NCBI GenBank assembly: GCA_017539565.1 | Contig: JAFYCS010000065.1 | Span: 1-64,000 of the forward strand | Direction of reading: 5' to 3' | Origin: Lachnospiraceae bacterium | GTDB lineage: Bacteria; Bacillota; Clostridia; Lachnospirales; Lachnospiraceae | Length of the DNA: 64,000 bases | In this document: positions 1 through 64,000 of the stretch, piece by piece | How positions within the stretch are numbered: the stretch's first letter is position 1 | How the letters are laid out: every line of letters starts with the position of its first letter | The notes under the pieces: generated by a model | Database searches by the model: none | Seen by the model: the letters and a program-made list of their open reading frames with translations, nothing else | What the model was told of the DNA's origin: nothing | Made by a program: the position numbers and the translations under genes

Positions 1-152
1 GAAATAACTCCGTTATTTTGTTGATCAGCAGAGCCGTAAAAACGTATTATTACTGATTATCACGTATTACGACGTAAAATTTTGATGTACTTTTGATGTA
101 CCAACGCCATTTTACACATCAGATTCCTGTATCTGGTCCACAATTACATGGC
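1..152. other. non-coding end of window, downstream of hemZ
   Basis: No gene is supported here. It is the region after the hemZ stop codon (minus strand). The only visible structure is a perfect tandem pair of the 11-base unit TTTTGATGTAC at 80-101 (two copies head to tail), flanked by AT-rich sequence and the inverted words GTAAAAT (74-80) and ATTTTAC (109-115). I see no clear stem with a T run that would be a hemZ terminator. What lies to the left is outside the window. Confidence 0.4.
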
Positions 153-1622
153 TTACTTATCTTCTCCGAAAAGTTTTCTCTTCCTCTCAATCATCGCCTC
201 AATATCCGATAAATAAAGGCTTAGATCCTTGTGCGTGTCGCACCTCTCGATCCTTCCGGAGCCGTCCGTGAACACTTTTTTGCTCACTGTTCCGGCGCCG
301 ATGGCGTAGATGGACTGCACTTCCTCCATAATGATAATATTATAAAGACCATAGCGGCCTTCGCGGGCGAAGCCCGTATTCTCCAAGGCTCCGGCCATAT
401 TCTTCTGGCGGTAGAGATAATAAGGCTTCATTTTAAGAGCATCAGCGGTATCCTGTGCCATCTTCATGGCAAGTTCATAGTCCATGCCGCTTATGGATCC
501 GTGCTGTGATATCCATTCCTTCATCCGGGAAGCACGTTTTATGGCAAGGGAATGAACCGTAAGCGAATCAGGTGCCAGCTCACGCACACAGTCCAGTGTA
601 TGGGACACATCATTAAGATCCTCCCCCGGAAGTCCCAGGATAAGATCCATGTTTATATTATCGAATCCCTCTACCCTGGCCTGCGCAAATGCCTCATACA
701 ATTGTGAAACAGTATGCCTGCGCCCGATCAGCTTTAAGGTATCATCTTTAAAGGTCTGGGGATTTACGGATATACGGCTCACCTTATATTTTTTCATAAC
801 AGCAAATTTATCCGCATTGAGACTGTCGGGACGCCCTGCTTCCACCGTGAATTCCTTCACGTTTTCCATCGGAACATATTCTTCGATCAAGTCCAATAAT
901 CTACCCAGTTCATCTGCAGACAGTGCAGTAGGCGTGCCCCCGCCAATGTATATGGTATCTGGTCCCCCGCCCTTCATGATACCGGTCATGGCCTGCAATT
1001 CTTTACGTATACATTCCAGATACCGATCAACGTATTTCTGATATGCATATATTGCATAGGATAAAAACGAACAGTAAAGACAGGTAGACGGACAAAAAGG
1101 GATCCCGATATAAAGGCTGTAGCCTCTCCCTCTGTGAGGTTCAAGCAGCGAATCCTCAAGCCTTGCTATTTTCAGCCCCAATGAAGACTTTTCCGGAGAA
1201 ACCCTGTAATTATCATACATATATTGTATAACGCCTTCATCCGAAAGGGCCTGCTCCTTTGCCGTTCCCATGATCAGCTTGGTAGGGCGAACCCCCGTAA
1301 GCCCTCCCCAGGGCAGTGTACGTCCGCTCATATCGGATAAACTGTCATAAAAGAAACGCTTAAGCTCCCATTTTATCTCTTTTTCGCCGGCAGAAGAAGG
1401 CGTAAAAACATACTCTTTATCGTACGAAAAAACATCCCCCGCAAAAAAGAGCATGGACACCGTTGCATCTTCATTCTGATGCACATGCAGTTCGTCCCTG
1501 CTCCCTGTAGGCTGCTCAGCTATGCACTGCTTAGAACTTTCTCCCGGATAAAAGGATGTAAGAAGTGCATAGACATCATATTCAAATGATTCGATATTAT
1601 AACTAAGTATCATTTCCCTCAT
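153..1622 (-). CDS. hemZ: HemZ-type coproporphyrinogen dehydrogenase (radical SAM)
   Basis: Radical SAM enzyme of the HemN/HemZ group, which oxidatively decarboxylates coproporphyrinogen III in oxygen-independent tetrapyrrole synthesis. The 489-residue protein carries the cluster motif CPSTCLYC (Cys177, 181, 184, a C-x3-C-x2-C pattern), followed by an IGGGTP SAM-binding motif. A long N-terminal region of about 165 residues before the radical SAM core is typical of HemZ and not of HemN. Its ATG overlaps the stop of rel in an ATGA junction, so it is the last gene of an apt-rel-hemZ unit; an internal ATG at 1613 is an alternative start. No other haem gene is nearby, so the physiological role is taken from the family only. 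Confidence 0.85.
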   Translation of the reverse strand: MREMILSYNIESFEYDVYALLTSFYPGESSKQCIAEQPTGSRDELHVHQNEDATVSMLFFAGDVFSYDKEYVFTPSSAGEKEIKWELKRFFYDSLSDMSGRTLPWGGLTGVRPTKLIMGTAKEQALSDEGVIQYMYDNYRVSPEKSSLGLKIARLEDSLLEPHRGRGYSLYIGIPFCPSTCLYCSFLSYAIYAYQKYVDRYLECIRKELQAMTGIMKGGGPDTIYIGGGTPTALSADELGRLLDLIEEYVPMENVKEFTVEAGRPDSLNADKFAVMKKYKVSRISVNPQTFKDDTLKLIGRRHTVSQLYEAFAQARVEGFDNINMDLILGLPGEDLNDVSHTLDCVRELAPDSLTVHSLAIKRASRMKEWISQHGSISGMDYELAMKMAQDTADALKMKPYYLYRQKNMAGALENTGFAREGRYGLYNIIIMEEVQSIYAIGAGTVSKKVFTDGSGRIERCDTHKDLSLYLSDIEAMIERKRKLFGEDK

Positions 1623-4114
1623 CCGGTTGAATTTCTGTCCACATCGATGACGCTGGGGATCTGACGAAGCTTATCTACTATACGGTCAAACTCCTCGCGT
1701 CCGCCCGTCTCAAAACTCATGGACAGAACAGCCTGTCCCTGCTTGCTGACCTTAACGTTCACTGAAAGTATATCGATGTTCTTTTCTGTCATAGTCCTTG
1801 AAATATCGGCCAGAAGACCTGAACGGTTCTCCGCAAATATATTTATCTCAACGGTATACTTTCCGTTATCTACTATAGCATCAGGCTCCCATTCCGCTTC
1901 AACAAGCCTTTCCCTTTCTATATCGGGAAGGACCACCACATTGTTACAATCGGTCCTGTGAATGGTAACGCCCTTACCTCTTGTGATAAAACCGACTATC
2001 TCATCACCCGGAAGCGGATTACAGCATTTGGGGAAACGTACGGCTACATTGGTGAGTCCCTTGATGATAACTCCCGAACCTTTACCCTTATGCTCATAAG
2101 TATGTACCTGCCTCTGGGCAGACACATTCCTGTTTATCTCATCTATAACTTCCTCATTGGTCTGGATACGCTTGTGATCCGCATCGTAAAGCTCCTGGAG
2201 CTTGTTGATGATCTGGCCTTCTTTTAATGCCCCGTGGCCTATGGCTGCCAGCAGATTATCCCATTCCCTGTAGCCATATTTCTTAAGCACTGTATCTATA
2301 TATGCCTGCTTGTTGAGCTGCTGCTGGTCTATTCCCTTTGCCTTGCAATAGGTAAGCAGGAGCTCACGCCCCCTTACTATATTGTCATCCTTAAGCTCGC
2401 TCTTAAACCACTGGTTGATCTTGCTGCGCGCAGTGGATGATTTAACAAGAGGCAGCCAGTCGCGGCTGGGCCCCTTTGAATTCTGGCTTGTGATTATTTC
2501 GATACAGTCACCGTTCTGTATCTCGTAGTTGATGGGTACCAGCTTGCCGTTGACCCTGGCACCTATCATCTTATTACCTACGGCCGAATGGATACTGTAA
2601 GCAAAATCTATTGGGGTTGAACCTGCCGGAAGATTCTTGACGTCACCGGTAGGAGTAAAGCAATATACACTGTCCGAGAACAGATCCAGATCCTCTTTTA
2701 AGAGGTTCATGAATTCCTTGTTGTCGGACATGTCGCGCTGCCACTCTAGGATCTGGCGCAGCCATGCCAGCTTCTCTTCCTCCTGAAGCTCAGGCTTTTT
2801 GCCGTCCGATGCCTCTTTATATTTCCAGTGTGCAGCGATACCGTATTCAGCGGTACGATGCATCTCAAAGGTTCGGATCTGTATCTCAAAAGGCACACCG
2901 TTCTGTCCTATCAGAGTAGTATGCAGCGACTGATACATGTTCTCCTTGGGTACTGCTATATAGTCTTTAAAACGCCCGGGAATAGGCTTGTAGATCTCAT
3001 GTATTACACCCAGTGCAGCATAACAGTCCTTAACGGAAGCCACTATTATACGTACGGCAAACAGGTCGTAGATCTGGTCCAGATCCTTGTTCTGGTTCTT
3101 CATTTTCTTATAGATACTGAAGAAATGCTTAACGCGGCCGTCTATCTTGGCTTCTATGCCGGCATCCTTTATATGCTTGCGCACTTCATCGACTATATCC
3201 TGGACATACTGCTCACGGACAGTCTTTCTCTCCGCGATCTGTCTGGACAGATCCTCATATGCCTCAGGCTCCAGATACTTAAGGCAGAGGTCCTCCAGTT
3301 CTACCTTTATCTTCGAGATACCAAGCCTCTGTGCTATGGGCGCATAGATGTCAATGGTCTCTCTTGCTTTTTCCTGCTGCTTCTCCGGACGCGTATGGCC
3401 CAGGGTACGCATATTATGAAGCCTGTCGGCCAGCTTTATCATGATGACCCTGATGTCCTTTGCCATTGCAAGGAACATCTTTCTTAAGTTCTCCGCCTGC
3501 AGATCCAGCTTATCGGTAGAATACTGTATCTGTGACAGCTTGGTAACACCATCCACCAGAAGGGCAACGTCTGCGCCGAACTCATCTTTGAGCTCGTCGA
3601 TGGTCATGACCGTATCTTCCACAACATCATGGAGCAGACCTGCTGCAATGGTCTCCTTATCCATTTCCATGTCAGCCAGTATTATGGCCACACATAAGGG
3701 ATGGATGATATAAGGCTCACCCGACTTGCGCAGCTGGTCCTTATGGAACTGCCTTGCTGTCTCGTAAGCCTTTTCTATAAGTGAGATATCATCTGAAGGG
3801 TGATATCTCCTGACACGCTTGATGAGTTCATCATAAAGAACCTCAGGTGCCTGGAATTCTGCTATATCTTCGATGCGTCCGTTGTCGATGACAACAGCCA
3901 CATGCTCATCTGAAACGTCAGGGGCAGCTTCATCCGGAGCCGGTGTTTCCACAGCATTCATACCCAGGGGGGCAGTGACCGTGATGCGTTCCAGCAGGCT
4001 CTTTTTTGCCCCTTCTTCAGAAGGCGCCTTCAATTCGGAAACGTCGGAAGCGGTCACGCCCGAATTCATGTTTTCTTCTATTATGCTGTCAATATCTTTA
4101 TAGTCCGTAGCCAT
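1619..4114 (-). CDS. relA: bifunctional (p)ppGpp synthetase/hydrolase Rel
   Basis: Long RelA/SpoT homologue controlling the stringent-response alarmone. From the chosen start (831 residues) it shows an HD hydrolase domain (about 115-240) with an intact HDVVED motif at 162-167, so hydrolysis should be active; a synthetase domain (about 270-410, with RFKDYIAVPK and EIQIRT); a TGS domain (about 460-525, FTPTGDVKNLPAGSTPIDFAY); and a C-terminal ACT domain. The start at 4114 is chosen because AAAGGAGG precedes it with good spacing; the longer reading to 4144 runs through that site. About 85 acidic residues precede the part homologous to ordinary Rel proteins, an unusual N-terminal extension. Upstream lies apt, a common partner in Firmicutes. 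Confidence 0.93.
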   Translation of the reverse strand: MATDYKDIDSIIEENMNSGVTASDVSELKAPSEEGAKKSLLERITVTAPLGMNAVETPAPDEAAPDVSDEHVAVVIDNGRIEDIAEFQAPEVLYDELIKRVRRYHPSDDISLIEKAYETARQFHKDQLRKSGEPYIIHPLCVAIILADMEMDKETIAAGLLHDVVEDTVMTIDELKDEFGADVALLVDGVTKLSQIQYSTDKLDLQAENLRKMFLAMAKDIRVIMIKLADRLHNMRTLGHTRPEKQQEKARETIDIYAPIAQRLGISKIKVELEDLCLKYLEPEAYEDLSRQIAERKTVREQYVQDIVDEVRKHIKDAGIEAKIDGRVKHFFSIYKKMKNQNKDLDQIYDLFAVRIIVASVKDCYAALGVIHEIYKPIPGRFKDYIAVPKENMYQSLHTTLIGQNGVPFEIQIRTFEMHRTAEYGIAAHWKYKEASDGKKPELQEEEKLAWLRQILEWQRDMSDNKEFMNLLKEDLDLFSDSVYCFTPTGDVKNLPAGSTPIDFAYSIHSAVGNKMIGARVNGKLVPINYEIQNGDCIEIITSQNSKGPSRDWLPLVKSSTARSKINQWFKSELKDDNIVRGRELLLTYCKAKGIDQQQLNKQAYIDTVLKKYGYREWDNLLAAIGHGALKEGQIINKLQELYDADHKRIQTNEEVIDEINRNVSAQRQVHTYEHKGKGSGVIIKGLTNVAVRFPKCCNPLPGDEIVGFITRGKGVTIHRTDCNNVVVLPDIERERLVEAEWEPDAIVDNGKYTVEINIFAENRSGLLADISRTMTEKNIDILSVNVKVSKQGQAVLSMSFETGGREEFDRIVDKLRQIPSVIDVDRNSTG

Positions 4115-4149
4115 GGACGCTTCCTCCTTTCCTGAATTATTCAATCAGT

Positions 4150-4172
4150 AAGATCCTTCGTCGCTATGCTCA
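4150..4172 (+). repeat. degenerate copy of the dispersed hairpin repeat
   Basis: Begins with the AAGATCCTTCG end of the dispersed repeat seen elsewhere in this window but loses the matching AGGATGACA half. It sits between rel and apt. Confidence 0.45.
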
Positions 4173-4267
4173 ACTCTATTTCTTCCTCTACAGGGTCACA
4201 AGACGATCTTCCCACCTTTTAACCGGCATCAGGTACCTCCCGCGCTGCGGGCCCCTTCTTGTGACTT

Positions 4268-4295
4268 TGTCATTCTGAGCGAAGCGAAGAATCTT
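4268..4295 (-). repeat. dispersed hairpin repeat, ATTCT/AGAAT variant
   Basis: Full-length copy in the opposite orientation to most others. The stem is ATTCT...AGAAT instead of ATCCT...AGGAT, a compensatory change on both arms. It ends exactly at the stop codon of apt. Confidence 0.8.
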
Positions 4296-4820
4296 TTATT
4301 CCCCTTCGTATGTAACTGCGCTTACCAGTTTATAACCGGAGATCTTCTCACGTCCCTTTAAATCAGGGAGCTCAATGAGAACACATACCGCGCTGACAAC
4401 ACCTCCCAGCTTTTCAACAAGCTTTATCATCGCCTCGGTGGTACCGCCTGTAGCAATGAGGTCGTCTACGATCAGTATCTTCTTTCCGGGCTCAAAACTG
4501 TCCACGTGCATCTCTATCTCTGTGCTGCCGTATTCCAGATCGTAACTCTGTGAGATAGTCTTTCCGGGAAGCTTGCCCTTCTTTCTTATCAGCACAAACG
4601 GTTTGTGCAGATTATATGCCATAGGAGCACCAAATATAAAACCTCTGGACTCCGCTCCGCAGATAACGTCAAAGTCCAGATCTTTTACCAGATCGCTCAT
4701 GGTATCGACAGCCAGCTGAAGGCCGTCTGCATCCTGAATTATTGTGGTTATATCACGAAATTGTACCCCGGGCTGAGGAAAATCGGGGATCGTACGTATG
4801 TAATCCTTGATATCTTTCAT
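4296..4820 (-). CDS. apt: adenine phosphoribosyltransferase
   Basis: Converts adenine and PRPP to AMP in purine salvage. The 174-residue length is normal for Apt. The PRPP-binding loop is seen as ILIVDDLIATGGTTEA, and the N-terminal IPDFPQPGVQFRDIT segment is characteristic of Apt. The ATG follows GGAGG with a five-base spacer. A good promoter lies directly upstream, so apt probably heads the apt-rel-hemZ unit. The gap to rel is filled by dispersed hairpin repeats, which may separate or modulate expression of the two genes. Confidence 0.95.
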   Translation of the reverse strand: MKDIKDYIRTIPDFPQPGVQFRDITTIIQDADGLQLAVDTMSDLVKDLDFDVICGAESRGFIFGAPMAYNLHKPFVLIRKKGKLPGKTISQSYDLEYGSTEIEMHVDSFEPGKKILIVDDLIATGGTTEAMIKLVEKLGGVVSAVCVLIELPDLKGREKISGYKLVSAVTYEGE

Positions 4821-4854
4821 AGCATCCTCCGTGGTAAAATAAAATGATTATGAA

Positions 4855-4883
4855 ATAATACCACATCCGGAGCTGAAATTCAA
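4855..4883 (-). promoter_or_regulatory. sigma-A type promoter for apt
   Basis: Minus strand: -35 TTGAAT (4878-4883), 17-base spacer, -10 TATTAT (4855-4860) preceded by TGG, an extended -10 element. It lies about 35 bases before the apt start. Confidence 0.7.
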
Positions 4884-4910
4884 TCCATAAACTGAAGTCA
4901 GTTGACGGCA

Positions 4911-5687
4911 CTAAACACGTTCCCGCTTGCTCTTGAACTCATCAAGCATATCCCGTGCCCTGTCCTTTTGGCTTGATGATGACTGCTTTGACTGGAGTAT
5001 GCCTGACACAAGTCTGGCCGCATCATCAAACTTTCCGAAATGGCCGCAAAGTGAAGCCAGCAGAAAGTCAATAGCCGTCTCATTCATACCTGCAATGGGC
5101 GGCTCCTCAGTCTGCCTTGCCTTGATCAGATAATCCATAGCCTTTTTAAGATACTTCTCTTCATAATCCAGAAAGCCGTCATATTTGATCCTTACGGCTT
5201 TGGTAAAGTTTTCGACATCATCTCCCAGTGCCAGTTTCTGCGCACGGTAGAGCCATGCCATCTTTAAAGTTATAAGCCCCAGTTCACTGTCATGTACCTG
5301 CCTTATTGCTGCACAGAGCAAAGCCAGTTTATATCTGGTCATGGCCTCATCATAGGTAAGCACCATTCCGACCGGATCAGCTAAGGGGTCATACTGTTCG
5401 GTTATCTTTTTTAAGATAAGTTCTTTGTGGGGCTTGGGAAGCACACCAAAATAACGCTTCAGTACTGCAAAGCCGCATTTATTACAATGCACGACATCAT
5501 ACTTCTGTATATCGATGTCTTTGTGGATGGGACGCAGATCCCAGTCCTGGCCTATCATCCTGGCCGTGCCTGCTTTTACTGTCGCGATACGGAGTTTATT
5601 ATCACAGACAGGACATACATAGCTTTTCATGAAGAGATAATCGCCTTCATAAATCTTTTTAGGTGCACTGCGTTTGATAGCTGCCAT
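4911..5687 (-). CDS. DUF2225 family protein
   Basis: 258-residue protein of the DUF2225 family, function unknown. The N-terminal third has two zinc-finger-like pairs, CPVC (about 25-28) and CNKC (about 69-72), which suggest a bound metal. The rest is helical and resembles tetratricopeptide-like repeats (regular Leu/Ala-rich helices from about 115 to 245). No signal peptide or membrane segment is seen, so it should be cytoplasmic. The start has GGGGA six bases upstream; a second ATG (MKSYVC) about 20 codons in is possible but has a poorer site. It has its own promoter and stands alone between apt and groEL. Confidence 0.75.
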   Translation of the reverse strand: MAAIKRSAPKKIYEGDYLFMKSYVCPVCDNKLRIATVKAGTARMIGQDWDLRPIHKDIDIQKYDVVHCNKCGFAVLKRYFGVLPKPHKELILKKITEQYDPLADPVGMVLTYDEAMTRYKLALLCAAIRQVHDSELGLITLKMAWLYRAQKLALGDDVENFTKAVRIKYDGFLDYEEKYLKKAMDYLIKARQTEEPPIAGMNETAIDFLLASLCGHFGKFDDAARLVSGILQSKQSSSSQKDRARDMLDEFKSKRERV

Positions 5688-5739
5688 TAGCTTCCCCTTT
5701 TCTGAAAGGATTTATGTTAACCCCATAAGATAATGATAT

Positions 5740-5769
5740 ATTATAGGATACTATAAAGGGATCATTCAA
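5740..5769 (-). promoter_or_regulatory. promoter for the DUF2225 gene
   Basis: Minus strand: -35 TTGAAT (5764-5769), 18-base spacer, consensus -10 TATAAT (5740-5745), about 50 bases before the start codon. Confidence 0.65.
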
Positions 5770-5815
5770 GGCAAGATGTGTATTTGGTTGTTTTTGAGGG
5801 ATATTTGGGACGATG

Positions 5816-5879
5816 GCACAGTAGATTCGGATCGCGAAGCTGATATAGCGAATACGTCAGCACAATAGATTCGGATCGC
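5816..5879 (+). repeat. direct repeat next to the inverted-repeat element
   Basis: Two copies of a 20-base word, GCACA(G/A)TAGATTCGGATCGC, at 5816-5835 and 5860-5879, differing at one position and offset by 44 bases. The second copy overlaps the left end of the 155-base element below. Confidence 0.75.
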
Positions 5880-6010
5880 TTCGCGATCCTCATTACAGGT
5901 GAGCAGAGGCGCTTCGCGCCTTGCCCACCTGTGAAACATAAATAAGATCAGCCACTTTCAAGCAAGCTTGATGGGGCTGATCCTTATTTATGTTTCCCTA
6001 TAGTGCTGAC
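5856..6010 (-). mobile_element. 155-base element with terminal inverted repeats (MITE-like)
   Basis: The ends are 13-base inverted repeats with one mismatch: GTCAGCACAATAG at 5856-5868 and CTATAGTGCTGAC at 5998-6010. Inside are three hairpins: GGATCGC/GCGATCC (5873-5889), a longer one bounded by CAGGTG/CACCTG (5896-5931), and a 21-base stem with one bulge (5933-5953 with 5975-5996). It starts four bases after the groEL stop. No open reading frame fits inside. No clear target-site duplication is visible, so the mobile origin is inferred from the ends only; the hairpins may also end groESL transcription. This element and the direct repeat fill the only gene-free stretch longer than 300 bases (5688-6014). 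Confidence 0.45.
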
Positions 6011-6014
6011 TTGT

Positions 6015-7935
<1,921 letters not shown>

Positions 7936-7980
7936 GACTTACGCCTCCTTTTTATTCACGCTATGCGCTCTTTGGTTTTG

Positions 7981-8007
7981 TTAGCACTCATTTACTTTGA
8001 GTGCTAA
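7981..8007 (-). promoter_or_regulatory. CIRCE operator (HrcA binding site)
   Basis: Perfect TTAGCACTC-N9-GAGTGCTAA inverted repeat at 7981-7989 and 7999-8007. This is the known target of the heat-shock repressor HrcA. It lies between the -10 box and the groES ribosome binding site. The hrcA gene itself is not in the window. Confidence 0.97.
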
Positions 8008-8019
8008 CTACTGTTGGAT

Positions 8020-8048
8020 AATATAGTTTCTTTTACCGCACTTTGCAA
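8020..8048 (-). promoter_or_regulatory. groESL promoter
   Basis: Minus strand: -35 TTGCAA (8043-8048), 17-base spacer, -10 TATATT (8020-8025), placed 12 bases ahead of CIRCE so that HrcA binding covers the start region. Confidence 0.75.
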
Positions 8049-8151
8049 GGATGCAATTTCGGATATATCACACCGATACTCTATTTTGCTCTATTATGCT
8101 CCCTTATACTCTGTTTTTCTTATCAATTGCCCTTTTCTTTCCTCTCCCCTC

Positions 8152-8180
8152 TTCCCAATATCCACAAAATATGGTATATT
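8152..8180 (+). promoter_or_regulatory. possible promoter for the diguanylate cyclase gene
   Basis: Plus strand: -35-like TTCCCA (8152-8157), 17-base spacer, -10 TATATT (8175-8180), about 40 bases before the TTG start. The -35 box is weak. Confidence 0.4.
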
Positions 8181-8220
8181 TATGAGGATTATTGGCATAA
8201 ATATGAAAGGATAGCGATAC

Positions 8221-9339
8221 TTGACAGGCAATCTGGGTCATTATATCAGAGAGCTTATACGGGGCAACAGTTTCTTCACCCCTAAGCTCATCTACAAATA
8301 CACTATCATAGCACTCGGTATCATGCATATCGTGAACGGAGTGTTGTTCATGTGTTCCGCTTCCTTTCTTCTGATGATAATACATGCAGCCGCTGCCGCT
8401 GTTTTCTTCACGACCTTTATACCGATGATCGAAAAGCATGAACTCATCAACATATATCTGTTGATGCTCCTGGAAATAGTCGTGATGTCCTTTTTAAACA
8501 ACCTGGCACTGGGTTGGAACAGCGGCTTTTCGACATACTTTTTTACCGCTGTGGCATCTACATTTTATTTTTCATACTTAAACAGCAGCAGGGACAGCAG
8601 CCGGCATGCACTGCCCTTCGGCTTATCCCTGCTGATAATACTCTGTTACCTGTTTAACTATTTTCTGATGTCACATGTCACACCGCTTATGCCCGTTGAA
8701 TCACCATTCCTGTCCACATTGACGTTCCTGGTGAACACCGTGGCAGGCTTCGGGGTTGTGATCGTATTCTTCTATCTTTTTATATGGGAGATAATGCATA
8801 AGAACCGTATACTCACGGAACAGAACGCCCTGCTTGATGAGATGGCAAATAAAGACCCTCTCACCAAGCTCTTAAACCGCCGGAGCATGAACAGCATATT
8901 AAACGAGCATATGGAGCAGCTGAAGAAGACCGGCAAGCGTTTTACCCTGATACTTGGTGATATCGATGATTTCAAAAAGGTAAACGACACCTTCGGCCAC
9001 GATGCCGGCGATATGGTACTGGTAAAAGTCTCCGATACCATAAACATGAACGTAAGCACGAACGACGCCGTATGCCGCTGGGGCGGTGAGGAAATACTGA
9101 TACTGGTACAGGAGCCCGTTGAGATGGCCTGCCTCAAGGCTGAAAGAATACGAAGGTCCATAGAATCCGCTACCGTCAGCTTTGAAGGAATAGATATAAG
9201 TATCACAATGACTTTCGGCGTCGCCGAATCTCTCCCCGGCTATAAGATAGAACATCTTATACAGCAGGCGGATGACAAGCTTTACTTTGGCAAAAAGCAC
9301 GGAAAGAACCAGGTGGTTACCGATCTCCGTCCTTTGTAA
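8221..9339 (+). CDS. membrane-bound GGDEF diguanylate cyclase
   Basis: Makes the second messenger cyclic di-GMP from two GTP. Residues 1-190 hold about six hydrophobic membrane segments; a short helical linker (about 192-210) leads to a GGDEF domain (about 211-372). The catalytic motif is GGEE at 288-291 and the metal-binding Asp region GDIDDFK is intact, so the enzyme should be active. The RxxD inhibitory site, expected nine residues before the GGEE, reads STND, so product feedback through that site is probably lost. It begins with TTG, preceded by AAAGGA; no ATG near this position has a good site. The sensor domain is not a family I can name. It stands alone ahead of the ABC-F gene. Confidence 0.85.
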   Translation: MTGNLGHYIRELIRGNSFFTPKLIYKYTIIALGIMHIVNGVLFMCSASFLLMIIHAAAAAVFFTTFIPMIEKHELINIYLLMLLEIVVMSFLNNLALGWNSGFSTYFFTAVASTFYFSYLNSSRDSSRHALPFGLSLLIILCYLFNYFLMSHVTPLMPVESPFLSTLTFLVNTVAGFGVVIVFFYLFIWEIMHKNRILTEQNALLDEMANKDPLTKLLNRRSMNSILNEHMEQLKKTGKRFTLILGDIDDFKKVNDTFGHDAGDMVLVKVSDTINMNVSTNDAVCRWGGEEILILVQEPVEMACLKAERIRRSIESATVSFEGIDISITMTFGVAESLPGYKIEHLIQQADDKLYFGKKHGKNQVVTDLRPL

Positions 9340-9377
9340 TAAAAACAATAATTTAATATAAGGAGTTTAACAGATCA

Positions 9378-11018
9378 ATGATCGCAGCAAACAACGTGAC
9401 CTACCGCGTAGGCAAAAAAGCCCTCTTTGAGGACGTCAACATCAAATTCACCGAAGGCAACTGCTACGGACTCATAGGTGCTAACGGTGCAGGCAAATCC
9501 ACATTCTTAAAGATACTCTCAGGCGACCTGGATACCACCAACGGTGAGATCAGCATCACCCCCGGCCAGCGCCTTTCAGTCCTCGAACAGGACCATTTCA
9601 AATACGATGAGTATCCCGTTCTGGATACCGTTATCATGGGTAACAAGCGTCTCTATGACATAATGAAGGAAAAGGAAGCCATCTATCTGAAAGAAGACTT
9701 TTCCGATGAGGATGGTATCAGGGCCGGCGAACTGGAAGCCGAATTTGCAGAGATGGACGGATATGAAGCTGAATCCGATGCCGCTACCCTGTTAAACGGC
9801 CTGGGCATCGACACCTCACTTCACTATTCCATGATGAAGGACTTAAACGGCAGCGAAAAGGTCAAGGTCCTGCTGGCCAAGGCGCTCTTCGGTAACCCCG
9901 ATATCCTGCTCCTTGACGAGCCTACCAACCACCTGGACCTGGATGCCATCGCATGGCTTGAAGAATTCCTGATCAACTTTGACAATACCGTCATCGTTGT
10001 CAGCCACGACCGTTACTTCCTCAACAAGGTATGTACTTCCACCGCAGATATCGACTACGGCAAGATACAGCTCTATGCCGGCAACTACGATTTCTGGTAT
10101 GAGTCCAGCCAGCTGCTCATCAAGCAGATGAAGGAAGCCAACAAGAAGAAGGAAGAAAAGATCAAGGAACTGCAGGAATTCATCTCCCGTTTCTCGGCAA
10201 ATGCTTCCAAATCCAAACAGGCTACTTCACGTAAGCGTGCACTTGAAAAGATACAGCTGGATGAGATCAAACCCTCCAGCCGTAAGTATCCTTATATAGA
10301 CTTCCGTCCCGACCGCGAGATCGGTAACGAAGTACTCTTCGTCGAGGACATCTGCCTTAAAGGCGAAGACGGCAACATGCTCTTGAACCATGTCAGCTTC
10401 ACCATGGGGCATGATGACAAGATAGCTTTCGTAGGCGGAAACGAACAGGCAAAGACTGCACTCTTCCAGGTACTCACCGGCGAGCGCGAGCCTGATTCCG
10501 GAAGCTACAAGTGGGGCGTTACCACCTCACAGGCTTATTTCCCGAAGGACAATTCAAAGGAATTCGATAACGACTATACCATCACCGACTGGCTCATGGG
10601 TTACTCTCCCGTCAAGGATGTTACCTATGTCCGCGGTTATCTCGGACGTATGCTCTTCCCCGGCGAAGACGGCGTCAAAAAAGTCAAGGTACTCTCCGGA
10701 GGTGAAAAGGTCCGCTGCATGCTCTCAAAAATGATGATAAGCGGCGCAAACTGTCTTATCTTTGACGAGCCCACCAACCACCTGGATATGGAAAGCATAA
10801 CAGCGCTCAATACCGGCATGCTCAAGTTCCCCGGCGTAATACTCTTTGCCTGCCGTGACCACCAGCTGGTACAGACCACCGCAAACCGCATCATAGAGTT
10901 CATGCCCGACGGTACCATTATCGATAAGGTAACCACTTACGACGAATACCTTGAGGCCGATGAGATGGCAAGAAAGCGTACCGTTTACCAGGCACAGGTT
11001 GAGGATGATGAGAACTAA
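9378..11018 (+). CDS. ykpA: ABC-F family ATPase, YkpA/YbiT type
   Basis: Cytoplasmic twin-ATPase protein without membrane segments; ABC-F proteins act on the ribosome, but the exact role of the YkpA/YbiT branch is not settled. 546 residues. The first ATPase has Walker A GANGAGKST (34-42) and Walker B LLLDEPTNHLD; the linker is the charged KKKEEKIKELQEFISRF segment. The second site has a degenerate P-loop (GGNEQAKT) but a good signature LSGGEK and Walker B. I recall the same second-site decay in Bacillus YkpA, so this is a subfamily trait. AAGGAG lies 12 bases before the ATG, rather far. The next gene begins inside its last codons. Confidence 0.88.
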   Translation: MIAANNVTYRVGKKALFEDVNIKFTEGNCYGLIGANGAGKSTFLKILSGDLDTTNGEISITPGQRLSVLEQDHFKYDEYPVLDTVIMGNKRLYDIMKEKEAIYLKEDFSDEDGIRAGELEAEFAEMDGYEAESDAATLLNGLGIDTSLHYSMMKDLNGSEKVKVLLAKALFGNPDILLLDEPTNHLDLDAIAWLEEFLINFDNTVIVVSHDRYFLNKVCTSTADIDYGKIQLYAGNYDFWYESSQLLIKQMKEANKKKEEKIKELQEFISRFSANASKSKQATSRKRALEKIQLDEIKPSSRKYPYIDFRPDREIGNEVLFVEDICLKGEDGNMLLNHVSFTMGHDDKIAFVGGNEQAKTALFQVLTGEREPDSGSYKWGVTTSQAYFPKDNSKEFDNDYTITDWLMGYSPVKDVTYVRGYLGRMLFPGEDGVKKVKVLSGGEKVRCMLSKMMISGANCLIFDEPTNHLDMESITALNTGMLKFPGVILFACRDHQLVQTTANRIIEFMPDGTIIDKVTTYDEYLEADEMARKRTVYQAQVEDDEN

Positions 11019-11808
11019 GATATTCTTCTTCGACCTTGACGGCACTTTATTAAATACCGAGAAACAGATCACTCCCGACACCTATGCCGCTCTTCTTGAG
11101 TGGCATGATGCCGGGAATCTCATTGCCATATCTTCAGGCAGGCCCCTGATCAGCATATTGCAGGTAATTAAGGAACAGAAGCTTGAGGGCTTCGATCCTT
11201 TTGCCGTGGCTTTTAACGGCTCACAGATATATTCCTGCCGCGAAAAGCGCGACATCATAAGAAAAAACATATCCCTTGATGAAGTATGGGAAGTAAGCCG
11301 TACCGCAAAGAGCATTGGTCTGCATTGCCACAGCTATGATTCAGAGGGGATACTTACTCCCGCCATAAATGAAGAGATAAAATATTACACCCGCGTAGTA
11401 AAACTCCCTATACGGGTACTTCCGCAATTCCCCGAAGGACTTATTGATCCCCCCTGCAAGATGCTTTGCATAGACCTGACTGAAAGCGGAAAGCTGGATG
11501 AGATGATCTCCCTGATAAAGCGTGACAGCTTAACTACTATCCGCTCCAATCCCAGGTATCTGGAGGTATTCAATTCTACCGCAGGCAAGGGCGCTGCCGT
11601 CAGGGAGCTGGCAGATCACCTTGGCATAGATATCACCGGAACTTTCGCTGCCGGTGACGAAGAAAACGACATGTCCATGATAGAAGCCGCCGGCTGCGGC
11701 GTAGCCATGTGCAACGGTAATCCCTTGATATTTGATAAGGCGGACGTCGTGACGGACAGGGATAACGATCATGACGGACTGGCAGATATTATAAGACGTA
11801 ATATTTAA
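11005..11808 (+). CDS. HAD-superfamily phosphatase, Cof type
   Basis: Probable sugar- or nucleotide-phosphate phosphatase of the Cof/YidA class (subclass IIB); substrate unknown. Motif I is DLDGTLL, motif II is ISSGRP, the Lys is in GKGAAV, and the acidic motif is AAGDEENDMSM followed by GCGVAMCNG. Starting at 11005 gives 267 residues with motif I at the N-terminus as expected; the longer reading to 10951 lies wholly inside ykpA. The ATG overlaps the ykpA end by 14 bases in another frame, so translation is probably coupled. A hairpin repeat begins at its stop codon. Confidence 0.85.
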   Translation: MMRTKIFFFDLDGTLLNTEKQITPDTYAALLEWHDAGNLIAISSGRPLISILQVIKEQKLEGFDPFAVAFNGSQIYSCREKRDIIRKNISLDEVWEVSRTAKSIGLHCHSYDSEGILTPAINEEIKYYTRVVKLPIRVLPQFPEGLIDPPCKMLCIDLTESGKLDEMISLIKRDSLTTIRSNPRYLEVFNSTAGKGAAVRELADHLGIDITGTFAAGDEENDMSMIEAAGCGVAMCNGNPLIFDKADVVTDRDNDHDGLADIIRRNI

Positions 11809-11834
11809 GATCCTTCGCTTCGCTCAGGATGACA
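11807..11834 (+). repeat. dispersed hairpin repeat
   Basis: Full copy with ATCCT...AGGAT stem and the TGACA end. It forms a head-to-head pair with the next copy, six bases away. Confidence 0.85.
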
Positions 11835-11840
11835 CTCTAC

Positions 11841-11873
11841 TGTCATTCAGAGGGCGGAGCCCGAAGAATCTTA
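11841..11873 (-). repeat. dispersed hairpin repeat, long-stem variant
   Basis: Inverted copy. Outer stem ATTC...GAAT; the inner part is replaced by a GGGC-TCC-GCCC stem. The paired copies could act as a two-way transcription end after the HAD gene. Confidence 0.8.
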
Positions 11874-11874
11874 T

Positions 11875-11903
11875 TTGACATATCAATCAAATAATACTAT
11901 ACT
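11875..11903 (+). promoter_or_regulatory. strong promoter for the zinc-ribbon protein gene
   Basis: Plus strand: consensus -35 TTGACA (11875-11880), 17-base spacer, -10 TATACT (11898-11903), about 50 bases before the ATG at 11956. Confidence 0.85.
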
Positions 11904-11955
11904 GTTGCCGAGTTATGTAAATCAGTTCCACTAACCAAAGAAAGGAAAAAATACT

Positions 11956-13014
11956 ATGAAGATCTGTCCTAAATGTAATGCGCAGCAAACGGACGATACC
12001 AAGTTTTGCAACAGCTGCGGTTCACCTTTAGGTGATGTAGAACCTGTTGCAGATAACAACGCACCTGCCGCTAACAGCAATGTGCCGGCCGGCAATAACG
12101 ATCAGTCCGCAAATCCTTTTCCCGCTCCCATCTTCAACGGAGCGCCTGACAATTCACAGGCAAACGGAATGCCCCAGGGTAACATGGGCGGCAATATGAA
12201 CAATAATATGGGCGGCCCCGCTCCCCAGCCGGGCATGAATCCCCTGTTCAGTGCTCCTCCCATCGAAGAGCCCAAGAAAAAGAAGAGCCCTCTTCCCCTG
12301 ATCTTTGCAGGTGTGGCTGCATGTTTTGTTATCGTTATCGCAGTTGTACTTGTTCTGGTACTTGGCGGTGGTTACAAGAAGCCCATCAACAAGCTGGTAA
12401 GCCTCGTTAATTCCAAGAGCACCGATGTAAATGCATATATGAACTGCATCTCTCCTTCTTTTGTATCCGAGACATATAAAGAGGCACTTGGCCTTATCAA
12501 AGGCGGCGATGCAAAGAGCGAGCTGACCGATGCCATAAATGATACAGCTGACGACGCCTGGGACAGCCTTAAGGATGAGTTCGGCAAAGACTGGAAAGTA
12601 TCTGTTGAGTTCAAGAAGAATAAAAAGATGAGCGATAAAGACCTCGAAAAGCTCCAGAAGAACTACGACAGCCTCGCAAAGACCCTTGAAGGCCTTGACC
12701 TGGACGACGAAGATACCTGGGAAGATATCGCCGACTGGCTGGATGATGAGTATGACACAGAGCTCAATACTGCCAAGGCAGCAAAGATGGGTGAAAACCT
12801 CCTCAAGAAGCTGGACAACTTCAAGATCACCGAAGGTTACGAAGTTAAGGTAAAGGTAAACATCGAAGGCAAGGATAAGAAGGAATCCGAGACCATGGAA
12901 GCCAACGTTATCAAGGCTAACGGACAGTGGTTCATCGATCCCCTCTCATTCAGCGAAGGCGGTGTATCTGCAAGCAGCCTGATGTACATGCTGGACGATA
13001 TCGATCTGGATTAA
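11956..13014 (+). CDS. zinc-ribbon protein with one membrane anchor and an outer domain
   Basis: 352-residue protein of unknown function. It has an N-terminal zinc ribbon with Cys4, Cys7, Cys18 and Cys21; an Asn/Pro/Gly-rich low-complexity linker (about 30-105); a Lys cluster and one membrane helix (about 112-137); and a soluble C-terminal part (about 140-352) rich in Lys, Asp and Glu that should lie outside the cell. No signal peptide is needed: the ribbon stays in the cytoplasm. This cytoplasmic ribbon plus extracellular domain plan is common in Clostridia, but no activity is known to me. It has a strong promoter of its own and a terminator, so it is a single-gene unit. Confidence 0.75.
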   Translation: MKICPKCNAQQTDDTKFCNSCGSPLGDVEPVADNNAPAANSNVPAGNNDQSANPFPAPIFNGAPDNSQANGMPQGNMGGNMNNNMGGPAPQPGMNPLFSAPPIEEPKKKKSPLPLIFAGVAACFVIVIAVVLVLVLGGGYKKPINKLVSLVNSKSTDVNAYMNCISPSFVSETYKEALGLIKGGDAKSELTDAINDTADDAWDSLKDEFGKDWKVSVEFKKNKKMSDKDLEKLQKNYDSLAKTLEGLDLDDEDTWEDIADWLDDEYDTELNTAKAAKMGENLLKKLDNFKITEGYEVKVKVNIEGKDKKESETMEANVIKANGQWFIDPLSFSEGGVSASSLMYMLDDIDLD

Positions 13015-13039
13015 AAAATAAAGAAAAAGATTTTTTAAA

Positions 13040-13064
13040 GGGAGTCATCAGACTCCCTTTTTTT
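13040..13064 (+). terminator. Rho-independent terminator after the zinc-ribbon gene
   Basis: Stem GGGAGTC (13040-13046) and GACTCCC (13051-13057), four-base loop, followed by seven T. It separates two convergent units. Confidence 0.92.
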
Positions 13065-13084
13065 ATTCAGTATGACATAAAATT

Positions 13085-13351
13085 TCAGACATCTACGATA
13101 AGAAACCGCCCGTCTCCCACTGCGAAGACTTCCTCAGCTTCTGCGATATCTTCAGGTTCCATATCGGCAACATCCATGCCCAGCTCATCCAGATAATCGC
13201 AGGCTTCCTCTATGGAATCCACAACTACGGCCATGCTGTCTTTTAAGAACTCCTCCGCTTCCTCGCGGTTCTCCGCCACAGGCTCCGGGAAGAGCTTTTC
13301 CTGCTGTTCCAGAAACGCATCCAGCACCGCTTCATCAAATTCACTGCTCAT
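13085..13351 (-). CDS. small acidic protein of unknown function
   Basis: 88 residues, very acidic (many Glu and Asp), with no Cys, signal peptide or membrane helix. I do not recognise a domain. The ATG has AAGGAGG upstream, inside the end of maf, and overlaps maf by 11 bases in another frame, so the two are translationally coupled. Strong ribosome site and tight overlap make it a real gene. Its place at the end of the maf unit says nothing firm about its task. Confidence 0.7.
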   Translation of the reverse strand: MSSEFDEAVLDAFLEQQEKLFPEPVAENREEAEEFLKDSMAVVVDSIEEACDYLDELGMDVADMEPEDIAEAEEVFAVGDGRFLIVDV

Positions 13352-13943
13352 AATAAAGTTCCTCCTTGAATTTATTAAGCTCCGTCATAAATAGCTCCGA
13401 CGGAAAACCGATCACATTATCCCTGCTGCCTTCAAAGCTGCTTATATATTTTCCGAATTCTCCCTGTATGGCATAGGCTCCGGCTTTATCATCACCCTCT
13501 CCGCTGTTAACATATTCATCTATCTCCGCTTCTGTAAGCTGCCTGACATGCACATCCGTCCTGTCGCTGAAGGTCGCGGTCTTTCCTGAAGGGACATGAA
13601 TAAGGGTAACACCCGTATATACCTGGTGTGCCTTACCGGAAATAGTCTTTATCATCTCCTTTGCCTGCGCCCTGTCAACGGGCTTTCCCAGCACCTTTGA
13701 ATATATGGCTACAAGTGTATCCGCTGCTATTATTATACTGCCGGCATCCTTTGCGCTGCACTGTGCCGCCACAGACTTTGCCTTTCTTAAGGAGAGTTCC
13801 TCAACAATGGCATCCGGTGACATGATATCATGCTCTTCCGATGCATCGGATACCCGCACCTCATATTCAAATCCCAGACGGGATAAGATTTCCTTACGGC
13901 GCGGCGAACCGGAGGCCAGGATGTATTTGTATGACAATTTCAT
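13341..13943 (-). CDS. maf: Maf family nucleoside triphosphate pyrophosphatase
   Basis: Housecleaning enzyme that hydrolyses non-standard or pyrimidine NTPs to the monophosphate and pyrophosphate; some members affect septum formation. Using the ATG at 13943 (GGAG upstream with eight-base spacing) gives 200 residues, the usual length, and the protein begins MKLSYKYILASGSPRR with the substrate-binding SxSPRR at 11-16. The catalytic Asp is in AADT (Asp75), and YAIQGEFGKYI is the later conserved motif. The longer reading to 13967 would start inside a dispersed repeat and is rejected. It follows ppk on the same strand. Confidence 0.92.
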   Translation of the reverse strand: MKLSYKYILASGSPRRKEILSRLGFEYEVRVSDASEEHDIMSPDAIVEELSLRKAKSVAAQCSAKDAGSIIIAADTLVAIYSKVLGKPVDRAQAKEMIKTISGKAHQVYTGVTLIHVPSGKTATFSDRTDVHVRQLTEAEIDEYVNSGEGDDKAGAYAIQGEFGKYISSFEGSRDNVIGFPSELFMTELNKFKEELYYEQ

Positions 13944-13965
13944 TTTATTTCTCCGATAGTCTTTC

Positions 13966-14014
13966 AAGATCCTTCGCTACGCTCAGGATGACAGGATTGG
14001 TTGCTCAGGATGAC
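13966..14014 (+). repeat. dispersed hairpin repeat plus a partial copy
   Basis: Full copy at 13966-13993 (loop variant CTACGCTC) followed by a partial right half, TTGCTCAGGATGACT, at 14000-14014. It fills the gap between the ppk stop and the maf start. Confidence 0.85.
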
Positions 14015-14016
14015 TA

Positions 14017-16134
14017 CTATATCTTCTCCATCGGTATAAACCGCCTGCTGTCCTTGAGCTGATCCGGCTTTTCAAGCAGATCTGCGGCTTCCTGCTCAAA
14101 GCTGATCTGACAGGAGAAGCGGTTTTCTTTTGAAACGCGCTTCTTCTTGTAACTGCCGTCAGGCATCAGCACATGCTTCTTTGCGGTATCCTTAAACTGT
14201 TCTGTCAGTATATGAATCACGGTCTCTTTGAGTACGGCATCTTCAATGGGGAACATTATCTCCACCCTGCGTTCCAGATTACGGGGCATCCAGTCGGCGC
14301 TGGCCAGATACACCTCAGGATTGCAGTCGTTTTCAAATATGAATATGCGGCTGTGTTCCAGATAATTACCAACTATGGAATAAACCCTTATATTATCGCT
14401 CACGCCGGGTATGCCTGTCTTTAAGGAACATATACCGCGTACCAGCAGATCGATCTGTACGCCGGCAGCAGACGCTTCATACAGTGCAGCTATAACATCC
14501 GGATCGCACAGGGAGTTCATCTTGGCCTTAATGCCGCTCTGGCGTCCGGCCTTTGCAGCCTGGGTCTCGCGCTTTATAAGGCGCAGCAGGCGTTTCTTAA
14601 GCCACAGCGGTGCCAATGACAGACGGTTCCACTGAAGAGGCTCAGAATAGCCGGAAAGCATGTTAAACACTGCGGTAGCATCCTCTCCCACCGGTTCCGC
14701 ACAGGTAAGCAGTCCCATATCGGTATACAGCCTGGCCGTGGCGTCATTATAATTACCGGTTCCCAGATGGACGTAGCGTCTGATGCCGTCTTCCTCACGG
14801 CGTACCACCAGCGCTATCTTGCAGTGGGTTTTTAAGCCTACCAGGCCATAGATAACGTGGCAGCCGGATTTTTCAAGCATCCTGGCCCAGCCTATATTAT
14901 TCTCTTCGTCAAAACGTGCCTTCAATTCAACCAGCACGGATACCTGCTTGCCGTTCTCCGCAGCCTCCGCCAGGGCACGCACTATAGGTGAATTACCGCT
15001 GACACGGTAAAGGGTCTGCTTGATGGCCAGCACATCCGGATCCGATGCTGCCTGCTTTATGAACTCTACCACAGGCGTAAAGGACTGATACGGATGATGC
15101 AGCAGTATGTCCCCTTCCCTTATGGCAGCGAACACATCACAGCCCGCAGGGAGCCTGGGTACAGCACAGGGTTCGGGAGATCTGTGCTTAAACTTCTCAA
15201 AACCGTCCAGACCATAGATCTTCATAAGGAAGGTCAGATCCAGCGGTCCGTCTATCTCATATATATCCTCTTCGTTGATAGCCAGCTCCTGTTTCAAAAT
15301 CTTGAGCAGGCGCTTATCTATACCTTTCTCTGTTTCGAGCCTTATGACCTCTCCCCACTGGCGGCGCTTTATCTGCTTCTCTATCTCTTTAAGCAGGTCT
15401 TCTGCTTCTTCCTCTTCTATGGGGAGGTCCGCATTTCTCATTATCTGGAAAGGTGATGCACTGACAAGGTCGTAGTTCAGGAAAAGCTTGTCGATGTTAC
15501 GCTCTATGACTTCCTCAAGACGTATGACGCGGCGTCCTTCTTTTGAAGGCAGCTGGACAAGACGCGGGAGCACACTGGGCACCTGCACCGCAGCAAATAC
15601 CAGATTCTTATCTTTCTTGGGATCCTTGCCCTTCTTTGCAAGAAGAGCACAGATATTCAACGACTTGTTTTTGATCAGCGGGAAGGGCCTGGAAGAATCC
15701 ACAGCCATAGGCGTCAGCACGGGATAAACGCTGTCAGCAAAATATCTGTCAGCATATTCTGCCTCTTCGGCATTCATATCCTCATGGCGTTCCACCATCT
15801 TAAGGCCCTGCTTGCTACACTCAGCCGCCAGCTTATGATAGGTCAGATACTGATCCTTTACGAAATCGTGAAGCACCGGATACAAAAGTTCCAGCTGCCC
15901 CTCGGGCTTAAGTCCCGCGATATCTTTCTTGGTATATCCGGCGTGCACCATATCTTTTAACGATGCTACACGCACCATAAAGAATTCATCAAGGTTGGAA
16001 GCTGTGATACTTAAGAACTTGAGGCGTTCAAAAAGCTCTATCTCTTTATCCTTGGCCTCGGATAATACGCGTTCATTAAAGCGGACCCATGACAATTCCC
16101 TGTTGGTATAGTATTTAGTGTTGGTAAAATCCAT
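14017..16134 (-). CDS. ppk1: polyphosphate kinase PPK1
   Basis: Membrane-associated kinase that polymerises the terminal phosphate of ATP into long-chain polyphosphate, reversibly. About 705 residues. The N-terminal YYTNRELSWVRFNERVL and FFMVRVASLKD segments are typical, and the catalytic histidine region RRYVHLGTGNYNDATARLYTD is intact. The ATG at 16134 (MDFTN) is preferred because GGGGG lies 11 bases before it and only two before the ATG at 16143. Together with the Ppx-type phosphatase upstream it makes a polyphosphate synthesis and breakdown pair, with a dispersed repeat between them. Confidence 0.95.
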   Translation of the reverse strand: MDFTNTKYYTNRELSWVRFNERVLSEAKDKEIELFERLKFLSITASNLDEFFMVRVASLKDMVHAGYTKKDIAGLKPEGQLELLYPVLHDFVKDQYLTYHKLAAECSKQGLKMVERHEDMNAEEAEYADRYFADSVYPVLTPMAVDSSRPFPLIKNKSLNICALLAKKGKDPKKDKNLVFAAVQVPSVLPRLVQLPSKEGRRVIRLEEVIERNIDKLFLNYDLVSASPFQIMRNADLPIEEEEAEDLLKEIEKQIKRRQWGEVIRLETEKGIDKRLLKILKQELAINEEDIYEIDGPLDLTFLMKIYGLDGFEKFKHRSPEPCAVPRLPAGCDVFAAIREGDILLHHPYQSFTPVVEFIKQAASDPDVLAIKQTLYRVSGNSPIVRALAEAAENGKQVSVLVELKARFDEENNIGWARMLEKSGCHVIYGLVGLKTHCKIALVVRREEDGIRRYVHLGTGNYNDATARLYTDMGLLTCAEPVGEDATAVFNMLSGYSEPLQWNRLSLAPLWLKKRLLRLIKRETQAAKAGRQSGIKAKMNSLCDPDVIAALYEASAAGVQIDLLVRGICSLKTGIPGVSDNIRVYSIVGNYLEHSRIFIFENDCNPEVYLASADWMPRNLERRVEIMFPIEDAVLKETVIHILTEQFKDTAKKHVLMPDGSYKKKRVSKENRFSCQISFEQEAADLLEKPDQLKDSRRFIPMEKI

Positions 16135-16159
16135 ATTGATCATAACCCCCGATTTATAA

Positions 16160-16187
16160 AAGATCCTTCGCTTTGCTCAGGATGACA
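16160..16187 (+). repeat. dispersed hairpin repeat
   Basis: Full copy (loop variant CTTTGCTC) between ppk and ppx. A partial right half, TTCAGGATGA, follows at 16211-16220 and supplies the stop codon of the ppx gene. Confidence 0.8.
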
Positions 16188-16211
16188 AGCCGGTCAGTAT
16201 AAACAAACTGT

Positions 16212-17771
16212 TCAGGATGATGAACTGCTCCTGCGTATCACCGGACGCAGGCCGTATACTTCCTCAAAAAATGCAGCGCGGCTTGCAAAGCGCTCCTGTT
16301 CGAATAAGAGGTCGGCACCGGCATCAACATCTATGGTAAGCTTATCCTCCTTAAGGGATACCCTGATATCCTTTATCTTCTGTCTGTGACTCTTATCCAG
16401 AGCGTTTGCTATACGCAGTATCGCAGTAAGTTTGGCAATGGTAAGGTACGCCTCCTCATTGATATCACTGTGGGCAGACAGGTCTTCAAAATATTCAAAA
16501 GCTTCGTGATTGAATTTGACAACACAGGCCAGTATCTCTCTCTCCAGATGCGAGAGGCCTATCATCTCCGTGTTCATGATGATGGCGTGGGAGCATTCGC
16601 CCACATTGGTCATGTTGATGAACTTACCGCAGTCATGCAGTGTAGCTGAAAGTCTCAATATGAGTCTCTGGCGCTCACCCATGCCGTGCACGCGCTTCAT
16701 GCCGTCAAATATGGCCAGGGCGATATTCTCAAGAGCCTCGGCTCTCTTGCGGCTGCCCATATACCTGCGGCTGATGGTGGCTGCACAGGCCAGTATGTCG
16801 GCTTCAAAATCGCGGCTGGCGCTCATGAGCTTATTCTGCTCAGCATATTCATATGCGATACCGTCGCAGAGTGCGGCACCGGGAACCCATAATGCATCTG
16901 CCCCGAAACTCCTTGCCACACGCTTCATGATCCCCGCGGATATCTTTAAAAGCGGCACGCTCTCTTCCGATATCTCAAGAGCATCCGCAACCTCCTCACT
17001 GCCCTTGCCCATTACGCCGTCCGCAAACTCAAGAAAGGCATCGGCAGTAGCTATGCGGTCGTCCCCTACTCCTGGCACGGCAGTCTTAAACCGGTCTGAG
17101 AGATAATCATCCATGATGATAAGGTTCTTTATCTCCCTGTCCTTAAGATACATCTTCTTAAAGACCGAAAGCTGTCCGTCGATCATCTCATCCATAAGTG
17201 CTTCTATCTGTGTGGAACGTGGCTTCATATTCTGAAGACGTTCATGCAGACGCAGCACGCCCAGCTTAAGAGACTGGGTGATGACCAGGGCACCTTTATC
17301 AAAAAGCGAAAGCTGTATACTGCCTCCGCCAATATCCACTATTGCAGTGGGCTTTGCTATTATCGCATCAAAAGTATTTCCGAATGCTGCAATAGCCTTG
17401 TAATCCAAAAAACGCTGTTCGGAATTGCTTAATATCTCCAGATCTATGCCGCTTCGGTTTCTGATCTGGTCCAGCAGTATCTCGGTATTGTCCGTCTCAC
17501 GCAGTGCAGATGTGCCGTAAGCCCGGTAATCCCTGACATGATACTGCTTCATTATATCTTTGAATTCCTGCAGGATACGGAATAGCTCTTCCATCTTGGC
17601 CAGGCTTATCTTCCTCGTGGCATAGCTGTCCGTCCCCAGCGCAAGGCGGTGGCGGATATGATCGATCTGTCTTATGCCCTTGGGACTTATCTCAAAAATC
17701 TTAAGGCACAGTTCAAAACTTCCTACATCAATGGCCGCAAAAAGGCGGGGATTATTTTTCTTTTCTGCCAT
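16212..17771 (-). CDS. ppx: Ppx/GppA-type exopolyphosphatase with HD domain
   Basis: Removes terminal phosphates from polyphosphate or hydrolyses pppGpp. The 519-residue protein has the actin-like ATPase fold (AIDVGSFELCLKIFEI near the start; VDIGGGSIQLSLF as phosphate 2 loop) followed by an HD domain (about 330-480, with LHDCGK and FNHE). The long form with HD is the E. coli Ppx/GppA layout. Context with ppk and the stringent-response theme favours polyphosphate hydrolysis. The C-terminus is a run of serines, and the stop codon falls in a truncated copy of the dispersed repeat, suggesting the end of the gene was altered by insertion. The start overlaps the DUF815 gene by 20 bases; GGAAGG lies eight bases upstream. 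Confidence 0.88.
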   Translation of the reverse strand: MAEKKNNPRLFAAIDVGSFELCLKIFEISPKGIRQIDHIRHRLALGTDSYATRKISLAKMEELFRILQEFKDIMKQYHVRDYRAYGTSALRETDNTEILLDQIRNRSGIDLEILSNSEQRFLDYKAIAAFGNTFDAIIAKPTAIVDIGGGSIQLSLFDKGALVITQSLKLGVLRLHERLQNMKPRSTQIEALMDEMIDGQLSVFKKMYLKDREIKNLIIMDDYLSDRFKTAVPGVGDDRIATADAFLEFADGVMGKGSEEVADALEISEESVPLLKISAGIMKRVARSFGADALWVPGAALCDGIAYEYAEQNKLMSASRDFEADILACAATISRRYMGSRKRAEALENIALAIFDGMKRVHGMGERQRLILRLSATLHDCGKFINMTNVGECSHAIIMNTEMIGLSHLEREILACVVKFNHEAFEYFEDLSAHSDINEEAYLTIAKLTAILRIANALDKSHRQKIKDIRVSLKEDKLTIDVDAGADLLFEQERFASRAAFFEEVYGLRPVIRRSSSSS

Positions 17772-19035
17772 CCTTTGATCCTTCCGTTTTGCCTCTCAAG
17801 TCGTCGATGAGCTGGGCGGCAGTCCTGCCGGAAAGCCCGTTATGGTTAAGTTCCCACTGGTTTGCCAGGAGTTTCAGCTCATCCTTTGAATAGGGCAGCT
17901 TATATCTCTCGGCTAATTTCTCAACTATGTTGTAATACTCCTTGGGTTCCGGAGCCCCGTAATATATAGATACGCCAAAACGTGCAAAGAGTGAAAGCTT
18001 CTCCTGTACAGTCTCGTTACGATGCTTATCCAGAGGGCTTTCAGGCCTGTCATTAAAGCTTTCACGCACAAGATGCCTTCTGTTTGACGTAGCATAGATA
18101 AGGACGTTTTCCGGCCTGGCTTCAAGGCCTCCTTCGATCACTGCCTTCAGATACTTATACTCAACCTCAAACTCCTCAAAAGACAAGTCATCCAGGTATA
18201 TGATAAAACGGTAATTACGGTCTTTTATCTTTCTGATGAGCTCGTTGATCTCCCTGTACTGATGCTTATAGACTTCTATCATGCGCAGGCCTTTTTCATA
18301 ATACTTATGAAGTATGCCGCGGATACTGGAGCTCTTGCCGGTGCCGGCTTCCCCATACAGCAGGACGTTATTCGCGCTGCGTCCCGCAAGGAAGGCCTCG
18401 GTATTGTCACAGAGCATCTTTTTCTGTCTCTCATAGCCTACCAGATCATCCAGTGAACACTCTGCAACGTTAAGTATGGGCTCAACCTCACCACCGTCAA
18501 GCACACGGAAAGCCTTGTGCAGACCAAGCTTGCCCACACCGTAATACTTATAGAAATGCTCGAGTATCTTAAGACGGCTCTCTTCATCCTCGGCATGCCA
18601 CAGTCTTTCTGAATGCTCCATTATGGCATCCCTGATAAGCGGACTGTATTTCCTGCCACCGGTCGCTGACTTATAATAATTGAAGCTGTTGGAGCCGGGA
18701 AGCTCCCTGAAGTCAGTCAGCCCTTTCATTGCTTTAAGGGCTGCTTCCCTTATGGTACCTTCGCAGCCGTCTCTTAACTCTGCAGCGATCGTATAGGGAT
18801 TCTCATCCATCAGCAGGCTCTCTGTGATCACTGCCTGCCACACATTCCCCTTATAGCCCGCCTCTTCGGCAGCTGTCATGACCCGCCTTACCAGTTCCTC
18901 GTAACGTACTCTGCTATCTACAGCATCAAGGTAAGGTTTGAGCCATTCCGCAAAAGTCTTGTAGTAGACCCTGAAATCCCTTGTAAGATCTAATCTCTGT
19001 CTTTCCCTGTCATGAATATGTACTGTATCTTTCAT
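17752..19035 (-). CDS. DUF815 family AAA ATPase
   Basis: Cytoplasmic ATPase of unknown role. 427 residues from the ATG at 19035, chosen because GGGGA precedes it and it begins two bases after the pheA stop. The N-terminal 190 residues are helical and unassigned; the AAA core follows with Walker A GEAGTGKS at 228-235, Walker B IIYLDDLSFE and a sensor motif ATSNRRHL. These are hallmarks of DUF815. It overlaps the ppx start by 20 bases, so it is co-expressed with ppx and ppk; nothing firm links it to polyphosphate. Confidence 0.82.
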   Translation of the reverse strand: MKDTVHIHDRERQRLDLTRDFRVYYKTFAEWLKPYLDAVDSRVRYEELVRRVMTAAEEAGYKGNVWQAVITESLLMDENPYTIAAELRDGCEGTIREAALKAMKGLTDFRELPGSNSFNYYKSATGGRKYSPLIRDAIMEHSERLWHAEDEESRLKILEHFYKYYGVGKLGLHKAFRVLDGGEVEPILNVAECSLDDLVGYERQKKMLCDNTEAFLAGRSANNVLLYGEAGTGKSSSIRGILHKYYEKGLRMIEVYKHQYREINELIRKIKDRNYRFIIYLDDLSFEEFEVEYKYLKAVIEGGLEARPENVLIYATSNRRHLVRESFNDRPESPLDKHRNETVQEKLSLFARFGVSIYYGAPEPKEYYNIVEKLAERYKLPYSKDELKLLANQWELNHNGLSGRTAAQLIDDLRGKTEGSKDGRKEK

Positions 19036-19037
19036 AA

Positions 19038-20159
19038 TCAATAATTCCCCAGGACTCTCAGATTCCTGGTCTCCTCTCTTAATGCACATAATGCGTTTCT
19101 TACCGACGGATCGGAAAGATTTCCCTCAAAGTCAAGGAAGAAACGATACTCCCACTTACGCTCCTCAATGGGACGGCTCTCTATCTTTGTCATGTTAAGG
19201 TCATTATAGATAAAATGAGAAAGGATATGGAAAAGCGATCCGCTCTCATGAGGAAGCTCAAAGCAGAGGCTTATCTTGCCCGCATCCTTTAAGAATATCT
19301 TCTGGTTGCTGACAACGATGAAACGTGTGGTGTTGATGCCCGACTGGTTGATACCCTGCTTTAAGATATCCAGCCCGTAATATTCCGCAGCATGCGCACC
19401 GGCTATGGCAGCCTGGCTGTTATCGCCGTCATCCGCTACTTTCTTTGCCGCAAATGCATTGTTTTTCATGGAGATCTGTTCCCAGCTCTTGTCCCGCAGG
19501 AAATGCTCACACTGCATAAGTGCCTGGGGATGTGCATATACGGTCTTTATACCGCTTATATCCGCTCCCGGCACGCCTAAAAGACAGTGGCTTATCTCCA
19601 GCATCTGCTCGCCCACGATAAAATGCTCGTACTCTGCCAGCAGATCGTATATCTCATTTACTATGCCTGCCGTCGAATTCTCGATGGGCAGGACCGCAAA
19701 AGCCGCGGTGCCTTCGTCAAGGGTCTGCATCGCATCCCTGAATGTATCCACATGACTGATATTGTCCTTCCTGTTAAAAAACTTTTCCGTAGCTGCCTGG
19801 GAATAAGATCCTTCCGCTCCCTGATATACCACATGTGCTTCCTTATCCAGTTCGTCCACAGGTATGAAGGGAAGGCGCAGCTGCATCTTATCCGAAAGCA
19901 TCCTGTACTGAAGCTTCCTGCTGATGCTCATCAGCTGTCTGAACAGTTCGGCCACACCCTTCTTGTTGATGTCGCCTTCCACCAGTTCCCTTACAGCGTT
20001 TATCTTTGCTTCTTCCCTTTCTTTGTCAAATACTTTTCTGTCGTTTTCCTTCTTGAATTCAGCCACTTCACTGCATATGGCCATACGCTGTTCGAACAGC
20101 TCCGCCATCTGCCGGTCAACCTTGTCAAGTTCGAGCCTGAGTTCACTTAAATCTCTCAT
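19038..20159 (-). CDS. pheA: chorismate mutase / prephenate dehydratase (P-protein)
   Basis: Fused enzyme for phenylalanine synthesis: chorismate to prephenate to phenylpyruvate. Residues 1-90 form an AroQ-type mutase (LRLELDKVDRQMAELFEQR); about 110-290 the dehydratase (YQGAEGSYSQAA and NTTRFIVV, whose TRF motif is catalytic); about 295-373 an ACT domain with the Phe-binding ESRP motif, so feedback inhibition is expected. The start is ambiguous. The ATG at 20177 lies only about 11 bases from the predicted transcription start and lacks a ribosome site, whereas the ATG at 20159 has GGAG upstream and fits the family start, so I use the latter. It heads the run towards maf. Confidence 0.9.
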   Translation of the reverse strand: MRDLSELRLELDKVDRQMAELFEQRMAICSEVAEFKKENDRKVFDKEREEAKINAVRELVEGDINKKGVAELFRQLMSISRKLQYRMLSDKMQLRLPFIPVDELDKEAHVVYQGAEGSYSQAATEKFFNRKDNISHVDTFRDAMQTLDEGTAAFAVLPIENSTAGIVNEIYDLLAEYEHFIVGEQMLEISHCLLGVPGADISGIKTVYAHPQALMQCEHFLRDKSWEQISMKNNAFAAKKVADDGDNSQAAIAGAHAAEYYGLDILKQGINQSGINTTRFIVVSNQKIFLKDAGKISLCFELPHESGSLFHILSHFIYNDLNMTKIESRPIEERKWEYRFFLDFEGNLSDPSVRNALCALREETRNLRVLGNY

Positions 20160-20195
20160 TTTACTTAAATTCTCCATCTGTTTTTATACCAGTTC

Positions 20196-20225
20196 AGTTT
20201 ACTCCAAAAAGGGATATTGTGTCAA
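20196..20225 (-). promoter_or_regulatory. pheA promoter
   Basis: Minus strand: consensus -35 TTGACA (20220-20225), 18-base spacer, -10 TAAACT (20196-20201). It is back to back with the nitroreductase promoter. Confidence 0.65.
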
Positions 20226-20234
20226 CGAGTGCGC

Positions 20235-20263
20235 TTGAAAATATGGAGCTGTTATGGTATGAT
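20235..20263 (+). promoter_or_regulatory. nitroreductase (and perhaps pyr) promoter
   Basis: Plus strand: -35 TTGAAA (20235-20240), 17-base spacer, -10 TATGAT (20258-20263). The likely transcription start near 20270 rules out the upstream in-frame start at 20272 for the nitroreductase. Confidence 0.75.
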
Positions 20264-20298
20264 AGGCGGCAGTGATATTTATTATCAAGGAGGTGGCT

Positions 20299-20841
20299 AT
20301 GACAGGAAAAGATATGATACTTGGCAGACGCAGCATACGCAAATACAGCGATAAAGCTGTTGATGACGCAGTGCTTTCCGCGATCGTTGAAGAAGCTTCT
20401 TATGCACCCAGCTGGAAGCACACACAGATCACCCGGTATATCGCCATCAAGGATCCCGCTCTTAAAGAGCGCATCGCAAACGAAGGCACCACTATCTGGC
20501 CCGGCAACGGCGATATCATCAAGCAGGCTCCCGTACTCGTTGCGGTATGCGTAATTAAGAACCGTTCCGGCTTTGAACGCGACGGCTCCTTCTCTACCGT
20601 AAGGGAAGACCGCTGGGAATTCTTCGATGCAGGTATAGCTTCACAGACCTTCTGTCTGGCAGCTTATGAACACGGCCTCGGAACCGTTATCCTGGGACTC
20701 TTCGACATAGACACCATCTCCTCACTTATAGAAGTCCCCGAAGGCCAGGAACTTGTAGCTCTTATCCCCGTCGGATATCCGGCTGAAGAACCCACAGCCC
20801 CCAAACGTAAAGCAGTAAGCGATCTGTTGACCATTAAATAG
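20299..20841 (+). CDS. nitroreductase family protein
   Basis: Probable FMN-dependent NAD(P)H oxidoreductase; substrate unknown. 180 residues from the ATG at 20299, which follows AAGGAGG by five bases. The family signature is seen as GRRSIRKYSDKAVDD near the start and APSWKHTQ for FMN binding, and QTFCLAAYEHGLGTVILG later. Members of this length act as flavin or nitro-compound reductases. It ends ten bases before a terminator hairpin that itself sits just before pyrB, so it may serve as the upstream cistron for pyr gene control. Confidence 0.85.
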   Translation: MTGKDMILGRRSIRKYSDKAVDDAVLSAIVEEASYAPSWKHTQITRYIAIKDPALKERIANEGTTIWPGNGDIIKQAPVLVAVCVIKNRSGFERDGSFSTVREDRWEFFDAGIASQTFCLAAYEHGLGTVILGLFDIDTISSLIEVPEGQELVALIPVGYPAEEPTAPKRKAVSDLLTIK

Positions 20842-20850
20842 TTTATCGAA

Positions 20851-20880
20851 AAGAGAAACGTTTATAGTTTCTCTTTTTTT
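20851..20880 (+). terminator. terminator, possibly a pyrB attenuator
   Basis: Stem AAGAGAAAC (20851-20859) and GTTTCTCTT (20867-20875), seven-base loop, then a T run to 20880. It lies ten bases after the nitroreductase stop and 12 bases before the pyrB ATG. A ribosome at that stop codon would cover the left arm. Confidence 0.85.
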
Positions 20881-20892
20881 AAGGAGGATCAT

Positions 20893-21804
20893 ATGCGACA
20901 TCTTATGACACCCATGGACTTTTCCGTGGAAGAACTTGATAAGCTTTTCGACCTCGCATCAGACATCGAAAAGAATCCCGAAAAATACGCGCATAAATGC
21001 GACGGCAAGAAATTAGCCACCTGCTTCTATGAGCCCAGCACAAGAACACGCTTAAGCTTTGAGACAGCCATGATAAACCTGGGCGGATCCGTTATAGGCT
21101 TCTCCGACGCCGGCTCCTCTTCCGCCGCAAAAGGCGAAAGCGTATCCGACACCATCAGGGTCATCTCCTGCTTCGCCGATATCTGTGCAATGCGCCATCC
21201 CAAGGAAGGTGCTCCCATGGTAGCTGCAGGGCGCTCCGGCATACCCGTTATCAATGCGGGCGACGGCGGCCACCAGCATCCCACCCAGACACTTACCGAC
21301 CTGCTCACCATACGTGCACTAAAAGGCAGGCTGGATAACTTCACCATAGGTCTCTGCGGCGATCTTAAATTCGGCCGCACCGTTCACTCACTGGTGAACG
21401 CACTTGCGCGATATTCAAACGTACGCTTCGTCTTCATATCACCCGAAGAGCTGCGCATCCCCGGTTACCTGCGCGACATGCTCTGGGATAAGGCCATCAC
21501 CTTTAAAGAAGTGATACGCCTTGAAGATGTGATGGGCGAGCTGGACCTGCTCTACATGACCAGGGTACAGCGTGAGCGTTTCTTTAACGAAGAAGATTAT
21601 GTAAGACTCAAGGATTTCTATATTCTTAACAAAGCAAAGATGGACCTTGCAAAGGAAGACATGCTGGTACTCCATCCCCTGCCCAGGGTAAACGAGATAA
21701 GCGTTGAGGTGGATGATGATCCCAGGGCTGTATATTTTAAACAGGTGCAGTACGGAGTGTATGTGCGTATGGCATTGATACTTACGCTGCTGGAACTGGT
21801 ATGA
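20893..21804 (+). CDS. pyrB: aspartate carbamoyltransferase, catalytic chain
   Basis: Condenses carbamoyl phosphate and aspartate in the second step of pyrimidine synthesis. At 303 residues it has normal length. The carbamoyl phosphate motif is STRTRLSF (from Ser49), with MRHPKEGAP, the HPTQ loop and HPLPRV all present. AAGGAGG lies directly after the terminator T run, five bases before the ATG. It is followed 16 bases on by the regulatory chain, so the enzyme is the allosteric PyrB-PyrI form. The rest of the pyrimidine genes found here (pyrE, pyrF, upp, uraA) are 40 kb away. Confidence 0.97.
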
Positions 21805-21820
21805 TATGGAGGTATAAAAA

Positions 21821-22252
21821 ATGCTTAACGTAGGAAAAATAGAAGAAGGCTTTGTGCTTGACCATATTCCCGCCGGGAAGAGCATGTCCATCTACTATCA
21901 TCTGGGACTGGATAAGCTGGACTGTACAGTGGCCATTATAAAAAACGCCCGTTCAAACGTAATGGGCAAAAAAGATATCATAAAGGTTGAGTGTGATATC
22001 AATACTCTTGACCTTGACGTACTGGCAGTGATCGACCACACCATCACCATAAACGTTATCAAGGACGGCGAGATCGTTGAGAAGCGTGTGCTCGAACTAC
22101 CTAAGGAACTTAAAAACATCATGAAATGCAAGAATCCCCGCTGTATCACTTCCATCGAGCAGGAACTGCCCCATATCTTTTATCTGGCAGATCCGGTACG
22201 CGAATTATACCGCTGCAGGTATTGCGACGAAAAGAATACGGAGAGATTCTGA
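21821..22252 (+). CDS. pyrI: aspartate carbamoyltransferase, regulatory chain
   Basis: Nucleotide-binding regulatory subunit that joins PyrB trimers and gives allosteric control by CTP and ATP. At 143 residues it is near the usual length. The C-terminal zinc site is complete, with Cys pairs in CKNPRC and CRYC. GGAGG precedes the ATG. It overlaps nothing and is 33 bases from the ABC lipoprotein gene on the same strand. Confidence 0.96.
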   Translation: MLNVGKIEEGFVLDHIPAGKSMSIYYHLGLDKLDCTVAIIKNARSNVMGKKDIIKVECDINTLDLDVLAVIDHTITINVIKDGEIVEKRVLELPKELKNIMKCKNPRCITSIEQELPHIFYLADPVRELYRCRYCDEKNTERF

Positions 22253-22285
22253 CGCCGCCCTGAATATATTTTTGAGGAGAAGATT

Positions 22286-23299
22286 ATGAAAAAGAAACTG
22301 ATCAGAAACATTGTTGCGGCAGGCGCAACCCTGTGTCTTTGCGCATGCTCCGGCAATGCTGCCACGACGGGAACAGAGGGCGCAGCAGACCAAAGTGCCT
22401 CCGCCGCCCCGGCAGAGATAAATATCGCTTACCAGTACGGACTGGCTTATGCCCCTCTCATCGTCTGCAAGGAAAAAGGACTTATCGAGGAAGCTTATAA
22501 GAATGCGACAGGCAGCGAAGTGACCGTTACCTGGACACAGATGAGTTCCGGCGCAGACATCAATACGGGTATAGCATCGGGAAGCCTGGACGTAGGCTTT
22601 TTGGGAGTCGCTCCCGCTATCTCCGGTGTTGCCAAGGATGTAGGCTACAGGATATTCACCAATCTTTCCGGACAGGAACACGGAATGATGAGCCGCAGCA
22701 CCGATATCAACAGCATCGCCGATCTGGCCGGCAGTAACGAACAGATCGCGCTTGTAAACATCGGCTCCATCCAGCACATCATACTGGGCAAGGCACTTGC
22801 CGATAACGGATACGATGCGCATCTTCTGGATGCCAACATCGTTGCCATGAAGCATCCCGACGGCATGACCGCACTGGAATCCGGCAACGTAGCCTGCCAT
22901 CTCACTTCCAGCCCTTATATCTTCAAGGAGCATGAAAATGCCGAGCTGCACGAGATAAAAGAAGTAAACGCTGCATGGCCCGTTGAGAATTCATTCATAG
23001 TCGGCGTAGCTTCAACCGAACTGCATGATAAACAGCCTGCTCTTTACGAAGCTCTCTGCAGCGGTATCAGCAGTTCCATCGATTACCTTAACGGCAACCT
23101 CGAGGAAGTTGCAGACATGACTTCCGAATACGACGGCAACACTCCCGAAGACGAACTTGAATATCTCAAAAAGGGAGTATATACTGTTGAAACGAAGGGC
23201 ATATTTACCCTTGCAACATTCATGTCGGAAAACGGCTTCGTTGAGACAAGCTTCTCCGGCTATTCGGATCTGGTATTTGATAACGTTAAAGGGAACTAA
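22286..23299 (+). CDS. ABC importer, substrate-binding lipoprotein (NMT1/SsuA type)
   Basis: Lipid-anchored binding protein of the nitrate/sulfonate/thiamine-precursor group. 337 residues with a signal peptide and lipobox LCAC (acylated Cys21), then a linker rich in Ala, and a periplasmic-binding-protein fold. The start of the fold, INIAYQYGLAYAPLIVCKEKGLIEEAY, is typical of the NMT1/THI5-like family. The substrate cannot be read from sequence. Position directly after pyrB-pyrI raises the possibility of a pyrimidine or precursor, but family relatives import taurine, sulfonates or hydroxymethylpyrimidine. Permease and ATPase follow without gaps. Confidence 0.88.
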   Translation: MKKKLIRNIVAAGATLCLCACSGNAATTGTEGAADQSASAAPAEINIAYQYGLAYAPLIVCKEKGLIEEAYKNATGSEVTVTWTQMSSGADINTGIASGSLDVGFLGVAPAISGVAKDVGYRIFTNLSGQEHGMMSRSTDINSIADLAGSNEQIALVNIGSIQHIILGKALADNGYDAHLLDANIVAMKHPDGMTALESGNVACHLTSSPYIFKEHENAELHEIKEVNAAWPVENSFIVGVASTELHDKQPALYEALCSGISSSIDYLNGNLEEVADMTSEYDGNTPEDELEYLKKGVYTVETKGIFTLATFMSENGFVETSFSGYSDLVFDNVKGN

Positions 23300-24106
23300 A
23301 TGAACAGTAAGAAAAAGCATGCGGTCTCCGTGATCGCACGTGTGATATATGTGATTGCTCTTTTGGTTATATGGGAATGTGTAGCGAGGTCCGGGATACT
23401 CGGGCCTCGCTCTTCTCTTATTTTTCCCTCTCTTGAACAGATCGGCGAAGCTTTTATCAAAAACTTTATCAAGGGCTACGCCGGCACTTCACTCTGGATA
23501 TACATAGCGAATTCAATGAAGCTGCTGCTCACAGGCCTTGTGATAGGCATACTGCTCGCCTTTATACTCTCGGGCCTGTCCATGGTGAGCTTCATCTTCT
23601 TCAAGATATACGACCTTACCGTTTCTGTATTTGACTTATTACCCGGTATCGCACTGCTGCCCGTAGTTATCATAATCTTCGGCGTACGTGAGGAGGTCAT
23701 AGTCTTTCTCGTAGTGCATGCCGTGCTCTGGCCCATGTCCCGCAACATGCTGGACGGCTTTAATGCCACTCCCCGCATCTATGTGGAAGCAGGGAAAAAT
23801 ATGGGACTCAAAGGTGCGGGACTGATATTCGGTGTATACCTTCCCGCTGCCGCATCCTACATCGTATCCGGCTTAAAGAGCGGCTGGGCACGTGCCTGGA
23901 GAGGTCTTATCAGCGCCGAGATGATCTTCGGTATCGCCTCAAGCCCCGGCATAGGACTTTTTATCAATCAGATGCGTACCAATATGAACAATGCCGAGAT
24001 GTATGCCACCCTGCTGGTGATCATCATCATCGGTGTTATCGTGCAGTACGGCATACTGCGTCCCATCGAAGTTAATACCGTCAGAAAATGGGGTATGACC
24101 AAATGA
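23300..24106 (+). CDS. ABC importer, permease
   Basis: Inner-membrane channel subunit of the same importer (SsuC/TauC/ThiX type). 268 residues with about six hydrophobic segments. The ATPase-contact loop is seen around EAGKNMGLKGAGLIFGVYLPAA (about 165-185). The ATG directly follows the lipoprotein stop codon, with AAAGGG upstream; its own stop overlaps the ATPase start as ATGA. Confidence 0.9.
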   Translation: MNSKKKHAVSVIARVIYVIALLVIWECVARSGILGPRSSLIFPSLEQIGEAFIKNFIKGYAGTSLWIYIANSMKLLLTGLVIGILLAFILSGLSMVSFIFFKIYDLTVSVFDLLPGIALLPVVIIIFGVREEVIVFLVVHAVLWPMSRNMLDGFNATPRIYVEAGKNMGLKGAGLIFGVYLPAAASYIVSGLKSGWARAWRGLISAEMIFGIASSPGIGLFINQMRTNMNNAEMYATLLVIIIIGVIVQYGILRPIEVNTVRKWGMTK

Positions 24107-24882
24107 GTAAAGAAGCCTTATTACAGATACGCGATCTGACAAAGATCTATACAGACGATTCCGGTGAAAAGACAGTCCTTAAGGACCTGGATCTGGATGT
24201 TGAGAAAAGTGAATTCTTATGTATCCTGGGGCCTTCAGGCTGCGGAAAGTCAACACTTTTACGCTGCATCGCAGGCTTTGAGGAATACAGCGGAAGTGTC
24301 AGCGTTGACGGCACACAGCGCCGTGAGCCCGGCATAGACCGCTTTATGGTATTTCAGGATTTCAACCAGCTCTTCCCCTGGAAGACTGTCATAAATAATG
24401 TTGCATATCCCTTAAGCCTTAATATAAAGGCTCCCAAAGCAGAGATAAAAGAAAGAGCCCTTGAGGCTCTTAACAAAGTAGGTTTATCAGGCTGTAAGGA
24501 TCAGTATCCCCATCAGCTATCCGGCGGTATGAAACAGCGTGTGGCCATCGCAAAGGCCCTGGCCTTAAGGTCTCCCATCATCCTTATGGATGAGCCCTTC
24601 GCCGCTCTTGATGCAATGACGCGCAGCGGTCTTCAGAAGGAAATGTTAAGCATCTCCGAAAGTGAGAAGAATACCATAATCTTCATCACTCATAATATAC
24701 AGGAAGCCATAATCCTCGGCACCAGGATACTGGTATTCGGCCAGCAGGGCCATATACTCTTTGATGAGAAGAATCCCATGCAGCGCCCCGTAACTCCCGC
24801 TTCCGAAGGCTACGGCGAACTCTGGGAAGAACTGCACCACGCTCTTTATGAAGGCAGCCTTCCCGCCAAAACATCAAAGTAA
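24103..24882 (+). CDS. ABC importer, ATP-binding subunit
   Basis: Energises the importer. 259 residues from the ATG at 24103, which overlaps the permease stop (ATGA). Walker A is GPSGCGKST, the Q-loop is in FQDFNQLFPW, the signature LSGGMKQRVAIA and Walker B ILMDEPFAALD are intact. The longer reading to 24088 is rejected for lack of a ribosome site. The 3' end overlaps the convergent ligase gene by nine bases, with no terminator between them. Confidence 0.93.
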   Translation: MSKEALLQIRDLTKIYTDDSGEKTVLKDLDLDVEKSEFLCILGPSGCGKSTLLRCIAGFEEYSGSVSVDGTQRREPGIDRFMVFQDFNQLFPWKTVINNVAYPLSLNIKAPKAEIKERALEALNKVGLSGCKDQYPHQLSGGMKQRVAIAKALALRSPIILMDEPFAALDAMTRSGLQKEMLSISESEKNTIIFITHNIQEAIILGTRILVFGQQGHILFDEKNPMQRPVTPASEGYGELWEELHHALYEGSLPAKTSK

Positions 24883-26334
24883 TCTCTTTCTCTGTATCTT
24901 TCCGTTACCCGTCCTGGGGATCTCGGCGATAACCTCGATATGCTTGGGTACTTTATTGGCATCTAAGAGACCTTTTAAGAACTCCGTGCATTCCTTTACA
25001 GAAAAGTCCTCACAGCCTTCCTGAAGGCTCACAAAGAGCTTGGGAACCTGTCCGTAGGTTTTATCAGGCATCGGAACGCAGGCCGCATCCTTTACCCCTT
25101 TAAACTTGACTGCTTCCTGCTCTATCTCATCGGGGCTTATCTTTACTCCTGCAAAATTTATCACATCATCCTGCCTTCCCAGACAGTAGATATAGCCTTC
25201 ATTATCGATATAGCCCAGGTCATTCGTATAGATAAAGCCGTCCTTTACAGCCTGTGCTGTAAGCTCGGGTGCATTAAAATATTCCTTCATATTTTGGGCG
25301 CCGCCCGTCGCAAGGAAAGCCGGATGCGCTTCATCTGCTTCTACGGTATTTTTATTTTCATCAGCAAATATGAACTTTGCATTCTTTGTGGCCCGGCCTA
25401 TGCAGTGAGGCCTTATCGTTTCATCCTGGAAGTCCAGTATGCAGCTGCATCCGGCCTCAGTACTGCCGTAGAAATTATAAAGCCTTGTATGGGGCAGCAG
25501 CTGCTTAAGATGCTGCTTATCCTCCTCCACAAGAGGTGCACTTCCCAGCTGTATGTAATCCAGCTGATCCTTATACTCCCCTATCTTATCCTTTGAAAGC
25601 TTGAATATTATCGACAATAATGTCGGAGCCAGGTCTATAGCTGTAACCCTGTATTCCTCCATCATGTTAAACATAAGCTTGACCGCCATAACACCGCCTA
25701 TTATTATAACGGTATTTCCGAAATAGAGATTTGCCAGGCTCCTGCGGTATCCATGACTGTGGGACAGTGGCATTGGAATAAGCTCCACGTTATCCCTGCC
25801 CATCTTTACGCCTTCGGTTATATTCTCTGCAAGCGCTATATTGTTCTTAAAGGTGATGACTATACCTTTTGACTTGCCGGTTGTTCCCGTAGAAAACAGA
25901 ACCTCTGATACGTCATCAGCATCGGGGAAATCCTGCCCTTCAAAAACAGGTTCCGCATCATCTTCCGCTCCGGGCATCCTGAACTGCTTGAGCGATACGT
26001 CAGTTTCCCTGTTATCAAGATAAAGTACGGCTTTCGTATCTTCGCTTATCTCTTTTATACGTACACTGCCTGCATCTTTCTCAATGGGCACAGGTATCGC
26101 ACCGTAAAGCTGCAGGGCAAACATTGCGGTAAGGAAGGCTGCATCCTGTGTGCAGCGTATCAGGACGTGATCGCCCTTTTTAACTCCCTGCTGTGCCAGA
26201 GTTTCACCATAACGCTGCATTCGTCCGAAGAGCTGCGAATAGCTCAGTTTCTCCCCCGGATCGATCAGTGCATATCTGTCTTTATGCGTGGCATCACCTG
26301 CATATCCGGCTATGTATTCAAGTATGGTCTCCAT
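24874..26334 (-). CDS. AMP-forming acyl/amino-acid ligase (first of two)
   Basis: Adenylate-forming enzyme (ANL superfamily) that activates a carboxylic acid with ATP for transfer to CoA or a carrier protein. 486 residues from the ATG at 26334 (AAAGG nine bases upstream). Core motifs are FSTGTTGKSKG (A3), NFYGSTEAG (A5), TNDLG (A7), GRQDDVINFAGVKISPDE (A8) and the catalytic Lys in GNGKIQRKRL (A10). It lies at the end of the Dlt-like group next to MBOAT, carrier protein and SGNH genes, so loading of the carrier protein is likely. A second ligase nearby suggests two acids or two steps. Substrate is not readable. Confidence 0.85.
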   Translation of the reverse strand: METILEYIAGYAGDATHKDRYALIDPGEKLSYSQLFGRMQRYGETLAQQGVKKGDHVLIRCTQDAAFLTAMFALQLYGAIPVPIEKDAGSVRIKEISEDTKAVLYLDNRETDVSLKQFRMPGAEDDAEPVFEGQDFPDADDVSEVLFSTGTTGKSKGIVITFKNNIALAENITEGVKMGRDNVELIPMPLSHSHGYRRSLANLYFGNTVIIIGGVMAVKLMFNMMEEYRVTAIDLAPTLLSIIFKLSKDKIGEYKDQLDYIQLGSAPLVEEDKQHLKQLLPHTRLYNFYGSTEAGCSCILDFQDETIRPHCIGRATKNAKFIFADENKNTVEADEAHPAFLATGGAQNMKEYFNAPELTAQAVKDGFIYTNDLGYIDNEGYIYCLGRQDDVINFAGVKISPDEIEQEAVKFKGVKDAACVPMPDKTYGQVPKLFVSLQEGCEDFSVKECTEFLKGLLDANKVPKHIEVIAEIPRTGNGKIQRKRLL

Positions 26335-26347
26335 CTTTCCCATCCTT

Positions 26348-27925
26348 TCAGAAATTAGCATACATAAAGCTGCTGGCCACGTCCTCACCGGGTGCCAGTA
26401 TTATCAACGTGAGCAGCATAAGTGCATAAATGACCGTCCTTATCAGAGCAGGGCACTTCTTCTTGGCCTCTTCCCATTTACCTTTCTCGCACAGCACATC
26501 CACTATGATGAGGACTACTATACCTATATCCCATAAGATAACGTTTTCTCCGCTTATATTCTTAAAAAAGAATATCACATGATTGATCTCTTTGATCCGG
26601 AAGTTCGTGAACGCATGCGCTATTGTGGAAAGTGCCGTCCCCATATCGGGCGAAAGCGAAAAGAACCTGAATATGCTTATCAGCACAAAAGTCCTGCCCA
26701 CGCAGAACGCTTTCCAGATAAAACTGTCAGAATTGATATGAAGCTTTGTTTTTATACCCTTGTATGTCTCCTCCAGCTGTGTGGTAGAGAGTATCACGAT
26801 AAAGTTAAGATAGCCCCATACCAGGAAGGTCCAGTTGGCGCCGTGCCAGAGTCCCGTTGCGGTCCATACGAAAAACAGGGCAAGATGTCCTGCTATCAGC
26901 TTGCCGGTCCTGGCACCCCATTTGCCGCGGGCCCATTTTGAAAGACGGCTGCCGGTCTTGCTCATGGATACGGGATAGAATACGTAGTCCCGAAACCACC
27001 GTCCCAGTGTGATATGCCATCTGCGCCAGTACTCGTCCACTGTCTTTGCCATAAAAGGCTGTTTAAAATTCTCCGACAGCTCTATGCCCAGGATATGGCA
27101 GAAACCGCACATCATATCCATGTACCCGGAAAAGTCAGCATAGATACGGAAGCTGTAGAGTACTACAGCAAAGCAGATAAGTATAAAACCATAGTCCTCG
27201 TAATTACCCAGCGTTGTGTTGATATAGCCCGCCAGTATATCGGCTATTGCCACTTTTTTATAGGCACCCCAGAGTATACGGGCGCAGCCTTCACAGAGCC
27301 TGTCATAAGAAAAACGATGCTCCGAAAAGATCTCTTTACCAAGCTCATTAAAACGTGAAAAAGGGCCCTCAGTTATATGGGGGAAAAATGATACAAAAGT
27401 GAAATACTTAAAGAAATTCTTTTCTGCAGGATACTTGCCGCGGTATACATCCACCACATATCCTATGGCATGAAATACATAAAAAGACATACCCAGAGGC
27501 AGGATAAGCCCCGTCAGGGTATTTTCCATATTGATCTTAAACAGCGAAAGGACAGACAGTACGTTCTGCATGATAAAGCCGCCGTACTTGATCACTATCC
27601 AGGGAGCCAGTATCAGAAGTACAGTAATCGTGCAGATACTCTTCTTCTGCTTTAAGCCCGCTCTTCTGATGGCATCCTTCTCTTCCGCTGATGCTTCTTT
27701 AAGCTTCTGTGCAGACTGTGCTATCTTCTTTTCCAGCACTATGGCTGATAAGTAACTGATAAGCGCACACAGTATGATAAAGACTATATATACCGGCCCG
27801 TAGCTTAAATAAAAATATATATTTGCAGCCAGCAGCACCACCCAGCGTGCCTTACCGGGTATCACGAAATACAGAAGTATCGTGAGGGCGGCAAACACCA
27901 GGCAGTGCAGCGATACGAGATTCAT
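26348..27925 (-). CDS. MBOAT family O-acyltransferase (DltB/AlgI type)
   Basis: Polytopic membrane protein (525 residues, about ten helices) that passes acyl groups across or onto extracellular acceptors. Family motifs are clear: the RWHITLGRWFRDYVFYPVS segment and the catalytic-region histidine in ATGLWHGANWTFLVWG. DltB (D-alanylation of teichoic acid) and AlgI (alginate acetylation) share these. The gene starts six bases after the carrier protein stop with a weak ribosome site, implying translational coupling. With the ligases, carrier protein and SGNH protein it forms a Dlt-like set; the acceptor is probably the glycan made by the neighbouring genes (inference). Confidence 0.9.
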   Translation of the reverse strand: MNLVSLHCLVFAALTILLYFVIPGKARWVVLLAANIYFYLSYGPVYIVFIILCALISYLSAIVLEKKIAQSAQKLKEASAEEKDAIRRAGLKQKKSICTITVLLILAPWIVIKYGGFIMQNVLSVLSLFKINMENTLTGLILPLGMSFYVFHAIGYVVDVYRGKYPAEKNFFKYFTFVSFFPHITEGPFSRFNELGKEIFSEHRFSYDRLCEGCARILWGAYKKVAIADILAGYINTTLGNYEDYGFILICFAVVLYSFRIYADFSGYMDMMCGFCHILGIELSENFKQPFMAKTVDEYWRRWHITLGRWFRDYVFYPVSMSKTGSRLSKWARGKWGARTGKLIAGHLALFFVWTATGLWHGANWTFLVWGYLNFIVILSTTQLEETYKGIKTKLHINSDSFIWKAFCVGRTFVLISIFRFFSLSPDMGTALSTIAHAFTNFRIKEINHVIFFFKNISGENVILWDIGIVVLIIVDVLCEKGKWEEAKKKCPALIRTVIYALMLLTLIILAPGEDVASSFMYANF

Positions 27926-27931
27926 TATATC

Positions 27932-28156
27932 TTAGCCCTGCATCTTCTTTATAAGTGCGTAAAGTGCCTCTGCGCTGTTGAAGTTTTCGGGGAGCAGATC
28001 ATCAACATTTATCTCAACACCGAAATGCTCGTTTACTTCGCTCACGATGGAGATGATGTCAAAGGAATCCAGCAGCTCATCGTCGATAAGCTTCGTCTCC
28101 TTTGTGAAATCGATGTCATCCCTTATTCCTGACATGATGCTTAACAGTTCATCCAT
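27932..28156 (-). CDS. acyl carrier protein (DltC-like)
   Basis: 74-residue four-helix carrier. The phosphopantetheine attachment serine is Ser31 in LLDSFDI, where most acyl carriers have DSLD. Length and acidic composition are normal. GGAGG precedes the ATG. Located between MBOAT and acetyltransferase genes, it should carry the acyl or aminoacyl group activated by one of the two AMP ligases and hand it to the MBOAT protein. It is distinct from a fatty-acid ACP by context only. Confidence 0.88.
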   Translation of the reverse strand: MDELLSIMSGIRDDIDFTKETKLIDDELLDSFDIISIVSEVNEHFGVEINVDDLLPENFNSAEALYALIKKMQG

Positions 28157-28180
28157 TTTTATTATCCTCCGGTATTTATT

Positions 28181-28831
28181 TTATTGATCCATAAGCTTTC
28201 TGAGCGCTTCTATATCGGGATCTTTCATGAGAAGGTCCATGTTCTCCTTCACCTTTTCAAAACTCCAATCCCACCATTTGAGCTCTAACATAAAGTTTAT
28301 CACTTCCTTTAAGAACCTGTAGGAAATGATCCTTGCGGGGGATCCCGCCACTATCGCATAAGGCGGCACCGATCTGGTGACCACGGAGCCCGCACCTATC
28401 ACCGCGCCGTCTCCTATGGAGAGCCCGGGCTTTCTGAGTATCATCGCTCCGGCTCCTATCCATACGTCGTTGCCGATCAGTATCTTTTTTTCGTCAGGGT
28501 GTTTTAAAAGCTTTCCCTCCAACTTGTTCTTCATCCGGTATTCCGGCATCATTGTCACATGCTTGTAGGCATGCTCATTCCCGCCTATATCCACCAGTCT
28601 TGATATACTGCAGTACTTGCCTATCTCCGCCCAGAGTATGCTGGTGTCGGCTCCGGTATAAGTCATGTCGCCTATCACCGAATCCCTTATCAGATTTCTC
28701 TTCTCGATGTCCACGAAAGAGCCGAGTGTACTGGATAGTATCACGCTGTCTTTGTCTATGCTGGACTTGTCACCGATAGTGCTCTGCTTTACCGTTGCGT
28801 CTGCGTGCTGCTTGTAGTTCTTTTCTTCCAT
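28181..28831 (-). CDS. hexapeptide-repeat acetyltransferase (CatB/VatD-like)
   Basis: Left-handed beta-helix acyltransferase of 216 residues, probably trimeric and using acetyl-CoA. Imperfect [LIV]-G-x4 repeats run through the sequence ([40 protein letters not shown]), with a loop containing NEHAYKH that likely carries the catalytic His. Family members acetylate sugars or antibiotics. Here acetylation of a sugar precursor of the surface glycan is the simplest reading. GGGGG precedes the start; it lies between the carrier protein and the second ligase in one run. Confidence 0.82.
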
Positions 28832-28842
28832 TACTTCCCCCC

Positions 28843-30243
28843 TTACGCCTTAAGCGCTGCATACTGCACCTTTCCCGCCGCATTCTTGGGTATCTCGGTT
28901 ATCACATGCACGTGGAAAAGATGCCGGTTTATCTTAAGTTTCCCGAATATATAATCCGAGATACCTTCTTTAAGAGTTCCGTCGGTAATATATATGTCAA
29001 GCGAATCGTCTTCGCCTGCGCATGCCGCATCCACTATGTTAAACTGATCCTTTATTAGCATTTCCACTTCCGAAAGGTTGGTACGCTTTCCTGTGATCTT
29101 GATAAAGCGCTTCTTTCTTCCGTAGATGTAGTAATACCCGTCCTCATCCTTATAGGCCATATCGCCTGTCTGAAGCCTTCCGTGATTTACATCGCCAAGC
29201 TTAAGGTCTTCCCTGCACTCCGCATATCCAAGGCTTACATTATCACCGTAATATATGAGCTCGCCTTTTTCTCCGGCACCTTCTAAAACTTCATTGTTTT
29301 CATCTATGATCTCGAAACGCCCGCCGGGTATGGCTATACCCATGCTGCCTTTCTTTGCCACAGCCATGTCAGCCGGAAGATATCCCATACGTGCCGTAGC
29401 TTCCGAAGCACCGTACATCACAACAAAGCTGATACCCTTTTCGGCCGCATAGGCAGCGAACTTCTCATGCAGCTGGGGCGAAAGCTTTCCGCCTGCCTGG
29501 GTCATGGTCTTTAATCCGCTCACGCTCTTTTTTGTAAAGCCCAGTTTATCCATCATCTCATACATAAAGGGTATGCCTGCAAATGAAGTGCAGCCGTTTC
29601 TTTCAAAGCAGTCCCAGAACTTCTTTGAATAGCAGTTCTCCTTTGTCAGCACCAGTGTCCCCCCGGCATAGAGATGGGTATTGAGTACCGAAAGCCCGTA
29701 TACGTAATTGAGCGGCAGCGACGCTATCGCACGCTCATTTTCATCTATCTTTAAATACTCTGTTATCGCCTTTGTATTGGATCTGATATTGTCATAGCTC
29801 AGACGTATGAGCTTCGGGCTGCCTGTGGATCCCGATGTCGATATCAGAAGCGCCAGCTCCTCATAGAGTTCAGTAGCTTCTTCGGTATCCGACATAAGCA
29901 GGCTGTATCCGCCCATTGACCTTATATGTGAGTAGTCTTTATGCTCATCCGCGGCTTCCGCGGGCAGCCATATATAAAGGGGTTTATAGCTTTCCACCAT
30001 CGTGCGGATAGTCTGCGTATTTATAGCGGCATCGATCATAAGGGGAACTATCCCGGCATTTAAGAATGCCACATAGCCGGTAACGCACTCCGAAGTATTA
30101 CTGCAGAGTATAAAGGCCAGGGATCGGTTTTTAAGACCGGCTGTAAGTTCATGAGTATGAGCGGACAGCTCATTATAGGTGATCATCCTGTCACCTTCGA
30201 TGAGTGCCGTCTTATCACCGTATTTTTCCAGATCCCAGATCAA
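28843..30243 (-). CDS. AMP-forming acyl/amino-acid ligase (second of two)
   Basis: 466-residue ANL-superfamily enzyme. Motifs are [18 protein letters not shown] (A3), [14 protein letters not shown] (A5), [13 protein letters not shown] (A7), [21 protein letters not shown] (A8) and the C-terminal Lys in [11 protein letters not shown] (A10). The start is TTG overlapping the SGNH stop codon (TTGA), with GGAGAGG seven bases upstream. It differs clearly from the first ligase, so the two probably use different acids. DltA-like loading of the carrier protein is a good guess, but specificity is not readable. Confidence 0.84.
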
Positions 30244-31604
30244 AATACTACCTCTCCTTCTTCCCCGTTCAATAATCTGTCGATATCATATACCTGCCAT
30301 GCCGCGTTCTCATCATCCGGCGACAATGCAGCCTTTATCCTTATCTTTTCATTATCCGAAAGCACCGGTATAGTCTGATCCGGATCATCCGTCCAGTCTA
30401 TGAGCATCTCGTAATCCTTCCCACCGTTACGCGCTATCTCCACGCAGTATAGTACAGACGCATCGTCATTCTGAAGGCTTGTTATATGCAGCTTAATGCT
30501 GCTGCCGTCTGATACCCCTTCAGCCCGCAGTGCCACCACTCTGTTCACGTTCTGCTTAAGCTCATCGATATCTTTGTAAAAATATCCGCTTACATCTTCT
30601 CCGTCCATATACTTTTTGAGTATCTCCCCGTATACGGAACTCAGCTTGTATGCGCCTTCGCCGCTGAAATGCCAGCCGTCATACATCAGTCTGTCGGGAA
30701 ATATCTCTTCCCTGTCACGGACATAATTCAGGTTATGATATGCGATGCCCTTCTCTTTGGCATACTCCGTATAGAAATCTATCGCCCCCTGGAAGTTGTC
30801 TATGTTATAGATACTCATCATCGAAACAGGCGGTGATACAAGTATAAGCCTGATGCCGTTTTCTTTACAATAATCGCACAGCTTATCCAGGTAGCCAAGT
30901 CTGACAGGATCGATCTCCGCCTTATCAAAACGGTTCTTCCACCTGCTGTCTATGGCGATATTACCGTCATCCAGATTCCTGTTGGCATAGATAAAGCCTT
31001 TTCCGTGATAAGTATTGACCTGGGTAGTATCCGGTATATAGCCGTTCTTTTTGAGATCCCGGCGGTCCGAAATATTCTGCATGATGTTTTCGAAAGTAAA
31101 ATCGAACCGGTAGCGGTACAGATAGAAAAGCTGTGGAAAAACATCCGTCCCTATATTCCTGACAAGATAACCTGCCTTTCCGCCAAGGCTCAGCCTGTCA
31201 TATAATTTAAGCGTATGCTCCATACGCAGCACATCTTCTTCGGCTGTCTGGAATGTATTCCACTGCACACCCAGTACTACTGTCTTGGGCTTAACGTCGT
31301 CATTTAAGTCCTTGAGCATCAGATAGCTTTCTTCTACCCTCTGTCCCGAAGATCCTGCCACCAGGCAGTTTCCCACAGCGAGTTTTTCTTCATATACCTC
31401 CGGTACAAAGGACCTGAATATACGCGATGATCCCAGGAACAATACATCAACGGACTCTTTGCCGGCTGTTATCTTTTCAACATCGGCCCTGAAATACTCT
31501 CCTTCACCTACAGGTGTTACCATCCTTCCAAGGATGATAAGCCCTGCTGTAAAGATCAGTGCTGTCAGTACAGGGACGGCTGCTTTCTTAAAAAACTTCT
31601 TCAT
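30240..31604 (-). CDS. membrane-anchored SGNH-like protein (DltD/AlgJ type)
   Basis: 454 residues. One N-terminal membrane helix (about 8-28) anchors a large extracellular domain. The nucleophile motif is GSSR (Ser59/Ser60, in VDVLFLGSSRIFRS) and the acid-base pair is likely in YDGWHFSGEGA. SGNH proteins beside an MBOAT gene (DltD, AlgJ/AlgX, PatB) complete acyl transfer to the polymer or hydrolyse it. Here it is directly overlapped by the second ligase. About 110 residues after the DGWH motif form an extra C-terminal domain I do not recognise. Confidence 0.78.
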   Translation of the reverse strand: MKKFFKKAAVPVLTALIFTAGLIILGRMVTPVGEGEYFRADVEKITAGKESVDVLFLGSSRIFRSFVPEVYEEKLAVGNCLVAGSSGQRVEESYLMLKDLNDDVKPKTVVLGVQWNTFQTAEEDVLRMEHTLKLYDRLSLGGKAGYLVRNIGTDVFPQLFYLYRYRFDFTFENIMQNISDRRDLKKNGYIPDTTQVNTYHGKGFIYANRNLDDGNIAIDSRWKNRFDKAEIDPVRLGYLDKLCDYCKENGIRLILVSPPVSMMSIYNIDNFQGAIDFYTEYAKEKGIAYHNLNYVRDREEIFPDRLMYDGWHFSGEGAYKLSSVYGEILKKYMDGEDVSGYFYKDIDELKQNVNRVVALRAEGVSDGSSIKLHITSLQNDDASVLYCVEIARNGGKDYEMLIDWTDDPDQTIPVLSDNEKIRIKAALSPDDENAAWQVYDIDRLLNGEEGEVVF

Positions 31605-31621
31605 ATCACGCGATCCATCCC

Positions 31622-32482
31622 TTACAGATCTAACATTGCCACACGCGGTTCAAAACAGCAGCAGGGGCGCATGCATACGATACGGACACCGCTGGCCCTC
31701 TGCGGACCTGTCTTCATAAACGTTGCCAGTACGGAATTCTTTCCTCCCAGTCCCAATGCCCCGGTATTGCTTTCGTTAACGGCTGCAGTGATACGCTTTT
31801 CACATTCATTCTGTACATCGTATCTGCCTTCGGTCATGGCACGCAGCATCATTGCAGAAGCTTCAAAATGAGACCTTCCTATTCCCACTGCCAATGTGCA
31901 GGGGCTGCAGCCCAGCTGCGAAACACTCTCCCGTGCCCATTGTATTATCTCTTCCAGCACGGTATCCAGACTGTGCCTGTGAAATACCCTGTAAGTCTTG
32001 GCACGTATCTCGGGTCCTCCGCCCTGCATAAGTATATACAGCCGCAGCCTTTCCTCATCATCGACATATTCCATGCTAAGTGGTGCAGGCACCAATCCCG
32101 CAGGATCCTCCATCAGGCCTTCAGACTGCTCTATGCGCTGCTTATCATCACCTTTGACAGCCATGGGCCTGCCCGGGAGTTTTTTAAGCCCGCTGCGCAC
32201 ACCCTCATATATCGCTTCCAGCATATCCCCGTTTATAGATCTGTTCTTTCCGATCTGCAATAAAAGATGGGGGATACCTGTATCATCACAGAGGGGCGAA
32301 CGGTTCTTTTCCGCTACCTTTGCGTTATCCACTATCTGCTTCATTGCCCACACAGACAGCTCCGTATCGTCCTCCATTGCCCGCGCATATGCTCCGTATC
32401 TGTCGGGCGGGAACACACTGCCTGCCCTTACAAGCGTATCCGCTACAGCCTCTGTGAGCTCTTTTAATCCCGTTTCATTCAT
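31622..32482 (-). CDS. class I fumarase / tartrate dehydratase, alpha subunit
   Basis: Iron-sulfur hydro-lyase subunit that adds or removes water across a dicarboxylic acid (fumarate-malate, tartrate-oxaloacetate and similar). 286 residues from the ATG at 32482, which overlaps the beta-subunit gene and has GGAG upstream. Cluster cysteines are seen in PLCDDTGIP, GCSPCTLAVG and RPCCCFEPR. Being encoded within the glycan and Dlt-like run, and not with a TCA-cycle set, suggests a dedicated substrate. Housekeeping fumarase cannot be excluded. Confidence 0.85.
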   Translation of the reverse strand: MNETGLKELTEAVADTLVRAGSVFPPDRYGAYARAMEDDTELSVWAMKQIVDNAKVAEKNRSPLCDDTGIPHLLLQIGKNRSINGDMLEAIYEGVRSGLKKLPGRPMAVKGDDKQRIEQSEGLMEDPAGLVPAPLSMEYVDDEERLRLYILMQGGGPEIRAKTYRVFHRHSLDTVLEEIIQWARESVSQLGCSPCTLAVGIGRSHFEASAMMLRAMTEGRYDVQNECEKRITAAVNESNTGALGLGGKNSVLATFMKTGPQRASGVRIVCMRPCCCFEPRVAMLDL

Positions 32483-32981
32483 AGATCGATTCTCCACCGG
32501 CTATTGCTATCACCGCCGGATAGTCATATACTTCCAGCTCATATAATGCTTCCATTCCAAGCTCGCCAAAGGCCGCTACCCTGCGGCTTTTTATCCTGTC
32601 GGTAAGAAGCGCGGTAACCGGCGGGATGACCGCATACACTGCGCCTTCACGTTTTAACATCTCCGCCGTTTCTTTCTTAAGGGCACCCTTTCCAAGATGC
32701 ATACGTATCCCTGCATGCGAAAGTATCTCCATGGTGCTCTCTATCTCGAACTTGTTGCTGGATGTAGGCCCCACGCCCGCAGGACTGACAGCGGTATGAA
32801 ATATAAGGCCTCCGTTCAGATCGATGCCGCTCTCCTTTATGCTGCCGTCATTTATCATCCCGGCTATCTTAGGCAATACGGCATCCCTGCCGCAGAATAT
32901 GCGGCCGGAGATAAGTATCTGTTCCCTTACTTTTAATCCCTTTATATCTTCTTCGCTTACCGGAAAGCGCAGTTCTTTCAT
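32475..32981 (-). CDS. class I fumarase / tartrate dehydratase, beta subunit
   Basis: 168-residue partner of the alpha subunit, providing the substrate-binding lid. The motif GPTSSNKFEIESTMEIL and the segment ISGRIFCGRDAV are typical of TtdB/FumA C-terminal domains. The ATG overlaps the C-C lyase stop (ATGA) and its end overlaps the alpha gene, so all three are coupled. The beta-before-alpha order is reversed relative to ttdA-ttdB of E. coli. Confidence 0.88.
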   Translation of the reverse strand: MKELRFPVSEEDIKGLKVREQILISGRIFCGRDAVLPKIAGMINDGSIKESGIDLNGGLIFHTAVSPAGVGPTSSNKFEIESTMEILSHAGIRMHLGKGALKKETAEMLKREGAVYAVIPPVTALLTDRIKSRRVAAFGELGMEALYELEVYDYPAVIAIAGGESIYE

Positions 32982-34126
32982 TTATCGTTCTCCGTTACAA
33001 ACAGACTGGTATAGCATGATTCATCTTTGATCACGCCGAATACCCTTGCACGTGCATATACCTTTTCCGCCCAGTTCCTGTGCGGTCTTGCTTCATTCAT
33101 CTTGTTGGAGTTTCCGCTCTTTACGACACCGTCTCCGGTATTTAAGATCTGCATCGCATCATTGTATACTTCCTCCGTTACCGAATACATACCGTTAACA
33201 AAGGGTATATGCGTGGGATGTATGATAGTCTTGCCTATGAAGCCGTTTGCCCTATCCAGCATGACTTCGCGCAGCAGTCCGTCAACGGCATCATTGATAT
33301 AAGTCTTTCCCTTAAAGATAGACTGGTTGATCTTCTCAGGGAGCTTTCCGAACTTCATGCTCTTCTCTGCCCTGAAATACTCCCACACAGGACCGGATAC
33401 CGTATACTCGTTATTGCGTGAAAATACATTGAGCACATCCTTTAAGCAGTCTGCTACGGGAAGTATCTCGTATATCGTATAGTTGATACCGCGGCGCACT
33501 CCGAATACCGATGACCAGTCAGTTCCGCCCACACGCACATTGAGCACAAGATCTTTATATCTGTCCAGGATCTCCTTGACGCCGATAAGCTCCTCTGTCC
33601 TGGTCTCTATATAAGCCATGGCGCGGCTCTCCAATATGGGCATGCCGTATATCACTTCATTCAGTTTTTCGTTAAGATATTTAAGATGCGCGAAGTATTC
33701 TTCTCCGTTGCTCAAGTCAAACTTGGGAAAGTTAAAGGCCGTGATCATCTTGGCCTGATCGTGATCTAAGCGTGCCGAAAAAGATTTAAACTGCTCTATG
33801 CTCCTGACACGTATTATCAGAAGAGGCACGCTTTCCTTCTTAAGCTTTCCGGATGCTATGTCCTCATTCAGTGAATTTAAAAGGCTTATGACATTGTTTT
33901 CAGCAGCGGGTACATCCTCTTCCCTGCATGCATCCTCAAAACACAGTACCAGCGATGTAAGGCCGGGATATTTCCTGCTTACTATCTCACTGTGAAAATT
34001 CCTGGTACCCGGCATATACATTGTTGCTCCGAGGCAGTAACGCAGGGTACGTATATCGGTATATTTATCAAACTCAACCGGGCAGAGTGTGAATTTGTCT
34101 GCCGGCTGAAAATCATGATGTCTCAT
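32978..34126 (-). CDS. C-C bond lyase of the citrate lyase beta / HpcH superfamily (Ter-type)
   Basis: TIM-barrel aldolase-like enzyme, 382 residues. YMPGTR near the N-terminus, CFEDAC for metal binding, and RVGGTDWSSVFGVRRG match the C-C_Bond_Lyase group, which in other bacteria is found with TerD-type stress clusters and was proposed to work in a nucleoside-like biosynthesis. No ter gene is present here. Family chemistry is cleavage or formation of a C-C bond next to a carboxylate, often with acyl-CoA or 2-oxoacid partners. AAGGAG lies six bases before the ATG, and the gene is coupled to both neighbours. Confidence 0.8.
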   Translation of the reverse strand: MRHHDFQPADKFTLCPVEFDKYTDIRTLRYCLGATMYMPGTRNFHSEIVSRKYPGLTSLVLCFEDACREEDVPAAENNVISLLNSLNEDIASGKLKKESVPLLIIRVRSIEQFKSFSARLDHDQAKMITAFNFPKFDLSNGEEYFAHLKYLNEKLNEVIYGMPILESRAMAYIETRTEELIGVKEILDRYKDLVLNVRVGGTDWSSVFGVRRGINYTIYEILPVADCLKDVLNVFSRNNEYTVSGPVWEYFRAEKSMKFGKLPEKINQSIFKGKTYINDAVDGLLREVMLDRANGFIGKTIIHPTHIPFVNGMYSVTEEVYNDAMQILNTGDGVVKSGNSNKMNEARPHRNWAEKVYARARVFGVIKDESCYTSLFVTENDK

Positions 34127-34127
34127 C

Positions 34128-35171
34128 TCAAACTCCTTTTTCCAGTCTTGAAGCTATCCCCATCTCTTCCGCCAGTGCATTGATCTCAGCGAACTGTTTA
34201 TCGGATATCTCCACATCGTCAGTATTGATCTTCATTTTTGCGTTTCCGCGTTCACCCGGAAGGAGTACGGCTCCTTCATTACCGCATTCTTTTACGGCTT
34301 TTCTGAACGCCGCCATCTGCGCCTTAAGATCTTCTTCAGCGCAGAATGTCTTTGCATCCATCAGTATGAACAGATGCCCGTTGTTGGAATATGCTCCCAT
34401 ATCGCTTAAAGGCTTTACTTCACCGGCTGCTGCCGATCCCGTCATAAGCCCCGCAAAGAGGTCTACAAAAAGTGACAGTCCGTAGCCCTTATATCCGCCT
34501 ATAGGCAGCAGCGTTCCCTTCAGCGCTTCGTTGGGATCGTCCGTAGGATCGCCGTTTGCATCCACCGCCCAGTCGGAAGGTATCTTCTCCCCGTTCTTGG
34601 CAGCAAGACGTATCTTGCCTCTTGCCGCTATGGTCGTAGCCATATCAAGTACGACAGGATCCTCTCCTTCACCCGCGGGATATGCATAACAGAGCGGATT
34701 GGTACCGAAGATGGCCCTGCTGCCGCCCGTAGGCGCTATGGCAGGTGCCGCATTGGCATAGATCTGTGCAGCAAAGCCCGCGCGTGCAGCCATATCACCG
34801 AAGTAACCGGCCATGCCGAAGTTATTGCTGTTACGTACGCCTACTGCTGCGATACCGTATTCCTTAGCTTTTTTGACAGCAAGCTCCATCGCATGATGTG
34901 ATGCAACCTGTCCGAAACCGTGATGGGCATCAAAAAGCGCCAGAGCTCCTTTATCCATGATAAGCTCTGTTTTATCATCCGCTTCAAAAAAACCGCTGCG
35001 GATTTTTTTTATATAAAGCGGGAGCCTGCCCACTCCGTGAGTAGCCACTCCCCTCCTGTTGGCAAAATGAATGGTGTCTGTGATGATCTCTATCGAGCGC
35101 GCGGGTACTCCCACCGCTTTAAGACTTTCCTCACATACCTTATCTATACTTTCCAGACTGACCTTTGCCAT
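34128..35171 (-). CDS. Ldh2-type malate/L-lactate/ureidoglycolate dehydrogenase
   Basis: NAD(P)-dependent oxidoreductase that interconverts a 2-hydroxyacid (or imino acid) and a 2-oxoacid. 347 residues, family length. Signature regions are ANRRGVATHGVGRLP, VRNSNNFGMAGYFG and FGTNPLCYAYPAG; the catalytic His is in THGVGR. Its gene follows the ATP-grasp gene by three bases and precedes the C-C lyase by one, so it belongs to the acid-building part of the cluster. Exact substrate is not readable. Confidence 0.88.
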   Translation of the reverse strand: MAKVSLESIDKVCEESLKAVGVPARSIEIITDTIHFANRRGVATHGVGRLPLYIKKIRSGFFEADDKTELIMDKGALALFDAHHGFGQVASHHAMELAVKKAKEYGIAAVGVRNSNNFGMAGYFGDMAARAGFAAQIYANAAPAIAPTGGSRAIFGTNPLCYAYPAGEGEDPVVLDMATTIAARGKIRLAAKNGEKIPSDWAVDANGDPTDDPNEALKGTLLPIGGYKGYGLSLFVDLFAGLMTGSAAAGEVKPLSDMGAYSNNGHLFILMDAKTFCAEEDLKAQMAAFRKAVKECGNEGAVLLPGERGNAKMKINTDDVEISDKQFAEINALAEEMGIASRLEKGV

Positions 35172-35174
35172 GAT

Positions 35175-36425
35175 CTATACTATATCTCCCTCGGCCGGGA
35201 TAAGCCTTCTGTCTGTGATATCCCTTCCTTCGTTATCGATGATCCTGATGCCTTTCATGGCTTCCCTTAGCTTGCCAAGACACTCCATACGGTCATCACC
35301 TTTTATTATGAGCGCGATCACCCTGGCACTGCTGGCCTTCTCCGTACTTATATGCATGCCTGAGGTCTTCTGCATGAAGTATTCCGCGATAAGGCCTTTA
35401 GACTTCTGTTCCTCAAGGCCTTCGGTATGATCGTATACTCCCTCCATCCCCTGCACCTGGTAAGCTAAGATGGTCTTCTTTTCGGGAACGGGATCCTTAT
35501 CAAAACGTATATGATGGTACGAATCTATCGAAGCACTGAGCATATCGAAATCCGCATTGTCTTCCATCAGGTAAAAACATGTACCACCGCCAAGACGGGG
35601 TGAAAACTCTATAACGCTCACTTCGCCGTCCTCACCGACTATCGCCTGATAGAAGAGCGGCGTATTGTCAAAGCCGAATACCTGCGCGATGCGTGTGGCT
35701 ACCTCGCCCAGTTTCTCCTTAACCTGCGCACTCACATCAGCCGGGCAAACGGAAGAAAAACACTTGACTATATCACTGCCCACAAAGCTTATGCGGTTCT
35801 GGGTAGTGACGACAACAGCCTTTTTATCCCTGACATAGGAATAAACGCTTACCTCCCGGCCCTGCCTGTATTCCTCTATTATCACATCATTACTGAAGCT
35901 CCAGCCGCCCGCTCTCTTTACAGCTTCCGCAAGGAGCGCGGGATCCTCTATCCTGGCTACGCCGGCAGATCCGCAGCTGTCCACGGGCTTTACGATCACC
36001 GGGAAGCGGAGACCTAAGGATGACAGATCGGTATCCTTTCCCACCTGTATATACTTTGCGGTGGGTATGCCGTTCTCCATCATGATCTTTTTCATGTAAC
36101 GCTTATTGGTAACGTTCCTTGCCGTTTCCGGATCAAAGGGGAACGACAATCCAAGCGTCTCCGATACCCTTGCCGCTATCAGCATCTGCTGGTCTAAGCA
36201 GGGTGACATCACAAGCTCAGCGTTCTTTTCTTTTGCTATCTTTAATACGGCGTCATAATCCATGGCGCTCTCTTTTATGTGTTCATCCGCGTCTGCTGCC
36301 GCAGGAGGCGCATCAAAATAATCCACCAATACGGTATAGTATCCTCTGGCTTTAAGCTTTCTCATCAGAAAGCCATGAGGATAAATGCCTCCAAGTATGA
36401 CCGCAACGGGCTTCTGTTCATTCAT
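35175..36425 (-). CDS. ATP-grasp carboxylate ligase
   Basis: Joins a carboxylate to an amine or thiol with ATP via an acyl phosphate. 416 residues from the ATG at 36425, with AGGAG 11 bases upstream. ATP-grasp features are VIVKPVDSCGSAGV (about 140-155), the EEYRQGREVSVYSY strand and the metal-binding IEFSPRLGGG. The N-terminal part resembles PurK/PurT-like pre-ATP-grasp domains. Ligases of this sort make peptide-like or amide links, so the cluster may attach an amino acid to the built acid. Confidence 0.8.
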   Translation of the reverse strand: MNEQKPVAVILGGIYPHGFLMRKLKARGYYTVLVDYFDAPPAAADADEHIKESAMDYDAVLKIAKEKNAELVMSPCLDQQMLIAARVSETLGLSFPFDPETARNVTNKRYMKKIMMENGIPTAKYIQVGKDTDLSSLGLRFPVIVKPVDSCGSAGVARIEDPALLAEAVKRAGGWSFSNDVIIEEYRQGREVSVYSYVRDKKAVVVTTQNRISFVGSDIVKCFSSVCPADVSAQVKEKLGEVATRIAQVFGFDNTPLFYQAIVGEDGEVSVIEFSPRLGGGTCFYLMEDNADFDMLSASIDSYHHIRFDKDPVPEKKTILAYQVQGMEGVYDHTEGLEEQKSKGLIAEYFMQKTSGMHISTEKASSARVIALIIKGDDRMECLGKLREAMKGIRIIDNEGRDITDRRLIPAEGDIV

Positions 36426-36442
36426 CGGATCGTTCACTCCTG

Positions 36443-37336
36443 TCAACTCTTCCATAAGGATGCGGAAACTTTTGCATCCGGATAATATTCATCTATAACT
36501 CTCTTTACCAGCACGATCTGCTTTGCCCTCTTCTTTGCATCATCCACCGTGCTGTCCCAGCTGTGTGTCTTGGCGACCGAACCGCCGGTCTTTAAATAGA
36601 TCGGAGCTGCTACCCTTATCATCTCGGGCACTTCATAGTGGCGGATAAAGCCGCCTGAAGATTCCGGGTTCTCCGTATGTATATCGATGGGGATATCGAT
36701 TGCCTGTCTCATGGCTGCGAGCATCTGCAGCTGTATATCTCTTACGGGATTGATCGAGTTGGCACCTATACTCTCTAAAAGCTTTGCGGAGCAGGGATTT
36801 CCGTGACCGGTATGAGCCGACACCTTAAAGTGGCAGTCAGCCGGCAGTTCCCCGGCTTTGCGCATTTCATTTAAGATCCATAAGCAGCCTTCATCATATA
36901 CCAGAAAGCCTCTGCATCCCAGGCCTGCAGCACGTTTGACATCCTCTACGGCACGCACTATCTGCTCCTGTCCGCGCAGGCGGTATCCCATACGCTGCCC
37001 CTCCGGGGTATGTACGGATGCACTGGTATCGGTAGTAGCCCTGGGCCCTATAGCCAATATCAGCTGGAGATGATATTCGTTTGCAAGCCTTACCATCTCA
37101 CTTATCTCTTCATCCAGAAGGGTCCAGATACCCTTTGTCTGTGTAACTCTGTGGATAGGTATCTTATAGCCTTCAAGTGACTCAAGAAGCGCCTGCATTA
37201 CCTTGGGTCCCTGTATGCCCGGCACCTCAAAGCGGAACTGTCCTCCGTCCGCAAAACGCTTCTCCGAAGTCTTAAGTGAATAGTCATCACCTTCGGGAAG
37301 GCCTATGCTCTTTAAAAATGCTCTTGTCTTTTCCAT
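36443..37336 (-). CDS. unrecognised, possibly TIM-barrel protein
   Basis: 297 residues; I do not recognise the family with confidence. Alternating strand and helix stretches (VRLANEYHLQLILAIGP, GCRGFLVYDEGCLWILNEM, AIDIPIDIHTENP) suggest an alpha/beta barrel, loosely like U32 peptidase-type proteins. Several His, Cys and Asp residues are clustered in SAHTGHGNPCSA. The second ATG (37336) has the better spacing to AGGAG. The gene sits seven bases after PrpD and overlaps the ATP-grasp unit, so it is part of the pathway. Confidence 0.55.
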   Translation of the reverse strand: MEKTRAFLKSIGLPEGDDYSLKTSEKRFADGGQFRFEVPGIQGPKVMQALLESLEGYKIPIHRVTQTKGIWTLLDEEISEMVRLANEYHLQLILAIGPRATTDTSASVHTPEGQRMGYRLRGQEQIVRAVEDVKRAAGLGCRGFLVYDEGCLWILNEMRKAGELPADCHFKVSAHTGHGNPCSAKLLESIGANSINPVRDIQLQMLAAMRQAIDIPIDIHTENPESSGGFIRHYEVPEMIRVAAPIYLKTGGSVAKTHSWDSTVDDAKKRAKQIVLVKRVIDEYYPDAKVSASLWKS

Positions 37337-37346
37337 CATATCTCCT

Positions 37347-38675
37347 CTATATCAGTTCCAATAGGCGGGGCAGTCTGTTCTCAACATCCATTACCGCTTC
37401 ATATAATTCCTTACTGTCTGCACCGTCCCATCCGGCTGCTTCACAAAGCGAAAAGAACTTATCCTTTATCTCCTGTGCAGTGACGGGGTTTTCCGGCTCT
37501 CCCCTGGGGTAGTCCACCCTGCAGGTGTAGGTATCCTTCCCGCTCCTTATGCTTACGATGGCTCCCCTCTTAGCGGGTACCAGTGCTGAAAGCTCGGGAT
37601 CCTCTTCAATCCTCACCCTCTTCATCAGGCAGGCTAACTCTTCGTCCGAAAGGCAGTCTTCTTCGTACTGCTGGTAATTGACCCTGCCGTACTTAAGCGC
37701 TGCCGCAACGGAGTACGGCATGCTCATCTTTGCCGAACCCGCACCCTTTATCTCGGTATGCTCGTGCCCTTTGATCGCAAGGCCGTATGTCCTTATCAAT
37801 ATCTCCTCGGTATCGTCGGGTATAAAAGAATACTGTTCACGGAGCTTAAGTACCGCTTCTATAGCCGCATGTGTGTGCCTGCAGGCTGCATAGGGTTTGC
37901 GGTATATGGTCTTTATCGCATACTGCGGCATGAAGCCGTTTAAGAGCCTGTCTTCATTTATCTCTGCAGCCGTTGCCGTAAAGAAACCGCGCTTGCCGCC
38001 CAGTACATCCCCCGGTCCCTTAAGACCGCTGCGTCCCGCTATCAGCGCATTTATGCCTGCTGCCGCGGCACGCCCGATATTATAGGGCTTTAATTCCGAA
38101 CCGTCGTCGATGAGCTGCAGCAGTCCCGCAGCATCCGATGCCGCAGCGGCAAATACCGCATCCCATTCCTCATCCTTAAGATCAAGGGCTGCCGCCAGTC
38201 CCAGGGCTGCGCCCATGGCACCGCAGCTTCCCGTTGCATGAAAGCCTTTTAATTTATGTCCCGGCTGTATAGCAGCGCCCAGCCTTATCGTTGTTTCATA
38301 TCCGATAACGATGCCTTTTATAAAGCTGCTGCCGTCTATTTTGTAATGTGCAGCTGCGGAAATAAGGGCGCTTATCACAGGTGCTCCCGGATGGAGCATC
38401 GCAAAACGCTGTCCGTCATCCAGCTCCGCCATATGTGCGGACATACCGTTTATCAGCGCCGCCGCATGCATGGAGCTTTTGCTGTGCCTGCCGATCAGCG
38501 GCACATCTCCGGCTTCCGCTTCAAAGGCTCCCTTGGTAAGATCTGCTCCCAGCACGGCGCATGCCATATAATCCGCAAGACACTGTCCGGCTTCCGCCGC
38601 AGCTTCCTCAGGAACAGGCTTCCTCGCCAGAGCGCGTATCTCATCAAGAAACCTTGTCGTTATCGTCTTTTCCAT
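37347..38675 (-). CDS. MmgE/PrpD family dehydratase
   Basis: 442-residue enzyme of the 2-methylcitrate dehydratase / cis-aconitate decarboxylase / isomerase family. These remove water or CO2 from branched tricarboxylates. Family features include MSAHMAELDDGQRFAMLHPGAPV with the active-site Asp and His, and the KPYAACRHTHAAIEA segment. No 2-methylcitrate synthase or PrpB is nearby, so classical propionate breakdown is unlikely. Its start overlaps the glycosyltransferase end by 32 bases in another frame, with a clear GAGAGG site, which ties the acid chemistry to the glycan genes. Confidence 0.86.
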   Translation of the reverse strand: MEKTITTRFLDEIRALARKPVPEEAAAEAGQCLADYMACAVLGADLTKGAFEAEAGDVPLIGRHSKSSMHAAALINGMSAHMAELDDGQRFAMLHPGAPVISALISAAAHYKIDGSSFIKGIVIGYETTIRLGAAIQPGHKLKGFHATGSCGAMGAALGLAAALDLKDEEWDAVFAAAASDAAGLLQLIDDGSELKPYNIGRAAAAGINALIAGRSGLKGPGDVLGGKRGFFTATAAEINEDRLLNGFMPQYAIKTIYRKPYAACRHTHAAIEAVLKLREQYSFIPDDTEEILIRTYGLAIKGHEHTEIKGAGSAKMSMPYSVAAALKYGRVNYQQYEEDCLSDEELACLMKRVRIEEDPELSALVPAKRGAIVSIRSGKDTYTCRVDYPRGEPENPVTAQEIKDKFFSLCEAAGWDGADSKELYEAVMDVENRLPRLLELI

Positions 38676-39588
38676 TAATTACCTCTCTGACATAGAACTG
38701 CGGCATGCCGCTCACAGTCATGTATATCCTTCCCAGATACTCACCCATGACTCCCAGGATGAGCATGATGACACCGCTCATGAACAGCACGGTGATCATG
38801 GTACTGGTATAACCGGCAACCTTTGTGGGATGAACAAGTTTACGTATGAACAGATAAATGATGCCGATAAAACCGACACCCGAAAAAAGGAATCCCAGAT
38901 AGGTCGCCATACGAAGGGGCATCATTGAAAAACTGATGAATATATTCAGCCAGAGCTTAAAGAGCTTCTTTAAGGTATAACCGGATTTTCCCTCCAGCCT
39001 TTCCTTATGCTCCACTTCTACATTCGCATATTTCGTGGTCACCGACATCAGGAATGAACCTATGGAAACAAAGGGGCTCTTATATGTCAGCATGGCATCC
39101 ACTACAGGCCTTGACCATACCGAAAACGAAGAACGCTTTATGCCCTTGGGCTTGTTCCCCATAAACTCCGCGATACGGTTATGCAGGCTGCTGGTCATGC
39201 GCTTAAAGAGGCTGTGCTTCTTCTTCTTAAAATCCGCATAGACCACATCATAGCCTTCCTTAAGCTTGGCCAGAAGTGCCGGTATCCCTTCCGCGGGATG
39301 CTGTCCGTCGTCGTCCATAAAAACAACGGCGTCGCCCTTAGCCTGACGCAGTGCAGCCAGCTTGGCAGACGCCTGACCGTAATTCCTGGTCAGGTTAACG
39401 CCTGTGATCTTTTCATTTTCCCTGCACAGCTCAAGTATCACCCCGAAGGTATTGTCGGGAGAGCCGTCGTTTACCAGGACTATCTGGTAATCGTCTTCGA
39501 TCGTTTCGAACACTTCCTTTATGTTCTGTACCACCACAGGAAGTGTCTTAGCCGATCTGTAGCAGGGTATGCAAACCGATACCAACAT
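38644..39588 (-). CDS. family 2 glycosyltransferase with C-terminal membrane helices
   Basis: 314 residues, DPM1/GtrB-like: a cytoplasmic GT-A domain (about 1-230) and two membrane helices (about 232-290). The donor and metal site is FMDDDGQHPAEG, and the N-terminal VSVCIPCYRSAKTLP strand is typical. Such enzymes transfer a sugar to undecaprenyl phosphate for export. AGAGGA lies six bases before the ATG. With the flippase it makes the lipid-linked part of the pathway. Confidence 0.9.
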   Translation of the reverse strand: MLVSVCIPCYRSAKTLPVVVQNIKEVFETIEDDYQIVLVNDGSPDNTFGVILELCRENEKITGVNLTRNYGQASAKLAALRQAKGDAVVFMDDDGQHPAEGIPALLAKLKEGYDVVYADFKKKKHSLFKRMTSSLHNRIAEFMGNKPKGIKRSSFSVWSRPVVDAMLTYKSPFVSIGSFLMSVTTKYANVEVEHKERLEGKSGYTLKKLFKLWLNIFISFSMMPLRMATYLGFLFSGVGFIGIIYLFIRKLVHPTKVAGYTSTMITVLFMSGVIMLILGVMGEYLGRIYMTVSGMPQFYVREVINGKDDNDKVS

Positions 39589-39589
39589 A

Positions 39590-41041
39590 TCAATTCCTCT
39601 TTAATAAGAGTTTTATCAACCCGTTAATCTTTTTCCTGAACACAACATATAGTATTATACTAATAATCCCGAAAAAAATCCACCGTATATACCAATTTAA
39701 GTCATACAAATATATGCTGGCCTCATTGACCGCAAAACAGCCTATGCAGATCAGGCTCATAAGGCCCAGAGATACGATACGGCGCCCGCAGACTATGGAT
39801 TCCAGCACGCCCTGGATGACCAGCAGGAAAAGGTAGCTGGCCGCTGTCGTAAAGGCCGCAGCCTGGTATCCGAAGCGCTTGATGAATATATAATTGAGCA
39901 CAATATTTAGTATCATGGCACTCACTGTACCTATACCGCAGAAAACCGTCTTTTTCTCGTAGTTCTCTATGGTCGAGAAGATATTGCTGTAAAAACGGAA
40001 CAGCGTGCCGGTGACCATGGGTGCGATCAGGTATACGGCTTCTTTATATTTATTGCCGCCAAGTATTGCTATGAGCTCAGGCCCGAATACCACCAGCGCC
40101 CAGGAGAAGAATGCAAAAACAAGGACTATCATATACCAGGGCTTTTTTATATCTTTATCTTCTTTACGGGTTATCTTTTCATAAACCCAGGGCTGCCATG
40201 CGCCCCATACCGCATCTTCCACTATCCAGATGATGAAGGATACTGTCGTGGCCAGTGCAAATACGCCCGCGTTGTCGGCCATGGTCAGCTTCTTGACCAT
40301 TATCTTATCCGCCTGGTTCATTATCTGTATAGACAAGGTCTCCGGTATCAGCGGCAGGCTGAATGTTATGGCATACTTCCAGTATGACATATCCGGCTTG
40401 ATGCCGCCCTGCTTAAACATGAGCACCGCCAGGATGATGCCTCCTATCACCTGGGGTGTGAAATAGCCTATGATGCGCAGATCCACAAGGCTGTCTTCCC
40501 TGTGCGTCACATTGCCCCAGTACAGCAGGGCTATGGATAAGAGCACTGCCGGTATCATCATGAGCGCCGATGCCGCCGTGTTCACCTTATATCTCATCAT
40601 CTGCTTTTCCCTGCGCTGGAAGGACAGGGTGGCCGTATACGCAAAGGTATAGAATATCATGTAGATGTACATGATAAGGTTCATGTCGGTCTTATCCATA
40701 AAGAACTGCCTGAAGAAAAGGCTGATGGCACTGATAAAAACAAAGATACTGATATATGAGCACATAACGGCCGAGGATACGTAATGGTCAAAGTCCTCCT
40801 CATGGTCGTATTTGGCACGCTCGATGCTGCGGTACAGAGAAAGGGACATTACGGGCACGATGATGAGCAGCCAGGATTCGTATACACGCAGCTCACCGTA
40901 CTGTGCCTTTGATACAAGGCGGGTATATACGGGCGTTAATAAAAAGGTCACGCCCCTGACCAGCATCTGCATAAAGACGAAGAAAAATCCCGCCTTGGCA
41001 GCTTTTTTATTCAGTTCCTGTTTACTGATCTTTTCCTGCAT
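39590..41041 (-). CDS. Wzx-type polysaccharide flippase
   Basis: 483-residue membrane protein of the MOP superfamily, with about 12-14 hydrophobic segments. It starts KQELNKKAAKAGFFFVFMQMLVRGVTFLLTPVYTRLVS, typical of flippases that move lipid-linked oligosaccharide units. The ATG overlaps the stop of the upstream membrane gene by one base (TAATG). It should move the unit made by the GT2 enzyme to the outer face. Confidence 0.9.
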   Translation of the reverse strand: MQEKISKQELNKKAAKAGFFFVFMQMLVRGVTFLLTPVYTRLVSKAQYGELRVYESWLLIIVPVMSLSLYRSIERAKYDHEEDFDHYVSSAVMCSYISIFVFISAISLFFRQFFMDKTDMNLIMYIYMIFYTFAYTATLSFQRREKQMMRYKVNTAASALMMIPAVLLSIALLYWGNVTHREDSLVDLRIIGYFTPQVIGGIILAVLMFKQGGIKPDMSYWKYAITFSLPLIPETLSIQIMNQADKIMVKKLTMADNAGVFALATTVSFIIWIVEDAVWGAWQPWVYEKITRKEDKDIKKPWYMIVLVFAFFSWALVVFGPELIAILGGNKYKEAVYLIAPMVTGTLFRFYSNIFSTIENYEKKTVFCGIGTVSAMILNIVLNYIFIKRFGYQAAAFTTAASYLFLLVIQGVLESIVCGRRIVSLGLMSLICIGCFAVNEASIYLYDLNWYIRWIFFGIISIILYVVFRKKINGLIKLLLKRN

Positions 41042-43278
41042 TACCTGACTCTTTCATACAGATAATATACCTGCCTGCCCACGTTTATGTTCTTTACGAT
41101 CTCCATTCCTTCAAGCTCAAGAGACGGATCGTCGCTTATCAGATGTTCCTGATCATCTATGCTTACATAGCGGTCAAAATTGATATCCCAGCCCAGCTGC
41201 ATATAAAGCATGGGAAGGCCGTAGGTGTAGCCGTAACAATCCTTTGGCACTTCAGTCTCAAAATTCTTTATATCCGCTTCTATCGCTGCGGCGGACATTA
41301 CCGAATTATCCGTCAGCTTGGTGCTTATCGAACTTACGGCCTGGGGTGTGCTTAATGCAAAAGCGGTAAGTCCCATGGTCACTATTATCCCCGCACTCAT
41401 AAAGAGGTTTCCTTCACGGGAAAAGACCTTCTCGTACAGCATCAATATTATAAGTGCCAGAGGCGCCGCTATTATTGCATATTCTTCCGGCCTGGTCATC
41501 CAGTATACGAAGTATCCCAGGCTTATCAGCAGTCCGCTTATATATACCCTTTCGCTGCCTTTGCAGGAGAGCTTCCCATACTTTTTAAGGATGCCCGTCT
41601 TATACAGCACGGCCGCCGTAAGGATCATAAGCAGTATCATGATATAGAGCCAGGGATCGTTGCCCCAGCGCAGCACGCCGTTGCTTCCGGTGGTCACATG
41701 GTCCACGATAAACACTTCCGAAGATCTGGAAAACACGCCTTCCGCTCCCGGCCCGAAGCTGTTGGCCAGCAGGTTATAGAGTGCGACTATACCATATGCC
41801 AAAGCAGCCTCAAGAGCCATAAAGGGAAGCTCTTTAAGCATTGCGATGATCAGCTGTTTAAGGCTCTTGCCTTCACCGTTCTTTAATACGGTGTATACGG
41901 AAAAGACAGCCGCACAGACGGCACCTGTCTCGGGATTCCAGAGGATGGCTGCCATGCATAGGAAAAATCCCGCGATACGGTGACGGTCCTTTTTACCGCT
42001 GTTCTTATCATCGCCCTTATCCTTTATGATGATGATATACATGAGCATCGCCGGGAATAAGAAACGGCAGGGGAAATTCTGAAGATAGAGCCAGGGTATC
42101 GCCAGTGCACTTACTAAGAGGATCCCTCCAAGCAGCTTTAACAGATCGCTCTTTATGAGCTTATGCATGATGAGCAGTATAAATACCATCGATACCGCAG
42201 CAGTGATCCCCGTGATCACGCCCACTGTCGTGATGCTGTGTCCGAATATCATCATGAAAGGCTTATAGAACAGTGCGTAATGGCCGTAGACATCCATATT
42301 CTTCCCGCCGAAGGGAAGGAACCTGGATACCACGTAGAGGGGCCTGTAGTATATGCCCGTGTGCCTTAAGTCTCCCACTTCCCCGCCCCAGAAATTGACT
42401 ATACAGTGCTCACAGAATGTAAGCGCCGTGATAATACCGTAATAAACAGGCCAGATGAAAGCCGGAAATCTAACTTCCTTAAGCAAAAATCTCCTGCCTT
42501 TAAAAAGAGCTGCCGCGACCGCTGCCGTGCAGATTAACTTAAGCACAAGGCCGCTGCCTTCAAGATAATATGAAAACTGTCCCTTTAACAGACAGATAAG
42601 TATCAGTACCGATGAGGGCACGAAATAACCGCTGCACACCGCACCGCGCAGTCCCTCGGAAACAGGCGCGGAAAGCTTTTTTCCGCCAAAGATCAAGAGT
42701 CCCAGCACAAATAAGCCGAAACAGCAGGAAAATCCCGCGATCCTTGTAAGTGAATATTTTCCGCCGAACACATAGGATAAAAGGGTCTTATCCTTTATAC
42801 TGAGCATCAGAAAGAAAAATGCCATCGCGATGCCTATGATCAGGGCCGCGATAAAAAGTATATCCGGGATATCCTTATCCGCTTTCTTATCGTCCGTGGT
42901 AAGTATCACGCAGCCCATGGCGGAATAGACCGCCACAAAAGAAAACGCTACGTTCATGTATGAGATATCTTCCCTTTCACCTGTGATCACTGCTCCGAGC
43001 GTCCAGATAGCAGCAAAAAAGAACAGCGTCCCCGCCGCCCCCGATCTGCCCTTTGACAATGATCCCAGTGAATTGAAGGCACCAAAAATACAGATGAGGG
43101 CCAGAGCCCCCATTGCACCGAAAACGGCAAGCTTAAGGCGATCCATATAAAGACCGCCTTCGCCGTAATTAAAACAGGTGTATTGTTTGTACCAGAGTAT
43201 CAGGAAAAGAATAAACAAAAAACCCGTGGCTGCAAATACAAAAGACCTGCTGTATTTAAGACCGCTGCTTTTTGCCAT
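41041..43278 (-). CDS. large polytopic membrane protein, possibly a lipid-sugar transferase or polymerase
   Basis: 745 residues with about 14-16 hydrophobic segments and a C-terminal outer domain of about 110 residues (INFDRYVSIDDQEHL to the end). The layout resembles GT-C type transferases or YfhO-like proteins, and an acidic first loop (CIVNFWGGEVGDLRHTGIYYRP) is compatible with that. I cannot name the family. AGGA precedes the ATG, which overlaps the stop of the CobW-like gene by one base (TAATG). Its likely job is sugar transfer or polymerisation on the outer face. Confidence 0.6.
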   Translation of the reverse strand: MAKSSGLKYSRSFVFAATGFLFILFLILWYKQYTCFNYGEGGLYMDRLKLAVFGAMGALALICIFGAFNSLGSLSKGRSGAAGTLFFFAAIWTLGAVITGEREDISYMNVAFSFVAVYSAMGCVILTTDDKKADKDIPDILFIAALIIGIAMAFFFLMLSIKDKTLLSYVFGGKYSLTRIAGFSCCFGLFVLGLLIFGGKKLSAPVSEGLRGAVCSGYFVPSSVLILICLLKGQFSYYLEGSGLVLKLICTAAVAAALFKGRRFLLKEVRFPAFIWPVYYGIITALTFCEHCIVNFWGGEVGDLRHTGIYYRPLYVVSRFLPFGGKNMDVYGHYALFYKPFMMIFGHSITTVGVITGITAAVSMVFILLIMHKLIKSDLLKLLGGILLVSALAIPWLYLQNFPCRFLFPAMLMYIIIIKDKGDDKNSGKKDRHRIAGFFLCMAAILWNPETGAVCAAVFSVYTVLKNGEGKSLKQLIIAMLKELPFMALEAALAYGIVALYNLLANSFGPGAEGVFSRSSEVFIVDHVTTGSNGVLRWGNDPWLYIMILLMILTAAVLYKTGILKKYGKLSCKGSERVYISGLLISLGYFVYWMTRPEEYAIIAAPLALIILMLYEKVFSREGNLFMSAGIIVTMGLTAFALSTPQAVSSISTKLTDNSVMSAAAIEADIKNFETEVPKDCYGYTYGLPMLYMQLGWDINFDRYVSIDDQEHLISDDPSLELEGMEIVKNINVGRQVYYLYERVR

Positions 43279-44210
43279 TAATTGAATCCTATTACTTCAT
43301 TAGCGGGACGCTGTGTCTCTTCCACCTTCTGTGCATAGATCACAGGTCCTTCTCCCTTATAATCCTTGCGGAATTCCTTTTTGAGCTGTCCGCTCACCTT
43401 AACCCAGCTGCGGTCCTTAAGCTTATCCGCACCTGCGTACTTGCATACGTAGCCCAGAAAAGCCATATCCTCCGCGCAGCAGGTCATAGCCATACGTCCG
43501 GGCACAAAGGCATCCGCTTCAAAGCCCTTGGGCTTCATTACCATAGCAACGAACTCTATGGTCTTGCCGCTGTAACGCTCTATATGATCCATGACATCCA
43601 TATACCAGATGCCGTAGGACTGGTCGTCCAGGACTATCTTATCGGACTTAAGATCGTAAGGAAGATCTTCCTCGAAGATCTCGTTGATCTCGCCTTCTTT
43701 ATTCTCAAAGATAACATCTGCGGAAGCATTCACTGCCTTTACATTCCTGCGGTAGCTTCCCAGGTTATCCATTACCGTATCACAGCGGTTAAAGATGATC
43801 AGCTCGGACTTCCTTATCATCTCAGCGACCATGGATTTCATGTTGCTGTAATATGTAGGGAAGGTCGAAGCATCGATGAGCGTTATCTGCTGCTCCACGT
43901 TCCAGTGGAAGGGCAGCTTCATATCCTTCACATTCCACATACCGTTGTACTCGATGATGATACGTTCGGGATTGAGTTCCTTTTCGATGGCGTTCAGATT
44001 GGCGACCGTAAAATCTGCCTCATCCTCTATGACCCTGACTTCGGTCCTGGCCGCCTTAAGGATCTTCTCATCATACTCTTCTTCGCCTTCCTCACAGAGC
44101 AGCAAAAGCGTCAGGCCCTTGATCTGGAAGTAAGGCTGCTGTATCGTGAAGTTTATGAATGTGGTCTTTCCGCTCTCCAGAAAGCCGTTTATCATATATA
44201 CCGGTTTCAT
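43278..44210 (-). CDS. CobW-type GTPase with DUF1980-like C-terminus
   Basis: 310 residues. G domain of the CobW/COG0523 metallochaperone group (about 1-200): Walker A GFLESGKTT at 9-17, and guanine motif NRCD in place of NKxD. The usual CxCC metal site is missing. The C-terminal 100 residues (GRMAMTCCAEDMAFLGY, SWVKVSGQL, ENPV-like RPANEVIGF ending) resemble the C-terminal domain of the DUF1980/YcgQ permease-subunit family, with adjacent Cys residues that could hold metal. It overlaps the larger GTPase (ATGA) and the 745-residue membrane gene (TAATG). Such fusions are known near YcgR/YcgQ permeases, but none is here. Confidence 0.72.
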   Translation of the reverse strand: MKPVYMINGFLESGKTTFINFTIQQPYFQIKGLTLLLLCEEGEEEYDEKILKAARTEVRVIEDEADFTVANLNAIEKELNPERIIIEYNGMWNVKDMKLPFHWNVEQQITLIDASTFPTYYSNMKSMVAEMIRKSELIIFNRCDTVMDNLGSYRRNVKAVNASADVIFENKEGEINEIFEEDLPYDLKSDKIVLDDQSYGIWYMDVMDHIERYSGKTIEFVAMVMKPKGFEADAFVPGRMAMTCCAEDMAFLGYVCKYAGADKLKDRSWVKVSGQLKKEFRKDYKGEGPVIYAQKVEETQRPANEVIGFN

Positions 44211-45361
44211 TTCTTAAACAGCTCCTCTAATTCATCCTCGTTAAGCTTTGAACCTATAACACAGAACTTACCTGTAGGCTGGGGTGAACCCTCGCGCACA
44301 TTTGACTCACCGGGTACATAATCGAAATATATCCAGCTGCCGTCCGCAGCAGGTACCATACCCTTTGCACGCAGTACCATGCCGTAGGTAAGTGCATCAC
44401 CGAGCTTGGATAAAAAGCCTTCGATCTCATCCTTTGTATATTTTGATGCGGTCTCCATGCCCCAGCTTCCGAATACTTCGTCTGCATGGTGGTGATGGTG
44501 ATGATGATGCTCGTGCTCGTGATCATGATCATGGTCGTGATCGTGATGATGGTGCTCATGATCATCGTCGTCATCATCGTCATGATGGTGATGATGGCAA
44601 CATTCATGATCGTCGTCATCATCGTCATGATGGTGATGATGGCAGCATTCATGATCGTCATCATCGTCGTGATGGTGATGATGGTGGCACTCACAGTCGG
44701 GATCGTCACACTCTTCCTCATCGTGATGATGCTCCATCACTTCTTTAAGGAGCTCATCCAGAAGGTCCACACCTTCCATGGTCTCCTTGATGGACTGACC
44801 TGTGATCTGGTCCCAGGGAGTGGTGATTATGGTAGCCTTATCATTATGCTGTTTTAAAAGCTCGAGTGCAGTCTTTAACTTATCGTCACTGATATTGCCG
44901 GTACGGCTCAGAATGATGGTTCCTGCATGCTCCACCTGATTGATGAAGAACTCACCGAAATTCTTGATATAAAGCTTGCACTTGGTGGCATCAACTACAA
45001 CTATAGCAGAATTGAGGACCACGTCATCACCAAGCTCTGCAGTCTGGATGGCACGTACCACGTCAGAAAGCTTACCTACTCCCGAAGGCTCGATAACTAT
45101 ACGGTCGGGTGTGAAGCGCTTCATAACATCCTTAAGTGCGGTACCGAAATCACCTACCAGTGAGCAGCAGATGCAGCCCGAGTTCATCTCGGTTATCTCA
45201 ACGCCGGCTTCCTTAAGAAAGCCTCCGTCTATTCCTATCTCACCAAACTCGTTCTCGATGAGTACAACCTGCTCACCGGCCCACGCTTCCTTTAAAAGTT
45301 TCTGAATAAGGGTAGTCTTTCCGGCTCCCAGAAAACCTGAAATAACTTCTATCTTAGTCAT
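44207..45361 (-). CDS. CobW-type GTPase with long His/Asp metal-binding tract
   Basis: 384-residue COG0523 GTPase, a family that delivers zinc, cobalt or other metals to client proteins. Walker A is GFLGAGKTT (9-17) and the canonical CxCC metal site is CICC (63-66). The guanine-specificity motif reads SRTG where NKxD is expected, which may change nucleotide binding. Residues 211-292 are almost only His, Asp, Glu and a few Cys, built from a 15-residue repeat (HHHHH, Asp run, HECC). The CobW_C domain follows. The tract suggests metal buffering, probably zinc or nickel. An AAGG site lies before the ATG. Confidence 0.88.
   Translation of the reverse strand: MTKIEVISGFLGAGKTTLIQKLLKEAWAGEQVVLIENEFGEIGIDGGFLKEAGVEITEMNSGCICCSLVGDFGTALKDVMKRFTPDRIVIEPSGVGKLSDVVRAIQTAELGDDVVLNSAIVVVDATKCKLYIKNFGEFFINQVEHAGTIILSRTGNISDDKLKTALELLKQHNDKATIITTPWDQITGQSIKETMEGVDLLDELLKEVMEHHHDEEECDDPDCECHHHHHHDDDDDHECCHHHHHDDDDDDHECCHHHHHDDDDDDDHEHHHHDHDHDHDHEHEHHHHHHHHADEVFGSWGMETASKYTKDEIEGFLSKLGDALTYGMVLRAKGMVPAADGSWIYFDYVPGESNVREGSPQPTGKFCVIGSKLNEDELEELFKK
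44581..44670. repeat. tandem 45-base repeat coding the His/Asp tract
   Basis: Two near-identical 45-base units (44581-44625 and 44626-44670) code for HHHHH-Asp-run-HECC. Degenerate flanking copies extend from about 44480 to 44715. The array looks prone to slippage. Confidence 0.8.
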
Positions 45362-45386
45362 TGTATTACAACCTTCTTTCTTTACA

Positions 45387-45407
45387 AAGATCCTTCGCAG
45401 GGATGAC
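45387..45407 (+). repeat. internally deleted copy of the dispersed repeat
   Basis: AAGATCCTTCGC joined to AGGGATGAC: both ends are present but the loop and part of the stem are lost. Lies between the SEC-C and CobW genes. Confidence 0.65.
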
Positions 45408-45409
45408 TT

Positions 45410-45922
<513 letters not shown>

Positions 45923-45946
45923 TTCTTTACTCCTTCTTTCTTTACT

Positions 45947-47320
45947 TTATTTTTTAATAAGGGCTATGGCATCCCGTACACTGTCTACGGGATAAAGCCG
46001 TATTCCCTTTATTTCACCAACACGCTGCGCGCAGATACGCGGCAGTACACATTCGGTATAACCCAGTTTTGCAGCTTCCCTTATACGCTGCTCAGGCTGG
46101 CTCACACCCCTTACTTCGCCGGAGAGGCCTACCTCCCCAAACGCCAGTAACCTGCTGTTAACAGGCACGTTCATAAAACTTGATACCACCGCCATGGCTA
46201 TCGCCAGGTCAAGTGCCGGTTCCGCTATACGCATACCACCGGCTATGTTTACATAGGCATCACACATTCCAAGTTTCAGTCCCAGTCTCTTTTCCAGCAC
46301 TGCCATCAAAAGGTTTATCCTGTTCAGATCCGCACCGGAGGATTGTCTCCTGGGTATTCCGAAGCCCGTCTGGCATACCAGTGCCTGTATCTCAAGCAGT
46401 ATGGGACGCGTGCCCTCTATGGAGCAGGCCGTCACCGTGCCGCTGGCATCTTCCGGTCTTCCGGAAAGCAGGTATTCGGAAGGATTGGATACTTCCTTAA
46501 GCCCGCCCTCACACATTTCAAAAACGCCTATCTCATTTGTGGAACCGAAGCGGTTCTTTACCCCGCGCAGTATCCTGTAGGAAGCGTGTCTGTCACCTTC
46601 AAAGTACAGTACCGTATCCACCATATGCTCCAGTATCCTGGGGCCAGCTACGGTACCTTCCTTAGTCACATGGCCCACGATGAATATCGATATACCCAGA
46701 GATTTGGAAAGCTGCAGCAGCACGGCTGTGGATTCCCTTACCTGGGATACGCTTCCCGGAGTTCCGCTGACCTCGGCATTTACCATGGTCTGTATCGAAT
46801 CGATGACCACTATGTCCGGGCGCTCACTCCTTAATATATCTCCTATGGCAGTCAGGTCAGTCTCGCACAAAAGCTTAAGATCTCCGGTGAACTCACCAAG
46901 GCGGTCCGCACGCATGCGTATCTGCTTTAAGGATTCCTCACCGGAAATATAAATGAGTTTCTGGCCCTTTGCAGCCATTTCCCTGCAGGCCTGCAATAAC
47001 AATGTGGACTTTCCTATTCCGGGATCACCGCCCACCAGTATCATGGAGCCCGGCACTACACCGCCTCCCAGCACGCGGTCCAGCTCTGCTATGCCGCTAC
47101 TCACCCTGTCCTCTTCGCTTAAGCTTATGTCGGAGAGTGAGGTAGGCACAGAAGCCTGTGTCGCGGCCACAGACCGTGATGAGCCCGCTGCCGCCGGCCT
47201 TACTTCCTGTTCAACAAAACTGTTCCAGGCATGGCAGGCAGGGCACTGCCCCATCCACTTGGCGGATTCATTGCCGCATTCTTTGCAGAAAAAGACTGTC
47301 TTTTTCTTTGATGACGCCAT
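45947..47320 (-). CDS. radA: DNA repair protein RadA/Sms
   Basis: RecA-like branch-migration helper in recombinational repair. 457 residues. N-terminal zinc finger with Cys12, 15, 26, 29; Walker A GGDPGIGKST at about 97-106; the RadA signature KNRFGS in VKNRFGSTNEIG; and a C-terminal Lon-like domain. The ATG overlaps the stop of the upstream small gene. Gene order clpC, unknown, radA matches the clpC-radA link in Firmicutes. Confidence 0.96.
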   Translation of the reverse strand: MASSKKKTVFFCKECGNESAKWMGQCPACHAWNSFVEQEVRPAAAGSSRSVAATQASVPTSLSDISLSEEDRVSSGIAELDRVLGGGVVPGSMILVGGDPGIGKSTLLLQACREMAAKGQKLIYISGEESLKQIRMRADRLGEFTGDLKLLCETDLTAIGDILRSERPDIVVIDSIQTMVNAEVSGTPGSVSQVRESTAVLLQLSKSLGISIFIVGHVTKEGTVAGPRILEHMVDTVLYFEGDRHASYRILRGVKNRFGSTNEIGVFEMCEGGLKEVSNPSEYLLSGRPEDASGTVTACSIEGTRPILLEIQALVCQTGFGIPRRQSSGADLNRINLLMAVLEKRLGLKLGMCDAYVNIAGGMRIAEPALDLAIAMAVVSSFMNVPVNSRLLAFGEVGLSGEVRGVSQPEQRIREAAKLGYTECVLPRICAQRVGEIKGIRLYPVDSVRDAIALIKK

Positions 47321-47733
47321 CAGATCTTCTTTATCTCTACCTTAACGGCACCTGCACCTGCCAGCTCAACGCTCATTGCGAGCTTGCCGCCCAGGTTGGT
47401 CTTCATACGGCCTGAATCTGCCCCGCCTACGCTTACATCGTATTCGGAATCCTCCGCAAGACCTACGGTGATCATAGCATCTTCGGGACCTTCTACGGTA
47501 AAGCTTATGCCGTCGGCAGTCTCAACAAAATTCTCTACTGCGGTGCCGGGTACCGACTCATACAAAAAACTTCCGTTCTTCTCAAGCCTGGTTATCTCCT
47601 TGAAGGTCTTGACCTTTAACAGATCCCCTGCATGCTTGAAATCCTCAAGCTTGGACTTATCGCTTAAGCTGTAATCACCGAAGCTTATGCTGCCGTCTTT
47701 TTCCGAACGCAGTAATTCTTTTACTACAGACAT
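47320..47733 (-). CDS. unknown protein between clpC and radA
   Basis: 137 residues, soluble, acidic, mostly beta-rich in the second half (DGISFTVEGPEDAMITVGL). No motif that I recognise. GGAGG precedes the ATG; it is 18 bases from clpC and overlaps radA. The position between two stress genes suggests co-regulation with them, no more. Confidence 0.7.
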   Translation of the reverse strand: MSVVKELLRSEKDGSISFGDYSLSDKSKLEDFKHAGDLLKVKTFKEITRLEKNGSFLYESVPGTAVENFVETADGISFTVEGPEDAMITVGLAEDSEYDVSVGGADSGRMKTNLGGKLAMSVELAGAGAVKVEIKKI

Positions 47734-47751
47734 TTTTTTGTCCTCCGTTAT

Positions 47752-50229
47752 TTATTTTGACTTGTTGTCTTTGTTCTTTCTCACGAATACGGTGCTGCCG
47801 TCTTTCCTTACGGCGTTTATCTCATCTCCCGGATGCACCTTTCCGGCTAAGAGCTCCTCTGCCAGCGGATCCTCAAGCTGTGTCTGTATCGCTCTCTTCA
47901 GGGGTCTTGCTCCCATCTTAAGATCCGTGTGTTCCTCTACAAGATAGTCCTTGAAGCCCTGGCTGATATTAAGCTTGATATCCATCTGGTCCTTGCAGCG
48001 TCTTGACAGTTCTTTTGAAAGTATGCTGATAACACGTTTTAAGTCTGCCTTGCTGAGCGGATGGAAAACCTGTATCTCATCGATACGGTTGATGAACTCA
48101 GGTTTGAATATCTTCCTGACCTCGTCCATCACGCCCTCGCGCATATGCTCGTAATCCTTCTTTTCATCGCTGTGTGCGGTGAAGCCCAGATTCTTGGGCG
48201 ATATGATGCGCTGCGCTCCTGCGTTGCTGGTCATTATCAGTATCGTATTCTTAAACGACACCTTCCTGCCCTGGGCATCTGTAATATGCCCGTCATCCAG
48301 CACCTGGAGGAGTATGTTGAAAACGTCGGGATGGGCCTTTTCTATCTCGTCAAAAAGTATCACCGAATATGGATTGCGTCTCACCTTCTCCGACAGCTGG
48401 CCGCCTTCTTCGTAGCCTACATAGCCCGGTGGCGAACCTATCATCTTTGAGACTGAATGCTGCTCCATGTATTCGGACATATCTACTCTTATAAGAGCGC
48501 TCTCCGATCCGAATACCAGCTCGGCCAATGCCTTTGACAATTCTGTCTTACCCACACCGGTGGGGCCAAGGAACAGGAATGAACCTATGGGACGCCTGGG
48601 ATCCTGTAATCCCACCCTGCCGCGACGTATCGCACGGGATACGGCACTTACTGCCTCTTCCTGTCCCACAACACGCTTATGCAGCTGTTCCTCCAGCTTA
48701 AGCAGGCGCTCGCTTTCCTTCTCCGCCAGCTTCTTAAGGGGTATCTTGGTCCAGAGGCTTACCGCCTCAGCTATATCGTTTTCGTCGACGGTATCCGTCC
48801 TGCCTTTGTTCTTACGCTCTGCATCGGCCATGGCTTTTTCAAGCTTTTTCTTAAGCTGCTTCTGCGCTGCGCGCAGCTCTCCCGCCTGCAGGAATGCCTC
48901 TATTTTTATTGACCGCTCTATCTGGTCTTCCTTTTTCTCTATCTCCTCCTGAAGCTCGCGCACCTTTTCCGGCACCGCCATCCCCCGTATCTTCTTTGCG
49001 GAAGCCGCTTCATCGATAAGGTCTATAGCCTTGTCGGGAAGGAAACGGTCATTTATGTAGCGCTCGGATAAGCGGACTGCCGCCTCCAGAGCTTCGGGCA
49101 GTATCTTTATGCCGTGATGCTCCTCATACCTGGGAGCGACGCCCTTTAATATATCTATTGCTTCCTCTATGCCCGGCTCATCCACGTTAACAGGCTGAAA
49201 ACGGCGTTCAAGTGCCGCATCCTTGGAGAAATATTTACGGTATTCCGAAACCGTGGTGGCACCGATAAGATGTATCTCACCACGCGCCAGCGCAGGCTTT
49301 AATATGTTCGAAGCATCAATGGAGCCTTCAGCTCCGCCCGCACCGATAACGGTATGTATCTCATCCAGGAAGAGGATGACATCCCCGCTCTCGATGACTT
49401 CGTTCATAAGGCGTTTAAGCCTCTCCTCGAATTCGCCCCTGTACCGGCTGCCTGCCACCATGCCCGAAAGGTCCATGGTTATGAGCCGCTTGTTCTTTAC
49501 GGTATCGGGCACCTCACCCGCTGCGATGGCATTGGCTATTCCCTCTACAATGGCGGTCTTACCGACCCCCGGCTCACCCACCAGACAGGGATTGTTCTTG
49601 GTGCGGCGGCTCAGTATCTGTATAACGCGCTGTATCTCCGCTGCCCTGCCTATCACAGGATCCAGCTTGCCCTCCTTTGCAAGGGCCGTCAGATCCTTTC
49701 CGAACTGGGAGAGCATCTCTGTATTTTCCTGACGTCCTCCGCGTCTGTTGCCGGCTTTTAATGCCTTCTTTATAAATGCCGCAGAATCGTTACCCATATA
49801 ACGGACAACGTCTTTGTAGAAGCGGTTTATGTCAAGGCTGCATGCACTCAAAAGCCTTAAGGCAACACAGTCCTGAACAGCAAAAACAGCCAGCAGGAGA
49901 TGCTCCGTCCCGGCTTCTTCCGATCCTGTTTCTTTTGCTATCTGGGGTGCCCTGCGCAGCACTTCAAGTGCTTTTGCGGAATAGTCATGGCGTTCCTTAA
50001 GAAGGGTAGTGCTGCCTCCCGCAGGTGTTATTATCTCACGCATCAGTTCCATGATGCGGCTTTCATATATCCTGCTCTCCTTGAGTATAGCCGCTCCCAC
50101 TCCGGTGCCTTCGCGTATTATGCCCACAAGGATATGCTCCGTACCGATATAGGCAGAGCGCATCTCCTTAGAGACCTGATCCGCAAGATCCAGCGCACTT
50201 TTCGCTTTTGCGGTAAATCCCTCAGGCAT
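47752..50229 (-). CDS. clpC: ClpC-type AAA+ ATPase
   Basis: Unfoldase that feeds proteins to ClpP. About 825 residues: two N-terminal Clp repeats (1-145), first AAA module with GEPGVGKTAI, a middle coiled region with EAFLQAGELRAAQKQLKKKLEK (UVR-like), and a second module with GPTGVGKTEL. The start at 50229 (MPEGFTAKA) is preferred: AAGGTG upstream, and it fits the family N-terminus better than the one at 50250. It overlaps the GntR gene end. mcsA and mcsB, the usual ClpC adaptors, are absent. Confidence 0.94.
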   Translation of the reverse strand: MPEGFTAKAKSALDLADQVSKEMRSAYIGTEHILVGIIREGTGVGAAILKESRIYESRIMELMREIITPAGGSTTLLKERHDYSAKALEVLRRAPQIAKETGSEEAGTEHLLLAVFAVQDCVALRLLSACSLDINRFYKDVVRYMGNDSAAFIKKALKAGNRRGGRQENTEMLSQFGKDLTALAKEGKLDPVIGRAAEIQRVIQILSRRTKNNPCLVGEPGVGKTAIVEGIANAIAAGEVPDTVKNKRLITMDLSGMVAGSRYRGEFEERLKRLMNEVIESGDVILFLDEIHTVIGAGGAEGSIDASNILKPALARGEIHLIGATTVSEYRKYFSKDAALERRFQPVNVDEPGIEEAIDILKGVAPRYEEHHGIKILPEALEAAVRLSERYINDRFLPDKAIDLIDEAASAKKIRGMAVPEKVRELQEEIEKKEDQIERSIKIEAFLQAGELRAAQKQLKKKLEKAMADAERKNKGRTDTVDENDIAEAVSLWTKIPLKKLAEKESERLLKLEEQLHKRVVGQEEAVSAVSRAIRRGRVGLQDPRRPIGSFLFLGPTGVGKTELSKALAELVFGSESALIRVDMSEYMEQHSVSKMIGSPPGYVGYEEGGQLSEKVRRNPYSVILFDEIEKAHPDVFNILLQVLDDGHITDAQGRKVSFKNTILIMTSNAGAQRIISPKNLGFTAHSDEKKDYEHMREGVMDEVRKIFKPEFINRIDEIQVFHPLSKADLKRVISILSKELSRRCKDQMDIKLNISQGFKDYLVEEHTDLKMGARPLKRAIQTQLEDPLAEELLAGKVHPGDEINAVRKDGSTVFVRKNKDNKSK

Positions 50230-50611
50230 GTTCCAGTTCACCTTTTTCATAATGCTCGTCTATCATTCTGTGAAGTGCTTCGGCAGAGATCCCTTTGCAG
50301 CGTGCCCTTGCAACCAGAAGCCCAAGGTCATCGCTTATCTCCTTATCATCACTGCCCTGTCTGTACTCCACTTCAACCCTTGCGCCGCTGCGGCGGTCTA
50401 TCTTAAGATAGCCTTCCTGGCGCAGCAGGGAATATGCCTTATTGACCGTATGCATATTTATACCGATCTCACCAGCCAGCTGCCTTACCGAAGGAAGTGA
50501 ATCTCCCTTCTTCAGACTGCCGCATGCGATCTGGGTGATGATCTGATTCTTTACCTGCATGTAAAGTGCTTCTTCACTGTCAAAATCTATCGTGATCTTA
50601 AAACCTTCCAA
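50222..50611 (-). CDS. GntR family regulator (YtrA-like)
   Basis: 129 residues with an N-terminal winged helix-turn-helix (about 15-75; SLPSVRQLAGEIGINMHTVNKAYSLL) and a short C-terminal helix region. This small form is the YtrA subgroup, whose members often repress their own operon. It starts with TTG, with AAGGAG nine bases upstream. It takes the place that ctsR-mcsA-mcsB holds before clpC in many Firmicutes, and a perfect palindrome covers its -10 box, so it probably controls clpC and itself. Confidence 0.88.
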   Translation of the reverse strand: MEGFKITIDFDSEEALYMQVKNQIITQIACGSLKKGDSLPSVRQLAGEIGINMHTVNKAYSLLRQEGYLKIDRRSGARVEVEYRQGSDDKEISDDLGLLVARARCKGISAEALHRMIDEHYEKGELEHA

Positions 50612-50637
50612 TGTCTTACACTCCTTAAAATGGGCTC

Positions 50638-50675
50638 AAAAAAACCCGGTGTTATAACCAAAGTATAACACCGGG
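50638..50675 (-). terminator. palindrome: terminator of the SH3 gene and likely GntR operator
   Basis: Arms CCCGGTGTTATA (50664-50675 read on the minus strand) and TATAACACCGGG (50645-50656), seven-base loop, then seven T on the minus strand (50638-50644). It is a good terminator for the SH3-protein gene, and the same palindrome covers the -10 box of the gntR promoter, a likely repressor site. Confidence 0.8.
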
Positions 50676-50690
50676 AGAGTTTTCTGTCAA
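50662..50690 (-). promoter_or_regulatory. gntR-clpC promoter
   Basis: Minus strand: consensus -35 TTGACA (50685-50690), 17-base spacer, -10 TATACT (50662-50667) inside the left arm and loop of the palindrome. Transcripts starting here would begin after the left arm, so the hairpin would not form in them. Confidence 0.85.
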
Positions 50691-50699
50691 GGTGATTTT

Positions 50700-51920
50700 T
50701 TACTCATCATCATCGTCATCAACAGGTCTGCTCTGACGCGCCTGGGGCCTTGCAGCACCACCCTGCTGGGGTGCGCGGCGTACCGGTGCTCCCGGCTGGC
50801 TCTGACGGCGTACGGGCTGCTGGCCCGGTGCTCCTGCGGGTCTTGCTCCTGCGGGACGCTGGCCCGGTGCTCCTGCAGGTCTTGCTCCTGCGGGACGCTG
50901 ACCCTGAGCTGCTCCTGCAGGTCTTGCCCCTGCGGGTCTCTGGCCCGGCTGTCTCTGTACATTACCTGCTCCTGCAGGTCTCTGGCCCTGGGCTGCGCCC
51001 TGGGGTCTTGACTGTACGGGATGTCCGTTTGCGAGTGCTGCGGGACGGCCGCTGACCTGTCTGCGGGGACGATAGTCCTCATCATCATCGTCATCATCGT
51101 CGCCATCAGCATAATCCTTGCCTGCGAACAGCTTGTATGCCATGAATGCACATGCAAGTGCAAGTACTACTACCAGTATTATAAGTGCTATAACAACTCC
51201 CTTGCTGACTCCGCCTGCTGCCTTGGGTTCTGCAGCAGTACCGCCGTTGTCGATAAGGAAATCGGTGTAACGCACCCATCTGCCTTCTGCCTGGTCATAA
51301 AGGAACCAGCCTACGTTTCCTGAAGGTGAATTTGCATAGAAGATATAGAAAGTATCATCCTTCTCCCATGCCTGAACTTCACGGTCACCTACCCTGATCC
51401 TGGTCTCGTCGAAACCTGCGGGTAAAGCAGGGGTCTGAACTGAACCATCCTCACCTACGGGAGGATCCATGGCAAGTATGCTTCCCATGGTAGCATTGCT
51501 CTCCGGTGTCATATCACCGCCGCCATCTGCAGGTGCTGCTTCTTCACCGCCGCTTTCGCTTTCACCATCGTCTGTATCAGCAGGTGCTGCTTCAGTTACA
51601 TCAACCATATCCTCACGGATGTATCCGTGAATATTGGTCCCGCCTGCGGAACCGCTTATCTCATACCAGGTATATCCGTCACTTCCGGTTACGGAACCCA
51701 GAACCGTAAATGTATCTCCTCCGCTTACATGTGCAACGCTTCCGCCGTCAACTGCGGTAGCACGTACATTAACGTTCTGCTTGCCTGCCTTTACTGTAGC
51801 AGTACCCTGTCCTTCCTCGTCAGTTGCGTGAACCATAAGCTGCATACAGAAAAACAGAACTGCAACCATGATGAACGCAAGACCATACCTGCTCAAATAA
51901 CTAGTCTTCCTCTTCTCCAT
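50700..51920 (-). CDS. SH3-domain membrane protein with Pro/Ala/Arg repeat tail
   Basis: 406 residues. Signal peptide (1-32), bacterial SH3 domain (about 38-110, NVNVRATAVDGG), an acidic linker, a second outer domain (about 165-225), one membrane helix (241-263), an Asp run (273-281), and a cytoplasmic tail of GQRPAGARPAGAP-type repeats ending in DDDDDE. SH3 domains bind cell-wall peptides, so it may link wall and cytoplasm. The basic repeat tail could bind acidic partners. AAAGGG precedes the ATG. It is flanked by a promoter and a terminator as a one-gene unit. Confidence 0.8.
   Translation of the reverse strand: MEKRKTSYLSRYGLAFIMVAVLFFCMQLMVHATDEEGQGTATVKAGKQNVNVRATAVDGGSVAHVSGGDTFTVLGSVTGSDGYTWYEISGSAGGTNIHGYIREDMVDVTEAAPADTDDGESESGGEEAAPADGGGDMTPESNATMGSILAMDPPVGEDGSVQTPALPAGFDETRIRVGDREVQAWEKDDTFYIFYANSPSGNVGWFLYDQAEGRWVRYTDFLIDNGGTAAEPKAAGGVSKGVVIALIILVVVLALACAFMAYKLFAGKDYADGDDDDDDDEDYRPRRQVSGRPAALANGHPVQSRPQGAAQGQRPAGAGNVQRQPGQRPAGARPAGAAQGQRPAGARPAGAPGQRPAGARPAGAPGQQPVRRQSQPGAPVRRAPQQGGAARPQARQSRPVDDDDDE
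50821..50940. repeat. 39-42-base tandem repeat coding the tail
   Basis: Three units (50821-50859, 50860-50898, 50899-50940) with few differences. They code for the GQRPAGARPAGAP-type repeat and are likely to vary in number between strains. Confidence 0.8.
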
Positions 51921-51968
51921 CTTTCCATCCCTTTCCTAAATATTGGCTCATCCGCCCTTCAGCAGATT

Positions 51969-51997
51969 ATTATATAATATCGTTATGTAAACATCAA
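51969..51997 (-). promoter_or_regulatory. promoter for the SH3 protein gene
   Basis: Minus strand: -35 TTGATG (51992-51997), 17-base spacer, consensus -10 TATAAT (51969-51974). Confidence 0.75.
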
Positions 51998-52004
51998 GCA
52001 CTTT

Positions 52005-53279
52005 TTATACATCATCTATGGCTTTGCCGATATCATGACGCAAGTACTTGTTGTCAAAATCAACCCATCCGGTTGCCTCATATGCTTTCTTGCGTGCCTC
52101 TTTAAGGTCACTTCCGAGGGCGGTGATACCAAGCACTCTTCCTCCGTTGGTAAGCACTTTGCCGTCTTCTGAGAATTTTGTGCCGGCATGGAAGCAGAAA
52201 TAGTCATCCTTTCCGTCAAAACTCTCGAGGCCTCTTATCTCCTTACCCTTCTCATAGCTTAAAGGATATCCGTCGGAAGCCAGCACTACACATACAGCGG
52301 CATCCTTCTTGAATACAAGCTCGATCTTGTCGAGGGTACCGTCCACGCAGGCTTCCATGACCTCAAGCAGGTCATTCTCCATGCGGGGCAGTACAACCTG
52401 GGTCTCGGGATCGCCGAAACGCGCGTTGTACTCAAGCACCTTGGGACCTTCGGGTGTAAGCATAAGCCCGAAGAAGATAACTCCCTTAAAGGTACGTCCT
52501 TCCTTAGCCATGGCATCCACTGTGGGCTGATAGATGTTCTTTACACAGAAATCGTGTACTTCATCGGTATAGAAAGGGGTAGGTGAAAAAGTTCCCATTC
52601 CGCCGGTGTTCAAACCTTCATCATTATCCTTTGCCCTCTTGTGATCCTGTGCACTTGCCATTACCCTTATAGTCTTTCCGTCGGTAAAGGTAAGCACGGA
52701 TACTTCACGTCCGGTCATGAAGCGCTCGACTACCATACGGTTTCCTGCGCTGCCGAACTTCTTATCTTCCATTATCTCCTTTACACCCGCAACAGCTTCT
52801 TCGGCAGTGTTGCAGATGAGCACGCCCTTGCCCAGAGCCAGGCCGTCAGCCTTCAGTACGATGGGATATGTGGCTCCCTTCAGATATTCAAGGGCTTTGG
52901 CTGCATCGTCGAAATTCTCGTACTCTGCAGTGGGTATGCCGTATTTCTTCATGAGATCCTTTGAGAAGGCCTTGCTGCCTTCAAGTATGGCTGCGTTGGC
53001 ACGGGGTCCGAACGCCTTGATGCCGGCTCCTTCGAACACATCCACCAGTCCGCCTGCCAGAGGATCATCCGGTGCGACGATGACAAAGTCGATCTTCTCT
53101 TTTACTGCAAAATCCTTAAGCTTGTCAAACTCCATCACTCCAATGGGTACGCACTCTGCAAGAGCTGCTATACCCGCATTTCCCGGAGCACAGAATAACT
53201 TATCGCACTTTTTACTCTTTGCCACGGATGCAGCTATGGCATGTTCCCTGCCGCCTCCGCCTACTATAAGTACTCTCAT
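52005..53279 (-). CDS. purD: phosphoribosylamine-glycine ligase
   Basis: ATP-grasp enzyme of purine synthesis joining phosphoribosylamine and glycine. 424 residues from the ATG at 53279; GGAGGGG precedes it and it overlaps the purN stop (ATGA). MRVLIVGGGGREHAI at the N-terminus, the HKRAKDNDEGLNTGGMGTFSP loop and the EYNARFGDPE metal site are all typical of PurD. Last gene of purM-purN-purD. Confidence 0.97.
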   Translation of the reverse strand: MRVLIVGGGGREHAIAASVAKSKKCDKLFCAPGNAGIAALAECVPIGVMEFDKLKDFAVKEKIDFVIVAPDDPLAGGLVDVFEGAGIKAFGPRANAAILEGSKAFSKDLMKKYGIPTAEYENFDDAAKALEYLKGATYPIVLKADGLALGKGVLICNTAEEAVAGVKEIMEDKKFGSAGNRMVVERFMTGREVSVLTFTDGKTIRVMASAQDHKRAKDNDEGLNTGGMGTFSPTPFYTDEVHDFCVKNIYQPTVDAMAKEGRTFKGVIFFGLMLTPEGPKVLEYNARFGDPETQVVLPRMENDLLEVMEACVDGTLDKIELVFKKDAAVCVVLASDGYPLSYEKGKEIRGLESFDGKDDYFCFHAGTKFSEDGKVLTNGGRVLGITALGSDLKEARKKAYEATGWVDFDNKYLRHDIGKAIDDV

Positions 53280-53887
53280 TTTTCCCCTCCGATAAGTATC
53301 TTTCCGCAGGCGATGTCTCTTATGACTCCGGGGAGTATGATCCATTCAGCCTGCTCCATAACACGTTTTTGTAACACTTCCGGCGTATCACCTTCAAGTA
53401 CTTCGACTGCTTTCTGTGCGATAATAGGACCGGTATCTGTTCCTTCGTCCACAAAATGCACTGTAGCTCCCGTAACTTTAACTCCCCTTGCCAGGGCCGC
53501 TTCATGGACCTTGAGTCCGTAAAAGCCGTTTCCGCAAAAAGAAGGTATGAGCGAAGGATGTATGTTTATGATCCTTCCCCTGTACTTCTCTATCATCTTT
53601 ACGGGTAAAACCACAAGAAAGCCCGCCAGTACGATAAGGTCGGGCGCTGCTTCGTCAACTGCCGCGATCAGCGCATCGTTAAAGGCCTCCCTGTCGGGGA
53701 AATCCTTTTTGACCACTGCCTGCGCTCCGATGCCGTGCTTTGCCGCACGCTCCAGGGCATAAGCATCCGCCTTGTTGGAAATGACCTTTACGATCTGCGC
53801 ATCCTTAATGGTGCCGTTTTCAACCGCATCGATCACTGCCTGCAGATTGGTCCCGCCGCCGCTGACCAGTGTGACTATTCTCAGCAT
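53276..53887 (-). CDS. purN: phosphoribosylglycinamide formyltransferase
   Basis: Transfers formyl from 10-formyltetrahydrofolate to GAR in purine synthesis. 203 residues. VSGGGTNLQAVIDA phosphate-binding loop and the catalytic region IINIHPSLIPSF with the Asn-His pair, then GATVHFVDEGTDTGPII, are intact. It overlaps purM by seven bases and purD by four. Confidence 0.96.
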   Translation of the reverse strand: MLRIVTLVSGGGTNLQAVIDAVENGTIKDAQIVKVISNKADAYALERAAKHGIGAQAVVKKDFPDREAFNDALIAAVDEAAPDLIVLAGFLVVLPVKMIEKYRGRIINIHPSLIPSFCGNGFYGLKVHEAALARGVKVTGATVHFVDEGTDTGPIIAQKAVEVLEGDTPEVLQKRVMEQAEWIILPGVIRDIACGKILIGGEK

Positions 53888-54906
53888 AATACTGCTTCCC
53901 TTTCTCCGGCAACGGTCTCACCTATAACAAAGGCGTCCTCACCGGCTGCTTTGAGTGCAGCGATACACTTGTCTGCGTCTGTCTTATCGACTGCCAGCAC
54001 CATGCCCACACCCATATTGTAGGTATTGTACATTACGTGCTCGTCGATATCTCCGGTCTTCTGGAGGAGCTTGAAGATAACGGGCAGCTCATAGCTGTTC
54101 TTTTCGATCTTTGCTCCGATGCCTTCGGGGAACATACGGGGTATGTTCTCATAAAAGCCGCCGCCGGTGATGTGGCTGCATCCCTTTACCTTTATCCCCG
54201 CATCCTTAACGGCCTTAAGGGCCTTAACATAGATACGTGTAGGTGTTAAGAGTGCATCTCCAAGTGACTTTCCAAGTTCGTTATTATAACGTATAAGTGC
54301 GTCGCTGTTCATCGGGAAAACTTTTCTCACGAGAGAGAAACCGTTTGAATGAACACCGCTGGAAGCGATTCCTATAAGTGTATCGCCGGCTTTGATGGTG
54401 CTGCCGTCGATAAGCTCCTTTCTGTCTACGAGACCTACAGCAAAACCTGCCAGATCGTATTCCTCTTCGGGCATCAGATCCGGATGCTCTGCGGTCTCAC
54501 CGCCTATAAGTGCGCAGCCTGCCTGCTCGCAGCCTTCTGCTACACCTTTTACTATCATAGCTATCTTCTCAGGAATATTTTTGCCGCAGGCAATGTAATC
54601 CAGGAAGAATAAAGGTTCTGCGCCGGCACATGCTATATCATTCACACACATGGCAACACAATCGATACCTACGCTGTCATGCTTATCAAGAAGAAAAGCA
54701 AGCTTGATCTTGGTACCTACACCGTCGGTGCCCGACACCAGTGTGGGATCTTCCATATTCTTAATGGCATTTAAAGAAAATGCCCCGGAAAAACCTCCTA
54801 TGCCGCCCAGTACTTCGGGACGCATAGTCTTCTTCACATACTGCTTCATCAACTCCACTGAACGGTAGCCCGCTTCAATGTCTACTCCTGCGTTCTTATA
54901 ATCCAT
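53881..54906 (-). CDS. purM: phosphoribosylformylglycinamidine cyclo-ligase
   Basis: AIR synthetase of purine synthesis. 341 residues from the ATG at 54906; GGGGG lies eight bases upstream. YKNAGVDIEAG at the N-terminus and LVSGTDGVGTK are typical. The longer reading to 54966 would start inside the upstream inverted repeat. It heads purM-purN-purD; purH, often found between, is not here. Confidence 0.96.
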   Translation of the reverse strand: MDYKNAGVDIEAGYRSVELMKQYVKKTMRPEVLGGIGGFSGAFSLNAIKNMEDPTLVSGTDGVGTKIKLAFLLDKHDSVGIDCVAMCVNDIACAGAEPLFFLDYIACGKNIPEKIAMIVKGVAEGCEQAGCALIGGETAEHPDLMPEEEYDLAGFAVGLVDRKELIDGSTIKAGDTLIGIASSGVHSNGFSLVRKVFPMNSDALIRYNNELGKSLGDALLTPTRIYVKALKAVKDAGIKVKGCSHITGGGFYENIPRMFPEGIGAKIEKNSYELPVIFKLLQKTGDIDEHVMYNTYNMGVGMVLAVDKTDADKCIAALKAAGEDAFVIGETVAGEREAVLC

Positions 54907-54945
54907 GTTTGGGTCCCCCTGACCTTTTTGTGCTAAACAATAAAC

Positions 54946-54970
54946 AACTGTGTGGACAACCCACACAGTT
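54946..54970 (-). promoter_or_regulatory. inverted repeat at the purM transcription start
   Basis: Perfect 10-base arms AACTGTGTGG (54946-54955) and CCACACAGTT (54961-54970) with a five-base centre. It starts about six bases after the -10 box, where a repressor site or a 5' leader hairpin would act. No T run follows, so it is not a terminator. Confidence 0.65.
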
Positions 54971-54974
54971 CTAT

Positions 54975-55003
54975 ATTTTACAAATTATCCTCTTATAATG
55001 CAA
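54975..55003 (-). promoter_or_regulatory. purM promoter
   Basis: Minus strand: -35 TTGCAT (54998-55003), 17-base spacer, -10 TAAAAT (54975-54980), just after the amrA stop. Confidence 0.65.
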
Positions 55004-55012
55004 GAGCTATTT

Positions 55013-55570
55013 TTAATAGTGCCTGACCACCTCAAAACGCTGCAGTTCACAGCCTTCTTCATCCGGTCTGAGTCCTGCCTTCTGCTTTGCTATGGCCACC
55101 TGCTGCTTAATGGTATCCACTCCGTCAAGATTAGGCAGCAGAAGCCCGCGCCTGAAACCCTTGGTCACGATAACTCCGTAACGCTTAACATCCAGCTCAT
55201 CTTCGGAAGCGATATCCTCTGTCTCCCCCAGAACATCCACGCTTATCTCAAGCTTATCCAGCTCATCGGTCTCTATGGGCTCGAACCTGGGGTCCCGGGT
55301 CGATGCGCTGATGGCATTCATTATGATCTCCTCCGCCAGGGTCCCGTATACCGGCCCTATGGTCCCGATGCAGCCGCGCAGCATTCCCAGTTCATGGATG
55401 GAAACAAAAGCTCCGGCACGCCTGCCTGTCAGGCCTTCCTCTGCAGCAGCCTTATCCGCTTCATCTGATAACAGCTCATCCTTCACTTCTTCCCAGCTGA
55501 TCTTCCTTCCTTCCCGGATACAGCTTTCCAGCGACTTCCTGGCAAGGCGGACATAGATATCATTTTCCAT
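55013..55570 (-). CDS. amrA: AMMECR1 domain protein (AmrA)
   Basis: 185 residues, conserved from bacteria to man. The motif LRGCIGT and the segment ASTRDPRFEPI identify the AMMECR1 fold. In bacteria it is part of the AmmeMemoRadiSam set with a Memo-like protein and a radical SAM enzyme; the chemistry was not settled to my knowledge. AAAGGAG precedes the ATG. The Memo-like partner is directly upstream, but the radical SAM partner is not in the window. Confidence 0.9.
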   Translation of the reverse strand: MENDIYVRLARKSLESCIREGRKISWEEVKDELLSDEADKAAAEEGLTGRRAGAFVSIHELGMLRGCIGTIGPVYGTLAEEIIMNAISASTRDPRFEPIETDELDKLEISVDVLGETEDIASEDELDVKRYGVIVTKGFRRGLLLPNLDGVDTIKQQVAIAKQKAGLRPDEEGCELQRFEVVRHY

Positions 55571-55601
55571 GGGATGCTCCTTTCGTCTTGTGACCCTGCT
55601 A

Positions 55602-56426
55602 TTATTCTTCGATCACTTTATATGTACATATCCCGTAGCCTACTCCCGTCACATCCTGGTGTGACAGGCAATGTGTTTCCAGGTTCAGACCGTCCAGGGC
55701 ACCGGCCATCATTACAAAGGATCGGTGTCCGCATTCCGCGGCCTGCTCAAGGAAATCTTCGCTAAAGTCGAACAGCTCATCAAAAGCCGCCCTGCCCATG
55801 ACGTCCATGATGCGCTCATCATAAACCGGTCCCATGGGATCGAAGCCGTAGGGTCCGCTCTCCTGCAGTTTATGCGACAGATCCCCGCTGGCCACAAATA
55901 CCGTGCGGCGCACATTCCTGAAAGCCGCCTTTGCGATCACCTGCCCGAGTTTAAAATGCTCTTCCAGGTCAAAGCCTGAAAGCCCTATGCGTACCAGCTT
56001 AAATGAGGCATATTTCTTTAATATGAAATACAGCGGCACCATGGTCCCGTGATCCAGCTGCGGATCCCGTTCTCCTTCCGTACCCGCCATGATCTTTGCA
56101 TTTTTCGCTTCTTTTTCTATGGCAGATACAAATTCGCTGTCATATTCAATCTCCGCACTTACCTGCGGGGCGCCGAAGCGCGCCATGCTGCCGAAGGCCT
56201 TTCTGCCGGGCGATATATGGAAATAATCCCGGTAGAGTATACTGTGGGGAGAGGATAACACAATGGTATCCGGCTTAAGTTCCGCGATAAAATCTGCAGC
56301 TTTTTCATAAGCCCTTATGGTCTCTTCCACTATCTTTTCGGAGCCTCTTCCTACCTCGGGTATTATCAGCGGCGGATGAGGCACCATCACACCTCCGGCT
56401 ATGCCGTATGCCAGTTCTTTATCCAT
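55602..56426 (-). CDS. amrB: MEMO1/LigB-like protein (AmrB)
   Basis: 274 residues of the class III extradiol dioxygenase-like fold. Conserved His are in VPHPPLIIPEVG, SSPHSIL and ASGDLSHKL, and RDPQLDHGTMVPLYFI is the core motif. AAGGAG lies five bases before the ATG, which overlaps the purE stop codon (TGATG), so it is translated together with purE. Human MEMO1 binds metal and reduces copper redox activity; the bacterial role is open. Confidence 0.9.
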   Translation of the reverse strand: MDKELAYGIAGGVMVPHPPLIIPEVGRGSEKIVEETIRAYEKAADFIAELKPDTIVLSSPHSILYRDYFHISPGRKAFGSMARFGAPQVSAEIEYDSEFVSAIEKEAKNAKIMAGTEGERDPQLDHGTMVPLYFILKKYASFKLVRIGLSGFDLEEHFKLGQVIAKAAFRNVRRTVFVASGDLSHKLQESGPYGFDPMGPVYDERIMDVMGRAAFDELFDFSEDFLEQAAECGHRSFVMMAGALDGLNLETHCLSHQDVTGVGYGICTYKVIEE

Positions 56427-56926
56427 CAATACTCCTTATATCCTACTTCTGCAAGGCGTGCATCCTTCTCCTCAACAGCTTTCTTCATCTTCTCACTGTA
56501 TGCCTTGAGCTTATCAAGAAGCCCTGCATCCGATGTAGCCAGTATCTTCGCTGCCAGAAGTCCTGCATTTGCGCCGCCGTTTATTGCAACTGTTGCAACG
56601 GGTATTCCCGAAGGCATCTGTACGATGGAGTACAGCGAATCCCTGCCGCCAAGAGATGTTGTATGCATGGGTATGCCTATAACGGGCATGGGGAAGATCG
56701 CTGCGCACATGCCGGGCAGATGTGCTGCCATGCCTGCGCCTGCTATAATAACCTTTACGCCGCGCTCCTCTGCGGTCTTTGCATACTCAAAGAAGATGTC
56801 GGGCTCTCTGTGTGCGGAGATTATACGCATCTCAAAGCTTATGCCCAGCTCCTCCAGTACATCTGCAGCCTTCTTCATTACGGGCATATCGGAATCGCTG
56901 CCCATTACTATTGATACAAGTGCCAT
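56426..56926 (-). CDS. purE: N5-carboxyaminoimidazole ribonucleotide mutase
   Basis: Class I PurE of 166 residues. GSDSDMPVM and SAHREPD motifs are intact; GGRDSLYSIVQMPSGIPVATVAING is typical. purK is not next to it. GGAGG precedes the ATG. It is four bases from the upstream aminopeptidase gene, so purE, amrB and amrA form a run with it. Confidence 0.95.
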   Translation of the reverse strand: MALVSIVMGSDSDMPVMKKAADVLEELGISFEMRIISAHREPDIFFEYAKTAEERGVKVIIAGAGMAAHLPGMCAAIFPMPVIGIPMHTTSLGGRDSLYSIVQMPSGIPVATVAINGGANAGLLAAKILATSDAGLLDKLKAYSEKMKKAVEEKDARLAEVGYKEY

Positions 56927-56929
56927 TTT

Positions 56930-58966
56930 TTATTCCTCCGTAAATGCTTTATTTAATTCTTCTGTACCGGGCAGCACAAAGCGCCCGTTTTCAACTATCC
57001 TGATACTGCTGCCGTCAGCCCTTACTCCCTCTAAGAGTCCCAGCTCATCGTAGGGTATTGTCACATCCGTATGACAGCCGAAATATGCCTTTGAGGGATC
57101 CGTCTTTCTGAGAAGCGACACCTCATTATCCTTAGCCACTATCTCTTTTCCGTCCGGATTGTATATCTTTAAGTCTTCCGCATGTGAATAGCAGGTATCG
57201 CCCACTGCGAAATGCGGTCCGGTCTTCTCTGCTATCAGTATGGGAAGCAGCCCCTCTATGCCGTATTTTCTGGCCAGCACATAGGCGGTAGTGTTGGTAC
57301 CTATTGCAGCTTCGCCCATAGGCAGGCTCTTATGGTTAAAGAGCACGTTATCCTCGATATAGCGTCTGTTGGCAGCCTCATCATCAAAGTTTCCGCAGGC
57401 ATAATCAACGACCATGCCATCCTTAAAGGTAAGTGAGAAATCCTTATACTCCAGTTCATTTAAGAACACGCGGCTGACATGCAGCACGCCGTCAGTCCCC
57501 TTAAGTACAGGCGTTGTGAAGATCTCGCCCACCGGAATATTTACATCTGCCACACAGTTTTCATATATTGCCTGTTTTGCGGGATCGTCAAGCTTCTTAA
57601 GCGATACCTTAAGCTCAGTCCTGTTGGCTCCCATGCCTTTTATATGCACATACTCCGCCTCGTTCAACGCATCGATCATGCTGCTCTGGATATTCAGGTA
57701 TTTCTCATAATCCAGTGTGTTTATGCGTATAACGGCATCAAATATCTCATCAAATTTATCACCTATAGCCGGCACAGGGAAAGATATGATGGTAAAGCTC
57801 CTCTCCTCTCCGGGTATGTACTGATTGGTGATACGTATATTCTCAGTCCTGAAGCGAACATCCAGCGCCCGCTGCTCCTCGCTTAACTTAAGAGCTTCTT
57901 TTTTGTTGGCAGGCACGAAAGGCGTTTCTCCGAAGACCTCCATTACCGCAGGGCCCGCATGATCCTTTGCCATCTGTCTGTATGCTATGAAAGCCTGCTC
58001 TATGCACTCAAGGCGCCTTGTAACCAGCTGCCCGTCCAGCAGAAGCGCCAGGTCTTCCCTGTGATCGTAGTCAAACTGCGGATTTGGATTAGCCCCGAAA
58101 AAGCCGTTCTTGTTTACACTCCTGCCTGTGAAGACAGTATCCGCAGCCCTGTAGATGGTAGGTTTTAAGCCCATTTTTGCGAAGTTCTCCACAGCCTTTT
58201 TCATCACACGCTCAAAACCTATGGGATAACGTACATTGACCGTCTTCTTTATGGACAGGTCTTTTCCGCCCAGAATAAAGCCTTTGCGGTAACCTTCCGT
58301 CCAGGTATCCGCCATCAGATCGATCTTTTCCTGGGGCAGGGCATTGATATACTCCGCAAGCTTAAGTTCATTATCCGTTACATACTCGCCGTATGCATAC
58401 AGATATGAACTGTCTTTATAATCCGATTTCTCTATTATCTTAAGCGCAAAATCACGGGAAGGATCCACCATGTTCGCGATCCTGCGCTCACATTCCGTCT
58501 CAAAATAATCGCTTACAAAAGAATAGACCACTTCTTTATAGACAGCATATTCCGGTGCTGCATTATCTTCCGCAAAGCCTCTTTCCGTCATGTGATAGAG
58601 CTGGAGTATCAGTTCAAGACGTATCAGCAGCGCTTCCGCATCTTTCTCAAATGCCGCCGATATACCGCCCCTTAACTCTGCCGCCACGAAGCTTAACAGC
58701 TTTCCGTACTCCCCGCCCAGCCTGGATACGGCATAACCGGGATCACACCAGCTGTTATTGTAGTTTTCCGGAAGTATATCTTCAAAAAGAGCTTTGTTGA
58801 TCTCTTTAAAAAAGCCGGTTCCGCTATTCTCATAAACCTTTATCAGCAGATTTGCAAAGGATGTACTTCTCAGAAAAAAATCCTGCCAGTCACCCGGCAG
58901 CGTTTTTCTTATCTCCTCTTCCAGTTCCGCAAAGCGCTCACGCGCCAGTTCCAAACGTTCTTCCAT
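56930..58966 (-). CDS. M29-type aminopeptidase with long N-terminal domain
   Basis: 678 residues. The C-terminal part (about 290-678) matches the M29 (AmpS/aminopeptidase T) family, which uses metal ions: VNIPVGEIFTTPV and LPMGEAAIGTN hold the acidic ligands, and EKTGPHFAVGDTCYSHAED the His and Asp. The first 290 residues are a helical domain absent from the shorter AmpS proteins of about 410 residues; long forms are common in Clostridia. AAGGAGG precedes the ATG. Cytoplasmic. Confidence 0.82.
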   Translation of the reverse strand: MEERLELARERFAELEEEIRKTLPGDWQDFFLRSTSFANLLIKVYENSGTGFFKEINKALFEDILPENYNNSWCDPGYAVSRLGGEYGKLLSFVAAELRGGISAAFEKDAEALLIRLELILQLYHMTERGFAEDNAAPEYAVYKEVVYSFVSDYFETECERRIANMVDPSRDFALKIIEKSDYKDSSYLYAYGEYVTDNELKLAEYINALPQEKIDLMADTWTEGYRKGFILGGKDLSIKKTVNVRYPIGFERVMKKAVENFAKMGLKPTIYRAADTVFTGRSVNKNGFFGANPNPQFDYDHREDLALLLDGQLVTRRLECIEQAFIAYRQMAKDHAGPAVMEVFGETPFVPANKKEALKLSEEQRALDVRFRTENIRITNQYIPGEERSFTIISFPVPAIGDKFDEIFDAVIRINTLDYEKYLNIQSSMIDALNEAEYVHIKGMGANRTELKVSLKKLDDPAKQAIYENCVADVNIPVGEIFTTPVLKGTDGVLHVSRVFLNELEYKDFSLTFKDGMVVDYACGNFDDEAANRRYIEDNVLFNHKSLPMGEAAIGTNTTAYVLARKYGIEGLLPILIAEKTGPHFAVGDTCYSHAEDLKIYNPDGKEIVAKDNEVSLLRKTDPSKAYFGCHTDVTIPYDELGLLEGVRADGSSIRIVENGRFVLPGTEELNKAFTEE

Positions 58967-58975
58967 TGTTCCTCC

Positions 58976-59293
58976 TTAAGTAAGTCCCAGTGCCAGTATA
59001 CCGCCTCCGGCAGCCAGCACCAGGATATTCAGGACTATCCCCAGATCAGGGAAAAAATAATATCTGTCGGGCTCCATGCGGGATATTATCGCAAGTATCA
59101 GCCCGGCCAGTGACATGACCATCGAAAGCAGCGTGGCGGCCCCGTATGAAAGGCGCGCCTCGCCACCGTTCTTAAAACTGAGTACTATGCTCAGCACTAT
59201 GGTCACAATACCTATTGCAGCCAGTACCACAGCCATGACGGATTTCATGGGTGTACGCTTATTTGTAAACTTGTACTTTACAAAAAGACCCAT
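58976..59293 (-). CDS. small membrane protein (DUF6142-like)
   Basis: 105 residues with three hydrophobic segments (about 18-40, 50-70, 82-103). It resembles DUF6142 proteins of Clostridia, function unknown; the match is from memory. No strong ribosome site; it follows the 50-residue gene by seven bases, so translation is probably coupled. Confidence 0.65.
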   Translation of the reverse strand: MGLFVKYKFTNKRTPMKSVMAVVLAAIGIVTIVLSIVLSFKNGGEARLSYGAATLLSMVMSLAGLILAIISRMEPDRYYFFPDLGIVLNILVLAAGGGILALGLT

Positions 59294-59300
59294 TATCCGA

Positions 59301-59453
59301 TCAGAACATTATCTTGGATCTGCCGCGCAGAAGCTTGGCACCGCTGATTATGAGCAGTACGCCTGCCGTGATACCGATAACCATGGTTGAGATACCGATG
59401 GCTATGTTCCAGCCGCCTGTGCGGCTCATTATGGTGTATGTTCTTTCTTCCAT
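59301..59453 (-). CDS. 50-residue membrane protein
   Basis: Too short for a routine gene search but well supported: AAAAGGAG six bases before ATG, a full reading frame of 50 residues, one membrane helix (about 16-38, IAIGISTMVIGITAGVLLII), a basic stretch after it (KLLRGRSK) and a stop seven bases before the next gene. N-terminus outside or inside cannot be fixed; the positive-inside rule favours the C-terminus in the cytoplasm. Function unknown. Confidence 0.75.
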   Translation of the reverse strand: MEERTYTIMSRTGGWNIAIGISTMVIGITAGVLLIISGAKLLRGRSKIMF

Positions 59454-59469
59454 GTTGTTCTCCTTTTAT

Positions 59470-59523
59470 AAGATCCTTCGGGCTAAAGCCCTCAGGATGA
59501 CATGATGTGCGTTCAGGATGACA
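59470..59523 (+). repeat. dispersed hairpin repeat, long-stem variant, plus partial copy
   Basis: Full copy at 59470-59502 with outer stem ATCCT...AGGAT and inner stem GGGCT-AA-AGCCC; partial right half, GTTCAGGATGACA, at 59511-59523. Confidence 0.85.
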
Positions 59524-59550
59524 CGTTTAATTTATCCTGCTCAGTATTCA

Positions 59551-60225
59551 CTATTTAGCGCCGTACTCTGCATAGTAAGCATCGATGGCAGCCTTGCGTT
59601 CATCATCGATAAGGACGCTGCCGTTTATTTCTTTTCCGTAAAGATGCTCGGTCACTTCCGCCATGTTTACTATGGCTGTGGTGGGGAAGCCGTAGAGCTC
59701 ACTGATCTCATCCAGTGCACTCTTCTCTCCCTTGCCCTTTTCCATGCGGTTTAAGGATACCACAAGGCCTTTGATCTGTACATCAGCCTGAGCCTTAAGG
59801 ATGGGGAAGGTCTCCTCTATGGACTTGCCGGAGGTGGTAACATCCTCTATCATGATGATCCTGTCTCCGTCCTTGAGATTGCTTCCAAGCATTATGCCCG
59901 TATCTCCGTGATCCTTAACTTCCTTGCGGTTTGATGAATAACGTACATCCACTCCGTAAAGCTCGCTGATAGCCATAGCTGTAGCAACGCTTAAGGGAAT
60001 GCCCTTGTATGCAGGCCCGAAGAGTATGTCAAAATCAAGGCCGAAGTTTTCCTTTATAGCCTTTGCATAATACTCCCCCAGCTTTCTTAACTGGGTGCCG
60101 GTCACGTAAGCTCCGGCGTTCATGAAGAAGGGGGACTTGCGTCCGCTCTTCAGGGTAAAGTCCCCGAATTTAAGGACCTGTGAGTCTACCATAAATTCGA
60201 TAAATTCCTGTTTGTACTGTTCCAT
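59551..60225 (-). CDS. pyrE: orotate phosphoribosyltransferase
   Basis: Makes OMP from orotate and PRPP. 224 residues from the ATG at 60225, with AAAGGA upstream. The PRPP motif is IIMIEDVTTSGKSIEE. The longer reading to 60336 would run through a dispersed repeat and yield the tell-tale CHPERSEGS peptide, so it is rejected. Follows upp in the pyrF-uraA-upp-pyrE run. Confidence 0.95.
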   Translation of the reverse strand: MEQYKQEFIEFMVDSQVLKFGDFTLKSGRKSPFFMNAGAYVTGTQLRKLGEYYAKAIKENFGLDFDILFGPAYKGIPLSVATAMAISELYGVDVRYSSNRKEVKDHGDTGIMLGSNLKDGDRIIMIEDVTTSGKSIEETFPILKAQADVQIKGLVVSLNRMEKGKGEKSALDEISELYGFPTTAIVNMAEVTEHLYGKEINGSVLIDDERKAAIDAYYAEYGAK

Positions 60226-60249
60226 TTTGAATATTTTCCTTTCTTGAAT

Positions 60250-60276
60250 AGATCCTTCGCTCCGCTCAGGATGACA
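60250..60276 (+). repeat. dispersed hairpin repeat
   Basis: Full copy (loop variant CTCCGCTC) between the upp stop and the pyrE start. Confidence 0.85.
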
Positions 60277-60277
60277 T

Positions 60278-60922
60278 TTACTTGGTTCCGAAGATGCGGT
60301 CGCCGGCATCGCCAAGACCGGGACAGATATACGCATTTTTGTTAAGTTCGCGGTCCAAATGACCTACATAGATCTGCACATCGGGATGCGTCGTATGAAG
60401 CCTCTCAAGGCCTTCAGGCGCAGCTATGATGCACATAAATTTTATGATCTTACCGCCTTTTTCCTTGATGAAGTTGATGGCATCAACAGCCGATCCCCCG
60501 GTAGCCAGCATGGGATCCGTAACGATGATTATACGCTCGTTTATCGGATCGGGAAGCTTGCAGTAATAGCTGTGAGGCTTGTGTGTTTCCTCATCGCGGT
60601 ACATTCCTATATGTCCGACTTTTGCGGTAGGTAAAAGGCTTAATATACCCTCTGTCATACCAAGACCTGCTCTTAATATAGGCACCACCGCCTGCTTGCG
60701 GCCGCTTATAACGGGGGCCATGGTCTTTTCGATAGGAGTCTCCACCTCTATCATCTCCGTCTCCAGATCACGCAGCGCTTCATAGCCCATGAGCATCGCG
60801 ATCTCTCCGGCCACTTTTCTGAACTCCGCCGTCCCCGTGCTCTTATCGCGCAGTCTGGTGATCTTATGCTGGATCAAAGGGTGGTCTAAGATGTATACAT
60901 TTTCTTCTTTTGAAAAATCCAT
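60278..60922 (-). CDS. upp: uracil phosphoribosyltransferase
   Basis: Salvages uracil to UMP. 214 residues. The PRPP site is [21 protein letters not shown] and the uracil-binding end is [24 protein letters not shown] precedes the ATG. It follows the uracil permease gene, so uptake and salvage are co-expressed. Confidence 0.97.
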
Positions 60923-60934
60923 TTTATTCCTCCT

Positions 60935-62263
60935 TTATTTGCTTTCAAAAACATAATCATTGCCGGGAAGTATGGCGTTTAACAGTATTCCCGCGATGGC
61001 TGCTATAGCCAGCGCAGTAAGTGTGATGGATGTCGATCCTACGGTAAAGGTGATACCGTTGGTAAAACCAAGGCCGCAGACCAGTATGACCGCAGCGATT
61101 ATCAGGTTACGCGACTTCGTAAAGTCCACCTTATTCTCAACGATATTACGGACACCTATAGCTGATATCATTCCGTAGAGCACAAAGCTTATACCGCCTA
61201 TGATGGCCGTGGGCATGGTTCCGAATACCTGTGCCATCTTGGGTATGAAGCCCAGCACTATCGCGTATATTGCCGCAAGACGTACCACCTTGGGATCAAA
61301 TACCCTTGAGAGTTCCAGCACGCCTGTGTTCTCACCGTAAGTTGTATTTGCAGGGCCGCCGAACATTGCAGCTAAGGATGTAGCCAGGCCGTCCCCCATC
61401 AGGGTACGGTGAAGGCCCGGATCCTTTATAAAATTCTCCTTTGTCGTAGCCGATATCGCTGAGATATCACCCACATGCTCCATCATGGTAGCCAGAGCTA
61501 TCGGAGCCATGACCAGTATCGCCGTCAGATCAAATTTTGCGATCAGGAAAGGCGGCAAGCCTACCCATGAAGCTTCTGCTATGGGCGCAAAGTTAAGGAT
61601 AGGACTTCCGTCGGCATTTAACATTCCCGCCGCATTAAGTATTATCGCTGCGATATAGGAGATCACCACGCCCATAAGTATCGGGATGATCTTAAACATG
61701 CCCTTGCCCCAGATATTAAAGATGATGACTACAGCCAATGCTATCAGCGCCAGCGGCCAGCATGCCGAAGCGTTGCTGACTGCAGAGGGTGCAAGGCTTA
61801 AGCCTATGCAGATGATGATGGGTCCCGTAACAACCGGCGGCAGGAAGCGCATAACGGTCTTAACACCCACCAGACGTATTATCAGCGCAAGTACCAGATA
61901 TAATGCCCCCGCTACCACTATACCGCCGCAGGCGTAGGGAAGCTTCTCACCGTAGGTCATATCCGCAAATTTTCCCACGTTCAGCTCTGCCACAGTGGCA
62001 AAACCGCCCAGGAATGCAAAGGACGATCCCAGGAATGCCGGGACTTTAAATCTGGTGCACAGGTGGAAGAACAGCGTGCCCACACCTGCAAAGAAAAGTG
62101 TAACCTGCACCGAAAGGCCTTCCCCGTGGAAATAGGAATCCACCAGTATAGGGACCAGAATGGTCGCCCCGAACATCGCGAACATGTGCTGTAATCCCAG
62201 GATAAGCATCTTGGGAAGTCCCAGCTTTTTAGCGTCTTTGATCTCTTCCGTACTCGAATTCAT
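60935..62263 (-). CDS. uraA: uracil/xanthine permease (NCS2, UraA type)
   Basis: Membrane symporter of 442 residues with about 14 helices. GLQHMFAMFGATILVPIL at the N-terminus and the central ALATMMEHVGDISAISATTKENF motif, with the substrate-binding Glu and His, are typical of UraA. AAGGAGG precedes the ATG. Adjacent upp supports uracil as substrate. Confidence 0.93.
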   Translation of the reverse strand: MNSSTEEIKDAKKLGLPKMLILGLQHMFAMFGATILVPILVDSYFHGEGLSVQVTLFFAGVGTLFFHLCTRFKVPAFLGSSFAFLGGFATVAELNVGKFADMTYGEKLPYACGGIVVAGALYLVLALIIRLVGVKTVMRFLPPVVTGPIIICIGLSLAPSAVSNASACWPLALIALAVVIIFNIWGKGMFKIIPILMGVVISYIAAIILNAAGMLNADGSPILNFAPIAEASWVGLPPFLIAKFDLTAILVMAPIALATMMEHVGDISAISATTKENFIKDPGLHRTLMGDGLATSLAAMFGGPANTTYGENTGVLELSRVFDPKVVRLAAIYAIVLGFIPKMAQVFGTMPTAIIGGISFVLYGMISAIGVRNIVENKVDFTKSRNLIIAAVILVCGLGFTNGITFTVGSTSITLTALAIAAIAGILLNAILPGNDYVFESK

Positions 62264-62308
62264 AAACCGGCCTCCTTTTCAGATTCTTCAATTGTTCCGG
62301 AATGGCAT

Positions 62309-63232
62309 TTATGCCAGCGCGCTGCTTATATCTTCTTTCATATCCAGCACAGCTGCCCTTGCTGCATCCGCATATCCTTCCGCACCGTACTGTGCATATT
62401 TCTCCTGCTGCCATGCACCTATGATGCCTCTTGATGAGTTGATGATGGCTCCCAGGCCATCCTTATTGAAGAAATGTACAAGGTCTGCGCCCTTGCCGCC
62501 CTGGGCTCCGTAACCGGGCACCAGTATGAAGTTCTTCGGCATGATCTGCCTTGCGATCTTTCCCTGTTCGGGATAGGTAGCGCCTACAACGGCTCCCACA
62601 TAGCTGTATCCGTTCTTTCCCATGAGCTCACTGCCCCATTCCGCTACCTTCTCTGCCACATTGCAGAAGAGTTCCTTACCGTCTATCATGCGGTCCTGGA
62701 ATTCCCCGCTGGAAGGATTGGAGGTCTTTACCAGCACGAAGATACCTTTCTTTTCCTCACCACATACTTTCATGAAGGGCTTTACGCCGTCGCTGCCCAG
62801 ATAGGGATTGACAGTTGCAAAATCCTCATCAAAGCCCCTGTATTCTTTTCCACCCAGGACTACCTTTCCCAGATGTCCCTGCGCATATGCTTCCGAAGTA
62901 GATCCTATATCGCCGCGCTTGATATCGCCGATCACTACCAGATCCTTCTCCTTGCAGTATTTAACAGTCTTATCGAAGGCCATCAGTCCGGCTATACCGA
63001 AGGTCTCATACATCGCTATCTGGGGCTTTACAGCGGGGACGATATCGCATACCGCATCCACTATGCCCTTGTTGTACTCAAAGAATGCCTGTGCGACGCC
63101 TTCCGGATTCTCCCCCGCCTCGTCAAAGGCCGCCTTGAGTATCTGGGGCGGGACCAGCTTCAGAGTAGGATCAAGTCCTACCACTATGGGCGCTCCGGTC
63201 TTTTTGATCTTTTCGATGAGTTTGTCGATCAT
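62309..63232 (-). CDS. pyrF: orotidine 5'-phosphate decarboxylase (type 2)
   Basis: Last step to UMP. 307 residues, the longer type 2 form. The catalytic motif is VIGDIKRGDIGST with Asp-Lys-x-x-Asp-like spacing; VVGLDPTLKLVP is at the N-terminus. AAGGAG precedes the ATG. Head of pyrF-uraA-upp-pyrE. Confidence 0.96.
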   Translation of the reverse strand: MIDKLIEKIKKTGAPIVVGLDPTLKLVPPQILKAAFDEAGENPEGVAQAFFEYNKGIVDAVCDIVPAVKPQIAMYETFGIAGLMAFDKTVKYCKEKDLVVIGDIKRGDIGSTSEAYAQGHLGKVVLGGKEYRGFDEDFATVNPYLGSDGVKPFMKVCGEEKKGIFVLVKTSNPSSGEFQDRMIDGKELFCNVAEKVAEWGSELMGKNGYSYVGAVVGATYPEQGKIARQIMPKNFILVPGYGAQGGKGADLVHFFNKDGLGAIINSSRGIIGAWQQEKYAQYGAEGYADAARAAVLDMKEDISSALA

Positions 63233-63277
63233 TTGTCTCTCTCCTTTTCGCGTTGTACACCTCTTATTTACCGCATG

Positions 63278-63283
63278 CTATTA
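63278..63283 (-). promoter_or_regulatory. -10 box of the pyrF promoter
   Basis: Consensus TATAAT on the minus strand, about 45 bases before the pyrF start. No good -35 box is seen 16-18 bases upstream. The leader is short, leaving little room for an attenuator. Confidence 0.5.
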
Positions 63284-63309
63284 TACTACATCTGCTGCGC
63301 TCTTGCCAC

Positions 63310-63340
63310 AAAAAAAAGCGGCCGTACAGCCGCTTTTTTT
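63310..63340 (-). terminator. two-way terminator between nrdD and pyrF
   Basis: Stem GCGGC (63318-63322) and GCCGC (63329-63333), six-base loop, with eight A before and seven T after, so it can work on both strands; it ends nrdD transcription. Confidence 0.9.
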
Positions 63341-63357
63341 ATCAACTCATTTTACCA

Positions 63358-64000
63358 TCATACTCCTACCAGAGCCGTTTCCTCAACATATTTTGTAATG
63401 TTTGAAAGATTAGCATATTTCTTTACCTGGTCTTTGTTTACGATGACCAGCGTAGGCGCCTGACGTACTTTGTATTTATATGCCAGTTCCGGATTCTCCT
63501 CCGCATCCATCAGTATGTAAGGGATATTTGCAAGGGCTTCCTTCGCAAGCTTGCAGTTAGGGCAGCTCTTTGTTGTGAAGAGATAACGTATCTCTTCGGG
63601 CTGTGAGAACTCAACAACAGGTTCATCACTGTCCATATCGCTCATGGTGATCACTGCGGCAGCAGGTCTCTTCAGTGAAGAATTAGCTATATCATACTCA
63701 ACCCTGTTCTCATATTCCTGAAGCTTACCGTCGTTCCAGTTCTGTACAGGACGGTAATATCCGGTGATCCTGGAGTATACCTCGGTCTTTCTTCCGCAGT
63801 GGGGGCAGACAGGTACTTCGCCTGCTATATAGCCGTGATCCTTGCAGATGGAATATGTGGGCGATAAGGTGTAATAAGGCAGCTTGTAATTCTCAGCTAT
63901 AGTACGTACCAGCTTCGCTGCTGCTTTCCAGTCAGGCAGCTTCTCACCCAGGAATGCATGGAATACGGTTCCCGATGTATAAAGGGTCTGCAGCTCATCC
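63358..64000 (-). CDS. nrdD: anaerobic ribonucleotide reductase NrdD, C-terminal part, with glutaredoxin-like domain (partial)
   Basis: The reading frame is open to the window edge; the 5' part is missing. Read upstream of the stop, the sequence shows YTSGTVFHAFLGE, LPYYTLSPTYSICKDHGYI and VPVCPHCGRKTEVYSRITG, the NrdD glycyl-radical end with its zinc cysteines. After this comes an extra domain of about 85 residues with a CPNC redox pair (FTTKSCPNCKLAKEAL) and the cis-Pro-like RQAPTLVIV of the thioredoxin fold. The fusion suggests a built-in electron donor for the reductase. NrdG would be expected nearby, outside the window. Confidence 0.9.
   Translation of the reverse strand, partial: DELQTLYTSGTVFHAFLGEKLPDWKAAAKLVRTIAENYKLPYYTLSPTYSICKDHGYIAGEVPVCPHCGRKTEVYSRITGYYRPVQNWNDGKLQEYENRVEYDIANSSLKRPAAAVITMSDMDSDEPVVEFSQPEEIRYLFTTKSCPNCKLAKEALANIPYILMDAEENPELAYKYKVRQAPTLVIVNKDQVKKYANLSNITKYVEETALVGV

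Follow-up and report, generated by a model that had tools for sequence, protein, structure and literature searches.

Does a set of genes resembling the Dlt acylation machinery, packed against a set of acid-metabolism genes, form one system that makes an acid and attaches it to a surface glycan? We considered this for a locus of a Lachnospiraceae bacterium, within a window that is the whole 64,000-nucleotide stretch of DNA analysed. The locus runs along the minus strand between 43278 and 24874, and its 16 open reading frames all share that strand, separated by -41 to +24 bases (Table 1), as an earlier reading made from the sequence alone (the sequence-only reading) had described in reporting sixteen packed minus-strand genes; the 32-base PrpD/GT2 overlap that it pointed out is also present, and its counterpart in genome G317 measures 35 bases. 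The -41 overlap, between MBOAT and AMP ligase 1, is probably not genuine, because it needs an upstream GTG and the alignment of relatives begins only at residue 14-15, and the true start of AMP ligase 1 probably lies at about residue 15-19. Most of the family names given in that reading agree with HMM matches, the exceptions being the proteins at 36443-37339 and 41041-43278, which match no Pfam or NCBIfam model; for the latter, a glycan polymerase or GT-C type transferase is our guess.

Table 1. The sixteen genes of the locus, listed from the high-coordinate end, with the match or motif behind each name.
Feature	Coordinates	Strand	Basis
Large polytopic membrane protein, no family	41041..43278	-	No Pfam/NCBIfam match; 58% relative in the same place in G317
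Polysaccharide flippase	39590..41041	-	PF01943 (Polysacc_synt) 65.8 bits; 85% in G317, 60% in G184
GT2 glycosyltransferase, ArnC/PgfS-like	38644..39588	-	PF00535; NF007986 179.6 bits, below cut-off 529
MmgE/PrpD-family enzyme (dehydratase, decarboxylase or epimerase type)	37347..38675	-	PF03972, PF19305
TIM-barrel enzyme, uncharacterised family	36443..37339	-	No Pfam/NCBIfam match; AlphaFold2 model
ATP-grasp ligase	35175..36455	-	PF13535 57.6 bits; D-Ala ligase and PRK02186 models below cut-off
Ldh2-family 2-hydroxy-acid dehydrogenase	34128..35171	-	PF02615 (Ldh_2) 362.8 bits
CitE-like TIM-barrel C-C lyase	32978..34126	-	PF15617 (C-C_Bond_Lyase) 376.8 bits; citE, RipC models weak, below cut-off
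FumB/TtdB-like beta subunit	32475..32981	-	PF05683 (Fumerase_C); TIGR00723 85.3 bits, below cut-off 145.15
FumA/TtdA-like Fe-S alpha subunit	31622..32497	-	PF05681 (Fumerase); TIGR00722 106.2 bits, cut-off 100.65
Putative SGNH/DltD-like extracytoplasmic protein	30240..31604	-	DUF1574 24.8 bits, below cut-off 29.1; GSS and DGWH motifs
AMP ligase 2	28843..30243	-	PF00501 (AMP-binding); 68% in G789
Hexapeptide acyltransferase	28181..28831	-	PF00132 (Hexapep); TIGR03308 156.9 bits, cut-off 201.65
Carrier protein, DSFD serine site	27932..28156	-	PF00550 (PP-binding); motif
MBOAT acyltransferase, DltB-like	26348..27925	-	PF03062; TIGR04091 147.1 bits, cut-off 375
AMP ligase 1	24874..26388	-	PF00501, PF13193

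Scanning 84,980 species genomes with one pattern, we found barrel relatives in 341 places and retained the best 80 by barrel similarity (the barrel is thus present in 80/80 by selection), which belong to Bacillota, Bacteroidota, Lentisphaerota and Fibrobacterota and come mostly from gut and rumen. Across these best 80 of 341 loci, the lyase is found in 75, fumB in 71, fumA in 70 and PrpD in 69, with PrpD-AKR-Ppd-barrel-lyase-fumB-fumA as the commonest gene order (28/80). Acetatifactor muris DSM 23669 (L108) is one carrier that is in culture. When the view is narrowed to the 58 of these loci that reach at least 15 kb, on which all exit and glycan counts below are based, the barrel, the PF15617 lyase, fumB and fumA are co-located in 55. 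These observations support a recurrent cassette, and with it the dedicated acid-gene set that had been proposed from the window.

The barrel is the most conserved member of this cassette (77-82% identity across genera), and neither Pfam and NCBIfam models nor PDB searches, including one with a sequence profile, gave it a match or credible sequence relative. Two of its lysines, K172 and K250, are invariant. An AlphaFold2 model built from 40 diverse rows reached a pLDDT of 92.5 and a pTM of 0.90, while an earlier model from 9 close sequences had a pLDDT of 57.7 and only generic barrel matches. All 50 Foldseek matches listed for the newer model are generic TIM barrels (TM by query 0.37-0.53), among them class II aldolases, ALAD and 2-methylisocitrate lyase, and the fold yields no function. 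The list also includes a U32 structure (5d88, rank 5, TM 0.41 by query), one among many such generic matches; U32 peptidase, the label that public annotation gives to barrel relatives, was rejected, as the window protein has no U32 match in Pfam or NCBIfam.

For the PrpD-like enzyme, the nearest solved structures are B. subtilis IRG1 (7bra) and IDS-epimerase (2hp3), and it misses the methylcitrate dehydratase equivalog TIGR02330 (28.4 bits, cut-off 458). FumA and FumB form a two-part Fumerase family pair (PF05681 and PF05683), and three FumA cysteines align with cysteines of 7xky, which we take to be the Fe-S ligands of the class I fumarase type. The pair carries CDDTG, RDAVL and SSNK, nearly invariant in 70 fumA and 72 fumB rows, instead of CQDTG, RDxAH and TSxR, presumably the substrate-binding motifs of class I fumarase and tartrate dehydratase; the latter motifs are absent from the window pair, which also falls short of the beta-subunit model TIGR00723. 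The lyase stretches CFEDA, PILES, GGTDW and IIHP, which we assume to form a CitE-type metal site, are mostly conserved across 73 rows. PF15617 lyases are linked to Ter systems, and the lyase had been called Ter-type in the sequence-only reading; that label fits only at the level of the Pfam family. Like Ter-operon metabolite genes, the locus sets a PF15617 lyase beside an ATP-grasp enzyme, and among its 16 genes none belongs to a Ter family. Ldh2 has the L-sulfolactate dehydrogenase equivalog NF040650 as its best model, at 283.4 bits against a cut-off of 500.

The cassette leads into one of two exits that hardly ever occur together, a homologue of phosphonopyruvate decarboxylase (Ppd; these loci we call branch A) or, in the window's branch, a 2-hydroxy-acid dehydrogenase. 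Within the 58 longer loci, 40 have only Ppd, 17 only a dehydrogenase, and one has both; among the best 80 of 341 loci, L091 carries both exits. Since each exit would use a 2-oxo acid, such an acid is most likely the cassette's common product, and this is the strongest of the things we infer here; the window's branch would likely reduce it to a 2-hydroxy acid, in keeping with the unusual hydroxy- or aminoacid that had been envisaged. A cassette-type ATP-grasp enzyme (at least 28% identity, a cut chosen after viewing the 80-locus survey) accompanies 16/17 dehydrogenase loci versus 4/41 Ppd loci. The dehydrogenase itself varies: the window's Ldh2 type occurs in 3/80 of the best 80 of 341 loci and is rarer than PGDH (18/80), and L092 and L026 have both types. 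G317 keeps the window's gene order, with identities of 97% for the barrel, 93% for GT2 and for the carrier protein, 76% for PrpD, 70% for fumA and 50% for SGNH, but a PGDH-type dehydrogenase replaces Ldh2 and ATP-grasp identity is only 35%. The idea that ATP-grasp clades track dehydrogenase type was rejected, as the ATP-grasp phylogeny does not match (labels for L024-L029 in that tree were set by hand and later checked, when L026 turned out to carry both dehydrogenase types).

The Ppd exit raises the question of whether phosphonates are involved. One branch-A decarboxylase that we scanned passes the phosphonopyruvate decarboxylase model TIGR03297 (406.4 vs cut-off 312.5 bits), as do further cassette copies; the window genome (G000) has no TIGR03297 match over cut-off and no PF13714 match, so no PEP mutase was found there, and PF13714 occurred in 2/12 genomes tested first. 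The PEP mutase model TIGR02320 is over cut-off in 11/50 branch-A genomes, whose completeness is not given, so that some absences may be gaps; in three of the 11 (G731, G750 and G732) the match shares a contig with the cassette, at a distance of 7 to 18 kb. With PEP mutase in so few branch-A genomes, the decarboxylase either has a new substrate or receives phosphonopyruvate by an unknown route. The latter would make the cassette a PEP-mutase-free route to phosphonopyruvate or a close C-P/C-S analogue, ending in a hydroxyethylphosphonate-like alcohol in branch A and a phosphonolactate-like acid in the window's branch. This proposal, which we hold to be improbable, draws on the TIGR03297 matches, the scarcity of PEP mutase, its proximity in those three genomes and the below-cut-off sulfolactate dehydrogenase match of Ldh2; moreover, both cassette exits are among those which, according to a preprint, pull PEP mutase pathways forward (PMC12871164). 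The established pathways (PepM, Ppd, PntC) resemble the cassette in these decarboxylase or 2-hydroxy-acid dehydrogenase exits, in the branch-A Ppd-family enzyme over cut-off and in a glycan setting (PMC6697681), but they differ in their upstream enzymes as well as in having PEP mutase.

Against a phosphonate product stand the PrpD, fumarase and CitE-type enzymes, which suit carboxylic acids, and a decarboxylase tree in which the cassette copies lie apart from eight copies located no more than 3 kb from a PEP mutase match (support 100/97, with long branches; 72/80 retrieved rows, after six of 14 non-cassette genome rows and two cassette rows were dropped as short or interrupted). The cassette decarboxylases also differ from those eight at conserved positions, and given this separation and these changes their substrate may differ. 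The label 'phosphonopyruvate decarboxylase' in such genomes therefore need not imply phosphonates. Likewise improbable is the broader reading that this widespread cassette of gut and rumen bacteria yields phosphonopyruvate, or a chemically new 3-substituted pyruvate in its place, without PEP mutase and by way of the PF15617 lyase and the TIM-barrel family, the product then being either decarboxylated and reduced or reduced and ligated for surface decoration; if true, nature would have a second route to phosphonopyruvate-class surface acids. Searches of the open-access literature for the cassette or for PEP-mutase-free phosphonates brought up no title or abstract opening that describes either.

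Whatever the acid, its genes tend to lie among those for glycan synthesis, which are near 48/58 cassette loci as judged by query sets built from neighbours of these same loci and named by eye; the ten loci where these sets found no match are all branch A. The surface-glycan link first suggested from the window is thus seen well beyond it, and the cassette's distribution suggests that common anaerobes carry a hitherto undescribed acid on their surface. Pairs of MBOAT and SGNH proteins are known to serve in transfer (PMC12148441). The window shares with Dlt (DltABCD) and other MBOAT-SGNH acylation systems an AMP ligase, a serine-site carrier, an MBOAT and an SGNH-type protein lying together, which is what ordinary D-alanylation with bystander metabolic genes would predict. 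We consider that explanation very improbable, as the window has two AMP ligases, a hexapeptide transferase and an entire acid cassette attached, and scores fall far below the cut-offs of the Dlt equivalog models: for DltA (TIGR01734), AMP ligase 2 scores 96.8 bits against 559.85, and the model is not in the best 25 of 101 model matches for AMP ligase 1; the MBOAT falls short for DltB (TIGR04091); and the carrier scores 25.1 bits against 68 for DltC (NF003464).

We instead favor a two-module surface-glycan decoration locus, acid synthesis plus Dlt-like transfer, for which we judge the case evenly balanced. We infer the sequence of steps, what the barrel does, which ligase loads the acid, and the transfer as follows. 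A first, horizontally spread module would convert a di- or tricarboxylic precursor into a 2-oxo acid. The barrel enzyme would catalyze a first, perhaps aldol-like step, the PrpD-like enzyme together with the FumA/FumB-like Fe-S pair would move a hydroxyl through removal and re-addition of water, and the CitE-like PF15617 lyase would cleave a C-C bond to release the 2-oxo acid. Reduction by Ldh2 would then give a 2-hydroxy acid, which the ATP-grasp enzyme would couple to a partner. In the Dlt-like module, AMP ligase 1 would put the acid on the carrier protein, MBOAT and the SGNH protein would pass it onto a glycan, and GT2, the flippase and the polytopic protein would build and export that glycan. 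The first module's logic would be akin to that of the 2-methylcitrate cycle (PrpC, PrpD, AcnB, PrpB), which ends in a 2-oxo acid through a PEP/pyruvate-superfamily C-C lyase: both have a PrpD-family enzyme, an Fe-S hydratase and a C-C lyase, but the window's hydratase is fumarase-type, its lyase is CitE-like PF15617, and no citrate-synthase family is found among the 16 genes, where the uncharacterised barrel stands instead. This scheme places five enzymes, one from a family without known function, in one testable pathway.

Whether the two modules belong together was assessed in relatives. Relatives carry the Dlt-like half as a module of its own, without acid genes: G789 and G787 have ACP-MBOAT-SGNH-AMP2-hexapeptide with the barrel nowhere in the genome, and G299 has the same set without acid genes as far as its short contig reaches. 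In these genomes (for G299, to the contig end) AMP ligase 2, the carrier and MBOAT must carry something else, and under the sequence-only reading's own rule, that relatives should not have the halves in separate places, the halves are separable, which counts against a single system. Its broader claim that the halves are joined holds in part, as they lie together in all three of the 35 genus genomes with the barrel (G000, G317 and G304, close kin that represent few independent events). AMP ligase 1, at no less than 71% identity, is present in 3/3 genus genomes with acid genes vs 0/32 without, although one of the latter, G789, has two short fragments of it. G304 interleaves the halves, with fumB and fumA flanking SGNH-AMP2-hexapeptide-ACP-MBOAT, and both G184 and Eubacterium L100 also have Dlt-like genes next to the cassette; in L100 the carrier, MBOAT and one AMP ligase were matched and SGNH and hexapeptide were not.

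These same comparisons bear on the possibility of two neighbouring units that do not cooperate, in which an operon for acid metabolism, possibly a catabolic one, lies next to a conventional operon for acylating a wall polymer. In its favor, beyond the relatives with the Dlt-like half alone, MBOAT and ACP matches are each found in the examined flanks of only 4/80 cassette loci (best 80 of 341), and AMP ligase 1 of G304 is on the opposite strand about 12 kb from the remaining genes. Some branch-A loci have LysR (14/80) and a DctM-like permease (16/80) (again best 80 of 341), and the surroundings of distant barrel relatives, a mixed picture of organic- and sugar-acid catabolism, include what look like loci for breaking down organic acids, with genes for a TctA transporter and for malic-enzyme-like and fumarase-like proteins nearby; the cassette could therefore work in the degradative direction. 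We regard non-cooperation as unlikely, weighing against it the G304 interleaving, the restriction of AMP ligase 1 to acid-carrying genomes within the genus, the repeated adjacency in G184 and L100 and the glycan genes around most cassette loci. The gap between the halves at 31604-31622 also speaks against non-cooperation, as a sequence pattern scan found no minus-strand terminator-like site there. Nor did the scan find a promoter-like site in this gap, though judged by sequence the transcript may still break. The same scan gave a 9/12 promoter-like match at 31968-31939, inside fumA, with no excess of such sites overall (25 vs a shuffle mean of 29.7); terminator-like sites are in excess (27 on both strands vs 14.9 in shuffles, sd 3.5), and each of the 14 on the minus strand falls within a gene.

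HMM searches bore out the majority of the family names that the sequence-only reading had given to the genes of the cluster (see table), with the SGNH protein matching a single model, below that model's cut-off. Evaluating the barrel gene across genome collections, we found it in 3 of 35 genus genomes (the window's own, G317 and G304), 9 of 299 family genomes (counting the window's own and one weak partial match), 32 of 398 phylum genomes with distant relatives included, and at 341 places in the GTDB collection. The best 80 of these 341 loci were retained, each with up to 10 kb per side, and in these best 80 the barrel was accompanied by the PF15617 C-C lyase (75 loci), fumB (71), fumA (70), a PrpD-like enzyme (69), a Ppd-type (phosphonopyruvate-decarboxylase-family) decarboxylase (57) and an aldo-keto reductase (54). 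Contig ends cut many of the 80 loci; among the 58 of at least 15 kb, barrel, lyase, fumB and fumA occurred together in 55, and in just one of these did they span more than 7 kb. Carriers of this cassette bear titles including Lachnospiraceae, Oscillospiraceae, Erysipelotrichaceae, Victivallales, Bacteroidales and Fibrobacter, a range suggestive of horizontal spread. We found no published description of the cassette in the open-access literature, judged on titles and the starts of abstracts.

Features of the cluster and its borders in the window
Feature	Coordinates	Strand	Observation
Cluster of sixteen genes	24874-43278	minus	Intergenic gaps -41 to +24 bases
Barrel protein	36443-37339	minus	No Pfam or NCBIfam match at E 0.001
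Polytopic protein	41041-43278	minus	No Pfam or NCBIfam match at E 0.001
cobW pair, first member	44207-45361		Precedes cluster; long His/Asp-rich stretch
cobW pair, second member	43278-44210		Precedes cluster
ABC transporter ATPase of NMT1-like uptake set	24088-24882		Convergent with AMP ligase 1, 9-base overlap

The 58 longer loci differed in their exits, with 40 possessing the Ppd-type decarboxylase without a 2-hydroxy-acid dehydrogenase, 17 the dehydrogenase without the decarboxylase, and 1 both. The commonest gene order (28 of the 80 loci) was PrpD-AKR-Ppd-barrel-lyase-fumB-fumA, while dehydrogenase loci included PrpD-barrel-ATP-grasp-lyase-PGDH-fumB-fumA and PGDH-PrpD-barrel-ATP-grasp-lyase-fumB-fumA (three each) among otherwise varied orders. 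The window is of the dehydrogenase kind and carries Ldh2, the rarer type (3 of the 80 loci versus 18 with PGDH); its relatives G317 and G304 have the PGDH type, and both types are present in locus L092 and in genome G184 (L026). Either exit, decarboxylase plus reductase or 2-hydroxy-acid dehydrogenase, would consume a 2-oxo acid, and this is our main argument that the shared cassette genes would make one. The 2-methylcitrate cycle shifts a hydroxyl and then cleaves the resulting compound to give a 2-oxo acid; the window's operon likewise holds a PrpD-like dehydratase, an Fe-S hydratase and a CitE-like lyase, which would follow the same logic. By this analogy we give the outline of a methylcitrate-like route about an even chance, and its individual steps a lower one. 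Some loci held additional genes, namely two different PrpD-family genes in decarboxylase loci L045, L060, L077, L081, L094 and L098, and further ATP-grasp genes, of another type, in dehydrogenase loci L024, L103 and L104, the first of which also has a LicC-like nucleotidyltransferase (named by eye) adjoining permeases.

That the cassette decarboxylase exceeds the curated cut-off for phosphonopyruvate decarboxylase favors reading the cassette as a new route to phosphonopyruvate, and a preprint (PMC12871164) describes decarboxylase- and dehydrogenase-type exits as pulling the known PEP mutase-type pathway forward. PEP mutase was over cut-off in 11 of the 50 decarboxylase-carrying genomes covered (from 57), with two more showing weak matches only; among the 12 genomes tested at the outset, PF13714 passed its cut-off in two, G303 and G304 (the latter a cassette carrier), and it had no match in the window's genome. 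Genomes with PEP mutase hold further decarboxylases, mostly higher-scoring, and eight of these, each no more than 3 kb from a PEP mutase match, split from the cassette decarboxylases with branch support of 100/97 in a midpoint-rooted tree whose long branches meet at that branch and in which the other nine genome rows are cassette copies over again. This separation argues against the phosphonopyruvate route, and the two sets also differ at conserved positions. We consider a new 2-oxo acid more likely than a new route to phosphonopyruvate, which we retain as the bolder alternative. PEP mutase and cassette genes can nevertheless share a region, since in G731, G750 and G732 they lie on the same contig, 7 to 18 kb apart; at these loci (L046, L072 and L047) the neighbouring PEP mutase either comes with a decarboxylase of its own or stands alone.

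The FumA-like subunit retains three cysteines at positions where a solved fumarase also has cysteines. The motifs CQDTG, RDEAH and TSAR of solved relatives are replaced in the window's pair by CDDTG, RDAVL and SSNK, and these stretches are nearly invariant across cassette rows (70 fumA, 72 fumB), so the pair is probably a hydro-lyase acting on another substrate. The barrel is the best-conserved cassette member, with 77-82% identity between genera versus 53-67% for the lyase and Fum subunits in the same genomes. A structure model predicts a TIM barrel with confidence, and comparison of the fold gave no match informative on function. Residues invariant in a 40-row alignment include E38, D149, K172, D219 and K250, which lie within or adjoining barrel strands in the model and would suit carbonyl chemistry. 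Barrel relatives L149 and L150 are labelled 'U32 family peptidase' in public annotation, which is probably misleading; the window's protein had no U32 model match. L149, a distant relative on an Enterobacter chuandaensis plasmid (7901-18864), sits among an aminotransferase, two iron-containing redox enzymes, a nucleotidyltransferase and an MFS transporter, surroundings that resemble a small natural-product cluster.

The proposed tie of the acid genes to glycan genes held more widely, as glycan-synthesis genes occurred in the retained flanks of 48 of the 58 longer loci (31 of the 41 that have the decarboxylase and all 17 that lack it). This setting is visible gene by gene in cultured carriers such as Clostridium citroniae, Mediterraneibacter and Acetatifactor muris, whose genes were named by eye from translations. 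Counting against it are ten decarboxylase loci without a glycan match, and LysR and DctM-like permease genes in 14 and 16 of the 80 loci. In strain NE2001 (L106), which has the LysR-permease version, nucleotide-sugar genes lie immediately upstream and a sugar transferase downstream, past mobile-element-like genes (both by eye). Also counting against the glycan setting, distant barrel relatives adjoin TctA transporter, malic-enzyme-like, fumarase-like, dihydroxy-acid dehydratase or ketopantoate hydroxymethyltransferase genes, neighbourhoods that look like catabolism.

The sequence-only reading had joined acid synthesis, carrier loading and transfer to a surface glycan in one system, and the acid and Dlt-like halves do occur together in the window's genome, G317 and G304 and, outside the genus, in G184 and the Eubacterium locus L100, the last without SGNH or hexapeptide matches. 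However, G789 and G787 carry ACP-MBOAT-SGNH-AMP2-hexapeptide adjoining cobW, and the barrel was absent from both in the search of 35 genus genomes; the halves are separable, yet united more than once. G299 shows the beginning of the same set, up to a contig end. The window's gene order recurs nearly throughout in G317, which differs by a second SGNH gene and by PGDH instead of Ldh2, but is rearranged in G304 to fumB-SGNH-AMP2-hexapeptide-ACP-MBOAT-fumA, such that acid genes enclose Dlt-like genes, with AMP ligase 1 on the opposite strand ~12 kb away and the cobW pair on a different contig. As the second cobW gene was matched in 32 of 35 genus genomes, it is not tied to the cassette. Among these 35 genomes, exactly the three barrel carriers had AMP ligase 1 with at least 71% identity (next best 43%, in G786; in G789, only two short pieces within a 164-residue frame), which suggests, from few and related genomes, that the acid is handled by AMP ligase 1 and something else by AMP ligase 2. 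The ABC transporter ATPase gene adjoins AMP ligase 1 in G317 and G304 as in the window, and the enlarged G304 cluster also holds a second AMP ligase 2 paralogue, ~40% identical, and further genes (L030:9729-10000, L029:1-1009).
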